A DNA stretch of 64,000 nucleotides, taken from NCBI RefSeq assembly GCF_030378165.1, contig NZ_CP119766.1, positions 3,906,001-3,970,000 on the forward strand. Direction: 5' to 3'. Under the pieces are notes generated by a model. That model saw only the letters and a list, made by a program, of their open reading frames with translations. It searched no databases and was not told where the DNA came from. The number at the start of each line of letters is the position of its first letter. Positions within the stretch are counted from its first letter, which is position 1. The stretch is from Flavobacterium panacagri (GTDB lineage Bacteria; Bacteroidota; Bacteroidia; Flavobacteriales; Flavobacteriaceae). A program made the position numbers and the translations under genes. This document shows positions 1 to 64,000 of the stretch, one piece after another.

Positions 1-821
1 GCTTGCGGCTAAGTGTTGAGAAACTAAAAGCCGGACTTTCCAACTGGAAAATGCACATTATCGTCCAGTTGACAACCTTTTTGTTTTTTCCTCTGATTGT
101 TTTAGCATTTCGCCCCTTGTTTGTCAATAACGGTTTCGAGCTGCTTTGGCTGGGTGTCTTTTTTCTGGCAGCTTTACCATCAACAGTATCCTCTTCTGTG
201 GTCATGGTTTCCATCGCGAAGGGAAACATTCCCGCAGCCATTTTCAATGCGAGTATTTCCAGTTTGATTGGAGTAGTGGTTACGCCGCTCTGGGTTGGGC
301 TGTTTATAGCTTCTGCAACAGGTGATTTTGATGTTACTCATATTGCCATAAAGTTGATTGTACAAGTCTTACTGCCTGTCATTATTGGCATAAGCCTCAA
401 TTCCCGTTTCGGTGCCATTGCTGAAAAATACAAGAAACAGCTCAAATATTTCGATCAGGCAGTTATTCTAACGATTATTTACACGTCGTTTTGCAAATCA
501 TTTTCCGAACATCTTTTTGAAGGCTTTACCGCCCTTGAACTTGCTGGGCTAGCCACAGGAATGATGGTCTTGTTTTTTGCCGTATTCCTCTGTGTTGGAC
601 TACTCAGTCGCCTGTTTGGTTTTTCAGATGAAGACCGTATTACGGTCTTATTTTGCGGATCTAAAAAGTCATTGGTACACGGCACCGTCATGTCAAAAGT
701 ACTCTTTCAGCATAGTACTATCACCGGTATCGTATTACTGCCACTGATGCTTTATCATGCCTTACAATTGATTGCAGCGAGTATCATCGCTCAAGGCATG
801 GCTCGACGAAAAGAAGTATAA
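1..821 (+). CDS. Bile acid:sodium symporter family transporter (5' truncated by window edge)
   Basis: Predicted inner-membrane solute transporter of the SBF-like (YfeH/PF13593) branch of the bile acid:sodium symporters. The reading frame is open to the left edge with no credible start, so the N-terminal part is outside the window. About 272 residues remain of a usual 320-340. They form alternating hydrophobic helices. A conserved C-terminal segment GSKKSLVHGT (near residues 220-229) resembles the KS(L/V)..G motif of this family and supports the call. The substrate cannot be told from sequence; family members have been linked to organic anions and similar solutes. It is followed by a 140-bp gap and then an Lrp-type regulator in the same direction. 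Confidence 0.75.
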   Translation, partial: LRLSVEKLKAGLSNWKMHIIVQLTTFLFFPLIVLAFRPLFVNNGFELLWLGVFFLAALPSTVSSSVVMVSIAKGNIPAAIFNASISSLIGVVVTPLWVGLFIASATGDFDVTHIAIKLIVQVLLPVIIGISLNSRFGAIAEKYKKQLKYFDQAVILTIIYTSFCKSFSEHLFEGFTALELAGLATGMMVLFFAVFLCVGLLSRLFGFSDEDRITVLFCGSKKSLVHGTVMSKVLFQHSTITGIVLLPLMLYHALQLIAASIIAQGMARRKEV

Positions 822-961
822 TTTTTGTTTTATGAAATTAAGTGCAGGTTATTATGTTTTTATTTGGTGTAAAATAGGGTTTTTGTGTTGTTTTTAGTTG
901 TATTTAAAGAATTTTATTCTAATTTAGAAATAAATTAAACCTATTTAAAGTAAAAAATTCA

Positions 962-1414
962 ATGGAACAGATAGATGATATTGATCTTCAGTTATTAAAT
1001 ATACTTCACGATAATTCTAAATACACAGTAAAAGAACTAGCAAAGATGGTAAATCTTTCGGCATCGCCTGTTTTTGAGCGAATTAAAAGATTGGAGAACA
1101 ATGGTTATATTAAGAAGTATATAGCCTTGCTGGATGCAGAAAAACTAAATAGGGGATTCATCGTTTTCTGTAATATCAAATTGAAACAGCACGATCGTAA
1201 TATTGGAAATCAGTTTGTTAGTGATATTATGAAAATAGAAGAAATTGTAGAATGTTATAATATTTCAGGAGATTACGATTTTTTAATGAAAGTTTCTGCC
1301 AAAGACATGAAGCATTATCAGGATTTTGTTTTTAATAAATTAGGCTCAGTTGAAAGTATTGGCAGTACCCAAAGTACCTTTGTTATGTCGGAGATAAAAA
1401 ACATGTATGGATAG
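962..1414 (+). CDS. Lrp/AsnC family transcriptional regulator
   Basis: Feast/famine DNA-binding regulator of 150 aa, the usual length. The N-terminal winged helix-turn-helix (about residues 4-60; IDLQLLNILHDNSKYTVKEL, then a SASPVFERIKRLE recognition helix) is followed by an AsnC-type ligand-binding RAM domain (about 68-145) with the typical SGDYDFLMKV strand. Such proteins form octamers and respond to amino acids. The transporter just upstream could be its target or only a neighbour. The ATG at 962 is the first start in frame and aligns with the usual Lrp N-terminus. Confidence 0.9.
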   Translation: MEQIDDIDLQLLNILHDNSKYTVKELAKMVNLSASPVFERIKRLENNGYIKKYIALLDAEKLNRGFIVFCNIKLKQHDRNIGNQFVSDIMKIEEIVECYNISGDYDFLMKVSAKDMKHYQDFVFNKLGSVESIGSTQSTFVMSEIKNMYG

Positions 1415-1438
1415 TTGTAGTGTCTGACTTTTATTGGC

Positions 1439-1450
1439 TTTTGTGACCTC
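1439..1450. other. Partial att core, possible relic attachment site
   Basis: TTTTGTGACCTC is identical to the first 12 of the 19 bases of the prophage att core (8349-8367 and 46645-46663), in the same orientation. It is followed by tandem AAATTCACAC repeats. It could be the distal att site of an older element once integrated at the same tRNA-Arg. The match is short, so chance cannot be fully excluded. Confidence 0.4.
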
Positions 1451-1784
1451 TACGATACAAATTCACACAAATTCACACAAATTTTATGCATGATTTAAAG
1501 AAATTAGCTTACTTTCAAGTGAATTTGTAAGATAATTTTTAAATTGTTATTTGTAAATGGTTTGGCTGTCCTGAAGAGGTTAAATGTGAAAAACGTTAAT
1601 TAAACATGATTTCGAATTTTACAATAATAATTTGAAGTAAAATTGTTGATCGTAAATTTATAAACTAAAACTAAAAATAAGCAGATCAAAATTTAGTGAT
1701 AATAATTAACGGAACTAAGTGAAATTTAATTTTACGATAAAGCGCTAATGAAAGAATTTAAGTATCTACAATTTCAGTTTTATA

Positions 1785-1824
1785 AAAAAGAGCTTTTAAA
1801 TACTAATATTTAAAAGCTCTTTTT
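1785..1824. terminator. Bidirectional intrinsic terminator
   Basis: An 18-bp perfect inverted repeat (1785-1802 and 807-824 of the same kilobase) with a 4-nt loop (CTAA). A-rich and T-rich flanks give a U-tract in either direction. It would end the leftward SDR transcript (1885-2649) and any rightward transcript from the Lrp side. Confidence 0.8.
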
Positions 1825-1884
1825 TATAAATGCGCAATCAAATTCTTTATGCTTATTAGAGAGGCTAGTTGTATTTATAATTAT

Positions 1885-2649
1885 TTAGATAAGTTCAAAT
1901 CCTCCTCCGACATGTAAGACCGTTCCATGAACATAGCTGGCTTCATCTGAACTTAAAAAAAGACTTCCCTGTGCTACCTCTTTCACATCACCCAATCTTC
2001 CAACTAAACTCATTTTTGGAATGATATCTTCTTCGGTAAGATTTTGACTCTCTAAAGCTGCAGTCAGCATAGGAGTTTTTATTGCACCGGGGGCTAAAGA
2101 ATTAATTCTGATTCCTTTTACGCCATATTCAAATGCTGCAGCTTTTGTTAATCCTTCCACACCATGTTTGAAAGCTTGGTAAGAGGGATTTCCAACTGTA
2201 GGTTTAAATGCATTTATAGAAGATATATTTACAATCGATCCGCCATTTCCCTGCGTCATAAATTGGCGAAGTTCGTATTTCATGCAAAGTGCTGTTCCTT
2301 TTAAATCAACAGCTTGAAGACGGTCATAATATTCTTCATCCAAATCATGAAATGGATTGTTATCCGGCTTAAGAGCAGCATTGTTTACTGCACAATCTAG
2401 CCTCCCATAGGTATCAACCGTAAATTTTATCATTGCTTCAACCTGTTTTGTGTCTGAGATATCTACTTTACAAAAAGCTGCTTCACCACCCATTGTTCTA
2501 ATTTGTTCAACAACTTTATTGCCTTGTTCTTCATTAAAATCAGCAACAATTACTTTTGCACCTTCCTGTGCAAACAATTCAGCAGTTGCTTTACCCATTC
2601 CCATTGCTGCACCAGTTATCAGTGCAACTTTATTTGAAAGTCTATTCAT
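1885..2649 (-). CDS. SDR family NAD(P)-dependent oxidoreductase
   Basis: Classical short-chain dehydrogenase/reductase of 254 aa. The N-terminal Rossmann motif is TGAAMGMG (canonical TGxxxGxG; the usual I of GIG is M). It has the NNA motif, a catalytic Ser in the NISS strand, and the active-site pair Y-x3-K in PSYQAFKHG, then the PGAIKTPM segment. It resembles the glucose-1-dehydrogenase/FabG-like group; the substrate is unknown. It is divergent from the AraC gene at 2841 with 191 bp between, the usual layout for a regulator and its target. Confidence 0.9.
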   Translation of the reverse strand: MNRLSNKVALITGAAMGMGKATAELFAQEGAKVIVADFNEEQGNKVVEQIRTMGGEAAFCKVDISDTKQVEAMIKFTVDTYGRLDCAVNNAALKPDNNPFHDLDEEYYDRLQAVDLKGTALCMKYELRQFMTQGNGGSIVNISSINAFKPTVGNPSYQAFKHGVEGLTKAAAFEYGVKGIRINSLAPGAIKTPMLTAALESQNLTEEDIIPKMSLVGRLGDVKEVAQGSLFLSSDEASYVHGTVLHVGGGFELI

Positions 2650-2840
2650 TATATATGTATTAATAGTTTATTATTTTTGACTTAAAATATAGCCGCTGTT
2701 TCTTTCTGACTGCAAGTTTCTCTTTCGCATCAAAAAGTGGCATCTTATCTTTAAGATCATTTATAAGTAAAGATAAAGTCAAAAAAAAGCCTATTTTTGA
2801 TAAAAAGATATATTTTTTTGATAAAAAAACATGATTTAAT

Positions 2841-3722
2841 ATGAGTAAGAGCATTCCCTTATTAGCAATCGATGATATCACACAAGGAGAAAGCGTAGCT
2901 TGGAATACTCATGATTATTATGTTACAGAAGGCCGGGTTGATAACTTTATACGATACTTTCCATTACGCCAGAATTGTTACATGATATCAATATGCACCT
3001 CAGGTTTTTTAAAAATCAGAATAAATGGTGAAGAAGCTGTTTTAGAGGTTAGCACTTTAGCCACATTTACTCCTGCAACAATAATTGAAGTAATAGAGAT
3101 GTCAAAGGACTACAGATGTCATTTGGTGATATTCATTAAAAGCTTTCTGACTGAGACTCTCAGCAATATATATTTTCTGGAAAGATTTTATTTTCTAAAT
3201 AACATTGGCTTATTTAATTTTAAATTAGAGAATAAAATGTATTCTAATCTTTTATCAGAGATAAATGGGATAATAGATAGACAAAAAGAAAAAACACATC
3301 CTTTCAGGAGAGATATTATTAGAAATCTAATTATCATTTTGCTATATGAAACAGAGAACATATTGCAACAACAGAGTTTAGGCCAAAATTTAGAAAATAG
3401 CTATGGTAAGGAGAAAGTCTTTTCAGATTTTAAAGAACTGCTGCACAAGAAATTTTATATGGAAAGGAAAGTTGCCTATTATTCTAATAAGCTCAATGTA
3501 ACAACACAAGTACTGACAAAAATAGTGACGGAATATACAGGACGGGGAGCAAAGGAACATATTGAGGAGATGGTGCTTTCGCAGGCAAAAGTATTTTTAA
3601 AATCGGGGAATTATAATGTTTCGGAAACGGCTTCGATGCTTTACTATAGTAATCTGGAAGAGTTTAGCCGATTCTTTAAAAAAAAGACGGGTCTTACACC
3701 TCTGAAGTTTTCAAAAAAATAA
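2841..3722 (+). CDS. AraC family transcriptional regulator
   Basis: 293 aa. The N-terminal part (about 1-185) is a cupin-like sensor region without a clear family match. The C-terminal part (about 195-293) carries the two helix-turn-helices of AraC/XylS proteins, including ASMLYYSNLEEFSRFFKKKT and the family signature end GLTPLKFSK. It lies divergently to the SDR gene at 1885-2649 and probably regulates it. The intergenic sequence is very AT-rich and I see no exact TAnnTTTG box in it. Confidence 0.88.
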   Translation: MSKSIPLLAIDDITQGESVAWNTHDYYVTEGRVDNFIRYFPLRQNCYMISICTSGFLKIRINGEEAVLEVSTLATFTPATIIEVIEMSKDYRCHLVIFIKSFLTETLSNIYFLERFYFLNNIGLFNFKLENKMYSNLLSEINGIIDRQKEKTHPFRRDIIRNLIIILLYETENILQQQSLGQNLENSYGKEKVFSDFKELLHKKFYMERKVAYYSNKLNVTTQVLTKIVTEYTGRGAKEHIEEMVLSQAKVFLKSGNYNVSETASMLYYSNLEEFSRFFKKKTGLTPLKFSKK

Positions 3723-3935
3723 ACAAAAAGTAGTTTTTATGTATTCAGTTAATTTAGGAACCAATGATGACCGATTATTAAATTTAAATGTGAAGAGGAT
3801 CTTTTAGTATTAAGTAAAAAAATCAGGTTAATCCATATGAATCGTTAAAATGGATAAGTCTTTCAGACTTATGGATAAGCCGCCTGGATAATAGCAGTCT
3901 ACATTTGTATTAATAATATTAATAACAAAAAAGAC

Positions 3936-4754
3936 ATGGCAAAAACAGTTTTTATAACCGGCGCATCCCGCGGTTTTGGTAAATTATGGACAGAAGCTCT
4001 ATTACAAAAAGGATACAATGTAGCTGCAACGGCTAGAAATATCAGTTCACTGGATGAATTGGCAGATAAATACAACGGTAAGATTCTGCCTCTTGAATTG
4101 GATGTGACAGACCGCAACAGTGTTTTTAAAACAGTTGAGAGAGTTAAAGAGCATTTTGGAAGCATAGACATTTTGATTAACAATGCGGGATATGGTCTAT
4201 TTGGCACTTTAGAAGAAAATACGGAAGAAGAGGTTCGCCAGCAGATGGAGACCAATTTTTTCGGACTGGTATGGGTTACACAGGCTGTAGTGCCTATTAT
4301 GCGCGAACAGGGCAGGGGACATATTATTCAGCTGTCAAGTGCTTTAGGGCTCATTTCTTTTCCTACTTTAGGGGTTTACAGCGCTTCTAAATTTGCGGTG
4401 GAAGGACTAAGCGAAAGTCTGGCGGCAGAGGTTAAAGGTTTTGGCATCAAAGTAACTATCGTGGAGCCAAATGAATTTTCAACTGAGTGGGGTGGAGCTT
4501 CAGCAAAATCATCTTCGGCACTGCCGGTTTATGAAAATGTAAGAACTGAATTTTTTGCACTTTTATCGGATGATTTAGTCGGAATACCTGAAGCTACAGT
4601 GCCTGCGGTGTTGAAGCTTATAGAAAGCAAAAATCCACCGCTGCGCCTATTTCTTGGAAAAGCTGGTTTTCCTATGGTGAAATATGCCTATGAGAACCGT
4701 TTTTCAGAATGGGAATCCTGGTCCGAAATAGCCAATGCGGCTCATGGGAAGTAA
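3936..4754 (+). CDS. SDR family oxidoreductase
   Basis: 272 aa short-chain dehydrogenase of the extended-C-terminus type common in flavobacteria. It shows TGASRGFG cofactor motif, NNAGYG, catalytic Ser in QLSSALG and the Y-x3-K pair in YSASKFAVEG. The segment after the active site (VEPNEFSTEWGG) matches the retinol/steroid-dehydrogenase-like SDRs. The substrate is unknown. It is the first gene of an apparent unit with the AraC gene at 4816 (61-bp gap). Confidence 0.9.
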   Translation: MAKTVFITGASRGFGKLWTEALLQKGYNVAATARNISSLDELADKYNGKILPLELDVTDRNSVFKTVERVKEHFGSIDILINNAGYGLFGTLEENTEEEVRQQMETNFFGLVWVTQAVVPIMREQGRGHIIQLSSALGLISFPTLGVYSASKFAVEGLSESLAAEVKGFGIKVTIVEPNEFSTEWGGASAKSSSALPVYENVRTEFFALLSDDLVGIPEATVPAVLKLIESKNPPLRLFLGKAGFPMVKYAYENRFSEWESWSEIANAAHGK

Positions 4755-4815
4755 CATCAAATTAATTTAATCAAACTGCGCCCTTATCGGCGCGGTTTTC
4801 AATATTTAAGAAGAC

Positions 4816-5706
4816 ATGGAACATTTTAAGCATCTGGCTGATATGCACCGCTCTATAGGACTTCCGCTGCCGGAAGATCCTCTGTTTAGTCTGGTGCACT
4901 GCAATACCGCCTGTACAATGGCAGCAAATGAGTTTACTACAGATTTTTACATGATAGGTTTTAAAAAACTTAAAAATGGAGAGATTATTTATGGACGCAC
5001 AAAGTACGATCATGATACCGGCAGTATGATGTTTCTAAAACCCAGGCAGATTATTCAGTTCAATCAGGTAGAGCATGAAGAAGATGCCTTTCTGCTTTTT
5101 ATTCATGAAGATTATTTTCTGGGGCATCATCTTCATCAGCAAATAAACAAATATTCCTATTTTGATTACAAAACAAATGAAGCGCTGTTTCTTTCTCCGA
5201 AAGAAGAAAGCGTTGTCTGGGATATTTTTCATAAAATTAAAATGGAATACTACGATAATATCGATGACTATAGTAAAGATATTATTCTGACTTATATCGA
5301 ATCGATGCTGCAGTATGCCCAAAGGTTTTATAAGAGGCAGTTTATAAATCGAAAGGAAATTTCTGGAAAAACAGTTTCTAGATTCAATGAAACATTGAAA
5401 TCTTTTAATAAGAATGATATTAAAAAAAAAGGAATCCCTACAGTCAGTGCCGTTTCTTCTCTTTTGAATTTATCGCCCCGCTACATGAGCGACCTGCTAA
5501 AACAGGAGACGGGCAAGACGGCAATGGAGCTTATCCATATCTATCTGATTAATGAAGCTAAAAATCAGTTAAAAGCCAATAATGATCTTACTGTTTCAGA
5601 GGTGGCTTATGATTTGGGCTTTGAAAGCCTGCCTTCTTTTTCAAGATTATTCAAGAAAGAAACAGGACTCAGTCCCAATGAATTTAAAAAGAGTTTTTTA
5701 AACTGA
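4816..5706 (+). CDS. AraC family transcriptional regulator
   Basis: 296 aa. The N-terminal cupin-like sensor half (about 20-150) is followed by a C-terminal double helix-turn-helix (about 205-296) with TVSEVAYDLGFESLPSFSRL and the GLSPNEFKKS ending typical of AraC proteins. It is 61 bp downstream of an SDR gene in the same direction and probably controls it. This is the second SDR/AraC pair within 4 kb. The two AraC proteins differ clearly in sequence, so this is not a recent tandem duplication. Confidence 0.9.
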   Translation: MEHFKHLADMHRSIGLPLPEDPLFSLVHCNTACTMAANEFTTDFYMIGFKKLKNGEIIYGRTKYDHDTGSMMFLKPRQIIQFNQVEHEEDAFLLFIHEDYFLGHHLHQQINKYSYFDYKTNEALFLSPKEESVVWDIFHKIKMEYYDNIDDYSKDIILTYIESMLQYAQRFYKRQFINRKEISGKTVSRFNETLKSFNKNDIKKKGIPTVSAVSSLLNLSPRYMSDLLKQETGKTAMELIHIYLINEAKNQLKANNDLTVSEVAYDLGFESLPSFSRLFKKETGLSPNEFKKSFLN

Positions 5707-6179
5707 AAAACTGGTTCTGAATATTTCCTGAACAAATAATTTTTTTCTCGCTTTTAGAATCTGATTTTCTGAATTGTTAAGTTATCCTCAATGGTGTCAT
5801 AGGCATTAATTTTCCAATAGTCCCAAACAAGGACATAGGCTTGGTCTTAATAAGGAAGGACTGCTATTTCCAAAGGTTGTAAAGAGCTGGCTTTAAATAT
5901 TGCCAGAAAATAAAAATTTAATTTTAGGGCAAAATTTTTAACATTGAAACTTGGCTGTTAAAACTGTACTGATCTGTAAAAGCATAAAATTAAAATGCAT
6001 ATTTTTATTTAAAAACGAGAAAGTCTTGTCAAATTGTTAGGTTTTTTGTTTTGGGTTCGTTATTATATTGAAAAAAGGTAAAATGATGGAGAAAAATTTA
6101 TAAGTTCTGTTTTTGAATTTAGAATGGATTGATCTTGTTTTAAACCTTGAATTATAAAAACAAACTTTAAAACTGCACA
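5707..6179. other. Intergenic region without recognised content
   Basis: 473 bp between the AraC gene and the TlpA-like gene. AT-rich, several stop codons in each frame, no tRNA-like fold, no strong hairpin with a U-tract. It presumably holds the promoter of the downstream secreted protein, but I see no exact TAnnTTTG box. Confidence 0.5.
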
Positions 6180-7679
6180 ATGAATTACATTAAAACTTCA
6201 GTATTTATTACTCTGCTTTTTCTGGCAGCTGTTGAAAGCTATGGACAAAACAAATTTAAAAAGATTGACAAATTAAGCCAGAAGCAGGTAATGGCCCAGA
6301 TGGATTCTTTACTGAATACAAAATCTGCCAAGGATACAGCATCAGTAAAAACATTATTATCTTCCCTAAAAGAGCATAAAGAGGAGCGTTATGTAAAGAT
6401 CGCAAGAATGTATTATATAAAAATAGGCGATAAACAAACAGCAGATTTAATATATAATAATCTGGTTTTGAAATTCCCTAAAGGATCTACGGCAAGACAG
6501 GTTGCAGCTGATAACATATTTAAGCTTGAAACGGGCTTGGAAAAAGAAAATGCGTACAGAAGATGGATTAAAGATTTTCCATTGGACAGATTTCCGGATG
6601 AACGTCTGACAAATGATTATGTCGCATCAAGCACTGCCGGCACATATGCTAAGGAAGGAAATTACCAGAAAGCATTTGAGTTCTGCGGCAAACTGCAGGA
6701 AACTTTCTGGAAAAGCAGCGGTCTTTCAGGCGTAATCAGTACTTTATACGCTAAGGAGCATTATTCTGAAGCTCTTGTGTTAATGGAAGAGTCAGTAAGA
6801 TGCAGCAAAATTTATATCGATAATCCTGACGACAAATCCAATGAGGCAGGATTTGCCAGATTAGGATATTATTCGCTGCTTCCAATGTATGCCGATTTAT
6901 TATTAAAAAATAATAAAAAGAACCAGGCAATGCTTGTTTTAGATGAATATGATAAGAATGCAAAAAAGAAATCTGATTCAGGCACTTTTACATATGCCAA
7001 AATTCTGGTATCTCTTCAAAATGAAGATAAAGCTTTTGAAGTACTGCAAACGGCTATTACATCTGGGAAAGCAAGCAAAGATATTGAGGCTTTATTTCAT
7101 ACTTTATACTTAAAGAATAAAGGTGACGAGACGGCTTATTCGAATTATATGAAGGATGTTAGCAGTGCACAGTCTAAATTTTTAAAAGAAAAACTAGCTT
7201 CTGAGATAATTAAGGAAAAAGCGCCCGCATTCACGCTTCGTGATGTTGACGGTAATACTGTAAGTTTGAGTGATTACAGCGGCAAAGTTGTTATTCTTGA
7301 TTTTTGGGCTACCTGGTGCGGTCCATGTAAAAAATCTTTTCCAGCTATGCAGATGGCCATAAATAAATATGCCAGCGATAAAACGGTAGAATTTCTTTTT
7401 ATCCATACTTGGGAAAAGACAAAAAATGATCCAGCTGTAGAAGCGAAAGATTACATTACTGCTAATAAGTACAGTTTTAAAGTGCTGATGGATTTAAAAA
7501 ACCCAAAAACAGGAGACAATAAAGTAGTTTCTGCTTATGGAGCGCAAGGTATACCTGCTAAGTTTATTGTGGACGGCAATGGTTTTATCCGGTTTAAGCT
7601 GACAGGTTTTACAGGTTCCAATGAAGCTGCAGTAGAAGAATTAAGCACAATAGTAGATCTGGTTAAAAAGAATCAGTAA
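6180..7679 (+). CDS. Secreted TlpA family thioredoxin-like protein with helical repeat region
   Basis: 499 aa periplasmic or surface protein. Residues 1-22 form a Sec signal peptide ending near SYG-QN. Residues about 30-340 are helical and tetratricopeptide-like (paired helices, EGNYQKAFEF-type units). The C-terminal thioredoxin fold (about 350-495) has the redox motif WCGPC with C380 and C383, then the cis-Pro loop GIPAKFIVDG. TlpA/ResA proteins of Bacteroidota keep periplasmic cysteines reduced or act in surface-protein maturation; the target here is unknown. It stands alone, with a terminator downstream at 7998. Confidence 0.85.
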   Translation: MNYIKTSVFITLLFLAAVESYGQNKFKKIDKLSQKQVMAQMDSLLNTKSAKDTASVKTLLSSLKEHKEERYVKIARMYYIKIGDKQTADLIYNNLVLKFPKGSTARQVAADNIFKLETGLEKENAYRRWIKDFPLDRFPDERLTNDYVASSTAGTYAKEGNYQKAFEFCGKLQETFWKSSGLSGVISTLYAKEHYSEALVLMEESVRCSKIYIDNPDDKSNEAGFARLGYYSLLPMYADLLLKNNKKNQAMLVLDEYDKNAKKKSDSGTFTYAKILVSLQNEDKAFEVLQTAITSGKASKDIEALFHTLYLKNKGDETAYSNYMKDVSSAQSKFLKEKLASEIIKEKAPAFTLRDVDGNTVSLSDYSGKVVILDFWATWCGPCKKSFPAMQMAINKYASDKTVEFLFIHTWEKTKNDPAVEAKDYITANKYSFKVLMDLKNPKTGDNKVVSAYGAQGIPAKFIVDGNGFIRFKLTGFTGSNEAAVEELSTIVDLVKKNQ

Positions 7680-7997
7680 TTGACAAAGCATCTGTCTGCT
7701 TGGCTCATGCTTCAAATTTAGGAAACTAGGATTTCTAATTTTCAACGTATTCAAAAAGAGAGATGTAAGCAAAAAAGTGAAGATGAGCATTAATGTTTGT
7801 CTTTTTATTTAATATTTTTTCATTGAATATCTCTTACCATGGTGCTATTCTTTCTATTTTGATACGATCCATAATAGAAAAAACTCACAAACATCTTTAA
7901 AATTCACTTAGCTTTTAATAGGTGATAAAGTATCAAATTTCATTTTGGAAAAGTGGTTATTAAAATTGATTAGCCAATAAGCTGTTTGCATATTATT

Positions 7998-8030
7998 TAA
8001 AGCTTCAGAGTATATCTGAAGCTTTATTTT
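7998..8030 (+). terminator. Intrinsic terminator
   Basis: 12-bp perfect stem (TAAAGCTTCAGA, loop GTATA, complementary arm ending 8026) followed by a run of T. It lies 320 bp after the TlpA-like stop codon. Confidence 0.75.
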
Positions 8031-8181
8031 TTACAAAGGATCAAAATATGTTTCAGTATAAACAGCTGTTATTGTTTTTTTTTGTAAGAATGGCATTCAG
8101 GCAGATGAGTAGGAAGCTAAAATTATTTTGGAATTATTATATTTAGTATCAAAAATTAAAGAAATTGACCAATTTTTACCT

Positions 8182-8197
8182 CTCTCGCTAGCGAGAG
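8182..8197. repeat. 16-bp perfect palindrome
   Basis: CTCTCGCTAGCGAGAG reads the same on both strands. It is much GC-richer than its surroundings. It could be a protein-binding site or a hairpin end of a lost element. Confidence 0.55.
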
Positions 8198-8233
8198 CTT
8201 CTAGCTCGTTAACACTTATTTGTAAAGTTTCAC

Positions 8234-8272
8234 ACTAAAATATATTGGGAAGTTTGTGGGGAAGTTTTGAAA
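8234..8272 (-). pseudogene. Relic of a phage-type integrase 5' end (with arm-type sites)
   Basis: Read on the minus strand this stretch encodes FQNFPTNFPIYFS, against FQNFPINFPMNFS at residues 8-20 of the intact prophage integrase. At DNA level 34 of 39 bases match 46496-46534. It has no start codon in frame and the frame stops a few codons later, so only the beginning remains. It lies 77 bp left of the att core and outside the prophage; the intact copy lies 111 bp from its core. Because the integrase start overlaps its own arm-type binding repeats, this could be kept as DNA sites only, but the position fits the tRNA-side end of an older element. Confidence 0.6.
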
Positions 8273-8320
8273 AAATTATTTCATCACAGATAGTTCAATT
8301 AGCAAATAATTAGACATAAA

Positions 8321-8352
8321 AAAAATCCCATTTCGTTAGAAATGGGATTTTT
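8321..8352. terminator. Intrinsic terminator abutting attL
   Basis: 14-bp perfect stem (AAAAATCCCATTTC, loop GTTA, complementary arm ending 8352). In the prophage-free arrangement this hairpin would stand directly after the 3' end of tRNA-Arg on the minus strand, followed by a U-tract, so it probably was the tRNA terminator before the prophage separated the two by 38 kb. Confidence 0.75.
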
Positions 8353-8367
8353 GTGACCTCGACTGGA
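8349..8367. other. attL core
   Basis: TTTTGTGACCTCGACTGGA, identical to 46645-46663 inside the 3' end of tRNA-Arg. The preceding and following bases differ between the two copies, which sets the core at 19 bp. Confidence 0.9.
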
Positions 8368-8386
8368 AACAAACATACGGTGTAAA

Positions 8387-8436
8387 GTGTTGTAAATCAA
8401 TGTTCGTATTCATGTATTGGGAAATTTATGGGAACT
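8387..8436 (+). repeat. Left-end repeat copy A (candidate integrase arm sites)
   Basis: 50-bp segment about 70% identical to 9393-9442, aligned without gaps. Its right half carries the double motif TTGGGAAATTTATGGGAAC, which resembles the TTGGGAAGTTT repeats within the integrase start (46507-46534). Such paired direct repeats near the core are typical of arm-type sites bound by the N-terminal domain of tyrosine integrases. Confidence 0.55.
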
Positions 8437-9299
8437 TACTTTTTAATTTTGTTTTGTATGGTAGTTTTTTTTACTGGTGTAGTTTTAGGTTTTTTAGCTT
8501 TGTTTTGAATTGCATCATCATCTACTTCTTCTGCAATTTTTTTACGATAAACTGCACTTGGCCAAATTTTATCCATTTCTGTTTCTAAAACTTCAGTTAA
8601 TTGTAAGCATTGTTCATATGACATTAAAAAATATTGGAGGTCAACCGGTAAATATTGACCACTTTTAACTCTTGCTAGAATTCCAGCTTTTGTCATATAA
8701 ATATCATTTGCAATTCCGAGATTATGGATGTGTATGTCTCTAGTAGCTTTAATTTCGATATACTTATGAAATACAGGATTTTCAAGTAAATTAACACCGG
8801 TATATTTTTCAAATTCAACTGCATAATCTCTTGGAGATTTATAAGCAATTTCATTTAGTATAGTATCTACAATTTGAATTTTTGCTTCTTCAATTGATTT
8901 AGATAATAGGATACAATTAATATCTACCTTTTTGCTAGATGGTATTTTGTTTGGGTATTCAATAAGAATCATTCGTAGAATATCATTTAGGAAAGATTCA
9001 ATTAGGGTAACTAACTGAAAAATGGTATTTAGAGGTAAGCTTACATAGCTTAATTGTGAATATTTATTGATAAGTACCTCCTTTTTGTATTCGCGTGCAT
9101 TGCTCATCAATGGAGTATGGTCATCATTAAAACCAATAGGGAATGAGACAGAAACTGTATTACTGTCTTCTAATTCATTTAGCCACTGTATATTTTGTTC
9201 AAAAGACATTAACGTTAGTTGTGCCATTTCTGCCTGATTAAATAACAATGAAACTGTGTTCCCTCTTACAGTGTTTAATTTATCTCCAAAAGATTCCAT
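8436..9299 (-). CDS. HEPN-like domain protein of the prophage lysogeny block
   Basis: 287 aa, not matched to a named family with certainty. Residues about 85-205 are helical, and IEIKATRDIHIHNLGIAND carries an R-x4-H motif (R187, H192) in the context that is typical of HEPN domains of the RiboL-PSP/MAE_28990 kind, which are often RNases in toxin-antitoxin and abortive-infection systems. The C-terminal 35 residues are Lys-rich and low-complexity. It is the last gene of the leftward block downstream of the repressor, so it is probably expressed in the lysogen. Inference: a superinfection or host-protection function. There is no nucleotidyltransferase antitoxin partner next to it. Confidence 0.55.
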   Translation of the reverse strand: MESFGDKLNTVRGNTVSLLFNQAEMAQLTLMSFEQNIQWLNELEDSNTVSVSFPIGFNDDHTPLMSNAREYKKEVLINKYSQLSYVSLPLNTIFQLVTLIESFLNDILRMILIEYPNKIPSSKKVDINCILLSKSIEEAKIQIVDTILNEIAYKSPRDYAVEFEKYTGVNLLENPVFHKYIEIKATRDIHIHNLGIANDIYMTKAGILARVKSGQYLPVDLQYFLMSYEQCLQLTEVLETEMDKIWPSAVYRKKIAEEVDDDAIQNKAKKPKTTPVKKTTIQNKIKK

Positions 9300-9392
9300 A
9301 AAATTTAAATTTTGTTAGTTTCGATTTTTTTTCATTACATTTTTTAGATAACTCAATGATTTTTTCGACATGTAACAGACATTCTCTACAAC

Positions 9393-9442
9393 GTGTTATA
9401 AATCAGTATTGAAAATTTTGTACTGGGAAGTTTGTAGGAAGT
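9393..9442 (+). repeat. Left-end repeat copy B (candidate integrase arm sites)
   Basis: Ungapped partner of 8387-8436, with the double motif CTGGGAAGTTTGTAGGAAG at its right end. The two copies flank the HEPN-like gene, so that gene lies between two arm-site clusters. Confidence 0.5.
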
Positions 9443-9462
9443 AATGAGTTTTAAAAAAAATA

Positions 9463-9894
9463 TTAATCTTCAGATTCTTTTTCTTTTTCAATCTCTTGAG
9501 ATAGTCTAAATCCTATACGAGGGCGATTAGGATCAATTCTTTTTACAGCCATTAGCAATACACTAATTTGATTTACATGTTGAATTAATTGGACATTATT
9601 GCCATTTAAATCTTTACCGTAAAATATTATAAGACGAGGATTTTTATAACCAATATCTTCAATATGTATTAAAATTGACTCTCCAAAAGTTGCTAATTTA
9701 GCCCCCACTTCTTCGTTCTCATTTAGAACCTTTTCAAAGTCAACAATAGAATCTACAAGTTTTTCATAATATGCAGATGCATAATATGGGGCATTTTTAT
9801 CAATAAATTCTAGTCTTGGATAGCTCATATTAATATTTTTAGGAATATTGGACATAATTTTGGAGATAGCAGATAAACTGTGTGGATCACTCAT
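9463..9894 (-). CDS. Small prophage protein, unknown function (possibly DUF6173-like)
   Basis: 143 aa. A Ser/Lys-rich N-terminus precedes a compact alpha/beta domain (about 45-125) with a YEKLVDSIVDFEKVL helix, a GESILIHIEDIGYKNPRLII hairpin and a PRIGFRL ending. I recall a similar pattern in phage proteins annotated DUF6173, but this is not certain. There are no membrane segments or catalytic motifs. It lies between the repressor and the HEPN-like gene in the leftward block, so it is likely co-expressed with them in the lysogen. Confidence 0.55.
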   Translation of the reverse strand: MSDPHSLSAISKIMSNIPKNINMSYPRLEFIDKNAPYYASAYYEKLVDSIVDFEKVLNENEEVGAKLATFGESILIHIEDIGYKNPRLIIFYGKDLNGNNVQLIQHVNQISVLLMAVKRIDPNRPRIGFRLSQEIEKEKESED

Positions 9895-9999
9895 GATTTA
9901 AAATTTACTTTAATTATTAAATATATCAGTCTCTTAGTTAGTTCGCTGTCATTATCGGAAGCCCGTATCGTGATATCATTTTTTTTAATTTCCTCTTTT

Positions 10000-10365
10000 C
10001 TAGGATTCTCTTTTTGACAAAACTTCATTTATAATTTCAATTAGTTTTTCTTTAGTAGTGTTTTTTTCCAAGTACTTCAAAAATGCTACGTAGCCATGAT
10101 CCATTTTCTCATAAAATGTTTCATTTTCATTGACAGAATCGTCAGTATCAAATTCCATTTTTCCTTTTCCAGTTAAGATCCAATTCACGTTTGCATTTGG
10201 TATAGCTCCCAATATTTTTTTTAAGACATTCATCCCTAAAGGCTTGTTTTGGGAAATAATTGGGTGCAATGTGGTATATAATATATCATTTTTCAGACAA
10301 AATTGTCTAAGGTTAATCTCTTTACTTTCAATCAAATAGAGTAATCTTTCTCCTTCTGTCTGCAT
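10000..10365 (-). CDS. Prophage repressor, XRE family
   Basis: 121 aa. The N-terminal helix-turn-helix (about 1-65; GERLLYLIESKEINLRQFC, TTLHPIISQNKPLG) and the motif NVNWILTGKGKM (about 59-70) are the hallmark of small CI-like repressors of Bacteroidota phages. The C-terminal part (75-121) is a short helical oligomerisation tail; there is no LexA-type peptidase domain, so induction is unlikely to work by RecA-driven self-cleavage of this protein. It is divergent from the early operon across a 128-bp control region with 11-bp iterons. Confidence 0.82.
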   Translation of the reverse strand: MQTEGERLLYLIESKEINLRQFCLKNDILYTTLHPIISQNKPLGMNVLKKILGAIPNANVNWILTGKGKMEFDTDDSVNENETFYEKMDHGYVAFLKYLEKNTTKEKLIEIINEVLSKRES

Positions 10366-10415
10366 TTGTTTTAAAAATTTTATATTAAAAATAATATATT
10401 ATATGAAAAATAATA

Positions 10416-10452
10416 TATATTTGCCGTAGTTATGACGTAGTAACAACGTAGT
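10416..10452 (+). promoter_or_regulatory. Early rightward promoter with 11-bp iterated operators
   Basis: An exact -7 box TATATTTG (10416-10423) reads rightward toward the early genes. Overlapping its downstream edge are three CGTAGT repeats at 10425, 10436 and 10447, each exactly 11 bp apart (one helical turn). Phased repeats between the repressor and Cro-like gene fit operators at which the repressor would block the early promoter. Confidence 0.65.
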
Positions 10453-10493
10453 AAAAATACAATAATTATATCATTTCAAAATAGTACTTATCT

Positions 10494-10787
10494 ATGATCA
10501 CCGTTGGACAACGAAACAAAATGAAGAAAGTCTTTAAAAATGGGTATTCTAAAGACGTTCAAGCACTTCTAAACTTAAAAGGAGTAGTTAGTAGAAAGGG
10601 AAAACCTTTCAGTGAATCTTACATAAACCATGTTTTTAATGGTAGAAATTCTAATAATGATATCGAAAATGCATTAATAGAATTATATGAAAAAAAAGAT
10701 ATTGAGCTAAAAAGAATACAATATCTGCGAAGAGAGATTTTCAACAACAAAAAAAAACCCGAAGCTGGAACTTCGGGTAAGATTTAA
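10494..10787 (+). CDS. Cro-like small DNA-binding protein (candidate)
   Basis: 97 aa, basic. The segment KDVQALLNLKG through SESYINHVFNGRNSNNDIENALIELYE resembles the small helix-turn-helix proteins found as first rightward gene in Bacteroidota phages. Divergence from the repressor and the first position in the early operon support a Cro-like or early regulator role. The C-terminal codons overlap a hairpin (10757-10778). Confidence 0.6.
   Translation: MITVGQRNKMKKVFKNGYSKDVQALLNLKGVVSRKGKPFSESYINHVFNGRNSNNDIENALIELYEKKDIELKRIQYLRREIFNNKKKPEAGTSGKI
10750..10778 (-). terminator. Hairpin with leftward U-tract inside a gene end
   Basis: ACCCGAAG (10757-10764), loop CTGGAA, CTTCGGGT (10771-10778). 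The A-run to its left gives a U-tract only for leftward transcripts. It could protect the operator region from leftward read-through. It lies inside the last codons of the 97-aa gene. Confidence 0.4.
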
Positions 10788-10813
10788 GTAAAACCTAATA
10801 AAAGATTAAACTA

Positions 10814-11398
10814 ATGGAAGGCAAATCTACAATTAAAAATGAAATTCACCAAATACCAGCGGGTATGGCTCTGGGTGATAAAAGAACCGAAATTTTTGCA
10901 GATAGGAAATCAAAGCAGACTTTTTTCATTTCTGATGGCAAAACGTATCGATTTAGAGAACTGGCACCCGAAAAGAAAGCGCAGATTTTTAAGCAAATGA
11001 TGTCAGACGATATCGCTTTTGAAGATCTGAAACACCTAAGTCCAGAAGAAGCTATTGAAAAGTACTCGTTTTGCATTTTTGGCGCTGCTGATCATGTGGC
11101 AGACTTTCACGAAAATGGAAAGCTAAACAAAGGAGATAATTTTTTATGCTCACACAACTGTAATTGTCTAAAATGGAAAACAAAATCTATTACTATCGAT
11201 GGCAATCCGTTAACTGCTCGAGAAATTCAGATTGTAACGCTAATGGCTTCTGATTTAGCAGATAAACAAATTGCTCAAAAATTAAAGATTTCTGATAGTA
11301 CTTTAAGCACTCACAAACAAAACCTTTTTGAAAAGGCGAACGTGAAATCAAAGTCGGGATTAGTAACAAAAGCTATAAATCAAAAAATTATCCAATAA
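10814..11398 (+). CDS. LuxR-type helix-turn-helix regulator (early phage gene)
   Basis: 194 aa. The C-terminal domain (about 132-192) is a clear LuxR/FixJ-type helix-turn-helix: LTAREIQIVTLMASDLADKQ, then KISDSTLSTHKQNLFEKANV. The N-terminal 125 residues match no receiver domain; they contain a Cys cluster CSHNCNCLKW (about 112-121) that could bind metal. It comes 26 bp after the Cro-like gene, and overlaps nothing. It is one of three phage-coded candidates for the activator of the late promoters; this is inference. Confidence 0.8.
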   Translation: MEGKSTIKNEIHQIPAGMALGDKRTEIFADRKSKQTFFISDGKTYRFRELAPEKKAQIFKQMMSDDIAFEDLKHLSPEEAIEKYSFCIFGAADHVADFHENGKLNKGDNFLCSHNCNCLKWKTKSITIDGNPLTAREIQIVTLMASDLADKQIAQKLKISDSTLSTHKQNLFEKANVKSKSGLVTKAINQKIIQ

Positions 11399-11399
11399 G

Positions 11400-11861
11400 A
11401 TGAGTCTATCAAATTTTACATATACGGGAGTTGAAGCATTGGAAATGATAAAAACGACATTTCCTAAAACTTGGCAGAGCGAAATTTTAGAAGGTATGAA
11501 ATTTATAAAGTCTTTAATGAGATTGTATTCATTATCTGCGACTGAAGCTTTTAATAAATATTTAAAAACAAACGGATCTCCCGCAAATGGAATCGCCACT
11601 TTAGCGTCATTACATTACTTACTAGAGCAATGTAAAACTTCGCCAGAGATCAAAAAACTACAAAACGACCAACAGGATTATGGGAAACAACTTATCGCAC
11701 TTGAAGAAGCAAAATACATATCATTTACAGACAAAAAAACACTACGCTCATTCTATCTGTCAAAGCAGAATGAACTACAAGAACGTATTAATCTCCTTAT
11801 TCTGCAATTACCCGATATCGGTACTGAAACAATTACAGTTAAAACAACTCTTTTTGATTAA
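11400..11861 (+). CDS. Early phage protein of unknown function
   Basis: 153 aa. The N-terminal half looks globular (YTGVEALEMIKTTFPKTWQS); residues about 80-145 are charged and helical, probably a coiled coil. It begins 1 bp after the LuxR-type gene stop, so translation is likely coupled. I do not recognise a family. The next gene is the primase, so a role in DNA replication is possible. Confidence 0.6.
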   Translation: MSLSNFTYTGVEALEMIKTTFPKTWQSEILEGMKFIKSLMRLYSLSATEAFNKYLKTNGSPANGIATLASLHYLLEQCKTSPEIKKLQNDQQDYGKQLIALEEAKYISFTDKKTLRSFYLSKQNELQERINLLILQLPDIGTETITVKTTLFD

Positions 11862-11913
11862 CGATCAAAACCTAAATGTTACTCAATATTATAATCTCAT
11901 TTTACTATAGTTT

Positions 11914-14900
11914 ATGTATACCGAAAAATCAATTGACCTTGTAAGAAATGCTGATATAGTTCAAATAGTTGGACATTTCTGCGAATTGAAAAAAGCAGGA
12001 TCGAGATGGACATGTGAATCTCCTTTTAACTTTAGTAAAGACTCTTTTTTTGTTACCCCCTCCTTAAATATGTACAAATGTTTCTCTACAGGGAAGGGAG
12101 GTGACGGAATTTCATTTGTTCAAACTTATAAGGGTGTAAAATTTGACGAAGCTATAGAGATTATTGCAGGTATCTGTCACATCGATTTGGAAGAAGTGGC
12201 ATTGTCTGAAGAAGAAAAACGTAAAAGGAGCTACAAACAGGAACTTTACGATATTCAGTCGATTGCAGCGACAAAGTTCGAAATGAATCTTCACAATCAA
12301 TATGACGATTCATGGGTAAAAAAGTTGCTTGTTTCGAAAGATATCAAACCTGAAACCGTTGAAAAGTTTAGAATTGGTTACGCCGATAAAGATTATAAAT
12401 CACTAAGCGACCCATTAATTGAAAAAGGTAAATTATCTGAAGGTATTGCAGTAGGTTTGATTGTTTCAAAAGAGGGGAAGAACTATGATTTTTTTAGGGA
12501 TAAGCTAATTTTTCCAATTCGTAATGTTCGCGGAAACGTTGTTGCATTTGGCGGCCGAAAATCTGATGATGCGGATGGCCCCAAATACATAAATACATCA
12601 AAAACGGATATTTACGAAAAAAGTCATGAGTTGTATGGTTTGTATGAAAACAAAGATTTTATTTCAAAGCAAAAAACGGCCATTTTAGTAGAAGGTTATA
12701 CTGATGTTACAGGATTATCACAAAATGGCTGTCAATTAGCAGTAGGTACTGGAGGAACTGCTCTTAGCGATATCCAATGTAAATTGATACATCGCTATGC
12801 TGACCATGTGATCATTTGCCGTGATAATGATGGTTTAGATGATAAGGGGAATGAGCAAAAAGGAACTTTAGCTGCACTTCGTGATATCAATATTCTTTTA
12901 GCAGAGGGGTTTAAAGTTTCGATAGTTATTCTTCCCGAAAATGAAGATCCGGATAGTTATGCAAGAAAAACACAACATGTCGAAAAAATGTTGTTGGGAA
13001 ATGCTGAAGATGCAGTTAATTGGAAAACAATTAAGCTTAAAAATAAAGCCTCTAACGATCCTAACCAATTATCAAATGCAGTCGCGGAAATTGCTTTGAT
13101 GCTTTCTACTATTAAAGATGATATCGTAAGGGAAGCTTACTTAAAACAATGTTCTAAAATTATCAAACAACCTGCAAAAGTGATCAAAGATAAAATTGAT
13201 AGCTTTTTTAAGGTTGCTGAAATTAAAGCTGCACAATTCGACAAACCACAAACAGAATCTATAGAAAAACTTGGTTTGCCAAGCGGAGCTGATTACAAGA
13301 TGTTTTTAGATAAAGGTTTTGTAATACATGAAAAAAACGTGTATTTCCGTGGAAAAGATAGTTTTTACAAAGGCACAAACTTTAAAATAACACCGCTTTT
13401 TCATGTTTATGGTAAACAGGAAAACAAAAGACTATGTGAAGTTATTTCTGAAAGTGGTATTAAAAGACTTATTGATTTTGATACTGCTGATTTTTCTCAA
13501 ATGACCAAATTTGAAACAAGGCTACTAGATGAAGCAAATTTCACATTTACTCCTCAAGTAACTGCCAACCAGTTTAAGCTATTAAGAAATGATATTTTAG
13601 GTCATTTCATAACCGCTCATGAGTTGAAAACTTTGGGATGGCAGGGTTCAGGTTTTTTTGCCTATGCAAATTTGGTTTATCATGATGGAGTAAAAAAAGT
13701 ACCAAATGATTATGGAATTGTACAACTTGATACTGGTGTTGAGATAGAAAGTGAATATATCGAAGATGTCAAACATTTCTATTCTCCTTCAGCTTCAGTT
13801 ATGTATAAGAATTCACGTGAAGGCGATGATCCTTATGAGAATGATCGCTATTTAGTTTATAAAGATGCTCCTATTGCTTTTCATATGTGGATGCGACAGC
13901 TGCATAAAGTTTATGGCAAGAAAGCAGTAACTGGAATTGCATGTGCGTTTTTTACTCTCTTCAGAGACCTTTTTGTAAAGACTTTCCAAGTATCTCCAAT
14001 TCTATTTTTGGCAGGTGAGAAAGGTTCGGGTAAATCGAAATTTGCAGAAAGTTTGGCAGCAATGTTTAGCTATAAACAACCTGCTTTTGATTTGAATGCT
14101 GGAACGATATCGGCATTTTCAAGAAGAATAAGCAGAACCACTAATACGATGGCTCTCTTAGAGGAGTTTAACGATTTGACAACTGATATAAAGATCAAAC
14201 AATCAATTAAAGGATCGTATGATAATCGTGGGCGTGAAATTGGTCAGAATACGGGAGATAACAAAACAAAGGTTACAAAAGTAAACTCTTTTATCGTTAT
14301 GCTTTCGCAGTATTTATCAAGTTGGGATGACAACTCTATTACATCTCGAAGTGTAATTGAACATGTTATTAAACCTTCTGAAAACTATACAGATCAGGAA
14401 GTGTCAGATTACAATATGTTACAATCTTGGGAGGAGGAAGGATTAACAAGTTTTATTTTAGAAATTGTCCAGTATCGAAAAGTGGTTGAAGAAAATTATC
14501 GCCAGGTGTATTCTGAAATCATTAAACAACTTAAAAAAGAATTACGGGGTTCAGATTATCAGGAGCGTATGCTTCAGAACTACACTGTTATTTTAACGCC
14601 AATTAAGATCCTCTTTGACAAATTTACTTTTCCATTTACTTATGAGGAAATGTACAATCAGTTTAAAGAATCAATAGTAGATACCTCTGATTTAATTGTG
14701 GAAAGTGAAGGACTTGCAGAGTTCTGGAAGACTCTCGAATATTTACGTGATAGAAAACCTTTCCCACTTTTAATTCCAGATGTTCATTTTATGATTGATA
14801 CACCAACCTCGTTAAAGTTACAAGGTCGAAAAGATCAAGATTCTCATGTTTGGAATAATAAAGAAAGAACTCAAGTATTATATCTGAGGTTAAATGCAGT

Positions 14901-15204
14901 TCATCAATTGTATCATAAGGAAGTTTCTACCCGGGATGGGGTAGATGTAATACATGAGAACACTCTTAGGAATTATTTTAAATCTAAAAAATATTTCATT
15001 GGTGCCGTAAAATCACAGCGATTTAATGATACATCAACGTCGGCTTATGTTTTCGATTACAGTATGATGCATGAAAATGGAGTTCTGAATTTATTGAGAA
15101 CAGAAACGGCAAAAAAAACTGATGAAGATGTCAAACCGACTCAAGAAGATGTCAAACCGACTCAAGAAGATACTGAAAATCTACCTGAATGGTTAAAAGA
15201 TTAA
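11914..15204 (+). CDS. DNA primase-helicase fusion
   Basis: 1096 aa replication protein. Residues about 4-95 align with the DnaG-type zinc-binding domain, but only C34 and C56 remain; the usual His and last Cys are N39 and T59 (PFN, CFSTG), so zinc binding is doubtful. The DnaG catalytic core and Toprim follow (about 115-360) with EGYTD at 260-264 and the acidic DND at 304-306. The C-terminal ATPase has a Walker A GEKGSGKS from residue 701, a Walker B-like LLEEFND, and an arginine-finger candidate in DDNSITSRSV. The last 30 residues contain a duplicated acidic unit DVKPTQE. The protein would make primers and unwind DNA at the phage origin. Confidence 0.85.
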   Translation: MYTEKSIDLVRNADIVQIVGHFCELKKAGSRWTCESPFNFSKDSFFVTPSLNMYKCFSTGKGGDGISFVQTYKGVKFDEAIEIIAGICHIDLEEVALSEEEKRKRSYKQELYDIQSIAATKFEMNLHNQYDDSWVKKLLVSKDIKPETVEKFRIGYADKDYKSLSDPLIEKGKLSEGIAVGLIVSKEGKNYDFFRDKLIFPIRNVRGNVVAFGGRKSDDADGPKYINTSKTDIYEKSHELYGLYENKDFISKQKTAILVEGYTDVTGLSQNGCQLAVGTGGTALSDIQCKLIHRYADHVIICRDNDGLDDKGNEQKGTLAALRDINILLAEGFKVSIVILPENEDPDSYARKTQHVEKMLLGNAEDAVNWKTIKLKNKASNDPNQLSNAVAEIALMLSTIKDDIVREAYLKQCSKIIKQPAKVIKDKIDSFFKVAEIKAAQFDKPQTESIEKLGLPSGADYKMFLDKGFVIHEKNVYFRGKDSFYKGTNFKITPLFHVYGKQENKRLCEVISESGIKRLIDFDTADFSQMTKFETRLLDEANFTFTPQVTANQFKLLRNDILGHFITAHELKTLGWQGSGFFAYANLVYHDGVKKVPNDYGIVQLDTGVEIESEYIEDVKHFYSPSASVMYKNSREGDDPYENDRYLVYKDAPIAFHMWMRQLHKVYGKKAVTGIACAFFTLFRDLFVKTFQVSPILFLAGEKGSGKSKFAESLAAMFSYKQPAFDLNAGTISAFSRRISRTTNTMALLEEFNDLTTDIKIKQSIKGSYDNRGREIGQNTGDNKTKVTKVNSFIVMLSQYLSSWDDNSITSRSVIEHVIKPSENYTDQEVSDYNMLQSWEEEGLTSFILEIVQYRKVVEENYRQVYSEIIKQLKKELRGSDYQERMLQNYTVILTPIKILFDKFTFPFTYEEMYNQFKESIVDTSDLIVESEGLAEFWKTLEYLRDRKPFPLLIPDVHFMIDTPTSLKLQGRKDQDSHVWNNKERTQVLYLRLNAVHQLYHKEVSTRDGVDVIHENTLRNYFKSKKYFIGAVKSQRFNDTSTSAYVFDYSMMHENGVLNLLRTETAKKTDEDVKPTQEDVKPTQEDTENLPEWLKD

Positions 15205-15208
15205 AACT

Positions 15209-15550
15209 ATGCATTCAAAAGCTGTCATTTTAAATTTAAGAGTTGCTAGAAAAGGGGATTTTTCAGATGAACTCGATCGGAAAAAATTTGGCTGTATGTA
15301 TTTTCAACAGTCGTTTGATGGTTCATTTTGTAACCAACCGTATTTCTTTCATGAAGAAACAAATATGGAAGTGTTTAGAGAATTGTACGCTTCAAAACAA
15401 ATTTGGGTTTTGGCAGGAATGTTTGACGAAGTTGAATTTGTAAATAAAAGAACACCAATAGCCACCAAGAAGTCAAAAAGAGAAAATAAAACTCGTAAAA
15501 AAAATAGGCCGTGTACATGCGTAAAGCGAGTAGTAATTAGGAAAAAGTAA
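15209..15550 (+). CDS. Small early phage protein, unknown
   Basis: 113 aa. It starts 4 bp after the primase stop. It has an N-terminal beta-rich part (FGCMYFQQSFDGSFCNQPYF) and a strongly basic C-terminus (KKSKRENKTRKKNR) suggesting nucleic-acid contact. Family not recognised. Confidence 0.55.
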   Translation: MHSKAVILNLRVARKGDFSDELDRKKFGCMYFQQSFDGSFCNQPYFFHEETNMEVFRELYASKQIWVLAGMFDEVEFVNKRTPIATKKSKRENKTRKKNRPCTCVKRVVIRKK

Positions 15551-15568
15551 TCGTTTAAAAATTTTCAT

Positions 15569-15853
15569 ATGAAAAACCAATTAGAAAAAGCTCCAACGAG
15601 CAAACAAAAGCAATTCTCGGTAATTGTAGAAAAAGTAGAAGTTTTAAATACTTCTGAAATTAAAGAAGCCGACGCTAAAATAAAAGTGCTTCAGACAGAA
15701 TTTAAACCACTGATAATTTTAATTGACAAAAAAGAAAAAACGTCAGTTCATTACAGCAAAACAAGTCACCAAAGAAACTATCGAATTGAAGCTGGAAACT
15801 TCGAAAAAGATATTATAAAACCGACTCCAGATGAGGAAGTAACACAAGAATAA
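15569..15853 (+). CDS. Small early phage protein, unknown
   Basis: 94 aa, charged. Its acidic C-terminus (KPTPDEEVTQE) resembles the KPTQED tail repeat of the primase-helicase, an unusual shared feature of two nearby genes. No known domain. It lies in the early operon between small unknown genes. Confidence 0.5.
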   Translation: MKNQLEKAPTSKQKQFSVIVEKVEVLNTSEIKEADAKIKVLQTEFKPLIILIDKKEKTSVHYSKTSHQRNYRIEAGNFEKDIIKPTPDEEVTQE

Positions 15854-15880
15854 TTTTTAACCTTTTAAAATTTTGAACTA

Positions 15881-16300
15881 ATGGAAAATTCAAACAAACA
15901 AATAGCAGATCAAGTTTTTCAAACAATGTCACACGTAAACCAGATGTATTATATAGCAATGAGTTTACAATCTAAAAAATTAAAAAAATTGCTTAACAAT
16001 TTTGACAATTTTGAAGAAACATTTCCAAAAATTTCACGTGAGGAATGGGGAGTGTATAGTGATTTGAAGGAACTCCCTACTTTGTTAGATCTGCATAAAT
16101 ATAACGGTTGGTTGGTCGAGGTTATAGTACCTCGAAGAAAGCATTTAAAACCATCAAATCCGTTCAATAAAGTTAAACGAAGAAAATTTATTTATTGCGA
16201 TCATTTAAAAGATGTAATCCCCACTATGCTTGAATTTTCGAAAGATGTTTTGGAAGAAGATATTATAGAATTTAATCGAGGTAGTAAAGATGGAAAGTAA
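15881..16300 (+). CDS. Early phage protein, unknown
   Basis: 139 aa, soluble, basic middle part (PRRKHLKPSNPFNKVKRRKF). No recognised family. The stop region overlaps the start of the next small gene by 11 bp, which indicates coupled translation. Confidence 0.55.
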   Translation: MENSNKQIADQVFQTMSHVNQMYYIAMSLQSKKLKKLLNNFDNFEETFPKISREEWGVYSDLKELPTLLDLHKYNGWLVEVIVPRRKHLKPSNPFNKVKRRKFIYCDHLKDVIPTMLEFSKDVLEEDIIEFNRGSKDGK

Positions 16301-16445
16301 CTGCAAAGTATGCGGGCTTCATAAAGAAGCTTGCTTGCATCGAAAAGAAATGCAAGAAGATAAATATGATCGTCGAGTTACCAGAATTGTTTGGTTTGCT
16401 TTAGGATTCGGATTTTGGGCAATTGTTTCAATGATAATTATGTAA
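16290..16445 (+). CDS. Small single-pass membrane protein with Cys-rich N-terminus
   Basis: 51 aa. It begins with MESNCKVCGLHKEACLH (C5, C8, C15 and nearby His: a small zinc-knuckle-like cluster) and ends with one transmembrane helix (WFALGFGFWAIVSMII, about 35-50). It overlaps the previous gene by 11 bp in another frame and stops 3 bp before the next start, a packed operon position that supports it being real. Confidence 0.55.
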   Translation: MESNCKVCGLHKEACLHRKEMQEDKYDRRVTRIVWFALGFGFWAIVSMIIM

Positions 16446-16448
16446 ATA

Positions 16449-17171
16449 ATGAAAAATGTATTTAAACCTATTTTGTTTTCCACACCAATGATTCAGGCGA
16501 TTTTGGATGATCAAAAAACGCAAACTCGTCGGACAAAAAAAATGGAAATTGTTAATGATCATCGTGACTGGACTTTTGTTGGTTTTTGTTTTAAAAGTGA
16601 AAATGATCGTAGAAGGCAGGCAATATTTCGTTGTTATTCTGACACCTGGGCAGTGGCTGATTTACCTTATGAAGTTGGAGATATTTTATGGGTTAGAGAA
16701 ACTTGGATGGAATATAAAACTTATAATAAAAATCAACTTGAGTTAAAAAATCATTATAAAACAGAACATTCTCCGCTTATTGATCCCTATTTACAGCATA
16801 TTAAAAAGAAATGGACACCATCCATTCATATGCCTAAAAGGGCAGCTAGAATATTCCTAAAAGTAAAAGGAATCAGAGTAGAGCGCCTTAATCAAATATC
16901 AGATTATGATGCTATTGCAGAGGGTATAAAAAAGCAAAAGTATTCTTTAGACGAAAGTGTGACTATTTACGAGAACTATTTACCAGGAAAAGATTTTTAC
17001 AGTTGGTCAGATTATGGATGGGATTATGGTAAAGAAACGCATTCGGCTCCAGTAGCATCTTTTTGTTCCCTGTGGGAAGATATCAATGGAGATGGTTCTT
17101 GGAATAAAAATCCATTTGTATGGGTAATCGAGTTCGAAAAGATTGTTAAACCTTTAGATTTTTTAACATGA
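16449..17171 (+). CDS. ASCH/PUA-like phage protein ('morphogenetic protein' type)
   Basis: 240 aa. The opening KPILFSTPMIQAILDDQKTQ followed by TRR matches the widespread phage proteins (often labelled morphogenetic protein) with an ASCH/PUA-like fold that begin PILFS.PMV.AIL.G.KTQTRR. Further family features are the GDILWVRETWM strand, PSIHMPKRAARIFLKV and the closing NPFVWVIEFE. ASCH domains are thought to bind RNA or modified nucleotides; no precise role is known. The length fits the family. Confidence 0.75.
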   Translation: MKNVFKPILFSTPMIQAILDDQKTQTRRTKKMEIVNDHRDWTFVGFCFKSENDRRRQAIFRCYSDTWAVADLPYEVGDILWVRETWMEYKTYNKNQLELKNHYKTEHSPLIDPYLQHIKKKWTPSIHMPKRAARIFLKVKGIRVERLNQISDYDAIAEGIKKQKYSLDESVTIYENYLPGKDFYSWSDYGWDYGKETHSAPVASFCSLWEDINGDGSWNKNPFVWVIEFEKIVKPLDFLT

Positions 17172-17177
17172 TTTATA

Positions 17178-17351
17178 ATGAAAGCTCGAATCTATAAAGA
17201 TAAAATAGCCAAAAGAGATGAAAGAATTGTGAAATTCTGGAGAATCAGGAAAAACAATTCTATTCCTGCTATGGCTAAGCATTTTGGGCTTTCAGAAATA
17301 TTAATAAATCGAATAATAAATAATCACATTGCAAAAATTAGTAAAAAGTAA
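17178..17351 (+). CDS. Small helix-turn-helix protein
   Basis: 57 aa, strongly basic. SIPAMAKHFGLSEILINRII (residues 28-47) has the spacing of a helix-turn-helix. ATG 6 bp after the previous stop, TAA directly before the next gene, so it is packed in the early operon. A short DNA-binding regulator is likely; a late or middle activator is possible. Confidence 0.55.
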   Translation: MKARIYKDKIAKRDERIVKFWRIRKNNSIPAMAKHFGLSEILINRIINNHIAKISKK

Positions 17352-17355
17352 TTAT

Positions 17356-17634
17356 ATGAATATCGAAGAATTAGAAAAGAAAATTAGTTTCCAAATAAGT
17401 TTTTTAGAATTTTCTGGAAAAACTCACGATGAAGTCCAAGAAGACCTAAAGTCGATTGCAATTGAATACGCTAATCAATTTAAAAGTAAAGCTGATAGCT
17501 ATGATATATTAGGCGCAGTAATTTCTAAACAGTACATTAATGAAAATGGAGATGAATTATCAGAAGAAGATTCTGAAAACGTAGATTTAGGAACTATTGG
17601 AGAGATTGCTGCGAGCCATTTTGGATGGCTTTAG
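17356..17634 (+). CDS. Small acidic early phage protein
   Basis: 92 aa from the ATG at 17356, which lies 4 bp after the previous stop; an upstream start at 17329 would overlap that gene and is less likely. It is acidic and helical (NIEELEKKISFQISFLEF...), with no recognised family. It is the last gene of the early operon, followed by a terminator. Confidence 0.55.
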   Translation: MNIEELEKKISFQISFLEFSGKTHDEVQEDLKSIAIEYANQFKSKADSYDILGAVISKQYINENGDELSEEDSENVDLGTIGEIAASHFGWL

Positions 17635-17652
17635 TTAAATCTTCATTTAAAA

Positions 17653-17683
17653 TTAAAGCCACTCAAATTGAGTGGCTTTAATT
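17653..17683. terminator. Intrinsic terminator ending the early operon
   Basis: TAAAGCCACTCAA, loop ATT, then the complementary arm (to 17680) and a T-rich tail. It separates the rightward early operon from the convergent gene at 17703 and can act in both directions. Confidence 0.8.
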
Positions 17684-17702
17684 ATTTTATTATATATCAG
17701 GT

Positions 17703-18557
17703 TTATCCGTTATCAAGATGATTGTCATTATCGTACATTATGGTGTTATCTTTCAAAATTTTGTAAAAGTCCCATCCTTTTGGCGTAATTTCTATTTTTT
17801 TAAGTGTACCATTAAGCAAGCCATAACTTTCTAATTGAACCAATTGATTAAGATTAATCTCGGGAGATTTAGTCGGATTATTTTTTATGTTCTCGCATAA
17901 AGAATAAAAAGCGTTCTTGAGTTCTTGTGAAAGCAAAAACTGTAATGACTGCGAATTTCGCAATAACATACCTAAATCATAAGCATCTGATTTTATAGTG
18001 TTATTAACTTTCAAATTTTTTAACTCGTCAGATAATTTACTGTATTGGGCGTTAGTAAGTGACTCTTTTTCATTTAATCTTTTAATTTCTAAATTATGCT
18101 TATCATTTAACTCTTTAATTTCAATTAGTAAATTATCATTTTTCGTCTTTAAATCATTAATTTGAGTTGTGCCAGCTTCTGCATCTGCAATTTTGCGTTT
18201 TTGATAAGCATTGGTTTCTTCCACAAAATGGCGTTTTTCTCGTTGTAAGTCTTCCTTTTGTTGTTGCATTCGAGCTGAAGTTCTAAGAATGAAGTCTAAT
18301 ATAATATTTACATACGGTAGTAATACAACATAAAAGAATGCCATTCCCAAAGGCCACAATATTTGCTCATCCGTAAAATATCTTTCGTTTATCCATTCAA
18401 TTTTACATTGTATTGTCCAGTCTGCAAAGAATAAAATCGCAAACATTTTCCAGTTATAAATTACGAACGATAAAACAAAAGATCCAACTACTGGGCTTTT
18501 CATTCTGTCTTGATAGCTTTCTATTATACTTTGAAAAAAAGTTTTTATTGTTTCCAT
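17703..18557 (-). CDS. Two-TM coiled-coil membrane protein, leftward accessory gene
   Basis: 284 aa. Two N-terminal transmembrane segments (about 27-45 and 68-92), then a long heptad-like coiled coil (about 95-180; KNDNLLIEIKELNDKHNLEI), then a C-terminal globular domain (about 195-284) whose end LLNGTLKKIEITPKGWDFYK looks like a winged helix. It runs against all neighbours and has its own exact -7 box (TATGTTTG on the minus strand) 22 bp from the ATG, so it is probably expressed in the lysogen by host RNA polymerase. This is the pattern of a phage accessory gene (moron); an exclusion function is conjecture. Family not recognised. Confidence 0.7.
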   Translation of the reverse strand: METIKTFFQSIIESYQDRMKSPVVGSFVLSFVIYNWKMFAILFFADWTIQCKIEWINERYFTDEQILWPLGMAFFYVVLLPYVNIILDFILRTSARMQQQKEDLQREKRHFVEETNAYQKRKIADAEAGTTQINDLKTKNDNLLIEIKELNDKHNLEIKRLNEKESLTNAQYSKLSDELKNLKVNNTIKSDAYDLGMLLRNSQSLQFLLSQELKNAFYSLCENIKNNPTKSPEINLNQLVQLESYGLLNGTLKKIEITPKGWDFYKILKDNTIMYDNDNHLDNG

Positions 18558-18578
18558 TAAGTAATTCTTATTTTTTTA

Positions 18579-18586
18579 CAAACATA
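18579..18586 (-). promoter_or_regulatory. Consensus host promoter -7 box for the 284-aa gene
   Basis: Minus strand TATGTTTG, an exact match to TAnnTTTG, ending 22 bp before the ATG at 18557. There is no clear TTG at -33. Confidence 0.6.
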
Positions 18587-18614
18587 GGGAATAATTAATA
18601 GTTACATTATGCGT

Positions 18615-18630
18615 ATTTTTACGTAAAAAT
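18615..18630. promoter_or_regulatory. 16-bp palindrome, candidate operator
   Basis: ATTTTTACGTAAAAAT is perfectly palindromic and ends 9 bp before the ATG at 18640, between two divergent genes. Position and symmetry fit an operator. Confidence 0.5.
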
Positions 18631-18639
18631 CTACATAAA

Positions 18640-18972
18640 ATGACGCATTACACTATAGTTCTAGAAACCCCAAAAATTACAATTCCAGAATCTAAAATTG
18701 TGGAATTTGTAATACATCTACTAATCAATGATAGACTCAGAATCGATTATTTTGGTTTTGAAATTGACAATCCTGCGGATTATTCAAACGAAGAAATGGA
18801 AAGAAAAGAAAATGAAACCAGTTTTGTAAATATAAATTTTGAAAGCGATCACGAAATAGATTTAGACAATATGTCCGAAAAGGAAAAAAATATTTTTATT
18901 AATGAGTTGCTTACTGTGAACGAAAAGATTTCAGTTCAGAGTGACCAAAAAGACATAACGCTGTCAATATAA
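18640..18972 (+). CDS. Phage protein of unknown function
   Basis: 110 aa, acidic, beta-alpha pattern (HYTIVLETPKITIPESKIVE). No family recognised. It lies divergently to the membrane protein gene and convergently to the 109-aa gene, isolated by a terminator at 18975, so it is a single-gene unit behind a palindromic operator candidate. Confidence 0.55.
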   Translation: MTHYTIVLETPKITIPESKIVEFVIHLLINDRLRIDYFGFEIDNPADYSNEEMERKENETSFVNINFESDHEIDLDNMSEKEKNIFINELLTVNEKISVQSDQKDITLSI

Positions 18973-18974
18973 AT

Positions 18975-19004
18975 AAAAAGCTCCTTCGGTACGAAGGAGC
19001 TTTT
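18975..19004. terminator. Bidirectional intrinsic terminator
   Basis: AAAAAGCTCCTTCG, loop GTA, CGAAGGAGCTTTT. It serves the convergent genes at 18640-18972 and 19005-19334. Confidence 0.85.
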
Positions 19005-19334
19005 CTAGTTATCATGTTTATCTCTGATTAATTTTACCCGATCATAATGGGTAAGTTCTGGCTTTTGTTCCGGATATTTTAAACCGATGACTTTTTCATA
19101 ATAATTTATGATTACATCGTCGTCGATGCAAATTATGTCTCTTTTCAATTTTACTTCAAGGCCTAAAATAATGCATCCCCTCCTTATATCCATTGCCACC
19201 TCATAATTAAACCAGATAATCACTTCTCCTATAGAAAACAATTTTTGAATAGTTTTATATCCAACACTCTTTACATTCAAACCTGAAGCACTTAATATAT
19301 GTTCTTCAACCTGTTTTTTTACATTATTATCCAT
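19005..19334 (-). CDS. Small leftward phage protein, unknown
   Basis: 109 aa. N-terminal helical region, a middle IGEVIIWFNYEVAMDIRRG and a charged C-terminus (KPELTHYDRVKLIRDKHDN). No family recognised. It has an exact minus-strand -7 box (TAACTTTG) 21 bp upstream of its ATG, so like the 284-aa gene it probably is transcribed in the lysogen independently of the lytic operons. Confidence 0.55.
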   Translation of the reverse strand: MDNNVKKQVEEHILSASGLNVKSVGYKTIQKLFSIGEVIIWFNYEVAMDIRRGCIILGLEVKLKRDIICIDDDVIINYYEKVIGLKYPEQKPELTHYDRVKLIRDKHDN

Positions 19335-19354
19335 GATATCAAAATTTAGAACTG

Positions 19355-19362
19355 CAAAGTTA
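19355..19362 (-). promoter_or_regulatory. Consensus host promoter -7 box for the 109-aa gene
   Basis: Minus strand TAACTTTG matches TAnnTTTG exactly, 21 bp before the ATG at 19334. Confidence 0.55.
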
Positions 19363-19605
19363 GATGCAAATCTAAACAGTGATTGTTCCGAATTGTATCA
19401 AAATCTCGAATCGCATATATTATTATTCTCAATTGGCTTCGACAATAAAAACGTCTCAAACCTGTAATTCTATCTGCGAACCGTTGAATTATTAAGTTCA
19501 AATGCGCTCAGTTTGTCAAATTCTCAAATCCCCCCAGACCCCCCAATTAAAAAAAATTTGCAAATTTTTGATTTCTAAAAATAATAGGGTAAAAAAGTTC
19601 AGAAA

Positions 19606-19810
19606 TTCCACAAATAAAATATTAGTTATTTTAATATATATTATCTATTTAATAATCAATATATTAAGTATTTGTTTATAATGATTTCTTTTGTGGTCTT
19701 TTTGTGGAACTTGTGGAACTATTTTTTTTAGTTCCTGCATAACAAAACACCTTTCCACAAGTTCTTTACTGTTTTTTGATGGTAAATTGTTGAAAATTAG
19801 TATTGTGGAA
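19606..19810. repeat. TTCCACAA octamer cluster (five copies)
   Basis: TTCCACAA at 19606-19613 and 19753-19760; the complement TTGTGGAA at 19702-19709, 19711-19718 and 19803-19810. GAACTTGTGGAA (19707-19718) and its exact complement (19753-19764) form an inverted repeat with a 34-bp spacer. A near copy TTGTGGTC lies at 19691. Confidence 0.7.
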
Positions 19811-19919
19811 TAATGGAACTCTTTTTTTTAATCGGTTATATTATTTTTCATATAATATTTCTTTTTTTAATATAATTTTCAATTTTGTACTATTTTAGCA
19901 CCAACCAAAAATGTTCTAA

Positions 19920-20384
19920 ATGATTCAAATCTACATTCCTGTAAAAAAGCATGTCAAAAAATATTTAATTAAAAAATATGGTCAGAATCATACGATATCT
20001 AAGAAGTCGTTTCTTGGATTATTATTGTTGGATCTTATAAATAAAGATGCTGATACGTCTGATATCGATTTTAATGGGATGGAAAAATACAGTTTGGATC
20101 TTCCTGAGATGTATTTTAATACTAAAGGTTACGAAATCAGCAGAAAAAAGTTAAAATTTTTAGGTGTTTGCTTGGAGCGTCTTTTTTTTGAAGATTTTTA
20201 CTTGTTTGTTGATGTTGAGTTGGCAAAAGGTAACAATAATGCTTGGCAAAGTGTAAAATTATTCTTGGCTATGAATGATATAAACGAAAATGAAATCAAG
20301 TTAGAAAGTATGTATCGTAACTATCAAAGGCACTGCAAAGAAAACATAAAAGATAAAAAGAGTAATACCGTAGTTTATTCGTAG
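19920..20384 (+). CDS. Candidate late regulator upstream of the structural genes
   Basis: 154 aa, basic, unrecognised family. It opens with a beta-strand and a basic helix (IQIYIPVKKHVKKYLIKKYG) and ends with a basic helical part (KLESMYRNYQRHCKENIKDK), a composition suited to DNA binding. It stands alone between the octamer control region and the first late genes. In many phages this is the place of the late transcription activator. I infer that it is a candidate for the protein that reads the TGTCCTATT elements, but no motif proves it. Confidence 0.5.
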   Translation: MIQIYIPVKKHVKKYLIKKYGQNHTISKKSFLGLLLLDLINKDADTSDIDFNGMEKYSLDLPEMYFNTKGYEISRKKLKFLGVCLERLFFEDFYLFVDVELAKGNNNAWQSVKLFLAMNDINENEIKLESMYRNYQRHCKENIKDKKSNTVVYS

Positions 20385-20460
20385 TAATAAAATGCGCTAA
20401 TACCACAGTCTATAAGGTGGCAAAATACGACAGTTTTATAAAAATAAATTTACAAAAATT

Positions 20461-20931
20461 ATGAATTTTACATCTGATGAAAAATGGCCAGGATTTGCCG
20501 AATTTGATTTGTTTTTAATTGAAGAAACGAGTAACTGGCCATTGGTCATTACTGATGGTAATTCTTCAGATATTGTTTTTGAACCGTATGAAAATAATGT
20601 AGAAGCAATGCTGGAACCTGATTCTATAAATGTCAAAGTTGATCCAAAACAATCTTCAGACGGAGAGATACAGCAAATTTCGATTTCTTTTAGATTAATT
20701 ACTCGAAGTGAAGCGTTGGATCAATTGCTCGAACAATATGCGAATAAGCCTTGCATCGGTTTAGGTAAACTGAACAATGATTTTAAAAAATTATACGGTA
20801 CCAAACTTGAACCTTTGTATATGAATTACGAAGTTTTTGACGGAACTAAACCAGACGGCGAAGCTTATACTTTAGTTAACATCAAAGGCGAAACCCGTAA
20901 GCGTCCAGTATATTATACGCCCATATTATAG
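20461..20931 (+). CDS. Phage protein of unknown function before the head genes
   Basis: 156 aa, soluble, acidic and beta-rich (DEKWPGFAEFDLFLIEE; ITDGNSSDIVFEP). Not recognised. It ends 1 bp before late promoter L1, so it is not part of the L1 unit and may belong with the 154-aa gene. Possible minor structural or tail-completion protein. Confidence 0.5.
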   Translation: MNFTSDEKWPGFAEFDLFLIEETSNWPLVITDGNSSDIVFEPYENNVEAMLEPDSINVKVDPKQSSDGEIQQISISFRLITRSEALDQLLEQYANKPCIGLGKLNNDFKKLYGTKLEPLYMNYEVFDGTKPDGEAYTLVNIKGETRKRPVYYTPIL

Positions 20932-20932
20932 C

Positions 20933-20968
20933 TGTCCTATTTTAAGATTCTCAATAAATTAAAATTTG
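20933..20968 (+). promoter_or_regulatory. Late promoter L1 (head genes)
   Basis: TGTCCTATTTTAA at 20933-20945 and a -7-like box AAAATTTG at 20961-20968. First member of a six-copy family with invariant spacing. The ATG of the protease gene is 24 bp after the box. Confidence 0.75.
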
Positions 20969-20991
20969 TAAAGTGCAAAAAGCATTTTACA

Positions 20992-22311
20992 ATGAGTATA
21001 AATAATTTACATTCTCTTCTTAATGGCCGATGGTTCATTCATGAGCCATTTGGTCAATCTCTTTTACCTTCTCTGAATACTATTTTAAAAGGTAATTCTA
21101 TTAAAATAAACAAAGAAGATATAAAACCTGAATCATTTGTAATCCAATTAGGAAAAAGTCCCGTTGTTGCTTCTGCTTTTAGCAATAGTGATAATAATAA
21201 TGATTATGTTTTGGTAATGGATTTAAAAAATCCAATTTACAAATACTCTCAAGAATGTGGACCGCAAGGAACCAAGTCTAAAATGAATATTTTAGAAAGA
21301 TATAGAAACGATCCTTATTGTAAAGGTGTTGTTTTGGATATTGATAGTGGTGGCGGTCAAGTCTCAGGAACTCCAGAATTTTACGATTACATCCGTGAAT
21401 ACAATAAACCAGTAGTTTCATATACTGATGGGTTGATGTGTTCAGCAGCTTATTACATCGGTTCTGCGTCTGATTATTTAGTTGCAAATAAAAGAGCTGA
21501 TCATATTGGAAGTATTGGAACAATGATTTATTTCATTGATTTTACTGGATGGTACGAAAAAGAAGGAGCAAAGGTAATTACTGAATACGCAACAAAATCA
21601 ACAGAAAAAAACAGGGATTTTGAAGAATTGGTAAAAGGTAATTCTGAACCTTATATAAAAAATCAATTGGATCCAATTACCGAAGATTTTATTAATGATA
21701 TCAAGGCAGTAAGATCAAAAGTAAATGAAGAAGTCTTTACTGGAAAAACTTATTCTTCTACAGATGCTCTTTCTGTGGGATTGATAGATGAAATAGGTAC
21801 TCTACAAACGGCAATCGATAAAGTATTCGAGTTAGCCAAAAAAACAAGTAATCAAAATTCAAATACAAATATGTCTAAACAACTTGTAAATGTTCAAGCT
21901 GTTTTAGGTTTAGATGCTCCATTAGCTTCGACTGAAGAAAAAGGAAGCTATTTAAATGCTGAACAGTTGGATGCTTTAGAAAAAGGCTTAGCCGACAAAG
22001 ATGCGGCTAATGCGAAATTACAGACTCAATTAGATGAGGCAAATGCAAACACTGTTCTAAAAGATCAATTACAGGCGTCTAAAGAAACTGTGACTGCAAT
22101 TGAATCATCAATTGATGCAATGTTAACATCAGCAGGACTAGATGTTAATGGAACGTTGACCGAAAAAACTATTGAGTTAAGTGCAAAAGTTATGGAAATG
22201 GGAAATGCTGATGGTTCAAAACCGACAAATGTTAAAGTAGACACAGGAAACTCAGGTGTTTCTACTAAAATTGTTGGTAATATTGATATTTCAGCTGCAA
22301 TGAATAATTAA
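20992..22311 (+). CDS. S49-type capsid maturation protease with C-terminal scaffold
   Basis: 439 aa. Residues about 60-285 form a ClpP/SppA-like (peptidase S49) domain: GVVLDIDSGGGQVSG oxyanion region, catalytic Ser151 in GLMCSAAYYIGSA, and HIGSIGTM. Residues about 290-439 are charged and helical with a probable coiled coil (YLNAEQLDALEKGLADKDAA), the layout of a scaffold fused to the protease. It would cut scaffold and capsid during head maturation. The capsid gene follows after 20 bp. Confidence 0.85.
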   Translation: MSINNLHSLLNGRWFIHEPFGQSLLPSLNTILKGNSIKINKEDIKPESFVIQLGKSPVVASAFSNSDNNNDYVLVMDLKNPIYKYSQECGPQGTKSKMNILERYRNDPYCKGVVLDIDSGGGQVSGTPEFYDYIREYNKPVVSYTDGLMCSAAYYIGSASDYLVANKRADHIGSIGTMIYFIDFTGWYEKEGAKVITEYATKSTEKNRDFEELVKGNSEPYIKNQLDPITEDFINDIKAVRSKVNEEVFTGKTYSSTDALSVGLIDEIGTLQTAIDKVFELAKKTSNQNSNTNMSKQLVNVQAVLGLDAPLASTEEKGSYLNAEQLDALEKGLADKDAANAKLQTQLDEANANTVLKDQLQASKETVTAIESSIDAMLTSAGLDVNGTLTEKTIELSAKVMEMGNADGSKPTNVKVDTGNSGVSTKIVGNIDISAAMNN

Positions 22312-22331
22312 TTTAAAAAAAGTAAATACTT

Positions 22332-23282
22332 ATGTCTATTGTCAAAACAGATTTAGTTGCAGCATTTGGTGCTTATTACATTCCAGAAGGTCAGGATATG
22401 GATAGGCTAAAGAGCGCTTTACGTCAAACTACCGTAACACCAAATACAGCGAAGCCGATTATCTATGATGGGGAAACTTATAGATTTTCTAACGTAATTT
22501 TCCAAGAAATTGTTCAACAGTTTCAGAAAAAGTTTACTCCAAAAGGTGACTTAACTTTTAAACCAAACGAAATTCGTTTGAGAAATATGAAAGTAGATCT
22601 TTCTCTTTTTCCTGATGATGTTAAAGCATCTTGGTTAGGTTTTCTTGGTAGTTTAACAGAACAGGAACGTAAAAACTGGCCAATTGTAAGATACATGATC
22701 GAAAAAGAGGTTATTCCTCAGCTAAAAAGCGATCTTGAAACAAAGGCTTACTTTAAAGGTGTTTATGTTGCTCCAACTGCGGGGACAGCGGGAAGTACGT
22801 CAGGTACAATTGATGGTATCAAAAAATTACTTGATGATGGATTAACGGCAGGAACTATGAAAGCGGTTGCTCTATCTGAGGTACCAACAAACGCTAATCG
22901 ATTTGAAATGATTGAAGAATTTGCTGATGGAATTGATGAATTATTGTTGCAAGTTCCTACTTCGATTTATATGTCTACCAAAAATCTTAGATCTTACCTA
23001 CGTGATAAAAGAAATACGCACGGAACCGATGTAAATTATGAGGCAGGAAAAATCACTGTAGATTTTGCTGACAATCTTAAGTTAGTAGGTTTGCCATCAA
23101 TGGCAGGTTCTGAGTACATGTGGGCAACTCCAGATGATAATTATTTATACTTGAGACGTGTAAACGGAATGTCTGAGCCAAAAGTTGAAGAAGCATTAAG
23201 AGAAGTATTTCTTATGTTAGACTGGTGGGAAGGATTAGGTTTCGGCTACAATGAGCTTGTGTACGTTTATAAACCTGCTTAA
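22332..23282 (+). CDS. Major capsid protein (HK97-fold candidate)
   Basis: 316 aa directly downstream of the protease/scaffold gene, the standard place of the major head protein. It has an N-terminal helical arm, an E-loop/P-domain-like middle, and the end part LYLRRVNGMSEPKVEEALRE as in the capsid proteins of Bacteroidota siphophages. No signal peptide or membrane segment. Confidence 0.75.
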   Translation: MSIVKTDLVAAFGAYYIPEGQDMDRLKSALRQTTVTPNTAKPIIYDGETYRFSNVIFQEIVQQFQKKFTPKGDLTFKPNEIRLRNMKVDLSLFPDDVKASWLGFLGSLTEQERKNWPIVRYMIEKEVIPQLKSDLETKAYFKGVYVAPTAGTAGSTSGTIDGIKKLLDDGLTAGTMKAVALSEVPTNANRFEMIEEFADGIDELLLQVPTSIYMSTKNLRSYLRDKRNTHGTDVNYEAGKITVDFADNLKLVGLPSMAGSEYMWATPDDNYLYLRRVNGMSEPKVEEALREVFLMLDWWEGLGFGYNELVYVYKPA

Positions 23283-23292
23283 TTTTTAGAAG

Positions 23293-23739
23293 ATGACTAA
23301 ACAAACAAAAAAAACACCAGTAGTCGATTCTGATGCTGGTGTTATAACAGAAAATGCAGATGTACAAGTGAATTCTACTCTGGTTGTTGCTTCGAAAACT
23401 TCAGAACCAAATACTTCGACAACTGTAAGCGGCGAAGAAGTTTTACAAGCTAATTTAGAAGGTACAACAGCGGATAATTTTGTAAATCTGGGTAAAACTA
23501 ATGATACAGGTTCTTCGAGTATTATCAATACTGTACAAAATGGTTCAGAGTCGAATGAAACGGTTGAAGTTATTGAATCTGAAATATTCGTCTCAGAAAA
23601 TGGTGATGAATATGAACTTATTGTAAATGAATTCATGTTTATGGGAGATAAGTACTCTAAAGAAGTAGCTTTAAAAGAGCATGTTGATATTTTAGAGCGT
23701 TTGGTATCAATCAAATCATTCATCCTTAAAAAACGTTAA
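23293..23739 (+). CDS. Ser/Thr-rich phage head-associated protein
   Basis: 148 aa, acidic, low complexity in residues 1-95 (runs of S, T, V, N, E), with a short ordered C-terminal part (EYELIVNEFMFMGDKYSKEV). It lies 10 bp after the capsid gene and 3 bp before the next gene. A decoration or head-completion protein is likely from position; no family match. Confidence 0.5.
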   Translation: MTKQTKKTPVVDSDAGVITENADVQVNSTLVVASKTSEPNTSTTVSGEEVLQANLEGTTADNFVNLGKTNDTGSSSIINTVQNGSESNETVEVIESEIFVSENGDEYELIVNEFMFMGDKYSKEVALKEHVDILERLVSIKSFILKKR

Positions 23740-23742
23740 AAA

Positions 23743-24306
23743 ATGGCATTAGATTTAGAAAATATTGGAGGAGAAAGTGCTGAGCCAGTTTCTGGGTTGG
23801 CAGGAATTGTTTACTATGCGCTTCAAAGCGATTTTGATACAATTAATGAACCTAAAAAAATGGATGACCTAGTTCCAGCAAATGTTGCGGGTTCATATAA
23901 AGAGTTGTCAGAAATTGCTACAGCACACGTTTTTAAAACCGGTAAATGTTTTTTTCAAATAGAAACTGTTACAGAAACAGGAACAATTAAAGCAACTCCT
24001 CTTGGAGAAACTGGTAGAAAATTGTATCAAAACGAACTTGTAATTACTGTCGCTGGATCTTCTGCTGAGTTGTTAGGATTTTGTAGATGGATTAAGAATC
24101 AAAAATTAATCATTCTGTTTGAAGAATTTGGTACAGGAAATATTAGACAGCTTGGATTGTCAAGACTTCCTGCATTAGCAAGTGTTGAGCATAACATTGA
24201 AGCAACGGCTGAAGGAAATAATTCTGCCACAATTACATTTACTGATAAGAATTTTGGACCCGCTCCAATATACAAAGGAGCTGTTCAATTAGTACCTGAA
24301 GCATAA
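23743..24306 (+). CDS. Candidate major tail (tube) protein
   Basis: 187 aa, beta-rich. The C-terminal part (LGLSRLPALASVEHNIEATA, then ITFTDKNFGPAPIYKG) has the look of small tail-tube proteins of Bacteroidota siphophages: an immunoglobulin-like finish after a beta-sandwich. It is the last of four tightly packed genes behind late promoter L1, followed by a structured RNA element. Alternative: another head protein. Confidence 0.5.
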   Translation: MALDLENIGGESAEPVSGLAGIVYYALQSDFDTINEPKKMDDLVPANVAGSYKELSEIATAHVFKTGKCFFQIETVTETGTIKATPLGETGRKLYQNELVITVAGSSAELLGFCRWIKNQKLIILFEEFGTGNIRQLGLSRLPALASVEHNIEATAEGNNSATITFTDKNFGPAPIYKGAVQLVPEA

Positions 24307-24313
24307 ATTTTCC

Positions 24314-24449
24314 TTGGAGGACGGAAATAAAATTGTCCTCCAACATAAAATACTTCCTACGGTAATTTATAAATATAGCAATAGCCACAGCGTTGGAGGA
24401 CATTAAGTCTTCTTGCTGTGGCTATTGCTTTTAAATTATCGTAGGAAGT
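24314..24449 (+). ncRNA. Structured RNA or DNA element with nested stems and loop complementarity
   Basis: Three nested inverted repeats. TTGGAGGAC (24314-24322) pairs with GTCCTCCAA (24335-24343). An 18-bp stem with one G-T pair joins 24352-24369 to 24432-24449. Inside it a perfect 15-bp stem joins 24377-24391 (AGCAATAGCCACAGC) to 24415-24429. The 23-nt apical loop contains GTTGGAGGAC (24392-24401), complementary over 10 nt to 24335-24344, so the 5' flank can pair either with its local partner or with the loop (pseudoknot or switch). There is no U-tract, so it is not an ordinary terminator. It lies between the tail-tube candidate and dam. Confidence 0.65.
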
Positions 24450-24451
24450 TA

Positions 24452-24459
24452 CAAATATA
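24452..24459 (-). promoter_or_regulatory. Minus-strand -7 box reading into the structured element
   Basis: Minus strand TATATTTG matches TAnnTTTG exactly and lies directly beside the large stem, with TTG 23 bp upstream. A leftward transcript would start near 24446 and comprise the complement of the whole fold. Confidence 0.4.
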
Positions 24460-24488
24460 GGCATCATCAATCAAAAATCGAACAAAAA

Positions 24489-25316
24489 ATGAATTCAAAA
24501 ATTAAAGCTTTAACTGACTGTAAGCCAGTAAAAACAATTAAAAAGACTCCAATTTCTTATTACGGTGGTAAACAAGCTATGCTTAAATTTATACTTCCAT
24601 TGATTCCAAAACACCGCGTTTATGTGGAACCTTTCTTTGGAGGTGGTGCTGTTTTCTGGGCTAAGGAACAATCGGAGGTCGAAATCGTGAACGATTTAAA
24701 TGGTAATGTCACAAATTTTTATCAGCAACTAAAGACTAATTTTAAAGAATTGAAAGGTTTAATTATGGCAACGCCATACAGTAGAGAGGTTTATAAAAAT
24801 GCTATGGTCATTTATGAAACGCCTTATATATTTAATCCGGTTCATCGTGCCTGGTCTTTTTGGGTTGGAACAGTTCAAGGCTTTTCCAATAAAATCGGTT
24901 CTTGGCGCAGTGCTACAAAAAGAAGCAAGGAAAGTACTTTAAATTACAACAAAAAAGAGGCGTTTACTGAAGAATTAAGTAAAAGACTAGACTTTGTGCA
25001 AATTGAATGTAAAGATGCTGTAGAATTGATTATAAAGCAGGATTCCGAAGATACATTTTTTTATATCGATCCTCCTTATGTTGGAGCAAATCAAGGTCAT
25101 TATGGTGGTTATACTCAAGAGCATTTTGCATTGCTTCTTTCTGCTCTTAGTAAAATAAAAGGAAAGTTTCTCTTGTCAAGTTATCCGAACGAGTTGTTAA
25201 GTGAATACCGATCACAATTTAAGTGGTTTAGCAATGATAAAAATATGGTTTTGTCGGCAAGTCGAGAAAGTAATAAAAGAAAAACTGAAGCTTTGACAGC
25301 AAACTATCCTATTTGA
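24489..25316 (+). CDS. DNA adenine N6-methyltransferase (Dam/D12 class)
   Basis: 275 aa. SAM-binding motif near the start (PISYYGGKQAMLKFILPLIP, then VEPFFGGGAVFW) and catalytic DPPY in FFYIDPPYVGANQG mark a D12-class (alpha) adenine methylase. The YGG.HYGGYTQEHFALLL stretch after DPPY is typical. It would methylate phage or host DNA, probably at GATC-like sites, against restriction; specificity cannot be read off. It is preceded by the structured element and followed by a small gene in the same unit. Confidence 0.9.
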   Translation: MNSKIKALTDCKPVKTIKKTPISYYGGKQAMLKFILPLIPKHRVYVEPFFGGGAVFWAKEQSEVEIVNDLNGNVTNFYQQLKTNFKELKGLIMATPYSREVYKNAMVIYETPYIFNPVHRAWSFWVGTVQGFSNKIGSWRSATKRSKESTLNYNKKEAFTEELSKRLDFVQIECKDAVELIIKQDSEDTFFYIDPPYVGANQGHYGGYTQEHFALLLSALSKIKGKFLLSSYPNELLSEYRSQFKWFSNDKNMVLSASRESNKRKTEALTANYPI

Positions 25317-25361
25317 TTTTGACTCTCTGGAATACTTTTGATTTAAATAAATTAAAATCTT

Positions 25362-25685
25362 ATGCTTGACTATATTCAATCGATCACAGAATTTCTAAAA
25401 GACAATTTTAATCCAAGCAATCCAGCATCTGCAAATGTGAAGTTAAATACTGATCAACTATTGAATTTTATTTTTAGAACTTTTCCAGTAGACTGTATTT
25501 CTGATTATGAGCTGAATGATATTTTATTATCACTGAATTACAAACGTTTCACTTATGTCGTTGAATCGTATAAGGAAATTGGAAAAAAGAAAGATCGCAG
25601 AATTGAAGTAAGCAAAAGTCTTGAAGTGGGCTGGTGTATGACAACTCCTTTTGATTTACGAACAGAGGAAATGGAAAAAGATTAA
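25362..25685 (+). CDS. Small phage protein, unknown
   Basis: 107 aa. Soluble, with a possible winged-helix pattern (LNTDQLLNFIFRTFPVDCIS, then DILLSLNYKRFTYVVE), resembling small phage proteins that follow methylases. No firm family. Its stop lies in the terminator that ends this unit. Confidence 0.55.
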   Translation: MLDYIQSITEFLKDNFNPSNPASANVKLNTDQLLNFIFRTFPVDCISDYELNDILLSLNYKRFTYVVESYKEIGKKKDRRIEVSKSLEVGWCMTTPFDLRTEEMEKD

Positions 25686-25710
25686 AGTCACTCAATGAGT
25701 GGCTTTTTTT
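25685..25710 (+). terminator. Intrinsic terminator before late promoter L2
   Basis: AAGTCACTC and AGTGGCTT arms with a short loop, followed by seven T. The next base pair begins late promoter L2, so terminator and promoter are fused back to back. Confidence 0.8.
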
Positions 25711-25711
25711 A

Positions 25712-25747
25712 TGTCCTATTATTAAAATTTCACACTTTCCATATTTG
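25712..25747 (+). promoter_or_regulatory. Late promoter L2 (terminase unit)
   Basis: TGTCCTATTATTA at 25712-25724 and CATATTTG at 25740-25747. Same 36-bp geometry as the other five. ATG 21 bp downstream. Confidence 0.78.
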
Positions 25748-25767
25748 TAAAATCAAATAAAGAAATT

Positions 25768-25989
25768 ATGAAAGATTTTTTGCATCTGTTTTTTGGGGTT
25801 TTAGGCATCTCAGTATTTATACTTGTAGAAGTGTTGTTTGTGAATTGGTTTTTAGATTTCGATTGGATTACAGCAGGTTTAAGTGAATGTATAAATTTTG
25901 TTCTTTCTATCAGTATACTGAATTTTTGTATTCTCATTTTTTACAGTTATCTAGACACTTTATATGGATTTAGTAAAAAACTGGTTTAG
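25768..25989 (+). CDS. Small two-TM membrane protein
   Basis: 73 aa, with two hydrophobic helices (about 5-28 and 40-62). First gene behind late promoter L2. It overlaps the following gene by 26 bp. Family not recognised; a holin-like role cannot be excluded, but a better holin candidate lies at 34605. Confidence 0.5.
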   Translation: MKDFLHLFFGVLGISVFILVEVLFVNWFLDFDWITAGLSECINFVLSISILNFCILIFYSYLDTLYGFSKKLV

Positions 25990-26695
25990 TAATGGTTGTG
26001 ATTATGCTTCTGGAGTTATTATTTATAGTAATCTCCCGAAGCATAATTCTTTATTATTAAAGCAATTTCAGAAAAAAAATAACACTTTCAATTTAGAAAA
26101 GCTTAAATATGAGTTAAAGAAGTTTGAAGCCAAATATTCAGAAAATGAAATTGTGACAATTCTAAAAGCCGAAATTACTCAAATTGTAAATTCCGTGCCG
26201 GCACAAATAGACGAACAAGTAAAGAAAAATGCAGTGCTATTTCACCAACTTCCTGAGTCTTTGCGTCCTGTACTGCTTGAGGCTAATAATTTGTTTAAAG
26301 AAAATTGTATGTTAAAAGTTACTTTAAATGAATTGCCAGAACATGCAGAAAAACAATCAATTAGTATTCAGTTAAAAATTTATGAGAATATTAAAAAAAA
26401 TGCTTTGTGCTGGTCCCGTATTGATTTTTATATTGAAAAAAGAATTATTACAGAATCTCCAAAATCTGAATTTGAACAATTGACTGGAGCTAGACTTTCA
26501 AAGCGTCAGCAATATTTATTTTCTTCTATATCCAAATTAAAGTCCAGGTTAAAAATTAATAAAGAGTTATTAAAATCGGCAGAATCTGTATCTCAACGAT
26601 CTAAGATCGAAAGGGCAATTGTAAAACAGGAAGAAAATCTATTAAATCAAAACGAAAAACTTTTAGAAATAAGTAAACTGATAGATGGCAAGTAA
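25964..26695 (+). CDS. Coiled-coil phage protein preceding terminase
   Basis: 243 aa, basic, mostly helical, with a strong C-terminal coiled coil (about 185-243; SKLKSRLKINKELLKSAESV). It overlaps the genes on both sides (26 and 11 bp), showing coupled expression. Unknown family; its place before TerS suggests a part in packaging. Confidence 0.55.
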   Translation: MDLVKNWFSNGCDYASGVIIYSNLPKHNSLLLKQFQKKNNTFNLEKLKYELKKFEAKYSENEIVTILKAEITQIVNSVPAQIDEQVKKNAVLFHQLPESLRPVLLEANNLFKENCMLKVTLNELPEHAEKQSISIQLKIYENIKKNALCWSRIDFYIEKRIITESPKSEFEQLTGARLSKRQQYLFSSISKLKSRLKINKELLKSAESVSQRSKIERAIVKQEENLLNQNEKLLEISKLIDGK

Positions 26696-27269
26696 AAAAA
26701 GAGAAATGCTTATTAAACGTGGTGACACTACGTTAGATAAGATATTAGCGCATTATATCAATCCTGAACACTTTCCATTAAGTGAAACTAATGCCGCTAT
26801 TTTATTGCGTTTGAATGAAGTTTTTGCACTTCGTTTAAATCATTTTTCTACTCAGCAGATTCTTAACAAATTCGTTCTCGAAAAGGGATTGTCTCAGGCT
26901 CAAGTTTATGCTGATATTCGAAATTCAGAAAAGCTTTTTGGAAGTGTTTTGAAAGCAGATGCTGAAGGATCAAGAGCAATTTGGTTAGAATATACACGTG
27001 ATTATTTAAAAAGATGTAAGCAAAAAGGAGATCGTAATAATGAAGTAAAAGCGTTAAAATTGCTTGCCGACTACGGTGGACTTGCTAACGAAGAAAACCC
27101 AAATTTCAATCCAGAGAAATATGAAAACATGGAACTCCATATTAATGTGGACAAGCGCGTTCAGAATAAACTTTTGGAAATGCTATCTGGAGGTTCTGTT
27201 GATTTAAATAACTTGGATGTTACTGATATTGATTTTGAAGATGTAACAAACACTGAAACCAATGATTAG
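26685..27269 (+). CDS. Terminase small subunit (candidate)
   Basis: 194 aa directly before TerL and overlapping it by 8 bp. The N-terminal region (about 40-95) includes a helix-turn-helix-like NHFSTQQILNKFVLEKGLSQ and AQVYADIRNSEKLFG, as in small terminases of Bacteroidota phages; the C-terminus is acidic and disordered. TerS binds the packaging site and recruits TerL. Confidence 0.7.
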   Translation: MASKKREMLIKRGDTTLDKILAHYINPEHFPLSETNAAILLRLNEVFALRLNHFSTQQILNKFVLEKGLSQAQVYADIRNSEKLFGSVLKADAEGSRAIWLEYTRDYLKRCKQKGDRNNEVKALKLLADYGGLANEENPNFNPEKYENMELHINVDKRVQNKLLEMLSGGSVDLNNLDVTDIDFEDVTNTETND

Positions 27270-28758
27270 AAGTAAAAAGTTTGTAAGTCTGACTATTCCT
27301 CAGTTTGCTTGCGTTATGGCTCCTCAAAAAAATAAATATATTGAAATGGGGCGAGGTGGTGGTAAATCTACAATATTTGGTTATCATATGCGTGAATTAG
27401 TCCGTCAAATGCCAAAGGCATCTTTTGCTTTGCCATGTTCAACATATTCACAAGCATTAAGTAGAACTTTGCCGTCTGCAATTGAGGGACTTGAGATGTT
27501 TAATTTATATAACGGAATTGATTATGTAATAGGTAGATCTGGAAAAAAACTAGGCTTTGAATTGCCTTATCAACCACCCAGTCAATGGGATAATATTATA
27601 CACTTTCCAAATGGATCTATATTTCAATTAGTATCGTTAGACAACCCTAATTCAGGCCGTGGTCTTAATTCATCTGCTGAGGCAGGTGATGAAGCGGCTT
27701 TGTTTGATCCGGAAAAACTTTTTACTAATGTAAAAACCACTAATAGATCTCAAAAAGAGATTTATAAAAAAGCTCCATTGTTAGGGTCTGAGTTTTACAT
27801 TTCTTCAACCCCGATCAATAAAAAAGGTAAATGGTTTACTGATATGGAGGAAGTTGCAAAGAAGAATCCAAAAGATTATGCTTTTATAAAAGCTTCAGCA
27901 CGTTCTAATCCTTATTTAAATCCCGATTGGTTTAAAAAAATGCGTGATCAATCAGTATCTGAGGTTCTTTATAATGCTGAAATTTTAAATATTAGACCAC
28001 AGGAAATTGTAGACGGTTTTTATGGGAATCTAAACCAAAGAAAGCATTACTATACGGATTACAATAATAGTTATTTAGAAACTATTGGAGTACTCGCAAG
28101 ATCAGAACACTTCAATTCATTACAAGATAATGATGTTCGAGTAAACGAACCATTAATTGTGTCAGTAGATTTTGGTGTGTTTAATGGTTGTGTTGTGTCT
28201 CAGTTACAGGATGATGAGTATCGCGTATTAAAGTCATTCTTTGTGAAATCTCCAAAGCTTTTAGATGATTTATTTATTGAACAGTTTATTCCGTACTATC
28301 GACCTCACCAAGAAAAGTTTGTTTATTTATATGGTGGTCATGATGGAAACAATAGACTGCCCAACTCTGAACGCACTTACTTCCAACAGATATCAGATGT
28401 ATTGACCGCTCATGGCTGGACTGTTTATATTCTTACCAAAGGCGCAGCGCCAACCCATACAGATAAATACTTGCTAATTAATGCAATGCTTAAAGAGCAT
28501 CAAACCAGATTACCTAAGATTCGCATCAATGAACATAACAACCCTGATCTTATTATAGCTCTTGAGCGCACCGAAGCAAGGGAGTCACTCAAAGGAGGTA
28601 TAGAAAAGGTAAAGAAAGATGAACGAAACCCTCTATTCCCACAGCAACATGCTCCACACTTAACGGATGCATTTGACGTACCGCTTATGACTATGTTCAA
28701 CGCGATCTTCAAAGGACAAAGCTCTCTATTGTCCGAAAGCCGTATTCAATCGCTGTAG
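27262..28758 (+). CDS. Terminase large subunit
   Basis: 498 aa packaging motor. ATPase domain: Walker A GRGGGKST at residues 30-37, Walker B with D143-E144 (SAEAGDEAALF). Nuclease domain begins near VSVDFGVFNG (about 300), with the acidic Asp expected there. The last 100 codons (28441-28740) have about 43% GC by hand count against about 34% for 27481-27780, which suggests recombination in the nuclease part. The gene is the last of the L2 unit; a 200-bp gap to promoter L3 follows. Confidence 0.85.
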   Translation: MIRSKKFVSLTIPQFACVMAPQKNKYIEMGRGGGKSTIFGYHMRELVRQMPKASFALPCSTYSQALSRTLPSAIEGLEMFNLYNGIDYVIGRSGKKLGFELPYQPPSQWDNIIHFPNGSIFQLVSLDNPNSGRGLNSSAEAGDEAALFDPEKLFTNVKTTNRSQKEIYKKAPLLGSEFYISSTPINKKGKWFTDMEEVAKKNPKDYAFIKASARSNPYLNPDWFKKMRDQSVSEVLYNAEILNIRPQEIVDGFYGNLNQRKHYYTDYNNSYLETIGVLARSEHFNSLQDNDVRVNEPLIVSVDFGVFNGCVVSQLQDDEYRVLKSFFVKSPKLLDDLFIEQFIPYYRPHQEKFVYLYGGHDGNNRLPNSERTYFQQISDVLTAHGWTVYILTKGAAPTHTDKYLLINAMLKEHQTRLPKIRINEHNNPDLIIALERTEARESLKGGIEKVKKDERNPLFPQQHAPHLTDAFDVPLMTMFNAIFKGQSSLLSESRIQSL

Positions 28759-28959
28759 CCTGATATCACCCTATTTTCATATATCCTGATTTTCGGCAGA
28801 TGGAAAGTGTGAAACGCCATAGGGACAGGCGTGCTTTATCGTTGGAAAATATAAAAAACTAATTGTTTTTTGAACTCAAGAACCTGATTGTCAGTTTTGT
28901 AATATTTTAAAAACTGGAAAAAGTAGTATAAATAGAACACAAATTAGCTATTTAATTGC

Positions 28960-28995
28960 TGTCCTATTTTAAAAATGCTCTTTAAATGAATTTAG
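28960..28995 (+). promoter_or_regulatory. Late promoter L3 (portal unit)
   Basis: TGTCCTATTTTAA at 28960-28972 and GAATTTAG at 28988-28995. The ATG of the next gene starts only 5 bp after the box, so the mRNA should be leaderless or nearly so. Confidence 0.75.
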
Positions 28996-28999
28996 CGGT

Positions 29000-29344
29000 A
29001 TGCAAAAGGAAGCAATTTCATTAAAAGAGGGATTAGAAATCTTGAACCAAAAAGATTCGAAAGGACGGTTAATTCCTTTCGATATCACTTACAGAACGTT
29101 TAATGCAACATCAAAAAAAGGAGGCAAACTAAAAAGGTATTTAGGAGCCAAACTTCTACTTGAAAGAAATCCAAATAAGATTCAAAAAGACACAATTGAA
29201 AATATTTTGATTCCTGTAAAGGAGACAAAAAATGCTCATCATTTTAAAAACAGAACAAGGAATATTGAACTATCTGACTCTTCAGTTGTAACTATTCGAA
29301 TCGATTTTATAATTAGTATCAACAATAAAGACATTATTTACTAA
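29000..29344 (+). CDS. Small phage protein at the start of the portal unit
   Basis: 114 aa, basic, beta-rich (YLGAKLLLERNP; VVTIRIDFIISINNKD). Unrecognised. The ATG at 29000 is at or next to the expected transcription start of L3. The stop overlaps the portal ATG by one base. Confidence 0.55.
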   Translation: MQKEAISLKEGLEILNQKDSKGRLIPFDITYRTFNATSKKGGKLKRYLGAKLLLERNPNKIQKDTIENILIPVKETKNAHHFKNRTRNIELSDSSVVTIRIDFIISINNKDIIY

Positions 29345-30705
29345 TGAGTGATTTTATAGGAAATCATATAGCCATATCCGAATTTAAAGGATCGCCAGCG
29401 ATTGTAACATTTAAGAATTCCATTGATAAAATGGACGGCTCCGTAACCGCTGTAAAAGTCGATGTAAAAGATAAACAAGGCGAAGCGGCTTCTTGGGGGA
29501 AAAACAATGATTATCCACAACAGGTTTTAAAAGAAGTCAAAAAAAATGGCGCAGCGTCATCTTCATTGAGATTCCTCCGTAAGGCGCATTATGGTAATGG
29601 TTTGATTTTATTTAAAAACCAAGTTTCAGAATCTGGAAAAAAAGACACAAAGATTATTCCTTTAACAGATTTAACCGAAATAAATTCTTTTTTCAAAAAA
29701 TCGCAAATGAATCGTTTTTGGAAAGAAACCATTGCAGATTTAGAGTGGTTTTCAATTGCTTTTCCTGAATATATTTTGTCGAACAATTATGCTACGATTA
29801 ATCGTGTAAAAAGACAAAAAACTGCATGGTGTCGATTTGAGTTAATGAATGAGGAAAACGGCTTAGTAGAGCATGTCTATATATCTGAAAAATTTGGCAA
29901 AGGTGGTTCTATTGATGCTTCAAGTGAATACGTTGAAAAAATTCCATTGATTGATAGTTATTGGTCTGCTGATGAAGTAAGGGAATATTGTAAAATAAAT
30001 AAAATTACAAAATTCATAAGACCTGTATTTTATCCTTTAATTGATGAAGCTTATTATCCTGAAAGTGAATGGCATGCTATTTTAAAATCTGGTTGGTTAG
30101 ATGTGGCTAATTCAGTTCCTGCATTAAAGAAAGGATTGTTTGCTAATCAAATGACAATTAAATTTTTAATTGAAATTGATGAACAATATTACATTAATGT
30201 TTACGCAGAAGATTGGCGTAAAATGACCGTAGATGAAAGAAAACAGATTCGAAGGGATTTAGTTGATTCAATTAATGAAGGCTTGGTAGGAAATGAAAAA
30301 GCAGGTAAATCCATCCAAGCAATGATGTTTACAGATGAAAAAGGGAATCAAGTATCAGCAATTAAAATTACACCGATTGATGATAAATTAAAGGATGGTT
30401 CTTATTTACCTGAAGCCGAAGCCGCTAATTCTGAAGTTCTTTTTGCAATCGGTGTTGATCCTTCATTAATCGGTGCGGGAATACCTGGCGGAAAACTTGG
30501 CGCTGGTTCTGGCTCAGATAAACGTGAAGCTTTCACAATACTTTCTGCACTGTACAAAACGAATCGTGAAACTACTTTGGAAATATTTGAATTCATTCAA
30601 GAATACAATAAATGGGATGAAACTATTTGCGCTGGTTTCGAAAATACAATCCTTACAACATTAGACAAAAATCCAACTGGATCACAAAAAACTACAGCAT
30701 CATGA
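29344..30705 (+). CDS. Portal protein (candidate)
   Basis: 453 aa, the right size for a siphophage portal. The C-terminal half carries SEVLFAIGVDPSLIGAGIPG followed by a Gly-rich loop and SDKREAFTILSALYKTNRET, the stem/clip-like region of Bacteroidota portal proteins. It sits two genes after TerL. It would form the dodecameric ring through which DNA is packaged. Confidence 0.7.
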   Translation: MSDFIGNHIAISEFKGSPAIVTFKNSIDKMDGSVTAVKVDVKDKQGEAASWGKNNDYPQQVLKEVKKNGAASSSLRFLRKAHYGNGLILFKNQVSESGKKDTKIIPLTDLTEINSFFKKSQMNRFWKETIADLEWFSIAFPEYILSNNYATINRVKRQKTAWCRFELMNEENGLVEHVYISEKFGKGGSIDASSEYVEKIPLIDSYWSADEVREYCKINKITKFIRPVFYPLIDEAYYPESEWHAILKSGWLDVANSVPALKKGLFANQMTIKFLIEIDEQYYINVYAEDWRKMTVDERKQIRRDLVDSINEGLVGNEKAGKSIQAMMFTDEKGNQVSAIKITPIDDKLKDGSYLPEAEAANSEVLFAIGVDPSLIGAGIPGGKLGAGSGSDKREAFTILSALYKTNRETTLEIFEFIQEYNKWDETICAGFENTILTTLDKNPTGSQKTTAS

Positions 30706-31667
30706 TTTTAGAAACTACAGCCGATTTAAAAAAATATGTATCAATTGCACAATCTTTTGAATTTGATGATTTTCAGCCATATATTATTAAGGCAGTGAAC
30801 ACGTATACTCGAAAATATTTAGGTAATCTGCATGTGTTTTTAAAAGACGAAGCAAATTCTTCAGAAACAAGTTTTGAAATTAAAAATGAATCTCGTGAGC
30901 ATTTACGAAATGCGATTTCAAATTTCGGGATGTTCATGTATTTTCCTTTTATGTCTGTAATTATTGATGGTTCAGGAGCTTCCAACACAAGCAATGAAAA
31001 TCGTAAACCTCTTGAGTGGTGGCAGAATAATGATATACGTCGTGAATTTTTGAGGGCTGGCCATGAAGCAATGGATTTATTATTGGAAGTTTTAGAGAAT
31101 AATCCTGAAGTTTTTGAGGAGTGGACTGAAAAATTTGGAACTATAAACAACGAGTTGCTTGTGAAAAATACTGTTTCATTCGATAAGTACTACAATATTT
31201 TTAACTCTAGACAAACATTTTTGGCACTACAGCCTTCTATTCGACAGATTGAAGATCAATATTTGAGAACAATGCTTTGTCCAGAACTTATTGAAGGTTT
31301 AAAGACCGAAGTAACTGGAATAACCAAAAGATTAAAAGAAGAATTGCAAAAAGCGATTGTAGCTTTTACAGTGGCAAAAGTTGCGAATGAAGGACTATTT
31401 CTTCTAGACGAAAACGGTTTACGTGTGAGTTTTCAAACTGCAATTGATGGAAAAAAAGAAAGTGTAAGTTCAGGAAAAACAGAAGTTCAGTTATCTAAAC
31501 TTGTAGAAACACAGTTAAATAATGGTAAAGAATATCTTAGATCGGCAAGTCAAATCATAGAAACTAATATCAGCGAATTTACACAATGTTCTTCTCCGTT
31601 AATAAAACCTGAATTAGGAATTTCGGGTTCAACGATCTACGATACTAACGGTGTCCTCTCATTATAG
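30702..31667 (+). CDS. Phage structural protein, DUF6712-like
   Basis: 321 aa from the ATG at 30702, which overlaps the portal stop as ATGA; an upstream in-frame start would run deep into the portal gene. It is helical with an N-terminal MILETTADLKKYVSIAQSFE. I relate it to the DUF6712 proteins placed after portal genes in Bacteroidota phages, with moderate certainty. Head-tail connection is the likely role. Late promoter L4 begins 4 bp after its stop. Confidence 0.6.
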   Translation: MILETTADLKKYVSIAQSFEFDDFQPYIIKAVNTYTRKYLGNLHVFLKDEANSSETSFEIKNESREHLRNAISNFGMFMYFPFMSVIIDGSGASNTSNENRKPLEWWQNNDIRREFLRAGHEAMDLLLEVLENNPEVFEEWTEKFGTINNELLVKNTVSFDKYYNIFNSRQTFLALQPSIRQIEDQYLRTMLCPELIEGLKTEVTGITKRLKEELQKAIVAFTVAKVANEGLFLLDENGLRVSFQTAIDGKKESVSSGKTEVQLSKLVETQLNNGKEYLRSASQIIETNISEFTQCSSPLIKPELGISGSTIYDTNGVLSL

Positions 31668-31670
31668 GAT

Positions 31671-31706
31671 TGTCCTATTTTAAAAAACTGATATAATCCA
31701 ATTTTG
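31671..31706 (+). promoter_or_regulatory. Late promoter L4 (adhesion and lysis unit)
   Basis: TGTCCTATTTTAA at 31671-31683 and CAATTTTG at 31699-31706. As at L3, the next ATG (31711) is 5 bp after the box. Confidence 0.78.
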
Positions 31707-31710
31707 CTTC

Positions 31711-33048
31711 ATGGGTATTAAAGCAGCAAACAATATTTTTCCGCATGATCCAGATGATAACTGGAGATTAAAATTAGACAAGGGAGGCTATGAAGGTTCC
31801 GCGCTTGATCTTTTCAATTTGATCAATACCGTTGTGGCTCCAGATGCCATTATTGTTAAAGGGGAAATTGTAAAAACTCTTAACGAATTGTCTATTGAAG
31901 AAGGGGCATTTACTTGTAGAATAAATCAGCAGATTGTAACAAATAGTCAACCGTATAGTACTACTATAGAACCTGCTCAAGAAGGATATCATAGAATTGA
32001 TATCTTAGTTTTTACTCAAAATGGTACTATTGTCAAAATAAAGGGTTCGGAAGATCTTTCATCAGCGCAAGAACCTGATACGCCAGATAATACAATTAAA
32101 ATTTCTTTTACTTCAATTTTTGGGTTAGTTATTGGTGATCCTGAAATCCCAGTTGTAGGAGATGCTTATGTTTCAAAGGCTTCTAAAAGTTTTATAAGAA
32201 TGTTCCAAACTGGAGATGTAGATACTTATCCAGTAGATGACAGAACCTACCTTAAGTTTGAAACAGGTATGTTGTCATTAAAATCCTTGAACATCTCTTT
32301 ATCTTCTAATATTTATCATGGAAAAGATTTCATTTTTAAGAATGGAACGACTGGAAATGTAACATTGTATCACAATTTAGGTTCCGGGAACTTTAGATTT
32401 AATATTCCAAATGGCCAAAACTTAATTTTAAAAGCAGAAGAGAGCGTTCATTTTGTAATGCGTGCAATTAATTCAACAGGGAATGGAGGTATTTTAGATT
32501 ATGTAGGTATTACTCCAGTTGAAATTGATATTACAGGAAAAGAAGACACGGCCAATAAATCCAATTTTGTAACGGACGCAGATAGTTCAATAAAATTCCC
32601 AGTTTGGTCGTCGATCACACTTTGGATTAAAGAGAAATTGAATGCTGCATTAGCATCTAAAACGAACCCAGAGTCTACAGATGTTTTGATTATTGGCGAT
32701 AATTCGGATAGTGGGAAGACTAAGAAAATTGCTTTTTCAAATTTTATATCGTGGATACAAAGCTTTTTTCAAGCTAAAGACAATCAGATTGAAGTGTCTG
32801 CAAGCAGTAACGTTTTAAATGCCTGGCACGGACAAACAGTATTGTTTACAGCTAATTGCACAATAACTGTTCCGTCAAGTTTGGTTAATGCGTTGGATTT
32901 TAGTTGGAGAACAATGGCAGGTGTAAGTGTAACGTGGGCAATTACTTCTCCTTTTGTTTGGGAATCTCCACCAAGCAACACACCTGAAAAAACAGTAGGG
33001 CATTTTATGCGCCGAGGATCAACGAACACGGTTATTTTAGATGTATAG
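31711..33048 (+). CDS. Phage tail fibre-like or surface protein
   Basis: 445 aa. The N-terminal part (HDPDDNWRLKLDKGGYEGSA) and repeated beta-rich segments suggest a virion fibre. The C-terminal region contains SDSGKTKKIAFSNFISWI and a WHGQTVLFTANCTITVPSSL segment like those of tail-fibre stalks. The LamG-domain gene follows 2 bp later, which supports an adhesion role. Confidence 0.55.
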   Translation: MGIKAANNIFPHDPDDNWRLKLDKGGYEGSALDLFNLINTVVAPDAIIVKGEIVKTLNELSIEEGAFTCRINQQIVTNSQPYSTTIEPAQEGYHRIDILVFTQNGTIVKIKGSEDLSSAQEPDTPDNTIKISFTSIFGLVIGDPEIPVVGDAYVSKASKSFIRMFQTGDVDTYPVDDRTYLKFETGMLSLKSLNISLSSNIYHGKDFIFKNGTTGNVTLYHNLGSGNFRFNIPNGQNLILKAEESVHFVMRAINSTGNGGILDYVGITPVEIDITGKEDTANKSNFVTDADSSIKFPVWSSITLWIKEKLNAALASKTNPESTDVLIIGDNSDSGKTKKIAFSNFISWIQSFFQAKDNQIEVSASSNVLNAWHGQTVLFTANCTITVPSSLVNALDFSWRTMAGVSVTWAITSPFVWESPPSNTPEKTVGHFMRRGSTNTVILDV

Positions 33049-33050
33049 TT

Positions 33051-33782
33051 ATGGGGTTAAAGAAATATTATTTTGCTAAAAAAAAGCAGGTTAAAGTAAA
33101 TGACTTGAATATTAGTTTAGTTGCTTACTATAAGTTAGATTCCGATGCGATTGATTTAGTTAACGGTGTAAATGGTACATCGACAAATGTGTCATACATA
33201 AATAGTGGCAAAATTGGAAATTCAGCAACTTTTAATGGTTCTAATAGTTTAATTATCATACCTAACAGTGATAATTTTAATTTCTCTAATTCTACAAATG
33301 ATCTGCCTTTTTCGATTTCTTTTTGGATTTATAATATGGGTAATAATGCTTCTGCATTGATATATAGAAGAGGAGCAGGAGCTACGAACGAACAGTATGC
33401 AATACAAAAACTACCAAACGGGCAGCTCGTAATGAATTTGTTTACAAATACTTCGAATCTTATACAAGGTGCGACAAGTGGCATTGCAGACTTAAATACA
33501 TGGGTTCATTACTTAGTTACTTATGATGGGACTGCTAATGTAAGCGGTATTAAGTGGTATAAAAATGGTGTTTTGGCATCCGCTGCTGGATCAATGACAG
33601 GAACTTATACTAAAATGCCTATTGCTGTTCAGAACACTGTTATAGGACGAATAAGCTGGACAGCTACAGGTTTTTTAGACGCGAGGCTTGATGAATTTGC
33701 AATATGGAAAAATAGGGCATTGACAAGTTCAGAGGCTTTGTATTTATACAATTCAGGAACAGGTAGAACTTTTCCTTTTTAA
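33051..33782 (+). CDS. LamG-like jellyroll protein, candidate receptor-binding protein
   Basis: 243 aa. Residues about 20-240 form a concanavalin-A/LamG-type fold: LVAYYKLDSDAIDLVNG, FSISFWIYN, NTWVHYLVTYDG and RLDEFAIWKNRALTSSEALY are the standard strands of this family. There is no signal peptide; it lies among virion genes. It most probably binds a glycan on the host surface. Confidence 0.75.
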   Translation: MGLKKYYFAKKKQVKVNDLNISLVAYYKLDSDAIDLVNGVNGTSTNVSYINSGKIGNSATFNGSNSLIIIPNSDNFNFSNSTNDLPFSISFWIYNMGNNASALIYRRGAGATNEQYAIQKLPNGQLVMNLFTNTSNLIQGATSGIADLNTWVHYLVTYDGTANVSGIKWYKNGVLASAAGSMTGTYTKMPIAVQNTVIGRISWTATGFLDARLDEFAIWKNRALTSSEALYLYNSGTGRTFPF

Positions 33783-33811
33783 CAAAAAATAATCATTAAA
33801 TACCACATAGA

Positions 33812-34195
33812 ATGATAAAATCAAACATTAAAGCCTCTTACGGAGATACTCGTACAGGTTTGAAAGAAGCTTTTATTGAGATAGTAATTACAGGTTTAAG
33901 TCTGGGGACGGAAAACGCAGTTTTTCAGATTCAGCATTACATTGTCACAGATGAAAATGCAAAAACATTGTGGCATAGTAATTCGACTCCTATTGATTCG
34001 GAAAAGTACAATCAGTTATATCAAGCTGTAGATAATTATGTAGCGGTAAGATCACTTGATTTTAGCCAATTAACACCACATCAATTAGAATACATGCGTT
34101 TAAAAATTGGGTTGTTGATTTATGTCCAATCTGATCTGCTGGAAAGTGGTAATACAGTTTGGGAGCTTGAGCCTGAAAATTGGGAGTTAATATGA
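33812..34195 (+). CDS. Small phage protein, unknown
   Basis: 127 aa. N-terminal beta-rich part (EAFIEIVITGLSLGTENAVF) and a helical C-terminal half. It often accompanies fibre genes in such phages as a possible chaperone, but I do not recognise a family. Its stop overlaps the next ATG (ATGA at 34192). Confidence 0.5.
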   Translation: MIKSNIKASYGDTRTGLKEAFIEIVITGLSLGTENAVFQIQHYIVTDENAKTLWHSNSTPIDSEKYNQLYQAVDNYVAVRSLDFSQLTPHQLEYMRLKIGLLIYVQSDLLESGNTVWELEPENWELI

Positions 34196-34596
34196 AAAGC
34201 GTATTAGCAATTTTTATAGAGCTTATTATTTTGGCATTTGGCGGTTCGATTTTCATTGTCTTGTTTGTTTTGGGTGTTGTTTATACATTTTTTAAGCACT
34301 TAATAAGATTTGATTACTCGCTTAAAAAGCAATTACAGCCAATTATTAGAAGTATAACTCTCGCCTTAGATGGTTCGGCATGTGCTGGAGCTGGAGAATT
34401 ATTGAATGATGCTTTAAAAATAAAAGGATCAATTAAATACGGAAAATGGTATCAAACGATTTCCGCTATTACTGGACTTATCAAAATTCATGAAAAGGAT
34501 ACCTGGCTTCGCAGATTGTTGGATAAAGTTCTAGGAAAAGATCATTGTGATGAAGCGATTTCTGAGCAAGATAGGTTTTACTATAAACACAATTAA
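34192..34596 (+). CDS. Small membrane-anchored phage protein
   Basis: 134 aa from the ATG at 34192, which overlaps the upstream stop; a TTG four codons earlier is less likely. One long hydrophobic N-terminal helix (about 3-35), then a basic soluble part (HLIRFDYSLKKQLQPIIRSI). It is directly before the holin gene and may be a lysis accessory protein. Confidence 0.5.
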   Translation: MKSVLAIFIELIILAFGGSIFIVLFVLGVVYTFFKHLIRFDYSLKKQLQPIIRSITLALDGSACAGAGELLNDALKIKGSIKYGKWYQTISAITGLIKIHEKDTWLRRLLDKVLGKDHCDEAISEQDRFYYKHN

Positions 34597-34604
34597 TTCA
34601 TAAA

Positions 34605-35048
34605 ATGAAAACATTTTTACTTTACCTAGTTACCGCAACTTGTTTGTTTTTTACTCCAATAGTTGGGTTATTAATAGCGGTGGGAGCAGCCATAGTTTTG
34701 GATACCGCTTTCGGAATTTACAGAAGTATAAAAGTCAAAGGATGGAAATTTGTAACAAGCCGACGTTTAAGTGAAATCATTTCTAAAATGCTTTTATATG
34801 AAATGTGTATAATCTGCCTTTACATAATAGACTTTTTTGCACTTACTGAATTCTTTCAAAAATGGTTCTCGATATCATTTTTCGCTACTAAAATATGTGC
34901 TATCGTTTTGATTTTTATTGAAGGGGTGTCCATAAAAGAAAATTTTGAAAAAGCTACAGGAAAAGATGTTTGGGCATTAATAAAAAAGGCTCTTGGACGA
35001 GCAAACGAAATAAAAGATAGTATTACTGATTTAAAAAACACCGATTAA
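34605..35048 (+). CDS. Phage holin
   Basis: 147 aa with three to four transmembrane helices (about 3-35, 62-85, 90-118) and a charged C-terminus (KALGRANEIKDSITDLKNTD). VGAAIVLDTAFGIYRSIKVK is typical of the phage_holin_4-like family of Bacteroidota. It lies 2 bp before the amidase gene. It would open the inner membrane for the endolysin. Confidence 0.75.
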   Translation: MKTFLLYLVTATCLFFTPIVGLLIAVGAAIVLDTAFGIYRSIKVKGWKFVTSRRLSEIISKMLLYEMCIICLYIIDFFALTEFFQKWFSISFFATKICAIVLIFIEGVSIKENFEKATGKDVWALIKKALGRANEIKDSITDLKNTD

Positions 35049-35049
35049 A

Positions 35050-35598
35050 ATGACAGCATTTATCTCAGCGGGGCATAATCCCAAAGGAATTAAAGTTGAT
35101 CCAGGAGCGGTAGCAAATGGATTGCGTGAAGCCGACTTAACTGTCGAATTTCGAAATTTAGTAGTGGCCGAACTGCTTAAAAGAAAAGTAAAAGTTATAA
35201 CAGACAAAGATGACGAACGTCTTGGTGACTATTTGAAAAGAATTAAAACTGGAAGCGGATCTGTTGTTTTAGAATTTCACTTTGATGCGGCGCTTTCGCC
35301 AACAGCTACAGGTACTACTTCTTTATATGGAAATGATGCAGATCGCTTAGACATAGCCTTTTCTAAAGAACTTGCAGAAGCAACCTCTAAAATTTTAAAA
35401 ATAAAAAATAGAGGAGCGTTATCAGAGAGTCAAAGCCATAGAGGAAGTTTGGGGTTAATGCGAAAGGAAGGTATTGTTTCCCTGCTTGAAGTATGTTTTA
35501 TTTCCAATCCATCGGATATAAAAGCATACAATGAAAACAAAAAAGAATTGGCGGTTAAAATTGCTGAGATCGTTGAACATTATGAAAATTTGATCTGA
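35050..35598 (+). CDS. Endolysin, N-acetylmuramoyl-L-alanine amidase (Amidase_3)
   Basis: 182 aa zinc amidase. Zinc ligands H9 (ISAGHN), E27 (GLREADL) and H77 (LEFHFDA), catalytic E147 (LLEVCFISNP). No signal peptide, so it depends on the holin for export. It cuts the lactyl-amide bond of peptidoglycan. It is the middle gene of a holin-amidase-spanin cassette; the stop overlaps the next start by one base. Confidence 0.9.
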   Translation: MTAFISAGHNPKGIKVDPGAVANGLREADLTVEFRNLVVAELLKRKVKVITDKDDERLGDYLKRIKTGSGSVVLEFHFDAALSPTATGTTSLYGNDADRLDIAFSKELAEATSKILKIKNRGALSESQSHRGSLGLMRKEGIVSLLEVCFISNPSDIKAYNENKKELAVKIAEIVEHYENLI

Positions 35599-36185
35599 TG
35601 AGAAAAGCTCTATTTTTTTGGTTAACAGTGTTTTTAATAACTACTTTAAATTCATGTGGCACTCGGAAAACCGAGCTACATAAAAAAGAAGCAATCGAGA
35701 AGACAGGATTTTCGGGATTTTTTAGGAATTCCGGGAATTCCGAGGAATTCCTAAATACCAATTTGAACATTCAAACTGAATTTATTTCCTCTTTGTTAAA
35801 GATAGAAGAGATTGATAATGATGAGTTTACGATTGAATCTAAAGACTCGAGTAAGCCAGCAGTTTACATTGATCCTTTTGGGAAAAAGTACTTTTTGGAA
35901 AACGCTAAACTTACAAATAAAAAGACGGCTCAAAAATTAAATACGAAGTTAGACCAAGCAAAAAACTCTTCTGAAAGGTTAAATACGAATGCCGAAAAAA
36001 AATATGATAGTCAAACAGAAAACCAAACAAATATAAATTCAGAAGGTACATTTAATGAAGTTGATAGAAGCTCACATCGTTATGGCTGGAGCAAATGGAA
36101 TCTGTTTTGGCTTATTTTATCTATTGCATTAATATATGCACTTAGAAAACTTTATAAATTTTATAAAAAGAAAAATCCTTTATAA
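35598..36185 (+). CDS. Candidate unimolecular spanin (lipoprotein with C-terminal TM)
   Basis: 195 aa. The N-terminus is a lipoprotein signal peptide with lipobox LNSC (C20), and the C-terminus has one transmembrane helix (about 167-183; LFWLILSIALIYALRKLY) followed by a basic tail. The periplasmic middle is charged and flexible. A protein tied to the outer membrane by lipid and to the inner membrane by a helix is the defining topology of u-spanins, which fuse the two membranes in the last step of lysis. It directly follows the endolysin. Codons near residues 42-52 contain three GGAATTCC palindromes. Confidence 0.7.
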   Translation: MRKALFFWLTVFLITTLNSCGTRKTELHKKEAIEKTGFSGFFRNSGNSEEFLNTNLNIQTEFISSLLKIEEIDNDEFTIESKDSSKPAVYIDPFGKKYFLENAKLTNKKTAQKLNTKLDQAKNSSERLNTNAEKKYDSQTENQTNINSEGTFNEVDRSSHRYGWSKWNLFWLILSIALIYALRKLYKFYKKKNPL

Positions 36186-36361
36186 TGACTTTAGAAGAAG
36201 ATATTACAAGATTAAAAATACGCAAAGCGTTAATTTTAGGAGAAATCGAAATGCTTTCTTTTGTAAATGATTCTGTTTATACACGATTTGGAAAAATTGA
36301 AGCTGAATTATTGATAAAAGAGAAGCAATTGTTAAGGGAGAAAGAAAACGATTTTCAATGA
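36185..36361 (+). CDS. Small coiled-coil phage protein
   Basis: 58 aa, highly charged, one continuous helix (MTLEEDITRLKIRKALILGE...). ATG overlaps the spanin stop (TAATG) and its TGA overlaps the next ATG (ATGA), so it is locked into the operon. Function unknown. Confidence 0.6.
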   Translation: MTLEEDITRLKIRKALILGEIEMLSFVNDSVYTRFGKIEAELLIKEKQLLREKENDFQ

Positions 36362-37089
36362 AATCTTTAAAACTTTACATTCCTGAAACTTGGGACAAAA
36401 TGAAGGAAAAGCAATTTGAAAGGATTGCTTTTCTTTTCAATACTTCAGAAACTAATACTCTATTCTACATAAAGTTGTTTTTTCTGCTGACTGGGGTAAA
36501 ATGGTGGCAGTTTTCCAGAAAAGCTAAACTCAGAATAGTGTTAAGAAATTATCCTCTTTCAGATTTGCAGAAAAATTATGAGTTTATTTTTAAAGAAAAT
36601 AATCGAACTGTCTTTCCAAAATCCATAAAATTTAAAAAAAAGAAGTTTTTCCCTCCGCAAAATAACATAGCAGATCTATCCGCTGATGAATTTGCGGTTG
36701 CTGATGATCTCCATATCAAATGGAGAAAAACGAAAAACATTGAGTTCTTATATTATTTAGCTGCTGTTTTATATACAGTTTCTAAAGAACGTCCAGTTTT
36801 TAACAAAAATAATTTGCATCAGTATGCAATACCCTTTTCGAAGCTTCCTGTATGTAAACTTTTAGCGATTGAACTGGCTTATTTTGGATGTAAAAACAAC
36901 CTTGTTAAGCGTTTTTCAGAAGCTTTTAAAGAAAATAAAACAAGGTCAAATAAAAAACAGTATGGTTTCTCAAAAGTTATTCTAAGCATGGCAAAAGGAG
37001 ATTTGTCAAAGTTAGAGTCTATAAAAAAAGTAAATATTTATTCCTTCCTTGAACAATTTGAAGAAGACTTAAAATCAGCAAAGAAATGA
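36358..37089 (+). CDS. Phage protein of unknown function
   Basis: 243 aa, basic (pI clearly alkaline by composition), helical; LYIPETWDKMKEKQFERIAF opens it. It precedes the tail genes and is coupled by ATGA overlaps at both ends. It could be a tail assembly protein; no family recognised. Confidence 0.55.
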   Translation: MKSLKLYIPETWDKMKEKQFERIAFLFNTSETNTLFYIKLFFLLTGVKWWQFSRKAKLRIVLRNYPLSDLQKNYEFIFKENNRTVFPKSIKFKKKKFFPPQNNIADLSADEFAVADDLHIKWRKTKNIEFLYYLAAVLYTVSKERPVFNKNNLHQYAIPFSKLPVCKLLAIELAYFGCKNNLVKRFSEAFKENKTRSNKKQYGFSKVILSMAKGDLSKLESIKKVNIYSFLEQFEEDLKSAKK

Positions 37090-37580
37090 GAATATTAACA
37101 CATAAACCTATAGTTGATTTTCACAAAAATATTTCCAAATTTCATAAGGAATTAAAAGGTTTTTATCGTTTTAATTGGGCGGAGATTAATGGACAGTTTA
37201 GAAGTGGAATTTCTACACCTGCATTATTACTAGAAAGTCATTCAGCTGCAATGTACTCGAATTCTGAAAAAACGTCGAATTTTAATGATAGATCTATTTC
37301 TTTTTTGATATTAGATTTTACAGGAAAAGCGGATAATTACGAGAAACAAGAGATTGTATTGGATAAATTGGAAAATGTGGTAATTGACATAGCCTCATAC
37401 TTAAAAAAGCTCAGTAAGGATCGCGATTCTTGGCTTTTTGGAAAGTTTGACGTAAACAATTTTAGTTATGAAAAAGTAGGCCCTATTTTCGATAATATGT
37501 ATGGATGGAACGTTTTGTATTCATTAAAAAATCACGAAGATTTAACTTTTGATCCTGATCAGTGGGATTTCACACTCTAA
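37086..37580 (+). CDS. Phage protein, possible tail completion
   Basis: 164 aa. Alpha/beta composition with RSISFLILDFTGKADNYEKQ and WLFGKFDVNNFSYEKVGP, a pattern similar to tail-terminator-like proteins that measure tail ends, but the likeness is weak. It is the last gene of the L4 unit; terminator and promoter L5 follow. Confidence 0.45.
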   Translation: MRILTHKPIVDFHKNISKFHKELKGFYRFNWAEINGQFRSGISTPALLLESHSAAMYSNSEKTSNFNDRSISFLILDFTGKADNYEKQEIVLDKLENVVIDIASYLKKLSKDRDSWLFGKFDVNNFSYEKVGPIFDNMYGWNVLYSLKNHEDLTFDPDQWDFTL

Positions 37581-37608
37581 AAAACCTCTCTATTTGAGAG
37601 GTTTTTTT
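37581..37608 (+). terminator. Intrinsic terminator before late promoter L5
   Basis: AACCTCTC, loop TATTT, GAGAGGTT and then seven T; the promoter element begins 2 bp later. Confidence 0.85.
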
Positions 37609-37609
37609 A

Positions 37610-37645
37610 TGTCCTATTTTAACGTATGCGCTCCCTTTAATTTAG
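37610..37645 (+). promoter_or_regulatory. Late promoter L5 (tape measure unit)
   Basis: TGTCCTATTTTAA at 37610-37622 and TAATTTAG at 37638-37645. ATG 16 bp downstream. Confidence 0.78.
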
Positions 37646-37660
37646 CTTAAAAATAGGTTT

Positions 37661-38044
37661 ATGACGGGCATAATTGATGTATTGAAACAAGAACGTGAAA
37701 TCACTTCAAAAGCAGTAAAAAAGCTTAGAGCTTCAGTAAAGAATGAAGTTTCAAAATCAGGAGAAACGAGATCAGGAAATGCGGTTAAAATTAGTAATGC
37801 TGGTAGCAGATTTAAAAATAATCGTCTTCAAAGGCTTACTATGTCTGCACCGTACTACATTTTTATGCAACATCATGGTTTTGAGGGCAAGAAGTCAAAT
37901 GGAATAAATCAACGTTTAACTGCTACAAATGTCTTCTCAAAAGCAATCCAATCATCAAACATAATGGAAACTCTTGCGAATGAGATTTCAGATGTCAGAT
38001 TAGAACAGGTTTCATCAATAATAAACCTTCAGATAAATGGCTAG
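37661..38044 (+). CDS. Small tail protein, HK97 gp10-like candidate
   Basis: 127 aa, basic. The order helix (DVLKQEREITSKAVKKLRAS), disordered basic linker, APYYIFMQHHGFEGKKSN, closing helix resembles HK97 gp10-like tail-completion proteins, whose core also has a 'YA.yvE.G' type turn. It overlaps the tape measure start by 8 bp. Confidence 0.5.
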   Translation: MTGIIDVLKQEREITSKAVKKLRASVKNEVSKSGETRSGNAVKISNAGSRFKNNRLQRLTMSAPYYIFMQHHGFEGKKSNGINQRLTATNVFSKAIQSSNIMETLANEISDVRLEQVSSIINLQING

Positions 38045-41000
38045 AAGAGAAATTCCAAGAGAAATATCGATCTATATTAATGATCGTCAAGTGGTAAATT
38101 CATTTGCAGGAATTAGCCGTGCTATAACTCAGACTAGGAGTGAAATAAATAATCTAAATAGAAATTCAGAAACTTATAATGAAGATTTACGTAGGCTAGG
38201 AGGAGAACTGGATCAATTAACTGAACGTCAATCAGTGTTTAGACAGGAGCTTAGAGATTCTTCAGAGGCTATGAATGACTCTGAAGGAAGTTTAAAAAAA
38301 TTTAGAGACGGTCTTTTATCTGGAGATTTTGAGAGTGCATTAGAAGGTTTAAAAGGGATCAGATCAGAAATTACTAATTTAGTTAAAACTACTTTACAAT
38401 TTATTGCTACACCGATTGGTGCCGCTATTGCTGTATTAAGCGGTATAGTTGTCGGAACTAAAAAACTATTTGAGTTTAATCAGGAACTTGAAAAGTCAAA
38501 TAATATACTCCGTTCGTTTGGTGTAAATTCAGCAGAGGAACTTACAAAAGTAAGATCAGAAATTCTGGCTACAGCAGAAACATTCGATAAAGAGTTCTCA
38601 GAAATTGCTAGTAAGGCAAATTCGCTTAGTAAAACTTATGGGATATCAATGTCAGAAGCTAATCGACTTATTTCGGAAGGTTTGGCAAATGGCGGATCGC
38701 TAAATGATGAATTTCTAGATAGCGTTGGAGAATATGATGAGTTCTTTAATAAAGCCGGATATTCTGCTTCTGAATTCATAGACGTCATTAATAAGGGATA
38801 CGATGTTGGAATTTATTCAGATAAATTACCCGATGCTTTAAAAGAGGCCGATTTAGCTTTAAAAGAACAAACCAAATCAACAAGAGATGCATTAGAAAAT
38901 GCATTTGGAATTACTTTTTCGGATAATATTTTAGCACGTGTTGCAGCAGGTAAAACAACAACCAAAGAAGCTCTAGAAGAAATTGCTGCTGAATCCCAGA
39001 AAACTCAGTTGTCGCAACAACAACAGGCACAATTAACTGCTGACATTTTTAAAGGAGCTGGGGAAGATGCTGGCGGTGCCTTGAAAATACTACAAACGAT
39101 TTCTGATACTACAAAAAAGGAAATAACTGAAGCGACTAAAGCTCAGTTAGAACTTTTAGCTGCTAATGAAAAACTTAATAAAGCACAATCTGAGTTATTC
39201 GAAATAGAAGGTTTTGGTGCTATGTGGGATCAAGTTAAAGCAAATGCAATTGATACTCTTGCAGATATAATTTTATATGTTTCAGATTTAAAAAAAGACA
39301 TTCAGCCATTAATTGACATTGTTTCATTTGTACTGGTAAATGCTTTTATTCAATTGAAGTTTATAGTAGTTACTGTTTTTTCTACATTAGGAGTTGCTTT
39401 GAAAATTTTCTTTGATTACGTGAAATATGTTTTTGATTTCCTTAAAGCTATTATAACCGGAGATTTTAAAGGAGCTATAAAATTGACAGGAGATTATTTT
39501 GTTAATCTTGGTAAAACAATTTTGAATTTTTTCAATAAGATCAGAAATACCATAATTGATACTATTAAAAGTACAATTGCAAATGTAGCTCCTTTGTTAG
39601 AGGCAATGGGAGTTGATGTTGAGAAGTTACAAAAAAGACTTGATTCATTAAAATCAAAAGAAGTTGTTTTAAAAACTACCACAGAAACCAAAAAAACGAC
39701 AAAAACGGCTGAAGAACTTGCTGAAGAAGAGCGTTTATTAAAAGAAGCTATTGCAAAGCAACAAGCAATTCGCGATAAAGAAAGGGAAAAGGAAGAAGAA
39801 AAACGTCGAAAATTTTTAGAAAAAAAACGAGCAGAAGAAGCAAAGGCAGCCAAAGAAGAGCTGGATAGATTACTTGCTCTTGCTAAGGCGAAGTCTGACT
39901 TATATAAGGCGGAGCTAAATTTCTTTATTGCTACCCAAAGAAGCAAATTAGATTCTACAAAAAAACTGACTCCTGAAATTATAAAGGATGAAACAGATCG
40001 TTTAGAAAGAATTAAAGATAGAAAACTAACTGCATTAGCAGAGGAAAGGCTTGCCGATATAGAAAAAGCGAAAGCCTCGGCAAAATCTGCTGAAGAATTA
40101 GTACTACTAAAACAGATCATAGATTATAATTATGAAACAGAAAGGCAAAACTTAGAAATGTCATTTTTGGATTCAACAACTAATCTAAAAAAGCAATACG
40201 AGGAAGAACAGAAAGTTTTAAAAGCCGAGCAGTTAGCTCTTGATAATGAATTAGCATTGGCTGAAGCGGCAAATAAATATGAAGAAGATAGAATTAAGCA
40301 GGATCAGGATTTTCAAACTCAATTGGCGCGTTACAAGAAACTTCTTGAAGACAAAAAAATTACAGAAGAACAGTATATCAGATTTTCAGATGCACTAAAA
40401 GCGAAACAGGATGAAGTTGATCGTCAAAGAGAGTTAGGGAAAATAAGTGCAAGTTTAAGTGCTTTTGGACAATTAGCCGGTGCTTTGACAGAATTGTTTG
40501 GACAATCAAAAGCGTTAGCAATTACTCAGGCTGGTATAAATGGAGCGTTGGCAGTAACTTCTATTTTATCTGCTCCTTCAATGGGAAATCCGATTTTAGA
40601 TGCAGCGGTAAAAGCAGTTCAGATTGCAGCAGCAGTTCTTACAACTACTGCTCAAATTAAAAATATAAGCAAAGCAAAAGCACCAAAAACGCCTAAATTT
40701 TTCTATGGCGGTTTTACTGGAGCAAATCCGCATTTAGGATATGACGAATTTGGCCCTATGACAGGTGTCGTTCATGATAATGAATATGTCATTCCAAAGG
40801 CAATGACTCAAAGCCCGAGGTATGCTAATACAATTGCTTGGTTAGAAAATGAGCGAACAGGAAGAAATACAAAAAAGTTTGCAGATGGAGGGTTTACTTC
40901 TTCGAATGTGATACCACCAACAGTAATGAGTGAAAATGATTCAGAAATGAAAGTTCTTCTTAAAGCTGTACTATTTAGATTGGAAAATCCTGTTCCTTCT

Positions 41001-41093
41001 AATGTCATTATTGGTTATGAGGAAGCAAAGGGTATTCAGGATTTGAATGAAGAAAGATCCGAGGCTGATCGAAATGGAATCGTTAATGAATAA
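38037..41093 (+). CDS. Tail tape measure protein
   Basis: 1018 aa, the longest late gene. N-terminal coiled coil (about 15-80), hydrophobic segments (about 118-145 and 430-460), a long Lys/Glu/Ala-rich helical rod (about 560-790; EEERLLKEAIAKQQAIRDKE), then a second hydrophobic stretch (about 800-865) and a small C-terminal domain. This composition is that of a tape measure protein, which sets tail length and enters the cell on infection. About 1000 residues predict a tail near 150 nm if the usual 1.5 A per residue holds. Confidence 0.9.
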   Translation: MARREIPREISIYINDRQVVNSFAGISRAITQTRSEINNLNRNSETYNEDLRRLGGELDQLTERQSVFRQELRDSSEAMNDSEGSLKKFRDGLLSGDFESALEGLKGIRSEITNLVKTTLQFIATPIGAAIAVLSGIVVGTKKLFEFNQELEKSNNILRSFGVNSAEELTKVRSEILATAETFDKEFSEIASKANSLSKTYGISMSEANRLISEGLANGGSLNDEFLDSVGEYDEFFNKAGYSASEFIDVINKGYDVGIYSDKLPDALKEADLALKEQTKSTRDALENAFGITFSDNILARVAAGKTTTKEALEEIAAESQKTQLSQQQQAQLTADIFKGAGEDAGGALKILQTISDTTKKEITEATKAQLELLAANEKLNKAQSELFEIEGFGAMWDQVKANAIDTLADIILYVSDLKKDIQPLIDIVSFVLVNAFIQLKFIVVTVFSTLGVALKIFFDYVKYVFDFLKAIITGDFKGAIKLTGDYFVNLGKTILNFFNKIRNTIIDTIKSTIANVAPLLEAMGVDVEKLQKRLDSLKSKEVVLKTTTETKKTTKTAEELAEEERLLKEAIAKQQAIRDKEREKEEEKRRKFLEKKRAEEAKAAKEELDRLLALAKAKSDLYKAELNFFIATQRSKLDSTKKLTPEIIKDETDRLERIKDRKLTALAEERLADIEKAKASAKSAEELVLLKQIIDYNYETERQNLEMSFLDSTTNLKKQYEEEQKVLKAEQLALDNELALAEAANKYEEDRIKQDQDFQTQLARYKKLLEDKKITEEQYIRFSDALKAKQDEVDRQRELGKISASLSAFGQLAGALTELFGQSKALAITQAGINGALAVTSILSAPSMGNPILDAAVKAVQIAAAVLTTTAQIKNISKAKAPKTPKFFYGGFTGANPHLGYDEFGPMTGVVHDNEYVIPKAMTQSPRYANTIAWLENERTGRNTKKFADGGFTSSNVIPPTVMSENDSEMKVLLKAVLFRLENPVPSNVIIGYEEAKGIQDLNEERSEADRNGIVNE

Positions 41094-41100
41094 TTTTTTG

Positions 41101-41108
41101 TAGGTTTG
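41101..41108 (+). promoter_or_regulatory. Host-type promoter -7 box for the DUF4468 gene
   Basis: TAGGTTTG matches TAnnTTTG exactly, 28 bp before the ATG. There is no TGTCCTATT at the late-promoter distance, so this gene is wired for host RNA polymerase. Confidence 0.6.
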
Positions 41109-41135
41109 TTAGTATAAAACATAAATGCCCTAATT

Positions 41136-41663
41136 ATGAAAAGAATCTTCTTATTTATTCTGCTATCGACAATCAATGGATTTTGTCAAAAAAATGTTGA
41201 ATTAACTGCATCTGGAATTACTCCAGTTGTAACCGAAGTTCAAAACGCTACTGCAGAACAATTATATTTAAAAACTTTTGATTGGATTCAGAAAAATTAT
41301 AAGCGTCCGAATGAGGTAATAAAAGCTGATAAAACGAATGAAATGATTAGAATAGAAGGATTCTCAAAAGAATTTTTCTTTCAAAAGTCTTTAGGCACTA
41401 ATTACTATGGCGTTTTGTATACTATAGAATTTGAATTTAAAGAGGGGAGATACAGATTTTCATTTACGCCTGAAGAAATTACGTCTAAAGGTCAAAAGAT
41501 GGCTTTTCTATCAAGCCCAGCCGACTTTTTTAAGAAAGATGGATCCGCAAAAAGTATTTATAAATCTTCGATCGATTCTTTTACAGCAGCTGTCCAGGAA
41601 TTATACATTTCACATTATAATTTCGTCTCAGGTAAAACTGATCAATCTTCCAGCAACTGGTAA
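41136..41663 (+). CDS. Secreted DUF4468 (TBP-like fold) protein, probable lysogenic-conversion gene
   Basis: 175 aa. Residues 1-18 form a signal peptide (MKRIFLFILLSTINGFC). The mature part matches DUF4468: TAEQLYLKTFDWIQKNYKRP, a beta-hairpin around MIRIEGFSKEFF and YTIEFEFKEGRYRFSFTPEE. Such proteins are abundant in Bacteroidota genomes as small periplasmic proteins, not as virion parts. It interrupts the tail genes, has its own host promoter and is followed by a terminator: the classic structure of a moron expressed in the lysogen. Confidence 0.8.
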   Translation: MKRIFLFILLSTINGFCQKNVELTASGITPVVTEVQNATAEQLYLKTFDWIQKNYKRPNEVIKADKTNEMIRIEGFSKEFFFQKSLGTNYYGVLYTIEFEFKEGRYRFSFTPEEITSKGQKMAFLSSPADFFKKDGSAKSIYKSSIDSFTAAVQELYISHYNFVSGKTDQSSSNW

Positions 41664-41684
41664 TACTTAGATACTTAAAATTGT

Positions 41685-41713
41685 AAACCGCTATTTACTA
41701 GCGGTTTTTTTTA
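41685..41713 (+). terminator. Intrinsic terminator before late promoter L6
   Basis: AAACCGCTA, loop TTTAC, TAGCGGTTT and a T-run; promoter L6 begins within 2 bp. Confidence 0.85.
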
Positions 41714-41749
41714 TGTCCTATTATGAAGCCTTCCTCATATGTAATTTCG
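41714..41749 (+). promoter_or_regulatory. Late promoter L6 (tail tip unit)
   Basis: TGTCCTATTATGA at 41714-41726 and TAATTTCG at 41742-41749. ATG at 41769, 20 bp after the box. Confidence 0.78.
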
Positions 41750-41768
41750 TTTAAAATTAAATGATGTA

Positions 41769-42887
41769 ATGCTTACAGTAGTTCAATCTCCTGCGCTAAA
41801 TAGAGTGCTTTTGGATGCAAATAATACCGAGATTAAAATAACTTCTACTAATGGAGACGGCTTTTACTTTAGAGCGTTAATCTATGTAGATGATGTTTTG
41901 TTTGATGAGCAGGGATGGTCGCGTTTGGATAGTTACACTGCTGTAAAAGATTTAGTCAAGATTTATAATGCCTATTTTGAAACTGTTATAAATGTGTACA
42001 CTGAAAATGGAATTTTTGAACAGACACATTTAAAAAAGAAAATTTCGATTACCGTAGAAGAAAAGAGACTTGACAATGATGACGTTGTCCAAACAGTCAG
42101 TTTACCTGTTTTTTACTTTCTTTACAACGTTAATCCAGAGTATTTTGATGATAGCACAAAAGTTCAAATTTTAGGAGTAACACCACCAGTTTTATTAATA
42201 CCTGAAAACGGTAAAATAATTATTCCGTTTTATGTTAAAGCTGAAACGGAAAATTTTACAGTTTCGTTTAAAGATAATTATGGAAACTTACTGGACAGTT
42301 CATTTTCGGAAACATTTACAGGAAAAAAGGTTTTTATTTACAATTTTAATTTATCTCCAGTAATTCTTGAAAAAGATACATTATACTTTGAACTTAGAAT
42401 TATTTGCGGATTGAAAGAAGTTCTACAGACTTTCAAATTAATTCGCTTTCCGGACTTCCCAGTCAAAGAAATTTACTTTAAAAACAATTTTGGTTATTAC
42501 ATTCCTGCTTATTTCGATGGAGAACTTGAAATTCAAGATTCTTTTTCTTCCGATACTTACCAGAAAAATGATGGTATAAATGAAATTTTTGAAATTAGCG
42601 AAGATTCGGTATATACTATAAACACGGGTTCTTTACTTCAAAATGAACGCGCGATCGTTAATCAAATTGCAACGTCTCATGAAGTATTGTTTAAAGTTAA
42701 TGGCCAGTATAGAAAAATACTAACCACAACTAAGAAATTATTGGGATACAGGGATAAAAAACATTTATATGCTCAGGATTTGACCTTTTCATTTACTAAA
42801 GGCGGAAAAGTATCAAATTATTTTGACAACGTACAAGGTGCTGATTGGGACGATCGTGATTTTCTACCTAATGACTGGTTAACTTAA
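41769..42887 (+). CDS. Tail tip protein, unknown family
   Basis: 372 aa, beta-rich throughout (KITSTNGDGFYFRALIYVDD; IIPFYVKAETENFTVSFKDN), no signal peptide. It is the first gene after the tape measure apart from the moron, the usual place of distal-tail proteins. No family recognised. Confidence 0.55.
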   Translation: MLTVVQSPALNRVLLDANNTEIKITSTNGDGFYFRALIYVDDVLFDEQGWSRLDSYTAVKDLVKIYNAYFETVINVYTENGIFEQTHLKKKISITVEEKRLDNDDVVQTVSLPVFYFLYNVNPEYFDDSTKVQILGVTPPVLLIPENGKIIIPFYVKAETENFTVSFKDNYGNLLDSSFSETFTGKKVFIYNFNLSPVILEKDTLYFELRIICGLKEVLQTFKLIRFPDFPVKEIYFKNNFGYYIPAYFDGELEIQDSFSSDTYQKNDGINEIFEISEDSVYTINTGSLLQNERAIVNQIATSHEVLFKVNGQYRKILTTTKKLLGYRDKKHLYAQDLTFSFTKGGKVSNYFDNVQGADWDDRDFLPNDWLT

Positions 42888-42898
42888 TATATAATATC

Positions 42899-43411
42899 AT
42901 GGATTTTAACGGATTTGTAAGTTTAATAGCTGGTCTTGGAGACGGTGATAAAAATACAGCTTTTGAAGTAAGAACAATTTTAACTCATGTTCTGGAAGCT
43001 CTGCATTTACCAGGAGACATAAAAATTGTTTTCTGTACTCGGGAAGAACTTATTAGTGACTATACTTCAACTGGGGTAGGAAAAGGTAAGCGTGCAGGTT
43101 GGGCGCAATGTAATGGCCTTGATGGCAGACCTTCCATGGGAGGGCGAACCGTAATTGGTTTTAGTGACAGTTACTCAGAATTAGGAGCATTGGGAGGTAG
43201 TGAAAAACATAAGCTGCTTTCTAGTGAAATTCCAACAATTGGAATAGACATTCCGTACAATATGAATAATGCAGGAGGAAATGGAAATCAAAGGGTGTTG
43301 GATAATTCAGGAGCAGCAACTACTAAAATGAAGGCATATTCAAGTGGAGGAGATCAGCCACATAATAATATGCAGCCATATATTGTTCTACTTTACTTAA
43401 TTAAGTTATGA
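42899..43411 (+). CDS. Tail collar-type fibre protein
   Basis: 170 aa. The segment GWAQCNGLDGRPSMGGRTVI, the downstream GGSEKHKLLSSEIP and the closing HNNMQPYIVLLYLIKL match the phage tail-collar domain (as in T4 gp12-type short fibres and microbial collagen-like tail ends), in which W..C.G precedes a metal-binding tip and NMQP....Y.IK closes it. It probably contributes to adsorption. It overlaps the next gene by ATGA. Confidence 0.75.
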   Translation: MDFNGFVSLIAGLGDGDKNTAFEVRTILTHVLEALHLPGDIKIVFCTREELISDYTSTGVGKGKRAGWAQCNGLDGRPSMGGRTVIGFSDSYSELGALGGSEKHKLLSSEIPTIGIDIPYNMNNAGGNGNQRVLDNSGAATTKMKAYSSGGDQPHNNMQPYIVLLYLIKL

Positions 43412-45324
43412 GTTTTAAAATTATAGCAAATAATATAGAAATTGATTTTGTAAAAGAAACATTAACGGTTAAAAATGAAAACAATTTATTATCGCGAGAT
43501 TTCAAAGTTTCAGCTTCAGCATATCCTTTTCTGATTATTGAAAACAGAAGAACACAACTAGCTTTAGGAACTAGAGATTTAGCTTCTATTAAAAAGAAAA
43601 AAATTATACAAGTTATCGTTTTTGATGGCAGTGAAAAATTTTACGGAGAATTACAAATTTTGTCTTATTTGAAGGGGTTTAGAAAGTGTAATTTAAGGTT
43701 CTCAAGTGTTCTTTTATCAATTATGAGCAGAAAAATTTCTGAATTTATGCCCATAATTTCAATAATTCCTAACGAGACAGATCCCGTTCCTTTTTCGGAA
43801 AAATCTGCAGTAGCGCTTTCAGGGTCTGAGTACTGGAAAACATATCCACGCTCATTTCTCGATAAAAATTACCCTGAAGTTAAATGGCAATTTCCTTCGA
43901 TGAAGTGGTTTAATAAATTTGGTGTGGGTTTAGAATCGGATGATCCATGGAGCGAATATCAAAATCATATAAATCTGTATGATTCGGAAGGTTTGGTTGA
44001 GAATTACTACACCATTGTTTCAAATGTATGTACAGTTTATAATAAGAATGTGGTTGCTCCACAGGTCTTTTTACTGTCTCCAGTTTTCTATGCTCTAGAA
44101 AGTTTAGGATTTACTTTAAAAGGAAGTTTTCCAAATTCTGATTTTATAAAGAGATTATTACTTTACAGTAATAAAAATAATTTAACGGAGACAAGTCCAG
44201 CAATTAACACCGAGACATTAGGACCGCCACAAACTTTGAATGATATCTATATTTGGGATGATGACGGACATGGCGAATCTCATATAGTTTTTACTTATGC
44301 CAAATTGGTTACAGTAATTCCCGCTACTGTTGAAGGAACTTATGTTTTTAGTTACGAAATGACTGTTCCTACGTTTGAAATAAATCTACCAGTTAGTTTT
44401 ATTCCTTTTGTTGCACTCGAAATTTATTTAGATGGAAAATTTATGCGGCAAGTTGATCACGTGTCAGGTCAGGTTGGTCAAATGTACTCAGGAAGTGTTG
44501 CAATTGAAGTAGAGGAAGAAGATTTAGGAAAAAATATCAATATAAATTATTACACTCCAAATACGATTCCGTACAATGCAACAATCGTCAAGAATGCGGT
44601 TTACAGTAAACTTTATTATCAAATGCATCCAACAATACAGTTGGGGCGTTACGTCCCAGATTGGACTTTTGGGACATTGTTAAACGAGTTGCAAAATTTG
44701 TTTAATTTGGAAATTATACCAGATGATTTTACAAAAACATTGACTATTAATCTCAATGAATCAACAATAAAAAAATCAAATACTTATCAAGTAAAAAAAT
44801 CGCTCTTATTGTCAAGTTATGATCCGCCGAAATATAATGCGTTTTTATTGAAGTATGATAATGAAATTGACGAAGCTATTTGGGTTACTGCTGAATCGGT
44901 AGAGCTTTTTGAAGTGCAAAAATCTGATTTTTCAGAGACTTTAAACTCAAAGTTTAAGTTTGTTCCGGTTACTTATACGGCAGACCTTTCAGAAGATTTA
45001 GATTCGAAGAATGGTACAGGTATAATGATTTATGACCCTGCTAAAATGCCTTATATTTCTTCTGATTACCTTGGTCAAACGCTTAAAATTAGTGGAGCTA
45101 AAGGAATTTACGAAGTTTTTTGGAAAGTTTTTATAAAGTTTATGCTTAATAGTTCTATTGTTGAATTGTGGGGGCCATTTACTGAGACTGAAAAAAATAA
45201 ATTACTTAAATGCAAAAGAATTTTTGTTGATAATCAAGAGTATGTAATTGCTACTTCAGAAATTACAGAGACACAGCAGAATAATTACAAGATTAAATTT
45301 AGCCTTAATACAGTCTCTTTCTAA
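43408..45324 (+). CDS. Large tail tip/hub protein
   Basis: 638 aa. The N-terminal part (FKIIANNIEIDFVKETLTVK, then SRDFKVSASAYPFLIIENRR) and the FYGELQILSYLKGFRKCNLR region resemble the large tail proteins that follow the tape measure in Bacteroidota siphophages, which form the tail hub. It is the last gene of the L6 unit, followed by a terminator shared with the integrase. Confidence 0.6.
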   Translation: MSFKIIANNIEIDFVKETLTVKNENNLLSRDFKVSASAYPFLIIENRRTQLALGTRDLASIKKKKIIQVIVFDGSEKFYGELQILSYLKGFRKCNLRFSSVLLSIMSRKISEFMPIISIIPNETDPVPFSEKSAVALSGSEYWKTYPRSFLDKNYPEVKWQFPSMKWFNKFGVGLESDDPWSEYQNHINLYDSEGLVENYYTIVSNVCTVYNKNVVAPQVFLLSPVFYALESLGFTLKGSFPNSDFIKRLLLYSNKNNLTETSPAINTETLGPPQTLNDIYIWDDDGHGESHIVFTYAKLVTVIPATVEGTYVFSYEMTVPTFEINLPVSFIPFVALEIYLDGKFMRQVDHVSGQVGQMYSGSVAIEVEEEDLGKNININYYTPNTIPYNATIVKNAVYSKLYYQMHPTIQLGRYVPDWTFGTLLNELQNLFNLEIIPDDFTKTLTINLNESTIKKSNTYQVKKSLLLSSYDPPKYNAFLLKYDNEIDEAIWVTAESVELFEVQKSDFSETLNSKFKFVPVTYTADLSEDLDSKNGTGIMIYDPAKMPYISSDYLGQTLKISGAKGIYEVFWKVFIKFMLNSSIVELWGPFTETEKNKLLKCKRIFVDNQEYVIATSEITETQQNNYKIKFSLNTVSF

Positions 45325-45356
45325 AAAAAAAAGCCTCTTATTTAAGAGGCTCATTT
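45323..45356. terminator. Bidirectional terminator between tail and integrase genes
   Basis: A-run, AGCCTCTT, loop ATTT, AAGAGGCT, T-run. It lies over the end of the leftward integrase gene and 8 bp after the rightward tail gene stop, and serves both. Confidence 0.85.
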
Positions 45357-46555
45357 TTTAATAGTATATCATCCATATTATGTATTTGCTGATTTGAGAT
45401 ACTTTCAACTATCTTCACATAAACCATGGTATCTGTAATTTTACTGTGGCCTAATAATTTTTGAAGAATTTCAACTCTTCCTCCACATATCAGAAAATTT
45501 GTTGCAAAAGTATGTCTTGCGACATGAAATGATATTTTCTTAGTTATACCGCAGATCTTGGCAATAAATTTTAATTCTCGATTGATATACTCTGGAGTAA
45601 AATTACCTGGAAAAACTTGTTGGCTTTCTGGTTCAATAAATATTTTTGCTGTTTTGTTTAATTGTATTCGTTGTAGTTTAGATGTCTTAACTGCTGAAAA
45701 AACTAAGATGTCCCCAATAATATTTTCAGGTGTTATCATTAGAATGTCTGAAATTCTAAGTCCAGTAAAACATGAAAACAGAAATCGCGCTAAAATAGCC
45801 TTGTGAGTAGCATTAATGTAACCTGCATTAAAGTAATCGTGCATTTTTTTTAGCTCTGATGCATCTAAAAAAGATCGGTCACCTACGAATGATCTGTTCT
45901 TTATATCTTGATAATCTAATGGAGTTGTTATTCCTTTTTTGTTTGCAATATGAAGGTACTTTTTAAATGATTTGATTAGAGAACCAATTGTAGAGTCGGT
46001 ATTTTTTTTCTTTTTAAAATGAGCTTTCATCAATTCAAAAAACTCCTCGGTTATTTCGTAGAAGTAAATTGTAGCTTGGTAGCCTCTTACTTTATTTAAA
46101 ATAGACATTTGCTGTCTGTATGTGCTGGGATTTAGTATTTCTTTCTGTGTAATCATTTCCTGTTCCCAGAATTTTAAAAAGTCAATTCTAGATGATGGAT
46201 TTTCAAACTCATTCAAAAGTGCCGTCAGATTTAAAGGAACTTGTGCGAGTCTATAATTAACTTCGATCTTATTTAAATCACCAAGTATTTTTTCTATAAT
46301 CAGATTATAATCTTTATGATAAATACACTTTGATTTTATTCGTTGTTTTTTTTCGTCAAAATCTTCCGGTCGTACCGAAATATTAGTTGCAATTTTTTTC
46401 GTCTCCTTATTTAGAAATATTCGCACATAAAGTGCGCATGTACCATCTGTGCGAACGTAATCTTTTTTCATTACAATTTTCGCGTTTATTTTCCCACTAA
46501 AATTCATTGGGAAGTTTATTGGGAAGTTTTGGAAGTTTTTTTGAATTCTTAGCAT
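45338..46555 (-). CDS. Tyrosine site-specific integrase
   Basis: 405 aa phage/CTn-type tyrosine recombinase of Bacteroidota. N-terminal arm-binding/SAM-like part (about 20-215; phage_int_SAM-like region around 125-205), C-terminal catalytic domain with R267 (TGLRISD), K290 or K293, H344-x2-R347 (HVARHTF), H370 (LLGHSKI) and nucleophile Y379 (MVYVKI). The gene begins 90 bp from the att core and its first codons hold the TTGGGAAGTTT arm-type repeats. It inserts the phage into tRNA-Arg. Confidence 0.93.
   Translation of the reverse strand: MLRIQKNFQNFPINFPMNFSGKINAKIVMKKDYVRTDGTCALYVRIFLNKETKKIATNISVRPEDFDEKKQRIKSKCIYHKDYNLIIEKILGDLNKIEVNYRLAQVPLNLTALLNEFENPSSRIDFLKFWEQEMITQKEILNPSTYRQQMSILNKVRGYQATIYFYEITEEFFELMKAHFKKKKNTDSTIGSLIKSFKKYLHIANKKGITTPLDYQDIKNRSFVGDRSFLDASELKKMHDYFNAGYINATHKAILARFLFSCFTGLRISDILMITPENIIGDILVFSAVKTSKLQRIQLNKTAKIFIEPESQQVFPGNFTPEYINRELKFIAKICGITKKISFHVARHTFATNFLICGGRVEILQKLLGHSKITDTMVYVKIVESISNQQIHNMDDILLKNEPLK
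46496..46534 (-). repeat. Arm-type repeats inside the integrase start
   Basis: Plus-strand motifs TTGGGAAGTTT at 46507 and 46519, followed by TTGGAAGTTT at 46530. 34 of 39 bases agree with the relic at 8234-8272, and the same motif occurs at the left prophage end (8416 and 9422). Confidence 0.55.
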
Positions 46556-46593
46556 ACGTAGGAAAGGTTTGTAAAGTCCGTAAAATGCAAAAG

Positions 46594-46628
46594 ACGAGAT
46601 ACTTAGCTTTTTTTACTAAAGTATCTCG
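46594..46628 (-). terminator. Phage-supplied hairpin behind tRNA-Arg
   Basis: CGAGATACTT (46594-46603) and AAGTATCTCG (46619-46628), 10-bp stem. Read on the minus strand it lies 21 nt after the tRNA 3' end and is followed by TCTTTTG. It can replace the tRNA terminator that integration moved to 8321-8352. Confidence 0.5.
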
Positions 46629-46644
46629 CCTATGCGATATTATA

Positions 46645-46663
46645 TTTTGTGACCTCGACTGGA
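46645..46663. other. attR core
   Basis: 19-bp copy of the attL core; 14 of its bases are the 3' end of tRNA-Arg, so integration keeps the tRNA intact. Confidence 0.9.
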
Positions 46664-46723
46664 TTCAAACCAGTAACCTTCTGAGCCGTAATCAGATGCG
46701 CTATTCAGTTGCGCCACGAGGCC
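46650..46723 (-). tRNA. tRNA-Arg (anticodon ACG)
   Basis: 74 nt. Acceptor stem GGCCTCG with CGAGGTC and discriminator A; anticodon stem TCTGA/TCAGA with loop TTACGGC, giving anticodon ACG (read as ICG after deamination); T-loop TTTGAATC. CCA is not encoded. It is the attachment site of the prophage. Confidence 0.95.
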
Positions 46724-46753
46724 TTTTTTTGCTATCTTAAAGCTATTTTTTTG

Positions 46754-46761
46754 TAGCTTTG
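46754..46761 (+). promoter_or_regulatory. Promoter -7 box upstream of apt
   Basis: TAGCTTTG, exact TAnnTTTG, with TTG 22 bp upstream; it is 78 bp before the apt ATG. Confidence 0.6.
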
Positions 46762-46781
46762 TTGATTGCTTATTGCGGGTG

Positions 46782-46789
46782 CAAAGATA
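46782..46789 (-). promoter_or_regulatory. tRNA-Arg promoter
   Basis: Minus strand TATCTTTG (exact TAnnTTTG) with TTG exactly 19 bp upstream, the best-spaced consensus promoter in the window. The tRNA 5' end lies about 58 bp downstream. Confidence 0.75.
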
Positions 46790-46839
46790 GACATAAATGT
46801 GAGATAAACAAGGAAAAAATAACAGAAAATTAAAAAAAA

Positions 46840-47352
46840 ATGAAGATTGAAAAGTATATACGTGATATTCAGGGTTTTCCTAAAAAAGAATTTTTATTTA
46901 AAGATATCACTCCGTTGCTAATTAACCCTGAAGCGCGAACAAATTGCCTTAAAATTTTGATCGATTCTTTAGAAGGAAAAAAAATTGATAAAGTTGTAGG
47001 GGCTGAATCTCGTGGTTTTTTCTTCGGTATGTTATTGGCTCAGGAGTTAAATGCGGGATTTGTTCCTGTTAGAAAGCCTAAAAAGCTTCCGTATGAGACG
47101 ATTTCTGCTTCTTATGAATTAGAATATGGTTCTGATAGTTTAGAAATGCATATAGACGCTATAAAAAAAGGAGACCGTGTATTAATTCATGATGATGTCT
47201 TAGCAACTGGCGGAACAGCAAAAGCAGTCTGCGAATTGGTAGAGAAATTAGGAGGCGAAATTGTACAATGCAATTTTTTAATGGAGCTGACTTTTCTTAA
47301 CGGAAGAGAAAAAATAAAAGATTATCCTGTTTTTGCAGCGTTGACTTATTAG
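46840..47352 (+). CDS. apt: Adenine phosphoribosyltransferase
   Basis: 170 aa cytosolic purine-salvage enzyme: adenine + PRPP to AMP + pyrophosphate. Full family pattern from KYIRDIQGFPKKEFLFKDIT at the N-terminus through GAESRGFFFG to the PRPP-binding loop RVLIHDDVLATGGTAKA. Length is normal. Single-gene unit between tRNA-Arg and a convergent two-component operon. Confidence 0.95.
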   Translation: MKIEKYIRDIQGFPKKEFLFKDITPLLINPEARTNCLKILIDSLEGKKIDKVVGAESRGFFFGMLLAQELNAGFVPVRKPKKLPYETISASYELEYGSDSLEMHIDAIKKGDRVLIHDDVLATGGTAKAVCELVEKLGGEIVQCNFLMELTFLNGREKIKDYPVFAALTY

Positions 47353-47353
47353 C

Positions 47354-48004
47354 TCAAACCAAAACAATTTTATGCTTAATGGCATAAAGTACCAATCCGA
47401 TTCGGGTTTTTATTTCCAGTTTGTCAAAAAGTATTTCGCGATAACCGTCAATAGTTTTAGGACTTAAACACATTTCTGATGCAATTTCTTTATAAGTCAT
47501 TTCAGTGCAGGCATGTTTGATAAAGACTATTTCTTTTTCCTTCAAACTGATTTTTTTATTGTCACTATTGACTTTATTAATTAGCATTCCAGAAACTAAT
47601 TCTGTGAAATAAAAGCCCTTTTCCATTACACATTCTATAGCTTCTCTAAAAATTTCGGGAGAAGTGTCTTTCAATAAATAACCTTTGGCACCGTTGGTGA
47701 TCATTTTTATAATAATTTCATCATCATCGTTAACGGACAATGCAATTACCTTTAGATCTGGTCGATTTTCTTTGAGCCATTTCATAGTGCTTAATCCATC
47801 TAGAACAGGCATGTTGACATCAAGAAGAATAAGATCAATTTCTGTGGAGTTATTTTCTTCCAGATAATCGATAAACACTTTTCCGTTTTCAAAACGTTTT
47901 ATTACTTCATAATCGCCAAAACTTTTAATCAGAAGTTCAAGAGATTGGGAAAATAACAAATGATCATCGACAATTATTATTTTATTTTTTGGATTAGTTT
48001 TCAT
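47354..48004 (-). CDS. NarL-type response regulator
   Basis: 216 aa. Receiver domain (about 8-125) with acidic pocket D13-D14 and phospho-acceptor D62 (LILLDVNMPVLDG), then a LuxR-type helix-turn-helix (about 148-210; LKEKEIVFIKHACTEMTYKE). It overlaps the histidine kinase gene by 11 bp and is its cognate partner. Its stop is 1 bp from the convergent apt stop. Confidence 0.93.
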   Translation of the reverse strand: MKTNPKNKIIIVDDHLLFSQSLELLIKSFGDYEVIKRFENGKVFIDYLEENNSTEIDLILLDVNMPVLDGLSTMKWLKENRPDLKVIALSVNDDDEIIIKMITNGAKGYLLKDTSPEIFREAIECVMEKGFYFTELVSGMLINKVNSDNKKISLKEKEIVFIKHACTEMTYKEIASEMCLSPKTIDGYREILFDKLEIKTRIGLVLYAIKHKIVLV

Positions 48005-48776
48005 GGCCTTGAGTTAAAGGATATTCGATAGTTACACTTGTTCCGGTTTTATCAGAATTGAGAATTAGTTTAGCGCCAATTAATTTTGCTCTCAGTTTCA
48101 TATTATTTAAACCTATTCCTGAATTCGATTTTTTAAGATCATACCCAATTCCAAAGTCTTTTAATTTTAATCTAAAAACGGAATTGGTGGTTTCTATAAA
48201 TACATCAAATAAATCACTTCTAGAATGTTTTAAGCTATTATGAAGTGCTTCCTGAAAAATTCGGTAAATAATTAATTCATGTTCTTCGTTTATCGTCGGT
48301 ACTGTTCCAATTTGATTTAAACTGTATTTGATTTTTTTGAGTTTCTTAATTCTTTCCAAATCCTGCTGAATGGCTTCGAGAAAATTGTTTTGCAGTAAAT
48401 TGTCTTTATTGATAATTCGGGAAAGAATTCTTAACTCGTCAAGTGATTTGGCTAAAACGGCTTTTAAATCTTTAAGTTCTTCAATATTTACATTTTTATT
48501 GCTGATTGAAATATTAAGTTGCATAATGGCGACCGAAATAATCTGACCGATATTATCATGCAGTTCTTTGCTGATTTCAGATAAGGTCTGATCCTTTATC
48601 TCGATTCTGGTTTTGACTAATTCGGACTGGAAATACAAATCGGCTTCCATTTTCTCTACCACAAAATTGTTTTTCTTCTTTAAAAAATAAAAGAAAATGA
48701 TAACGATAACGATAATAAGGGTAAAGAAAACAATACCCAGAGAAATGACTAATAGTTGTATTTCTTTTCGCTCCAT
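47994..48776 (-). CDS. NarL-family sensor histidine kinase (HisKA_3)
   Basis: 260 aa. A single N-terminal transmembrane helix (about 7-32) with almost no periplasmic part, a dimerisation/phospho-acceptor helix with H73 (ELHDNIGQIISV), and a HATPase domain (about 165-257) with the G-box GIGYDLKKSNSGIGLNN. The lack of a sensor domain suggests that the partner membrane protein encoded upstream (48749-49396, overlapping by 28 bp) supplies the input. Confidence 0.9.
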   Translation of the reverse strand: MERKEIQLLVISLGIVFFTLIIVIVIIFFYFLKKKNNFVVEKMEADLYFQSELVKTRIEIKDQTLSEISKELHDNIGQIISVAIMQLNISISNKNVNIEELKDLKAVLAKSLDELRILSRIINKDNLLQNNFLEAIQQDLERIKKLKKIKYSLNQIGTVPTINEEHELIIYRIFQEALHNSLKHSRSDLFDVFIETTNSVFRLKLKDFGIGYDLKKSNSGIGLNNMKLRAKLIGAKLILNSDKTGTSVTIEYPLTQGHEN

Positions 48777-49396
48777 ATAAATCCGATTATAAAACAGCTG
48801 TGCGCCAGAAAATTTAAAATAAACAGCACCAAGCTAAAAATAGATTCATCCTGTTTGATTAAAAACCAATTGATTGCCAGCATAAAAGGTGTGAATGGGA
48901 CATGAAAAACCAAAATTCCTAAAACATACCAGAAAAAAACTGACTTTTTAAAATTTAATATTTTTTCAGAATTGAAAATCTCAATCAGATATAAACAGGA
49001 TAAAATCAATACTAATAATGCGCCAATTGCAAAGCTGTAAGTAAAAGAACGGTTCATATCTTCTTTAAAATATAAGCTGTTCAAGAAATAAGAAACGATA
49101 AATAAGATTAGAAATAGTACAGCTGCAATTCGGTCTTTAAATTTGGTTAATAAGGCTCTTAAAAGTAATAGATAGGCAGAAAAACTGGCAAACATGTAGA
49201 AATTGTAAACGTGAAAGTTTAGTAAACCTGTCCATTGGGTAAAATAGTAGCCTACAATTTCGGTTATGATTGAAAACCAGATTAAAAGTACTAAAAATTT
49301 AGCTTTATTGCCAGGAAGTTTTGGCAGTGAAAACAAACCAACGATTCCTGATAATAAAGCTAGATAAATGATATAAGATCTTAAAAATTCGAACAT
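48749..49396 (-). CDS. Multi-pass membrane protein, possible sensor partner
   Basis: 215 aa, about six to seven transmembrane helices spread over its whole length, short loops, basic C-terminus (WSEKKYNY). I do not recognise a named family. Its 28-bp overlap with the histidine kinase gene, which lacks its own sensor domain, makes a joint signal-sensing role likely. Confidence 0.65.
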   Translation of the reverse strand: MFEFLRSYIIYLALLSGIVGLFSLPKLPGNKAKFLVLLIWFSIITEIVGYYFTQWTGLLNFHVYNFYMFASFSAYLLLLRALLTKFKDRIAAVLFLILFIVSYFLNSLYFKEDMNRSFTYSFAIGALLVLILSCLYLIEIFNSEKILNFKKSVFFWYVLGILVFHVPFTPFMLAINWFLIKQDESIFSLVLFILNFLAHSCFIIGFIWSEKKYNY

Positions 49397-49403
49397 AAAT
49401 ATA

Positions 49404-49835
49404 TTAATATAATAAGCTTGGCGGTCTTCCGATGTTTCCGTAGTTCATTGGTTCAAGGCTTTGTATGTCATCTGATGAAGCTTGTTGGACTAAAGCAAAA
49501 CTTTGAATCTTGGCTGTACTTTTTTCTATCTTTTTTCCAGTCGGAACTAAGAATAAAGTTGTTAGTCCTGCTTTTTCACCATGTTTCTCATCTTCAGGAT
49601 AGACTCCAAAATAAAAACGGATACCATCTACATTATAGCCGTCTTTTGCCCCGTTAGTTTTGATATAATGAATATAATTTTCTAATTCTTCTAAAGAATA
49701 CCAGATCGCATTTGCGTCTTCTTTCTCTGCTTTTTTGGCTGTAAGCGAAGCTTTTTTGTTGTTATAGTTTACATTTAATTGTCGAGCAAATTCTTTTGTA
49801 ATTAACTGACTCGGTTTTGCGGGAGGATTTTTCAT
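49404..49835 (-). CDS. Conserved flavobacterial protein of unknown function
   Basis: 143 aa, soluble. N-terminal PAKPSQLITKEFARQLNVNY and a middle domain AIWYSLEELENYIHYIKTNG, GIRFYFGVYPEDEKHGEKAG. The end is Pro/Ser-rich. Similar proteins are common in Flavobacterium next to regulatory genes, but no function is known to me. First gene of the leftward operon (7-bp gap to the membrane protein). Confidence 0.6.
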   Translation of the reverse strand: MKNPPAKPSQLITKEFARQLNVNYNNKKASLTAKKAEKEDANAIWYSLEELENYIHYIKTNGAKDGYNVDGIRFYFGVYPEDEKHGEKAGLTTLFLVPTGKKIEKSTAKIQSFALVQQASSDDIQSLEPMNYGNIGRPPSLLY

Positions 49836-50095
49836 GATTTAATTATTATTTATTGGTTAAGGATTTAGTTAGTAGTATTTTGACTACTGATGAGAACAAA
49901 ATTATCGGAATGCTAGACTTTGGACAAGGGGAAAAATACCCTTTTTTTGTTGGGTAAATTTATTTAAAAAAATGGGTTAAAGTGCTGTTACATAATATTT
50001 TGTGAAATGGGAATTTTACATCGTCAGTTTTTAGCTAAAAACAGACAGTAAAAATTGTAAAACATTATTAAGTAATTAACTAAAAGATTAAAATT

Positions 50096-52111
50096 ATGTC
50101 ACAACCAACACCCCTAGGTTATCCTCATGCAGGAGCCGGAACAGTAGAAATTCTATTAGAGAAAGAAGATGGAGCAGATTATGCAGTGCTTTTTTCGCCA
50201 GATCCTAACAATATATTATTGAGAGATGCCGGTCTGCCAATGCAGTTTTATTATTATCCAAAAGCGCCACGTTTAGCGAAACATCCTGACGGAAGGTTTA
50301 AATTTTCAATGCAACTTTTCAAAGGATCTAATGATTCTGGAGTTATACTTGGAGCAGAGGGAATTGAAGAAGAAGCTGGAGCTTATACTAGTTTAACAAG
50401 TACAATTGATTTGCCAGAAGCTTTACTGAAAAAAGCTATTGATAAATTAAAAGCAAGATTAAACTCTGATTATAAGAATCATAGAAAGTCAACACTTTTT
50501 GGATTGTTCTCTTTTATAATTGGAGTAGATAAAGATTTTAATTCGACCAATGTTCGACCAATTCAGTTGACAGAAAACAATATTGCCATGCATATTGTGG
50601 GAGAAAAATCACCAAATAACCCATTTGGAGGAGCAAATCCTTGGACGTTTAACATTCAGGGAGAAGGAGCAGGAACTACTTTTGGATTAGGAGATAATGC
50701 ACTTTCTATATTGATGGGAAGAAATAGTGCTAAATTGGTAAAAGACTCACTGGTCGATGGAGGAAATAATCTTGTGGTAGAAAATAACATCAAGTACAAA
50801 GCTTACATGCCGACGACTGTAATAAAAACGACAATCGATGTTAAAAAAGTACACACTTATTTTTCTTCTAAAACAAATGTCAGCTGGTCTTTTGTGGATT
50901 TAAATTGGGAAAATGAGTATGAAAAAATCTTAACCGAAGGAGGCATTAATAGTGAAGTGATTACTGATGAACAATTTTCTAGCGATGAAAGAAAAAAGTT
51001 TGAAGAAACACTTTTGCAGAAACAAAGAGAGTTTGCTTTTGAAATGGTAAAGAAGGAAATATTTGATGTGCCTGAAAAAGAATTTACTCCTGTCGAAACA
51101 CCTCAAAAACCAAATAATTTCTTCCGCTTGTTTATGGGATTGGGAAGTGTTGGAATGAACTTGAAATCAGGGACTCAGATACGTGCTGTTAAATTTACAG
51201 ACGAAGTTAAATATTCTGCTATACAGGTTTTAGATTCAAAAATTAGCGGGAATCTTACTCCTTTAACTTCTAAATCTGGTGCAGAAGCTGAAGCTGAACT
51301 TAAAAAATACATTGTAGAAAGCCGACTTGATGAAGATTTTACTAAAGTTCAAGTTGTAGCTTCGTTAAATGGAGGATTGATTAAGCTGGATAAAGAAAAT
51401 GAAATTTTAAATGACAGTCCAGTAAGTCAGGTTTCTTTAGAAGTTGGTTATCCAGATTCTAAAGGAAGAATGGTTTGGAAAGGACAAGGAAGAATGATTG
51501 CTCCTGAGGGGACTCCTTATGTGAAAAATACAAGTAAATCTGGAAAAGAAGTTGATGCTATTTTTCCAGCTGTTTGGAATGATAAGTCAAAAGAAAAAAA
51601 TGCTTTTGTTTTTGATTTTGTAAAAAATTCTACTCCTTCTAAAATTAAAGTGAGACAAGAGGTAATGTATGAAAAGGACAAGAGAATCAAGCTAAAAGAT
51701 ACTGTTAGGGAATTTGATTTCGAAGCAACTAAACTGTTTATACCACTTCCTGTTGTAAACATGATTAATTACACCTTATCAACAGAAGAATTGTTTGAGT
51801 GTGATACTTTGGAAGTAACACTTAAAGTAGATAAAATGTCTGCTAAAAAGTTCAAATTTACATCGGATAATTTTGAAGACGCTATTCCGTACAGAGCTTG
51901 GTATGAGTTGGATTATACAATTAAACCAACAGAGTACAAAGTAAAATATACTTGCAGTGGTAAAATCGGCAAGAAATCTAAAAAGGTTTCTATTTCTACA
52001 GATTACATCAAAATCGATTATCAGGAAGGTGATGTGTTGTTTGAAATTCCAACAGGAACCAGCGCTCAAAACGCTGATATCGAGAAAATCAGAGCTCCTT
52101 TTATGGAATAA
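50096..52111 (+). CDS. Large uncharacterised protein, first gene of muramidase operon
   Basis: 671 aa, no signal peptide or membrane segment, largely beta-rich. Recognisable parts only by eye: an N-terminal domain (about 1-175) with GAGTVEILLEKEDGADYAVL, a Gly-rich middle, and a C-terminal region (about 430-660) with repeated strands such as VSLEVGYPDSKGRMVWKGQG. No family recognised. It lies upstream of a second large unknown protein and a muramidase, probably one operon. Confidence 0.6.
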   Translation: MSQPTPLGYPHAGAGTVEILLEKEDGADYAVLFSPDPNNILLRDAGLPMQFYYYPKAPRLAKHPDGRFKFSMQLFKGSNDSGVILGAEGIEEEAGAYTSLTSTIDLPEALLKKAIDKLKARLNSDYKNHRKSTLFGLFSFIIGVDKDFNSTNVRPIQLTENNIAMHIVGEKSPNNPFGGANPWTFNIQGEGAGTTFGLGDNALSILMGRNSAKLVKDSLVDGGNNLVVENNIKYKAYMPTTVIKTTIDVKKVHTYFSSKTNVSWSFVDLNWENEYEKILTEGGINSEVITDEQFSSDERKKFEETLLQKQREFAFEMVKKEIFDVPEKEFTPVETPQKPNNFFRLFMGLGSVGMNLKSGTQIRAVKFTDEVKYSAIQVLDSKISGNLTPLTSKSGAEAEAELKKYIVESRLDEDFTKVQVVASLNGGLIKLDKENEILNDSPVSQVSLEVGYPDSKGRMVWKGQGRMIAPEGTPYVKNTSKSGKEVDAIFPAVWNDKSKEKNAFVFDFVKNSTPSKIKVRQEVMYEKDKRIKLKDTVREFDFEATKLFIPLPVVNMINYTLSTEELFECDTLEVTLKVDKMSAKKFKFTSDNFEDAIPYRAWYELDYTIKPTEYKVKYTCSGKIGKKSKKVSISTDYIKIDYQEGDVLFEIPTGTSAQNADIEKIRAPFME

Positions 52112-52188
52112 TTTTTTTGAGACAATTTGCAAAAGGGACATTATGTCCCTTTTGTTTCATAAGTCACTAATTATTAAACCTAAACGTT

Positions 52189-54342
52189 ATGCCAGATTTA
52201 AATACATTTAAGCTCGACGGAACTAAATTGGTTCCCATAAACCGATTTAATCTTGAGCCCGCCAAACCAAGCACCGCTTTTACAGCGGTTAATTTGAAAA
52301 AAGAAACGGAGTTTAAGGTGATAGAACATCCTATAATTCATTCTATTGATATTAAACCTATCATTGTGACGCTTCCTTTTATTGAGAATTATTTTCCGCT
52401 TATAGAAGGTGATAAAGCAATTACAGAAGATGATTCCTTTAAAGATTATTTTAAAAATGATATTACACTATTCTTTCCGCATGTTGAAATTGAACCTAAT
52501 AACGGAACCGTTTTTTACTATGAAAATGTACCAGACAAGTCGGGAAATAAAGGAGGACTTTTAGGTAAAGTTACTATAAGGTATTTATTGAAAGACAAAT
52601 CATTACAAGTTAATCAAAAAAGTATTGCTTTAAGTCTAAAAGAAGCGGTTTTAAACCTAAAAGTAAATCGTGATTTTGTAAAGGTAAACGGAATCGTCAA
52701 TACAGCGACGCAGGAAATTCAGTTTGATTTGATTGATGAAGCTGTAAAAATTGCGTTCCTAAATTTAGTTTCAAATCTAAATGATTTAAAATGCAATATT
52801 GATCTTTTTTTTGATTTTAAAGGATATTCTAAAATCAAAAGAAATTTTCTGTTTGCTAGGGATATTTCAATTTTAAAAAGCGGAACCATTCTCAAAAAAG
52901 ATTCAGCTTCTCCTAAAACAACAATACAGTCTAAAACAACGATTATTAGTAGTCCGTTAATGGTGAAGGCTAATTTAGCAACAACGTTAGCTCCAAAGAC
53001 GGCTATTTCAGAAATACAGCGTGAAAATAGTATTAAAGCAGATGTTCAGGAAGAATATGTTAAAAGTACTTTTCTGCTTAAAATCAATAAAACTTTAAAT
53101 TATCCGATTGGAACAAATCCAACAACGAGTTTGTATAAAACTATTGGAGGCGGATTTGTCAATATTCCTTTTAATCTAAATGAAGACTTTTCGCAATTCA
53201 AACAGATTTTTGTTCCTGGATTTAATTTTAGTAAACTTTCTATTTATAAATCGATGGTGCAGCCGAATACCTTTTTACTGATTTCAAAAGTCTATAGTTT
53301 ATCTAAAGATTTAAATACCATGAAACCTTGTATTTCGACTATTTTTCATGCTTATGAAGAAGGAACAGCAATGTCGGAAGAAATTTCAAAAATCAGTTTT
53401 CAATTTGCTATTGGCCCGAATCTTTCTGATTTTGATTTAGCAAAATTGAAAATTGCTTTGCTTCAGAACAATTTTATTGACGGAGATTCAGCAGATTATT
53501 TTGATAAAGTGCAGTTCTTGTTTCCTAATGATATTTCGGCTGAATACGAAGTAAGTGGAAATTACTTTTTACAGCAATCTGATATTTCGACTGATGGAAA
53601 ACACTTTCTATTTAATCTTTCGACCGAAAATTTATCGGAAGCAAGTATTATGATTAATGCTTTAAACAATACCATTACGCAGTATGCTAATATCAACTTT
53701 AAACACAAGGAAATAAAAGATTCCAGCATCATCGAATTAAATATAGAACAGACTATTGGCGAAATTCTGGAAGTCTTGATTGATAATGCCGAAAAGAAAA
53801 TCCAGATTAACAACCAGTCTATTTCAAACTGTAAACTTAATTCAATATTGTTGGTTTATAATCAGAATGCAACATATTTAAACAGCATCTTTTTTAAAAA
53901 TTATCCGCAACTTATAAGCAACGATACTAAGCTTCTCGATTTTTCAGCAATCAATCCAACTGCTTTTGGCGAACTTAAAAATGTTTTTTTTGATTTTGAA
54001 AATATAGAAAATATCAGCTCAGAGTTTAGTCAGGTAGTTTCACAGTCAACTGCATACAACAGATATATTCAGGTTCAGATTAAAAGCCAGACTGCAACAA
54101 CAAACAGGATCACAGTTGAATTAACAGTTCAGGAAACAGGAAGTAAATTTGCAGTAGAACGACTAAAATCTGAATTTTCGACCCCTATATTGTTCAATTT
54201 TATTGTTAAGAATACAGCAAGCAATACTACTTTGATTTCATACAAAGTCAATTATTTTGACAAAAACGACAATCTAATCGCAGCAAAAAATGATGTTTTC
54301 GATTTCTCAAAAACATCAATCATAACCATAAATAAAAAATAA
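52189..54342 (+). CDS. Large uncharacterised protein, second gene of muramidase operon
   Basis: 717 aa, soluble, beta-rich with long strands (ALNNTITQYANINFKHKEIK; FVKNTASN-type turns). No signal peptide, no known domain. The stop overlaps the start of the muramidase gene by one base, so the two are translationally coupled. The composition resembles the 671-aa upstream protein, though I see no clear internal homology. Confidence 0.6.
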   Translation: MPDLNTFKLDGTKLVPINRFNLEPAKPSTAFTAVNLKKETEFKVIEHPIIHSIDIKPIIVTLPFIENYFPLIEGDKAITEDDSFKDYFKNDITLFFPHVEIEPNNGTVFYYENVPDKSGNKGGLLGKVTIRYLLKDKSLQVNQKSIALSLKEAVLNLKVNRDFVKVNGIVNTATQEIQFDLIDEAVKIAFLNLVSNLNDLKCNIDLFFDFKGYSKIKRNFLFARDISILKSGTILKKDSASPKTTIQSKTTIISSPLMVKANLATTLAPKTAISEIQRENSIKADVQEEYVKSTFLLKINKTLNYPIGTNPTTSLYKTIGGGFVNIPFNLNEDFSQFKQIFVPGFNFSKLSIYKSMVQPNTFLLISKVYSLSKDLNTMKPCISTIFHAYEEGTAMSEEISKISFQFAIGPNLSDFDLAKLKIALLQNNFIDGDSADYFDKVQFLFPNDISAEYEVSGNYFLQQSDISTDGKHFLFNLSTENLSEASIMINALNNTITQYANINFKHKEIKDSSIIELNIEQTIGEILEVLIDNAEKKIQINNQSISNCKLNSILLVYNQNATYLNSIFFKNYPQLISNDTKLLDFSAINPTAFGELKNVFFDFENIENISSEFSQVVSQSTAYNRYIQVQIKSQTATTNRITVELTVQETGSKFAVERLKSEFSTPILFNFIVKNTASNTTLISYKVNYFDKNDNLIAAKNDVFDFSKTSIITINKK

Positions 54343-55166
54343 TGAGAACAGTAAAAGTAGGAGCAAAGTCTCCGGAAGTTTATTATTTAAATGAACTTTT
54401 AGCTAAATTAAAATACAATGTTATCGTTTCTGATTATTTCGGAACAGCGACAGATAAAGCAATCAGGGATTTCCAGTTTAAAAATAATCTGGTTGTAGAT
54501 GGTGTAGTCGGACTAAAAACATGGTCGTCACTTTTAGAGAAAAGCAAAAACGGTTTTTCTTCTAATTCTAAATTGCTTTCTGAACAGGATTTAATCAATT
54601 TCTCTAATCAATTTAATTTGGAGCTTGCAGTGGTAAAAGCGGTAAACGAAGTAGAAAGCAATGGAAAAAGCTTTTTGATTGACGGTCGACCAAAGATTTT
54701 GTTTGAAGGTCATATTTTCTGGAGAGAACTCGAAAAAAGAGGAATAAACCCAAGATCCTATATGAACTCAAGTAATCAGGATATTTTATTTGAAAATTAT
54801 ACAAAGAAGTATTATGTAGGAGGAACGGCTGAATATGCTCGTCTTGAAAAAGCAAGAAATCTTGCGCAAGACAAAAAAATCATTGATTCAGCAAATAGTT
54901 CTGCTTCTTGGGGATTGTTTCAAATTATGGGATTTAATGCAGTTGCTATTGGTTATAATAGCATAGATGAATTTGTAGAAAAAATGAATCAAAACGAAGG
55001 AGAACATTTAAAAGCTTTTGGATTATTCTTAGAGAAAAACAATTTAATCACACTTCTAAGAAACAAAAACTGGGCATCATTTGCTTTAAAATACAATGGC
55101 CCAGCCTATAAAACCAATAAATATGACGAGAAGCTGATGAAAGCCTATCATAAATATTCAAGATAA
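54342..55166 (+). CDS. Peptidoglycan-binding N-acetylmuramidase
   Basis: 274 aa. N-terminal PG_binding_1 domain (about 4-68; SPEVYYLNELLAKLKYNVIV, then DKAIRDFQ and VDGVVGLKTW), C-terminal N-acetylmuramidase (PF11860/DUF3380-like, about 95-270) with the catalytic-Glu region AVNEVESNGKSFLIDGRPKI and LFEGHIFW, then SASWGLFQIMGFN. There is no signal peptide, as in phage endolysins, so export must come from elsewhere. It hydrolyses the MurNAc-GlcNAc bond. It is coupled to two large unknown proteins. Confidence 0.85.
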   Translation: MRTVKVGAKSPEVYYLNELLAKLKYNVIVSDYFGTATDKAIRDFQFKNNLVVDGVVGLKTWSSLLEKSKNGFSSNSKLLSEQDLINFSNQFNLELAVVKAVNEVESNGKSFLIDGRPKILFEGHIFWRELEKRGINPRSYMNSSNQDILFENYTKKYYVGGTAEYARLEKARNLAQDKKIIDSANSSASWGLFQIMGFNAVAIGYNSIDEFVEKMNQNEGEHLKAFGLFLEKNNLITLLRNKNWASFALKYNGPAYKTNKYDEKLMKAYHKYSR

Positions 55167-55222
55167 ATAAAAGTGTTTCAGGTTTGAAGTTTCATGTTTT
55201 ACTATGAACATAATTTTTTTTT

Positions 55223-55343
55223 ACCGCAAAGAGCGCAAGGTTTTTTTCTATGTAAATGTTAAGAGAGCGTAGAAAAAGTTCGCAAAGCTTTGTGAATAAA
55301 AACTTTGCGAACCTTTGCGAAAATTCTTTGCGCTCTTTGCGGT
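55223..55343. repeat. Palindromic intergenic repeat, copy 1
   Basis: Terminal inverted repeat ACCGCAAAGAGCGCAA (55223-55238) with its exact complement at 55328-55343, and an inner inverted pair around TTCGCAAAGC. First of three related copies in 0.9 kb. Confidence 0.75.
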
Positions 55344-55411
55344 AAAACTATACTCAAAGTACAGCAACCTAAAACTTGAAACCTGAAAGAAAGAAAAAAA
55401 AACAAAAACCT

Positions 55412-55786
55412 ATGAGTTATTTAGTGAATCAAATGATCAATTCTTTATCCAATAAAGTTTTGAAATTAGAGAAAGCAAAAAGCGACCGCGATTACTCTGG
55501 CGGTGGCTGGTACGAAGAAGAAAAATACCAAATTTATCTGTATTCAGATTTTAGTGCAATCTACATCCGGGAATCTTTCAGAAGTGTTTCAGGAGGCGGA
55601 CTTTATCTGCCAAATCAATCTTCTACAAAAGAATATGGAAAATGGAATATCTGTGAAGAGAACGGTAAACTATTTCTGGAAATGATTTTTGACGATAATT
55701 CCAGTGCCAAATTAGAAACCGAAAATCTAGGAACCGGAATTCAAAAACTAGGCGATCATATCTGGAATTGTTATTTGATTAGTTGA
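55412..55786 (+). CDS. Small conserved protein between palindromic repeats
   Basis: 124 aa from the ATG at 55412; a TTG 36 bp upstream is less likely. N-terminal amphipathic helix (QMINSLSNKVLKLEKAKSDR), then a beta-sheet domain (EEEKYQIYLYSDFSAIYIRE) and an acidic end. It has no signal peptide. It sits alone between two repeat copies. Family not recognised. Confidence 0.55.
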   Translation: MSYLVNQMINSLSNKVLKLEKAKSDRDYSGGGWYEEEKYQIYLYSDFSAIYIRESFRSVSGGGLYLPNQSSTKEYGKWNICEENGKLFLEMIFDDNSSAKLETENLGTGIQKLGDHIWNCYLIS

Positions 55787-55824
55787 AATGTTTTGTTTCA
55801 AGTTTTGCTAAGCGTGTATTTTTT

Positions 55825-55991
55825 ACCGCAAAGAACGCAAGTTTTTTTTCTATGTAAAGGTTAACAGAACGAAGAAAAAGTTCGCAAAGCTTATTGAATA
55901 AAAAAACTTTGCGTCTTAGCGACTTTGCGAGCTAAATTTTTAAGCTTAAACTTTGCGAACCTTTGCGAAAAATCTTTGCGCTCTTTGCGGT
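55825..55991. repeat. Palindromic intergenic repeat, copy 2
   Basis: ACCGCAAAGAACGCAA at the left end (one mismatch to copy 1) and the complementary arm ending 55991. The interior is longer than copy 1 owing to extra CTTTGCG units. Confidence 0.7.
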
Positions 55992-56021
55992 AAAACTACA
56001 CTAAAAGTATAGCAATAAGAA

Positions 56022-56124
56022 TGTTTTTATGTAAACTTTTAATGAAAACATAAAAAAAGGTTCGCAAAGCTTTATAAATAAAAACTTTGCGAACCTTTGC
56101 GTAAATCTTAGCGTTCTTTGCGGT
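56022..56124. repeat. Palindromic intergenic repeat, copy 3 (left end missing)
   Basis: Contains the inner inverted pair AGGTTCGCAAAG and CTTTGCGAACCT and the right end CTTTGCGGT, but no left ACCGC arm. It lies just before the convergent pheT stop and may help end transcription. Confidence 0.6.
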
Positions 56125-56180
56125 AAAACTATGTTCAAAGAATAGTAAACCTGAAACTTTAAACCTGAAACAAAAAACTA

Positions 56181-58601
56181 CTATCTCAAACTAGCACCAA
56201 GCTCAGTTTCGAATGTCTGCTGTAATTTAGACATGATTTTATCGATTTGAGAATCCGTTAACGTTTTGCTGTTGTCCTGAATTGTAAAACTTAAAGCATA
56301 AGATTTCTTTCCTTCTGGTAATTTATTGCCTTGATAAACATCGAACAGATTAACATCTTTTAAAAGTGTTTTTTCTGTTTGTTTTGCCAGGTTGAAAATG
56401 CTTTCGTAAGTCGTGCTTTCATCAATTAACAAAGCTAAATCTCTACGAACTTCAGGATACTTTGGAATTTCAGTGTACTTAATTTTTCCTGTAATGATTT
56501 TTAAAACCAAATCCCAGTTAAAATCTGCATAATAAACATCTTGTTTGATACCGAAATGTTTTAAAATAGGCTTTTTAACAACTCCCATTTCAACTAAAAT
56601 ATCATTATTATATGTAATCGCAGTTCCTTCAGAAAAAATATCAGACTGAACTGGAGCATTTGAAATCTTCTCAATTCCTAAACGAGATAAAATCGCTTTG
56701 ACAAATCCTTTCAATAAGAAGAAATCAGTTGTTTTCTGTGGACTTGTCCAGGTCTCTTTATTTCTGTTTCCGGAAATTAATAAAGAAAGATGTTTGTGTT
56801 CTTCAAATCCGTTTAAGTATTTATGATACGTTTTTCCGAATTCAAATAACTTTAAATCCGAGTTTTTTCTATTAATGTTATAAGAAACCGCTTCTAGTCC
56901 AGAAAACAATAATGACTGGCGTAAAGTTGCCAAATCACTGCTTAATGGATTCAACATAGAAACATTATGTTCTTCTTTTAATGAAGTCGATAATTTTGCA
57001 TAAGCCGCCGTTGTCAATGAATTGGCCATCATTTCGTGAAATCCTTGAGAATTCAACTGAGAAGCAATAGTATTTTGAACTTTATAGTCTTCTGTTCTTG
57101 GTGAATTTGCTACAGTCGCATTGAATTTCTTAGAGAAATTAATATTGTTATAACCGTAAACTCTAAGAATTTCTTCAATTACGTCAATTTCACGCTGTAC
57201 ATCTACACGATAAGCAGGAATAGTTAAGCCTAAACCAGAATCAGATACACTATTTACTTTAATATCTAAAGAAACTAAAATCTTTTTGATGGTATCTTTT
57301 GAAATTTCTTGACCAATAATTTTAGATACATGGCTGAAATTCAATAAAACAGAAAAATCTTCTACTTTTTTAGGATAAACCTCTACAACATCAGAAGTGA
57401 TTTTTCCACCCGCGACTTCTTGAATTAAAAGCGCGGCACGTTTCAAAGCATATTCTGTAATAGTTGGATCAATTCCTCTTTCAAATCTAAAAGAAGCATC
57501 TGTGCTTAATTGGTGTCTTTTTGCAGTTTTACGAATGCTTACTGGATCGAAATAAGCACTTTCTAAGAAAATAGTTGTTGTTCCTTCTGAAACACCAGAT
57601 TTTTTACCTCCAAAAACTCCGGCAATACAAAGTGGGCCTTTTTCGTCGCAGATCATTAAATCTTCTTTATGAAGTGTTCTTTCTACATCGTCAAGGGTAA
57701 CAAATTTAGTCCCTTCTTCAACTGTTTTTACAATAATTTTTCCGTTGATTTTTGCAGCATCAAAAGCATGTAAAGGTTGTCCTAATTCATGTAATACATA
57801 ATTAGTAACGTCAACGATATTATTTTTTGGAGTTAAACCAATAGCTTTTAAACGATCTTGTAACCAGCTTGGAGATTCATGAACAGAGATGCCAGAAATC
57901 GTTACACCACAATATCTTGGCGCTAAATGATTGTCTTCAACATTCACATCAATTTTAAGTGTACGCATGTCTACTCTAAAATTGCTTACAGAAGGTGTAA
58001 TCAATTCGATATTTACACCACGTTGTAACATTCCAGCTCTTAAATCACGCGCAGTTCCATAATGACTCATCGCATCGGCGCGGTTAGGTGTCAATCCGAT
58101 TTCGAATACTTCGTCATTGGCAATTTTAAATACTTCAGAAGCAGGAGTTCCAGGAACTAAATCCTCAGCCAAAACCATGATTCCGTCATGGCTTGAACCT
58201 AATCCTAATTCATCTTCCGCACAGATCATTCCGTGGCTTTCTTGTCCGCGGATTTTACCTTTTTTAATGGTAAATTCCACACCGTCTTTATCGTATAATA
58301 TTGTTCCGATTGTGGCAACTGGTACTTTTTGTCCCGCAGCAACGTTAGCAGCACCGCAAACAATTTGTATAGGGGCTTCTAAACCAACATTTACTGTAGT
58401 AACTTTCAATCTATCGGCATCAGGATGTTTTTCGCAAGTCAGAACATGTCCAACCACAACTCCTTCTAATCCTCCTTTTATCGATTGGTATTTTTCGACA
58501 ACTTCAACTTCCAAACCAAGATCTGTAAGTAATTCTGAAGTCTGTTCAGATGTCCAATCTGTTTTAATAAATTGTTTTAACCAGTTGTAAGATATTTTCA
58601 T
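56181..58601 (-). CDS. pheT: Phenylalanine--tRNA ligase beta subunit
   Basis: 806 aa, the usual length in Bacteroidota. N-terminal ISYNWLKQFIKTD start, EMAP/tRNA-binding-like domain (about 40-150; GVVVGHVLTCEKHPDADRLK), B3/B4 editing core (about 210-385), B5 domain (about 400-470) and C-terminal anticodon-binding FDX-ACB domain (about 710-805; YPEVRRDLALLID). With PheS it attaches Phe to tRNA-Phe. pheS is not next to it in this window. Single-gene unit. Confidence 0.97.
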   Translation of the reverse strand: MKISYNWLKQFIKTDWTSEQTSELLTDLGLEVEVVEKYQSIKGGLEGVVVGHVLTCEKHPDADRLKVTTVNVGLEAPIQIVCGAANVAAGQKVPVATIGTILYDKDGVEFTIKKGKIRGQESHGMICAEDELGLGSSHDGIMVLAEDLVPGTPASEVFKIANDEVFEIGLTPNRADAMSHYGTARDLRAGMLQRGVNIELITPSVSNFRVDMRTLKIDVNVEDNHLAPRYCGVTISGISVHESPSWLQDRLKAIGLTPKNNIVDVTNYVLHELGQPLHAFDAAKINGKIIVKTVEEGTKFVTLDDVERTLHKEDLMICDEKGPLCIAGVFGGKKSGVSEGTTTIFLESAYFDPVSIRKTAKRHQLSTDASFRFERGIDPTITEYALKRAALLIQEVAGGKITSDVVEVYPKKVEDFSVLLNFSHVSKIIGQEISKDTIKKILVSLDIKVNSVSDSGLGLTIPAYRVDVQREIDVIEEILRVYGYNNINFSKKFNATVANSPRTEDYKVQNTIASQLNSQGFHEMMANSLTTAAYAKLSTSLKEEHNVSMLNPLSSDLATLRQSLLFSGLEAVSYNINRKNSDLKLFEFGKTYHKYLNGFEEHKHLSLLISGNRNKETWTSPQKTTDFFLLKGFVKAILSRLGIEKISNAPVQSDIFSEGTAITYNNDILVEMGVVKKPILKHFGIKQDVYYADFNWDLVLKIITGKIKYTEIPKYPEVRRDLALLIDESTTYESIFNLAKQTEKTLLKDVNLFDVYQGNKLPEGKKSYALSFTIQDNSKTLTDSQIDKIMSKLQQTFETELGASLR

Positions 58602-58844
58602 TGTAACTTTTTTATTCTTAAATCAAGGTTACAAATATAAGGATTGCGTCGTGGAGTAAGAAAAAAATATTTGGTTTTTTCTTGTTGATTTTTATCTGTA
58701 AAAAAATACCTAATACTGAGTTTTTGATAATTTGACTGCTAAAATTTTATTAATTAAATATTATAAAAGCTTTAAAAAATCGAATGTGTAATTTTTGTGC
58801 TATAAGATGAATGATTAGTGCTATTCTGTTTCTTTTTATGAGAC

Positions 58845-58852
58845 TAAATTTG
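58845..58852 (+). promoter_or_regulatory. Promoter -7 box for the aldehyde dehydrogenase gene
   Basis: TAAATTTG matches TAnnTTTG exactly, 24 bp before the ATG. No TTG at -33, which fits a promoter that needs an activator, such as the AraC protein at 62013. Confidence 0.6.
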
Positions 58853-58876
58853 GATTAAATCAAAAAAGAATATCTT

Positions 58877-60382
58877 ATGAGTACCACAGCAAAAAGACCT
58901 GAATTTAAGGCAAAATACGATAATTATATTGGTGGAAAATTTGTCGCACCAATCAAAGGAGAATATTTTGATGTACTTTCTCCAATTGATGGAAAAGTAT
59001 TTACAAAAGCGGCACATTCCGGTAAAGAAGATTTAGAACTGGCTGTTGATACAGCTTATGAAGCATTTAAAACCTGGGGAAAAACTTCTGTAACCGAAAG
59101 AAGCATTTTATTAAATAAGATTGCTCAAAAAATTGAAGACAATTTAGAGTACATAGCAACGGTTGAAACTATTGATAACGGAAAACCTATTCGTGAAACT
59201 TTAGCTGCAGATATTCCATTGGCAATTGATCACTTTAGATATTTTGCAGGCGTAATTCGTGCTGAAGAAAGCTCAATTGCAGAATTGGATTCGCAGACAG
59301 TTTCCATCGCATTAAGTGAACCGTTAGGTGTTGTAGCGCAGATTATTCCGTGGAATTTTCCAATCTTAATGGCAGTTTGGAAAATTGCTCCAGCACTTGC
59401 TGCAGGAAACACAATTGTTTTAAAACCAGCAGAAAGCACACCAATTTCGATTATGGTTTTAATGGAATTAATTGGAGATATTCTTCCTTCGGGAGTTCTA
59501 AACATTGTAAATGGTTTTGGTGCCGAATTAGGGCGTCCGTTAGTAACCAATAAAAAAGTATCTAAAGCAGCATTTACAGGTTCAACTACTACAGGACGTT
59601 TGGTAATGCAGTATGCGACTGAAAACATTATTCCTGTGACTTTAGAATTAGGCGGAAAATCTCCAAATATTTTCTTCCCTTCTGTTGCAGATCACGATGA
59701 TGATTTCTTTGATAAAGCAGTTGAAGGAGCGGTTTTATTTGCACTTAATCAAGGAGAAATCTGTACTTGTCCTTCCAGATTATTGATTCATGAAGATATT
59801 TACGACAAGTTTATTGCAAAAGTAATAGAAAGAACAGAAGCAATTGTAGCTGGAAATCCGTTGGATAAATCGACTATGATTGGTGCTCAAACTTCGATTG
59901 TTCAGAAAGAAAAAATCATGTCTTATATCAAATTAGGAAAAGAAGAAGGCGCTGAATTACTGACTGGAGGAGATGAAAATAAACTAGGAGGAGAATTAGA
60001 AGGCGGTTACTACATTAAGCCAACTTTATTTAAAGGGCACAACAAAATGCGAATTTTTCAGGAAGAGATTTTCGGGCCTGTTTTGGCGGTTACGACTTTT
60101 AAAACTACAGAAGAAGCCATAGAAATTGCAAACGATACCATGTATGGTTTAGGAGCTGGAGTTTGGACGCGTGATGCACATGAAATTTATCAGGTGCCAA
60201 GAGCAATTCAGTCTGGTCGTGTCTGGATTAATCAATATCATTCTTATCCTGCAGGAGCGCCTTTTGGTGGCTACAAACAATCTGGAATTGGTCGTGAAAA
60301 CCATAAAATGATGTTGAATCAATACCGTCAAACTAAAAACATGCTGATTTCTTATGATAAAAAGAAATTAGGTTTCTTCTAA
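58877..60382 (+). CDS. Aldehyde dehydrogenase (NAD-dependent)
   Basis: 501 aa ALDH-superfamily enzyme of the acetaldehyde/ExaC-like group. Cofactor region [10 protein letters not shown] and [10 protein letters not shown], active-site Glu in LELGGKSPN, nucleophile C296 in GEICTCPSR. It oxidises a short aldehyde to the acid. It is followed by adhP and a DUF779 gene in the same direction, a known flavobacterial alcohol/aldehyde cluster. Confidence 0.92.
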
Positions 60383-60443
60383 AGAATATAAACCAGAGAA
60401 TAGAATTTCGATAGATTTTCTATTCTCGTAAAACCATAGAATT

Positions 60444-61478
60444 ATGCTTCCAAAAACAATGAAAGCCGCGGTCGTCAGAGAATTTGGATCTCTTTTAAAA
60501 ATCGAAGAGGTCGAAGTAAAACGCCCAGGCAGAAATGAAATTCTTGTAAAAGTAATTGCAAGCGGTGTTTGCCATACCGATTTACATGCCGTTGAAGGAG
60601 ACTGGCCGGTTAAACCTAAAATGCCATTAATTCCGGGACACGAAGCTGTTGGTTATGTTGCCGCAGTGGGACAGGATGTTAAAAACGTAAAAGAAGGTGA
60701 TGCCGTTGGCGTGCCTTGGCTTTACAGCGCGTGCGGTGGCTGTGATCATTGCATTACAGGCTGGGAAACCTTATGTGAAAGTCAGCAAAATGGAGGTTAC
60801 AGCGTAGATGGGGGATTTGCAGAATTTGTTATTGCAGATGCCAGATATGTTGGGATTTTACCTTCGAATGTAAACTTTATCGAAATGGCTCCGATTTTAT
60901 GTGCTGGTGTTACTGTTTACAAAGGATTAAAAGAAACTGAGGTTAAACCTGGCGAATGGGTGGCGATTTCTGGGATTGGAGGTTTAGGTCACGTTGCAGT
61001 ACAATACGCGAAAGCGATGGGAATGAACGTGGCTGCAATTGATATTGGAGACGATAAATTGGAACTGGCAAAAAAACTAGGTGCCGATTTGGTTGTGAAT
61101 GCGAAAAATCAAAATCCTGGAGAATTCTTAAAGAAAGAAGTTGGTGGAATGCATGGGGCGTTGATTACCGCAGTTTCTCCAATTGCTTTCAAACAAGGGC
61201 TTGAAACATTGAGAAGAAAAGGTACAATGGCATTAAACGGACTTCCTCCAGGGAATTTTGATTTGTCTATTTTTGATACGGTTTTGAATAGAATTACGAT
61301 TAGGGGTTCAATTGTTGGAACTCGTAAAGACATGAAAGAAGCCATCGAATTTGCTGCTGACGGAAAGGTTAAAGCAACCGTAACAACTTCTAAATTGGAA
61401 GAGGTAAATACCGTTTTTGATAAAATGAAAAAAGGACAGATTGAAGGAAGAATTGTTCTGGATATCGCAAGTTCTTAA
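60444..61478 (+). CDS. adhP: Zinc-dependent alcohol dehydrogenase
   Basis: 344 aa medium-chain dehydrogenase. Catalytic zinc ligands C43, H66 and C152 ([21 protein letters not shown]), structural zinc C96, C99, C102 and C110 ([15 protein letters not shown]), NAD-binding [14 protein letters not shown]. It interconverts primary alcohols and aldehydes and pairs with the ALDH 62 bp upstream. A terminator follows at 61494. Confidence 0.95.
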
Positions 61479-61493
61479 ATAGTTGGTTATGTT

Positions 61494-61530
61494 AAAGCAG
61501 TAAACCTTAAAAAAGTTTGCTGCTTTTTTT
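61494..61530 (+). terminator. Intrinsic terminator or attenuator after adhP
   Basis: AAAGCAGTAAAC and GTTTGCTGCTTT arms (one G-T pair) with a T-run. It lies just before the DUF779 gene and may lower its expression. Confidence 0.7.
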
Positions 61531-61544
61531 AAATTTAGAAAGTT

Positions 61545-61919
61545 ATGATTAAACGTATTGATGCCACAGAAAAAGCAGTTGAGTTAATCAATATCCTTAA
61601 GGAAAAACACGGAGATTTGATGTTTTATCAAGCAGGAGGATGTTGTGAAGGCACGCAGCCACAATGTTTTGAAAAAGGAGGTTATTATCAGCGTACCGGA
61701 GACGTTTGTATTGGTACAGTTGAAGACGTCGAATTTTGGGTAGACAAGGATTTATTCGAATACTGGAAACATGCTCATTTTACTTTAACAGTAATTGATG
61801 CTTTTGGTGTAGGCGGTTTTTCTTTAGAAACACCATTAAAGAAAACATTTCAAATAGAGTATAGAATTTTTACATCAGAAGAAGAAAAGGATTTAGAACC
61901 AGTTTTTAGGATTGAGTAG
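61545..61919 (+). CDS. DUF779 family protein
   Basis: 124 aa. Family features: FYQAGGCCEGTQPQCF, a Cys-rich metal-site candidate, and HFTLTVIDAFGVGGFSLETP. DUF779 genes are widely found beside aldehyde dehydrogenases, and this neighbourhood agrees. A metal-binding accessory role is assumed; the exact function is unknown. Confidence 0.88.
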   Translation: MIKRIDATEKAVELINILKEKHGDLMFYQAGGCCEGTQPQCFEKGGYYQRTGDVCIGTVEDVEFWVDKDLFEYWKHAHFTLTVIDAFGVGGFSLETPLKKTFQIEYRIFTSEEEKDLEPVFRIE

Positions 61920-61951
61920 TATTTTTTTGTTTCAAGTTTCAAGTTTGAAAA

Positions 61952-62014
61952 ACTTAGAATCTTAGCTTCTAAAAAAAACTTAGCATCTTAGTATCTCAGA
62001 ACCTTAGCATCTTC
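61952..62014. repeat. Tandem CTTAG-type intergenic repeat
   Basis: Four degenerate copies of ACTTAGxATCTTAG-like units between the DUF779 gene and the convergent AraC gene. Simple low-complexity repeat of a type often seen after flavobacterial genes; may act as a weak bidirectional terminator. Confidence 0.5.
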
Positions 62015-62936
62015 AATTAATATAAAGTAACTGATACTGTTTCGGTGTAATTCCTTCGTGTTTTTTGAATAATCTAATGAAGTAATTTGCATCTTCAAAT
62101 CCTGCTAAATAACAGACTTCGTTGATTTGCAATGTTGGATTTTTTAAAAGATTTTTAGCGCATTTTATTTTTTCACTCAAAATATATTCAATAGGACTCA
62201 TTCCGAGTTCGCGTTTGAAAAAGCGATAGAAAGAAGTAGTGCTCATGCAGGCTTTCTCGCTTAAAGTTTTCAAATTCATGTTTTCCTTCAAGTTCTGCTT
62301 GATGTATTCTGTGACTTCTGTGATTGGATTATTAGTTTCATGAAATTTTCCTTCGTCCAAAGATTTTACAGTTTGGGTCTGAATAATTCGGATCAATAAT
62401 TCTTTTAAAGTCAAATCAGCTAGAATGTCTTTTGTAATCGAAGTGCTCATGCATTCTTTGATTAATTTATTGATTGTAGCTGCCATTTCGACGTTATTGT
62501 AAAAGAAATAATTCTGATAATTTAACTGCCAGAACATATTGTTTCCTTCTTTTGGATATTGTTCGTTTAAGAAGTTTAATATTTCAGCGATTTTTGCTTG
62601 ATCAATAGCTAAAGCCAGACATTGTGTCGGATTGTTTTTAGAAGCTTCAGGAAAATCAATTTTCATTTCTACATTCGATGGGACAATTACCGTTTCGCCC
62701 GGCAGATATTCAAATTCAGGATCGTCAAAAAGATGCATAACTTTCTTTCCGCGAAGCATGCTGGTCACAACCAAATCATTAAATTTTAACGGAACCATTT
62801 TAGTCGATTCGTAGGTTTCAAACAAATTCAATTCACAATGACTAAGATTGTAAATAGTTCTATTTTCAACAAGAGTCTTTAACGATTTTTCTTGTGATAA
62901 TTGAAGAGGATTGACTAAAAATCGTTGGTTGTTCAT
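62013..62936 (-). CDS. AraC family regulator of the dehydrogenase cluster
   Basis: 307 aa. N-terminal ligand-binding domain (about 20-190; SMLRGKKVMHLFDDPEFEYL, PGETVIVPSNVEMKID) of the AraC_N type found next to ALDH/DUF779 genes, C-terminal double helix-turn-helix (about 205-305; LKTLSEKACMSTTSFYRFFK, GMSPIEYILSEK). It points towards the dehydrogenase genes and probably activates the 58845 promoter in response to an aldehyde or alcohol. Confidence 0.9.
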   Translation of the reverse strand: MNNQRFLVNPLQLSQEKSLKTLVENRTIYNLSHCELNLFETYESTKMVPLKFNDLVVTSMLRGKKVMHLFDDPEFEYLPGETVIVPSNVEMKIDFPEASKNNPTQCLALAIDQAKIAEILNFLNEQYPKEGNNMFWQLNYQNYFFYNNVEMAATINKLIKECMSTSITKDILADLTLKELLIRIIQTQTVKSLDEGKFHETNNPITEVTEYIKQNLKENMNLKTLSEKACMSTTSFYRFFKRELGMSPIEYILSEKIKCAKNLLKNPTLQINEVCYLAGFEDANYFIRLFKKHEGITPKQYQLLYIN

Positions 62937-63009
62937 TGAAATTTAATTTTTGGTGAAGACTCTAAATTTAATGAAAATAAGTAAATAAACAGGTAGATTT
63001 AACGTTTTA

Positions 63010-63873
63010 TTAAATCAATTCTTCTACATGTTTTTTGATGTTTTCTGAGATTTTTTTAGTTGGTAAATCATTTTCATCGTCACCAAAAGGATCTTCAATT
63101 TCTTCAGCAATCAACTCTAAACTCGCCAATACATAAAATATAAAAACAACAACTGGAGCAACTAGATAACCTAAGCTAACAGAGTAACCAAACGGCAGTG
63201 TCATGGTATAAAAGAAAATGAATTTTTTTATAAAGGCACTGTAAGAGTAGGGAATAGGTGTGTTTTTGATACGTTCACAAGCGCCACAGATATCGGTAAA
63301 AGCAACCAATTCATCATTCAAGGTAATTAGTTGATCGCCAGAAATTTTCCCTGCATCGTACAAATCATTAATTTTATGATACATGATTCTTTTTAACTGA
63401 TTTGGCTTGTGTTTGTGCTGGTCGATTTCTAACTCTACATCTTCAAAGAGTTGTTTACTGGTATCTTCATCTTTTAAATGTTTGTGTAAAATATCAGCAT
63501 ACATCGGAATGTATTTTTTAAAAAACTTTCTGTCATTTTCATCTTTTAAAATTGCAGAAAGTTTGATCGCAAAATTACGGCTGTTGTTTACTAATCCGCC
63601 CCAAAGTTTACGGCCTTCCCACCAGCGGTCATAAGCGGTATTGGTTCTAAAAACAAGCAAAAGAGAAATTACAAAACCAAGCATTCCGTGCATAATTGGA
63701 ATATTGTGGATATAATCGTTTTTAGTTACTTTAAAATATTCGACTTCGAGATAACCAACAATAGCGGCGTAAATTCCAATAGCAATCATAATCGGAAACA
63801 GTTTTCTAACTGTATCAGATTTATGAAAATGAAAAATAAAAGTAAACCAGTCTTTGGTATTGTATGTTATCAT
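63010..63873 (-). CDS. Bestrophin family anion channel (UPF0187/YneE type)
   Basis: 287 aa inner-membrane protein. Family motifs: MHGMLGFVISLLLVFRTNTA, then YDRWWEGRKLWGGLVNNSRN, and the C-terminal DPFGDDENDLP. Four transmembrane helices (about 24-42, 58-80, 205-225, 230-250). Bacterial bestrophins form pentameric ion channels. The start at 63873 fits the usual N-terminus (MITYNTKDWF). Confidence 0.92.
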   Translation of the reverse strand: MITYNTKDWFTFIFHFHKSDTVRKLFPIMIAIGIYAAIVGYLEVEYFKVTKNDYIHNIPIMHGMLGFVISLLLVFRTNTAYDRWWEGRKLWGGLVNNSRNFAIKLSAILKDENDRKFFKKYIPMYADILHKHLKDEDTSKQLFEDVELEIDQHKHKPNQLKRIMYHKINDLYDAGKISGDQLITLNDELVAFTDICGACERIKNTPIPYSYSAFIKKFIFFYTMTLPFGYSVSLGYLVAPVVVFIFYVLASLELIAEEIEDPFGDDENDLPTKKISENIKKHVEELI

Positions 63874-64000
63874 TTAAGTTTGTTTTGAAACAAATTTAGC
63901 TTAAAAAATATCTCATTTTTATAAAAAGGAAAAAATATTTTAACTCAAAAAAGTATTGTTTTTTGGTAAAATTTAAAGCTATCAAATTTTCTGGTATGTA

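What the first reader, a model, noticed from the sequence alone, without database searches (positions are those of the whole stretch)
20933..41749. Six late promoters with invariant TGTCCTATT and fixed spacing: a dedicated phage late-transcription code
TGTCCTATT occurs six times, always on the + strand, always between genes, at 20933, 25712, 28960, 31671, 37610 and 41714. In each copy, positions 10-13 are WTDA, and positions 29-36, counted from the first T, form a -7-like box: AAAATTTG, CATATTTG, GAATTTAG, CAATTTTG, TAATTTAG, TAATTTCG. A at 30, TT at 33-34 and G at 36 are invariant, and the distance never varies by even 1 bp. With host -7 geometry (TAnnTTTG), TGTCCTATT falls at about -39 to -31, where the host TTG -33 element should be. 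The first base of the -7 box is degenerate, so the promoters look weak without help. Inference: a phage-coded activator or sigma-like factor reads TGTCCTATT, and six units (head, terminase, portal, adhesion plus lysis, tape measure, tail tip) fire together. I know of no described promoter of this form.
Basis: partly seen in the sequence, partly recalled or inferred. Interest (0 to 1): 0.88.

Follow-up and report, generated by a model that had tools for sequence, protein, structure and literature searches.

The report
Shared late-promoter code of flavobacterial phages
A dormant virus in a Flavobacterium-like genome marks each of its late gene blocks with the same nine-letter switch at a fixed distance from the predicted start of transcription, and distant relatives keep that distance while changing the letters, which points to a virus-made switch-reading protein.

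Summary
TGTCCTATT occurs six times in the window, only on +, between genes, each with a -7-type box exactly 28 nt downstream; the composite occurs nowhere else in the 5.98 Mb genome. It is a late-promoter code shared by many temperate flavobacterial phages (Helgolandviridae-like; variants in Duneviridae). In 17 records (window included), 95 of 95 late-strand TGTCCTATT have a box at +28 (76 by the strict nAnnTTnG form). Other lineages keep the geometry but change letters: TGTCCTTTT, TGTCCTTTC, TGT[A/C]ATTT, TGTCACAA (and TGTCTTAAA at 27-28 in 6H). By published F. psychrophilum coordinates the motif lies at -40 to -32, where the -33 element should be. ATG is at the predicted +1 at two window sites and 34 of 85 unique sites (leaderless). 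The obvious regulator, an early LuxR-type protein, does not track the motif: Leef and G415 share an 83% identical HTH region but use different motifs. A 154-aa protein of no known family (19920-20384), encoded just before the late block, does track it, as do other late genes. Best reading: a phage-coded late activator, probably this protein, reads the motif. No experiment tests this.

The parts
20933..20968 (+). Late promoter 1: TGTCCTATT + N19 + AAAATTTG; predicted +1 at 20973; drives the head block (S49-type protease 20992-22311 onward)
   Evidence: a site upstream of the protease homologue in relatives
25712..25747 (+). Late promoter 2: box CATATTTG; predicted +1 at 25752; upstream of the 25964, 26685 and large-terminase (27262-28758) block
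   Evidence: terminase phrog_2; directly after terminator-like hairpin 25684-25706
28960..28995 (+). Late promoter 3: box GAATTTAG; predicted +1 = 29000 = A of ATG (leaderless); portal block (portal by synteny with Leef_1)
   Evidence: ATG 4 nt after the box in most relatives shown; Leef order
31671..31706 (+). Late promoter 4: box CAATTTTG; predicted +1 = 31711 = A of ATG (leaderless); variable 31711-33048 gene, lectin-like 33051-33782, holin 34605-35048, amidase 35050-35598
37610..37645 (+). Late promoter 5: box TAATTTAG; predicted +1 at 37650; 37661 gene and tape measure 38037-41093
   Evidence: tape measure phrog_3336; preceded by CCTCTC-TATTT-GAGAGG then T-run (by eye)
41714..41749 (+). 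Late promoter 6: box TAATTTCG; predicted +1 at 41754; block 41769-45324, tail-tip by position only
   Evidence: terminator-like hairpin 41685-41707 just upstream; weak or no family matches for the block
19920..20384 (+). Candidate late activator: 154 aa, basic, RHH-like N-terminus and HTH-like C-terminus (my reading of a model), no Pfam or NCBIfam match and no PHROG match for this protein
10814..11398 (+). Early LuxR/GerE-type regulator (194 aa), disfavoured as the motif reader; may act earlier in the cascade
20461..20931 (+). 156 aa conserved gene ending 2 nt before promoter 1; probably structural (inference)
10000..10365 (-). HTH-like repressor gene (inference from position and sequence), in 16 of 18 records
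10494..10787 (+). Small early regulator-like gene, in 17 of 18 records
8349..8367 (.). Left att core: 19-bp direct repeat of the tRNA-Arg end
46645..46663 (.). Right att core in tRNA-Arg (46649-46723, -); integrase 45338-46555 (-)

Best explanation
The six sites are the late promoters of a 38.3-kb prophage (8349-46663). Host sigma-A contributes recognition of the degenerate -7 box (nAnnTTnG at -12 to -5). The host -33 TTG is absent, and in its place TGTCCTATT(TTAAA) at -40 to -32 (to about -27) is bound by a phage-coded activator that recruits or reshapes the host polymerase, so that all late blocks fire together. The activator is most likely the 154-aa basic protein 19920-20384, encoded just before the late block. 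Shown by computation: the sites, the fixed geometry, restriction to this phage group, lineage-specific letters, and mismatch with the LuxR protein. Inferred: promoter activity, start sites, activator identity and contact with polymerase. My estimates by part: late promoters 0.93; phage-coded reader 0.85; reader is the 19920 family 0.55.
For:: composite only at these six places in 5.98 Mb; of 397 family genomes 21 match; only G000 (6) and G123 (4) have more than one; the other 19 have one each, and by my count the control pattern gives one match in each of 18 genomes; 95 of 95 late-strand copies in 17 records have a box at +28 (76 strict); 34 of 85 unique sites have ATG at +1; same geometry with lineage-specific letters, including all 7 new prophages that were found through the 19920 protein and not through the motif. 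F. psychrophilum boxes lie at -12 to -5; nearest neighbour has the same motif in 20 of 21 phages by 19920, but 11 of 21 by LuxR and 6 of 21 by LuxR HTH; motif label changes once on the 19920 tree, three times on the LuxR tree; pI 8.4-9.8 in 31 of 32 family rows; model with pLDDT 87.
Confidence: 0.62

Rival explanations
1. The early LuxR/GerE-type protein (10814-11398) is the reader, binding as a class II activator over -35, as GerE does at sporulation promoters (recalled).
For: Found in all five named relatives tested (E <= 1.6e-21) and in 33 of 40 sources, the 7 misses being partial loci; G402 has only an 86-aa HTH fragment. Its HTH matches GerE, DegU and NarL. From memory, the NarL and GerE site cores resemble CCTAT (not from a call).
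Against: HTH nearest neighbour shares the motif in only 6 of 21 phages. Leef and G415 HTH regions are 83% identical with different motifs. Motif classes as one clade are rejected on its tree, p 5.5e-5. laban and 6H have near-identical recognition helices by eye but different motifs.
Confidence: 0.15
2. Another late-linked phage protein, or two proteins together (for example LuxR plus 19920, or a terminase subunit with a second job), reads the motif.
For: Several late genes fit the motif label equally well; both regulators are near-universal.
Against: In Pfam scans of all 45 ORFs that I took as genes, the only transcription-factor domain match is the LuxR-type HTH; among near-universal late-linked genes only 19920 looked like a DNA-binding protein to me; its homologue in the Microcystis phage lies next to a helicase gene, away from structural genes.
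Confidence: 0.18
3. A phage-coded or host alternative sigma factor recognises the whole 36-bp element.
For: One asymmetric, oriented element at the -35 position with fixed spacing is what a sigma factor would need (the element itself).
Against: No sigma-factor domain in Pfam scans of the 45 ORFs; no composite site in the host outside the phage; boxes still resemble the sigma-A or SM5 consensus of F. psychrophilum, and motif letters change by phage lineage.
Confidence: 0.07
4. Not promoters: packaging, recombination or RNA-level sites.
For: Repeated exact 9-mers between genes could serve other roles.
Against: Constant link to a -7-type box at +28 in 95 of 95 late-strand copies, position just before genes, ATG at the predicted +1 in 34 of 85 unique sites.
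Confidence: 0.03

Closest known systems
Phage Mu late promoters and activator C (PMC4461284, passages seen)
   Same: Several late blocks (lys, I, P, mom) switched on together by one phage activator at promoters with non-consensus -10 and -35 elements; activator site overlaps or lies upstream of -35.
   Different: C sites differ between the four promoters; here a 9-mer is invariant and spacing never changes in the window. The candidate protein shows no Pfam match. Host promoter type is Bacteroidota.
T4 middle promoters, MotA box with AsiA (recalled)
   Same: A phage motif replaces the -35 element while the host -10 element is kept.
   Different: No AsiA-like partner was looked for; different host promoter type; used here for late structural genes.
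Bacteroidota sigma-A promoter, -7 box TAnnTTTG and SM5 TAnnTTGY (PMC9723704, passages seen)
   Same: The box part has this form and, by inference, this position; TAATTTGC-type boxes at some relatives' sites match SM5.
   Different: First box base is degenerate, none of the six window boxes is a full TAnnTTTG, and there is no TTG at -33; the 9-mer takes its place.
LuxR proteins of Helgolandviridae and Duneviridae, read as quorum-sensing regulators (PMC8776804, passages seen)
   Same: The same early regulator gene is present here.
   Different: It does not track the late motif. Its N-terminal part is not covered by the listed structure matches, so ligand binding is untested. The word 'promoter' does not occur in that paper's main text.

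Membership tests
Helgolandviridae-like temperate flavobacterial phages | Homologous terminase, portal, protease and regulators in the same order as Polaribacter phage Leef | tested here: met
   Leef terL 49% identical over 97%; protease-capsid-terL-portal-tail order, LuxR gene and 19920 homologue. Formal family demarcation was not computed.
Bacteroidota sigma-A promoter | -7 box TAnnTTTG at -12 to -5 | tested here: inconclusive
   nAnnTTnG at a fixed place in six of six, but full TAnnTTTG in none, first T in two, nAnnTTTG in three; the position relative to +1 is inferred
Bacteroidota sigma-A promoter | -33 TTG element | tested here: not met
   No TTG at the three registers checked in any of six sites
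Mu C / Mor activator family | Sequence match of the candidate activator to a Mor/C family model | tested here: not met
   0 Pfam families for the window protein; none named Mor or C among the 25 of 30 weak families shown for 88 members; 0 NCBIfam. A shared fold is not excluded.
Activator-dependent phage late promoters (functional kind) | Transcription needs a phage-made activator | not testable with these tools
   needs in vitro transcription or reporter assays
Activator-dependent phage late promoters (functional kind) | One motif before each late block and absent from the host | tested here: met
Sigma factor | Phage gene with a sigma-70 domain | tested here: not met
   No sigma domain in Pfam scans of the 45 ORFs taken as genes; the LuxR-type HTH also hits phrog_3282 'sigma factor' through residues 129-193
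Ribbon-helix-helix DNA-binding proteins (19920) | beta-alpha-alpha fold dimer | tested here: inconclusive
Quorum-sensing LuxR receptor | Autoinducer-binding N-terminal domain | tested here: inconclusive
   the listed matches cover essentially residues 112-194 (HTH) only

The most novel reading that the evidence does not exclude
A protein family with no described relatives (19920) is the late-transcription switch of a large radiation of Bacteroidota phages. It replaces -33 recognition at a fixed 28-nt geometry, its DNA code has drifted by lineage (TGTCCTATT, TGTCCTTTT, TGTCCTTTC, TGT[A/C]ATTT, TGTCACAA) with its C-terminal helix, and it places the start on the ATG so that head and tail genes are made from leaderless mRNAs.
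Probability: 0.48. Interest if true: 0.8.

Novelty: new variant of a known kind. Interest (0 to 1): 0.66.

Why it matters
My searches of the held library turned up no paper describing late promoters of flavobacterial or other Bacteroidota phages (listings only, of which one search showed 15 of 119). This code allows late operons and start sites to be predicted in many flavobacterial phages and prophages, gives a specific candidate activator with paired natural variants of motif and protein, questions the LuxR gene of these phages as the direct late switch, and offers a possible orthogonal expression system for Bacteroidota, whose promoters differ from those of E. coli.

Tried and rejected
Rejected: chance 9-mer; host regulon; Rfam element (window 8000-56000, gave only the tRNA); the 52-55% terminase group as lacking the code (first impression; the four of ten contigs followed up, G403-G406, have variant letters). 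LuxR as reader: held until. 20461 as reader: looks structural. The k-mer searches found nothing because the letters differ. G404 was mis-oriented in the joined set (late sites on the other strand); counts for it name both strands. The class expressions are loose: they also gave scattered off-strand hits (G411, G412, L241, L247, G100, G309, G273, G285; the off-strand G408 hit is a real inverted module) and one + strand hit of the M class in the window. Fold searches of 19920 gave no significant PDB match; in BFVD only Leef_1 is significant, and three phage late-transcription proteins at E 4.6-5.8 mean nothing by themselves. Paper search for the 9-mer: 119 papers, of which only the 15 listed were looked at, by title and abstract start.

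Limits: tree tests used 21 of the 40 sources, with the A or T motif and the genes needed; G402, G403, G406, G411, G414, laban, 6H, Ingeline, the Microcystis phage, G096 and the loci L240-L256 were left out. Some sources are the same or near-identical contigs (L240 and G407; G411 and G412; G403 and G406). The 95 sites include the window's six and such duplicates; 85 are unique 36-mers. The AU test was run after the Leef-G415 discordance had been noticed.
Full report
OBSERVATION. TGTCCTATT, T11, A13, A30, T33, T34 and G36 are invariant. A box of the form nAnnTTnG starts exactly 28 nt after the first T in all six; its background rate on this strand is 0.73%. In the whole 5.98-Mb genome the composite occurs at these six places and nowhere else, and the reversed control occurs 0 times. 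The bare 9-mer occurs 31 times against 59 for its control, so it is the composite that is specific.

SETTING. The sites lie in a 38.3-kb prophage. A 19-bp direct repeat at 8349-8367 and 46645-46663 overlaps the end of tRNA-Arg (46649-46723), next to a tyrosine integrase at 45338-46555. The early region has a repressor-like gene, a small regulator-like gene, a LuxR/GerE-type gene and a primase. The late block has an S49-type protease, terminase, a lectin-like protein, holin, amidase and tape measure. The closest named phage in the collection is Polaribacter phage Leef_1 of Helgolandviridae, terminase 49% identical. The host is probably Flavobacterium, since the best protein relative of 19920 is from Flavobacterium sp. 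9; the genome itself is unnamed.

RELATIVES. Twelve of 12 phage contigs with terminase 67% or more identical carry TGTCCTATT on the terminase strand of the held stretch, mostly at recognisably equivalent places; one of them (L069) has two further copies on the other strand. In 17 records (window included), 95 of 95 late-strand copies have a box at exactly 28 (nAnnTT followed by NG, GC or TA); 76 of 95 have the strict nAnnTTnG, and offsets 20-37 other than 28 give at most 3 each. Of 6 copies on the other strand, 2 have a box, one of them in a module of G408 that is itself inverted. In 397 genomes drawn from the host family, 21 have the composite and only two have more than one: this one (6) and G123 (4 on one strand within 10.3 kb).

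THE CODE DRIFTS WHILE THE GEOMETRY STAYS. Ten contigs at 52-55% terminase identity have no TGTCCTATT in the held stretch. The four followed up carry other letters at the same distance, mostly at the same gene borders: TGTCCTTTT in G404 and G405, and TGTAATTTT, TGTAATTTC, TGTCATTTT or TGTCATTTA in G403 and G406. With the box loosened to nAnn[TCA]T(NG, GC or TA), TGTCCTTTT-type sites number 5 in Leef, 5 in Ingeline, 6 on the late strand of G404, 7 in G405 and 3 of 5 in the Microcystis phage. laban has TGTCACAA five times, all on the late strand with a box at 28; 6H has TGTCTTAAA four times, all on the late strand with a box at 27, 27, 28 and 27. Seven further prophages were found through the 19920 protein and not through the motif (9 of 397 genomes matched, the other two being this one and G123); all 7 have TGTCC-type sites at +28 (TGTCCTTTT in six, mostly TGTCCTTTC in G318). 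A fixed distance with changing letters is what a dedicated, co-evolving reader predicts.

PROMOTER ANATOMY. In F. psychrophilum the sigma-A box TAnnTTTG lies at -12 to -5, and a second motif, SM5 (TAnnTTGY), lies at the same place (PMC9723704, passages seen). By those coordinates TGTCCTATT lies at -40 to -32 and +1 is 40 nt after its first T. At window sites 28960 and 31671 that base is the A of ATG. Of 85 unique sites, 34 have ATG there, and of 68 TGTCCTTT sites with a box, 23 do. That paper puts leaderless mRNAs at 5.5% of those with a mapped start. No window site has TTG near -33. Three of six sites begin at the end of a terminator-like hairpin: 25712 and 41714 and 37610, seen by eye but not listed by the scan.

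WHO READS IT. Besides genes that look structural, the near-universal genes in 18 records are the repressor-like gene (16), the small early gene (17), the LuxR-type gene (17), the integrase (16), 19920 (16) and 20461 (17). The LuxR-type protein was the obvious candidate, but it fails three comparisons. In 21 phages (11 with TGTCCTATT, 10 with TGTCCTTT[T/C]) the motif label changes three times on its tree, against once on the trees of 19920, 20461, 23743 and terL and twice on protease and 22332. Holding the TGTCCTTT phages together on the LuxR tree is rejected, p 5.5e-5. With near relatives set aside (terL 65% or more identical), the nearest neighbour has the same motif in 11 of 21 by LuxR, 6 of 21 by its last 66 residues (HTH), 20 of 21 by 19920 and 21 of 21 by terL. 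The clearest case is Leef (TGTCCTTTT) and G415 (TGTCCTATT): LuxR HTH 83% identical, 19920 29% identical. Within it, 19920 is the best candidate: basic (pI 8.4-9.8 in 31 of 32 rows, the other being the truncated G411 copy), modelled with pLDDT 87 with what I read as a ribbon-helix-helix-like N-terminus and a C-terminal helix pair, and lying next to a helicase gene, away from structural genes, in the Microcystis phage. Pfam scans of all 45 ORFs that I took as genes show no other transcription-factor domain than the LuxR-type HTH. The last helix of 19920 differs by motif class: YRDFKRKK or close forms in the TGTCCTTTT Helgolandviridae-like phages, Y[RK]xxxR in TGTCCTATT phages, and YMEYQRK only in G403 and G406, whose motif position 4 is often A. 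That last link is a single event and only suggestive.

WHAT SPEAKS AGAINST. Nothing experimental supports transcription from these sites. The tree test cannot separate 19920 from its late-module neighbours. 19920 has no family match and only weak PDB fold matches. Its own promoter is unclear: in four relatives (G123, G412, G413, G415) a TGTCC site stands before a small open frame and 19920, but in the window group it does not. Homologues in Ingeline and 6H are marginal. The box definition was loosened after seeing the data.

COMPARISON. It works like the late system of Mu (activator C) and, from memory, T4 middle promoters (MotA): a phage protein takes over the -35 step while the host factor keeps the downstream box. 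It is not shown to belong to either family. The LuxR gene of these phages has been read as a quorum-sensing switch (PMC8776804, passages seen); our data say only that it is unlikely to be the late-motif reader. Searches of the held library found no paper describing this promoter form (listings, capped); the library lacks most subscription journals and all preprints.

Noticed in passing
window 28769-28853: Conserved noncoding element just after the terminase gene (blocks TTTCATAT, GGAAAGTG, CATAGGGACAGGCG), found by one pattern in 14 of 43 sources, 13 rows aligned. The deposited ends of the Leef_1 and Ingeline_1 records fall just after the terminase gene, in Leef_1 within this element, so it may be the cos or packaging site.
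   Followed up: partly
window 19660-19850: Clustered GTGGAAC-type direct and inverted repeats before 19920; other phages have different repeated words at the same place (for example gttctaac in G403). Possibly a replication or packaging signal.
   Followed up: no
L085 and L094 (metagenome 3300020045): Late promoters in opposite orientations with two similar site-4-type gene starts; either an invertible receptor-gene cassette or, more likely, assembly or amplification chimeras.
   Followed up: no
L263 (MZ570427, Microcystis phage Mae-Yong924-2): Carries TGTCCTTTT-type sites with Bacteroidota-type -7 boxes and homologous regulators; its true host may be a Bacteroidota companion and not the cyanobacterium.
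   Followed up: no
window 25730-25739 and relatives' site 2: Site 2 has extra conserved letters in the spacer (TCACACTTTC in the window group, TTGACAATT in G409, G410 and G123), suggesting a second control on the terminase block.
   Followed up: no
L212, L214, L215, L217, L223, L226, L228: site upstream of the 37661-type gene: Boxes TAATTTGC, TAACTTGC or TAAATTGC match the SM5 form (TAnnTTGY) and not TAnnTTTG, conserved across these relatives.
   Followed up: partly
L208 (record G408), near 8004 on -: The tail module is inverted and its TGTCCTATT promoter is inverted with it, keeping the box at +28.
   Followed up: partly
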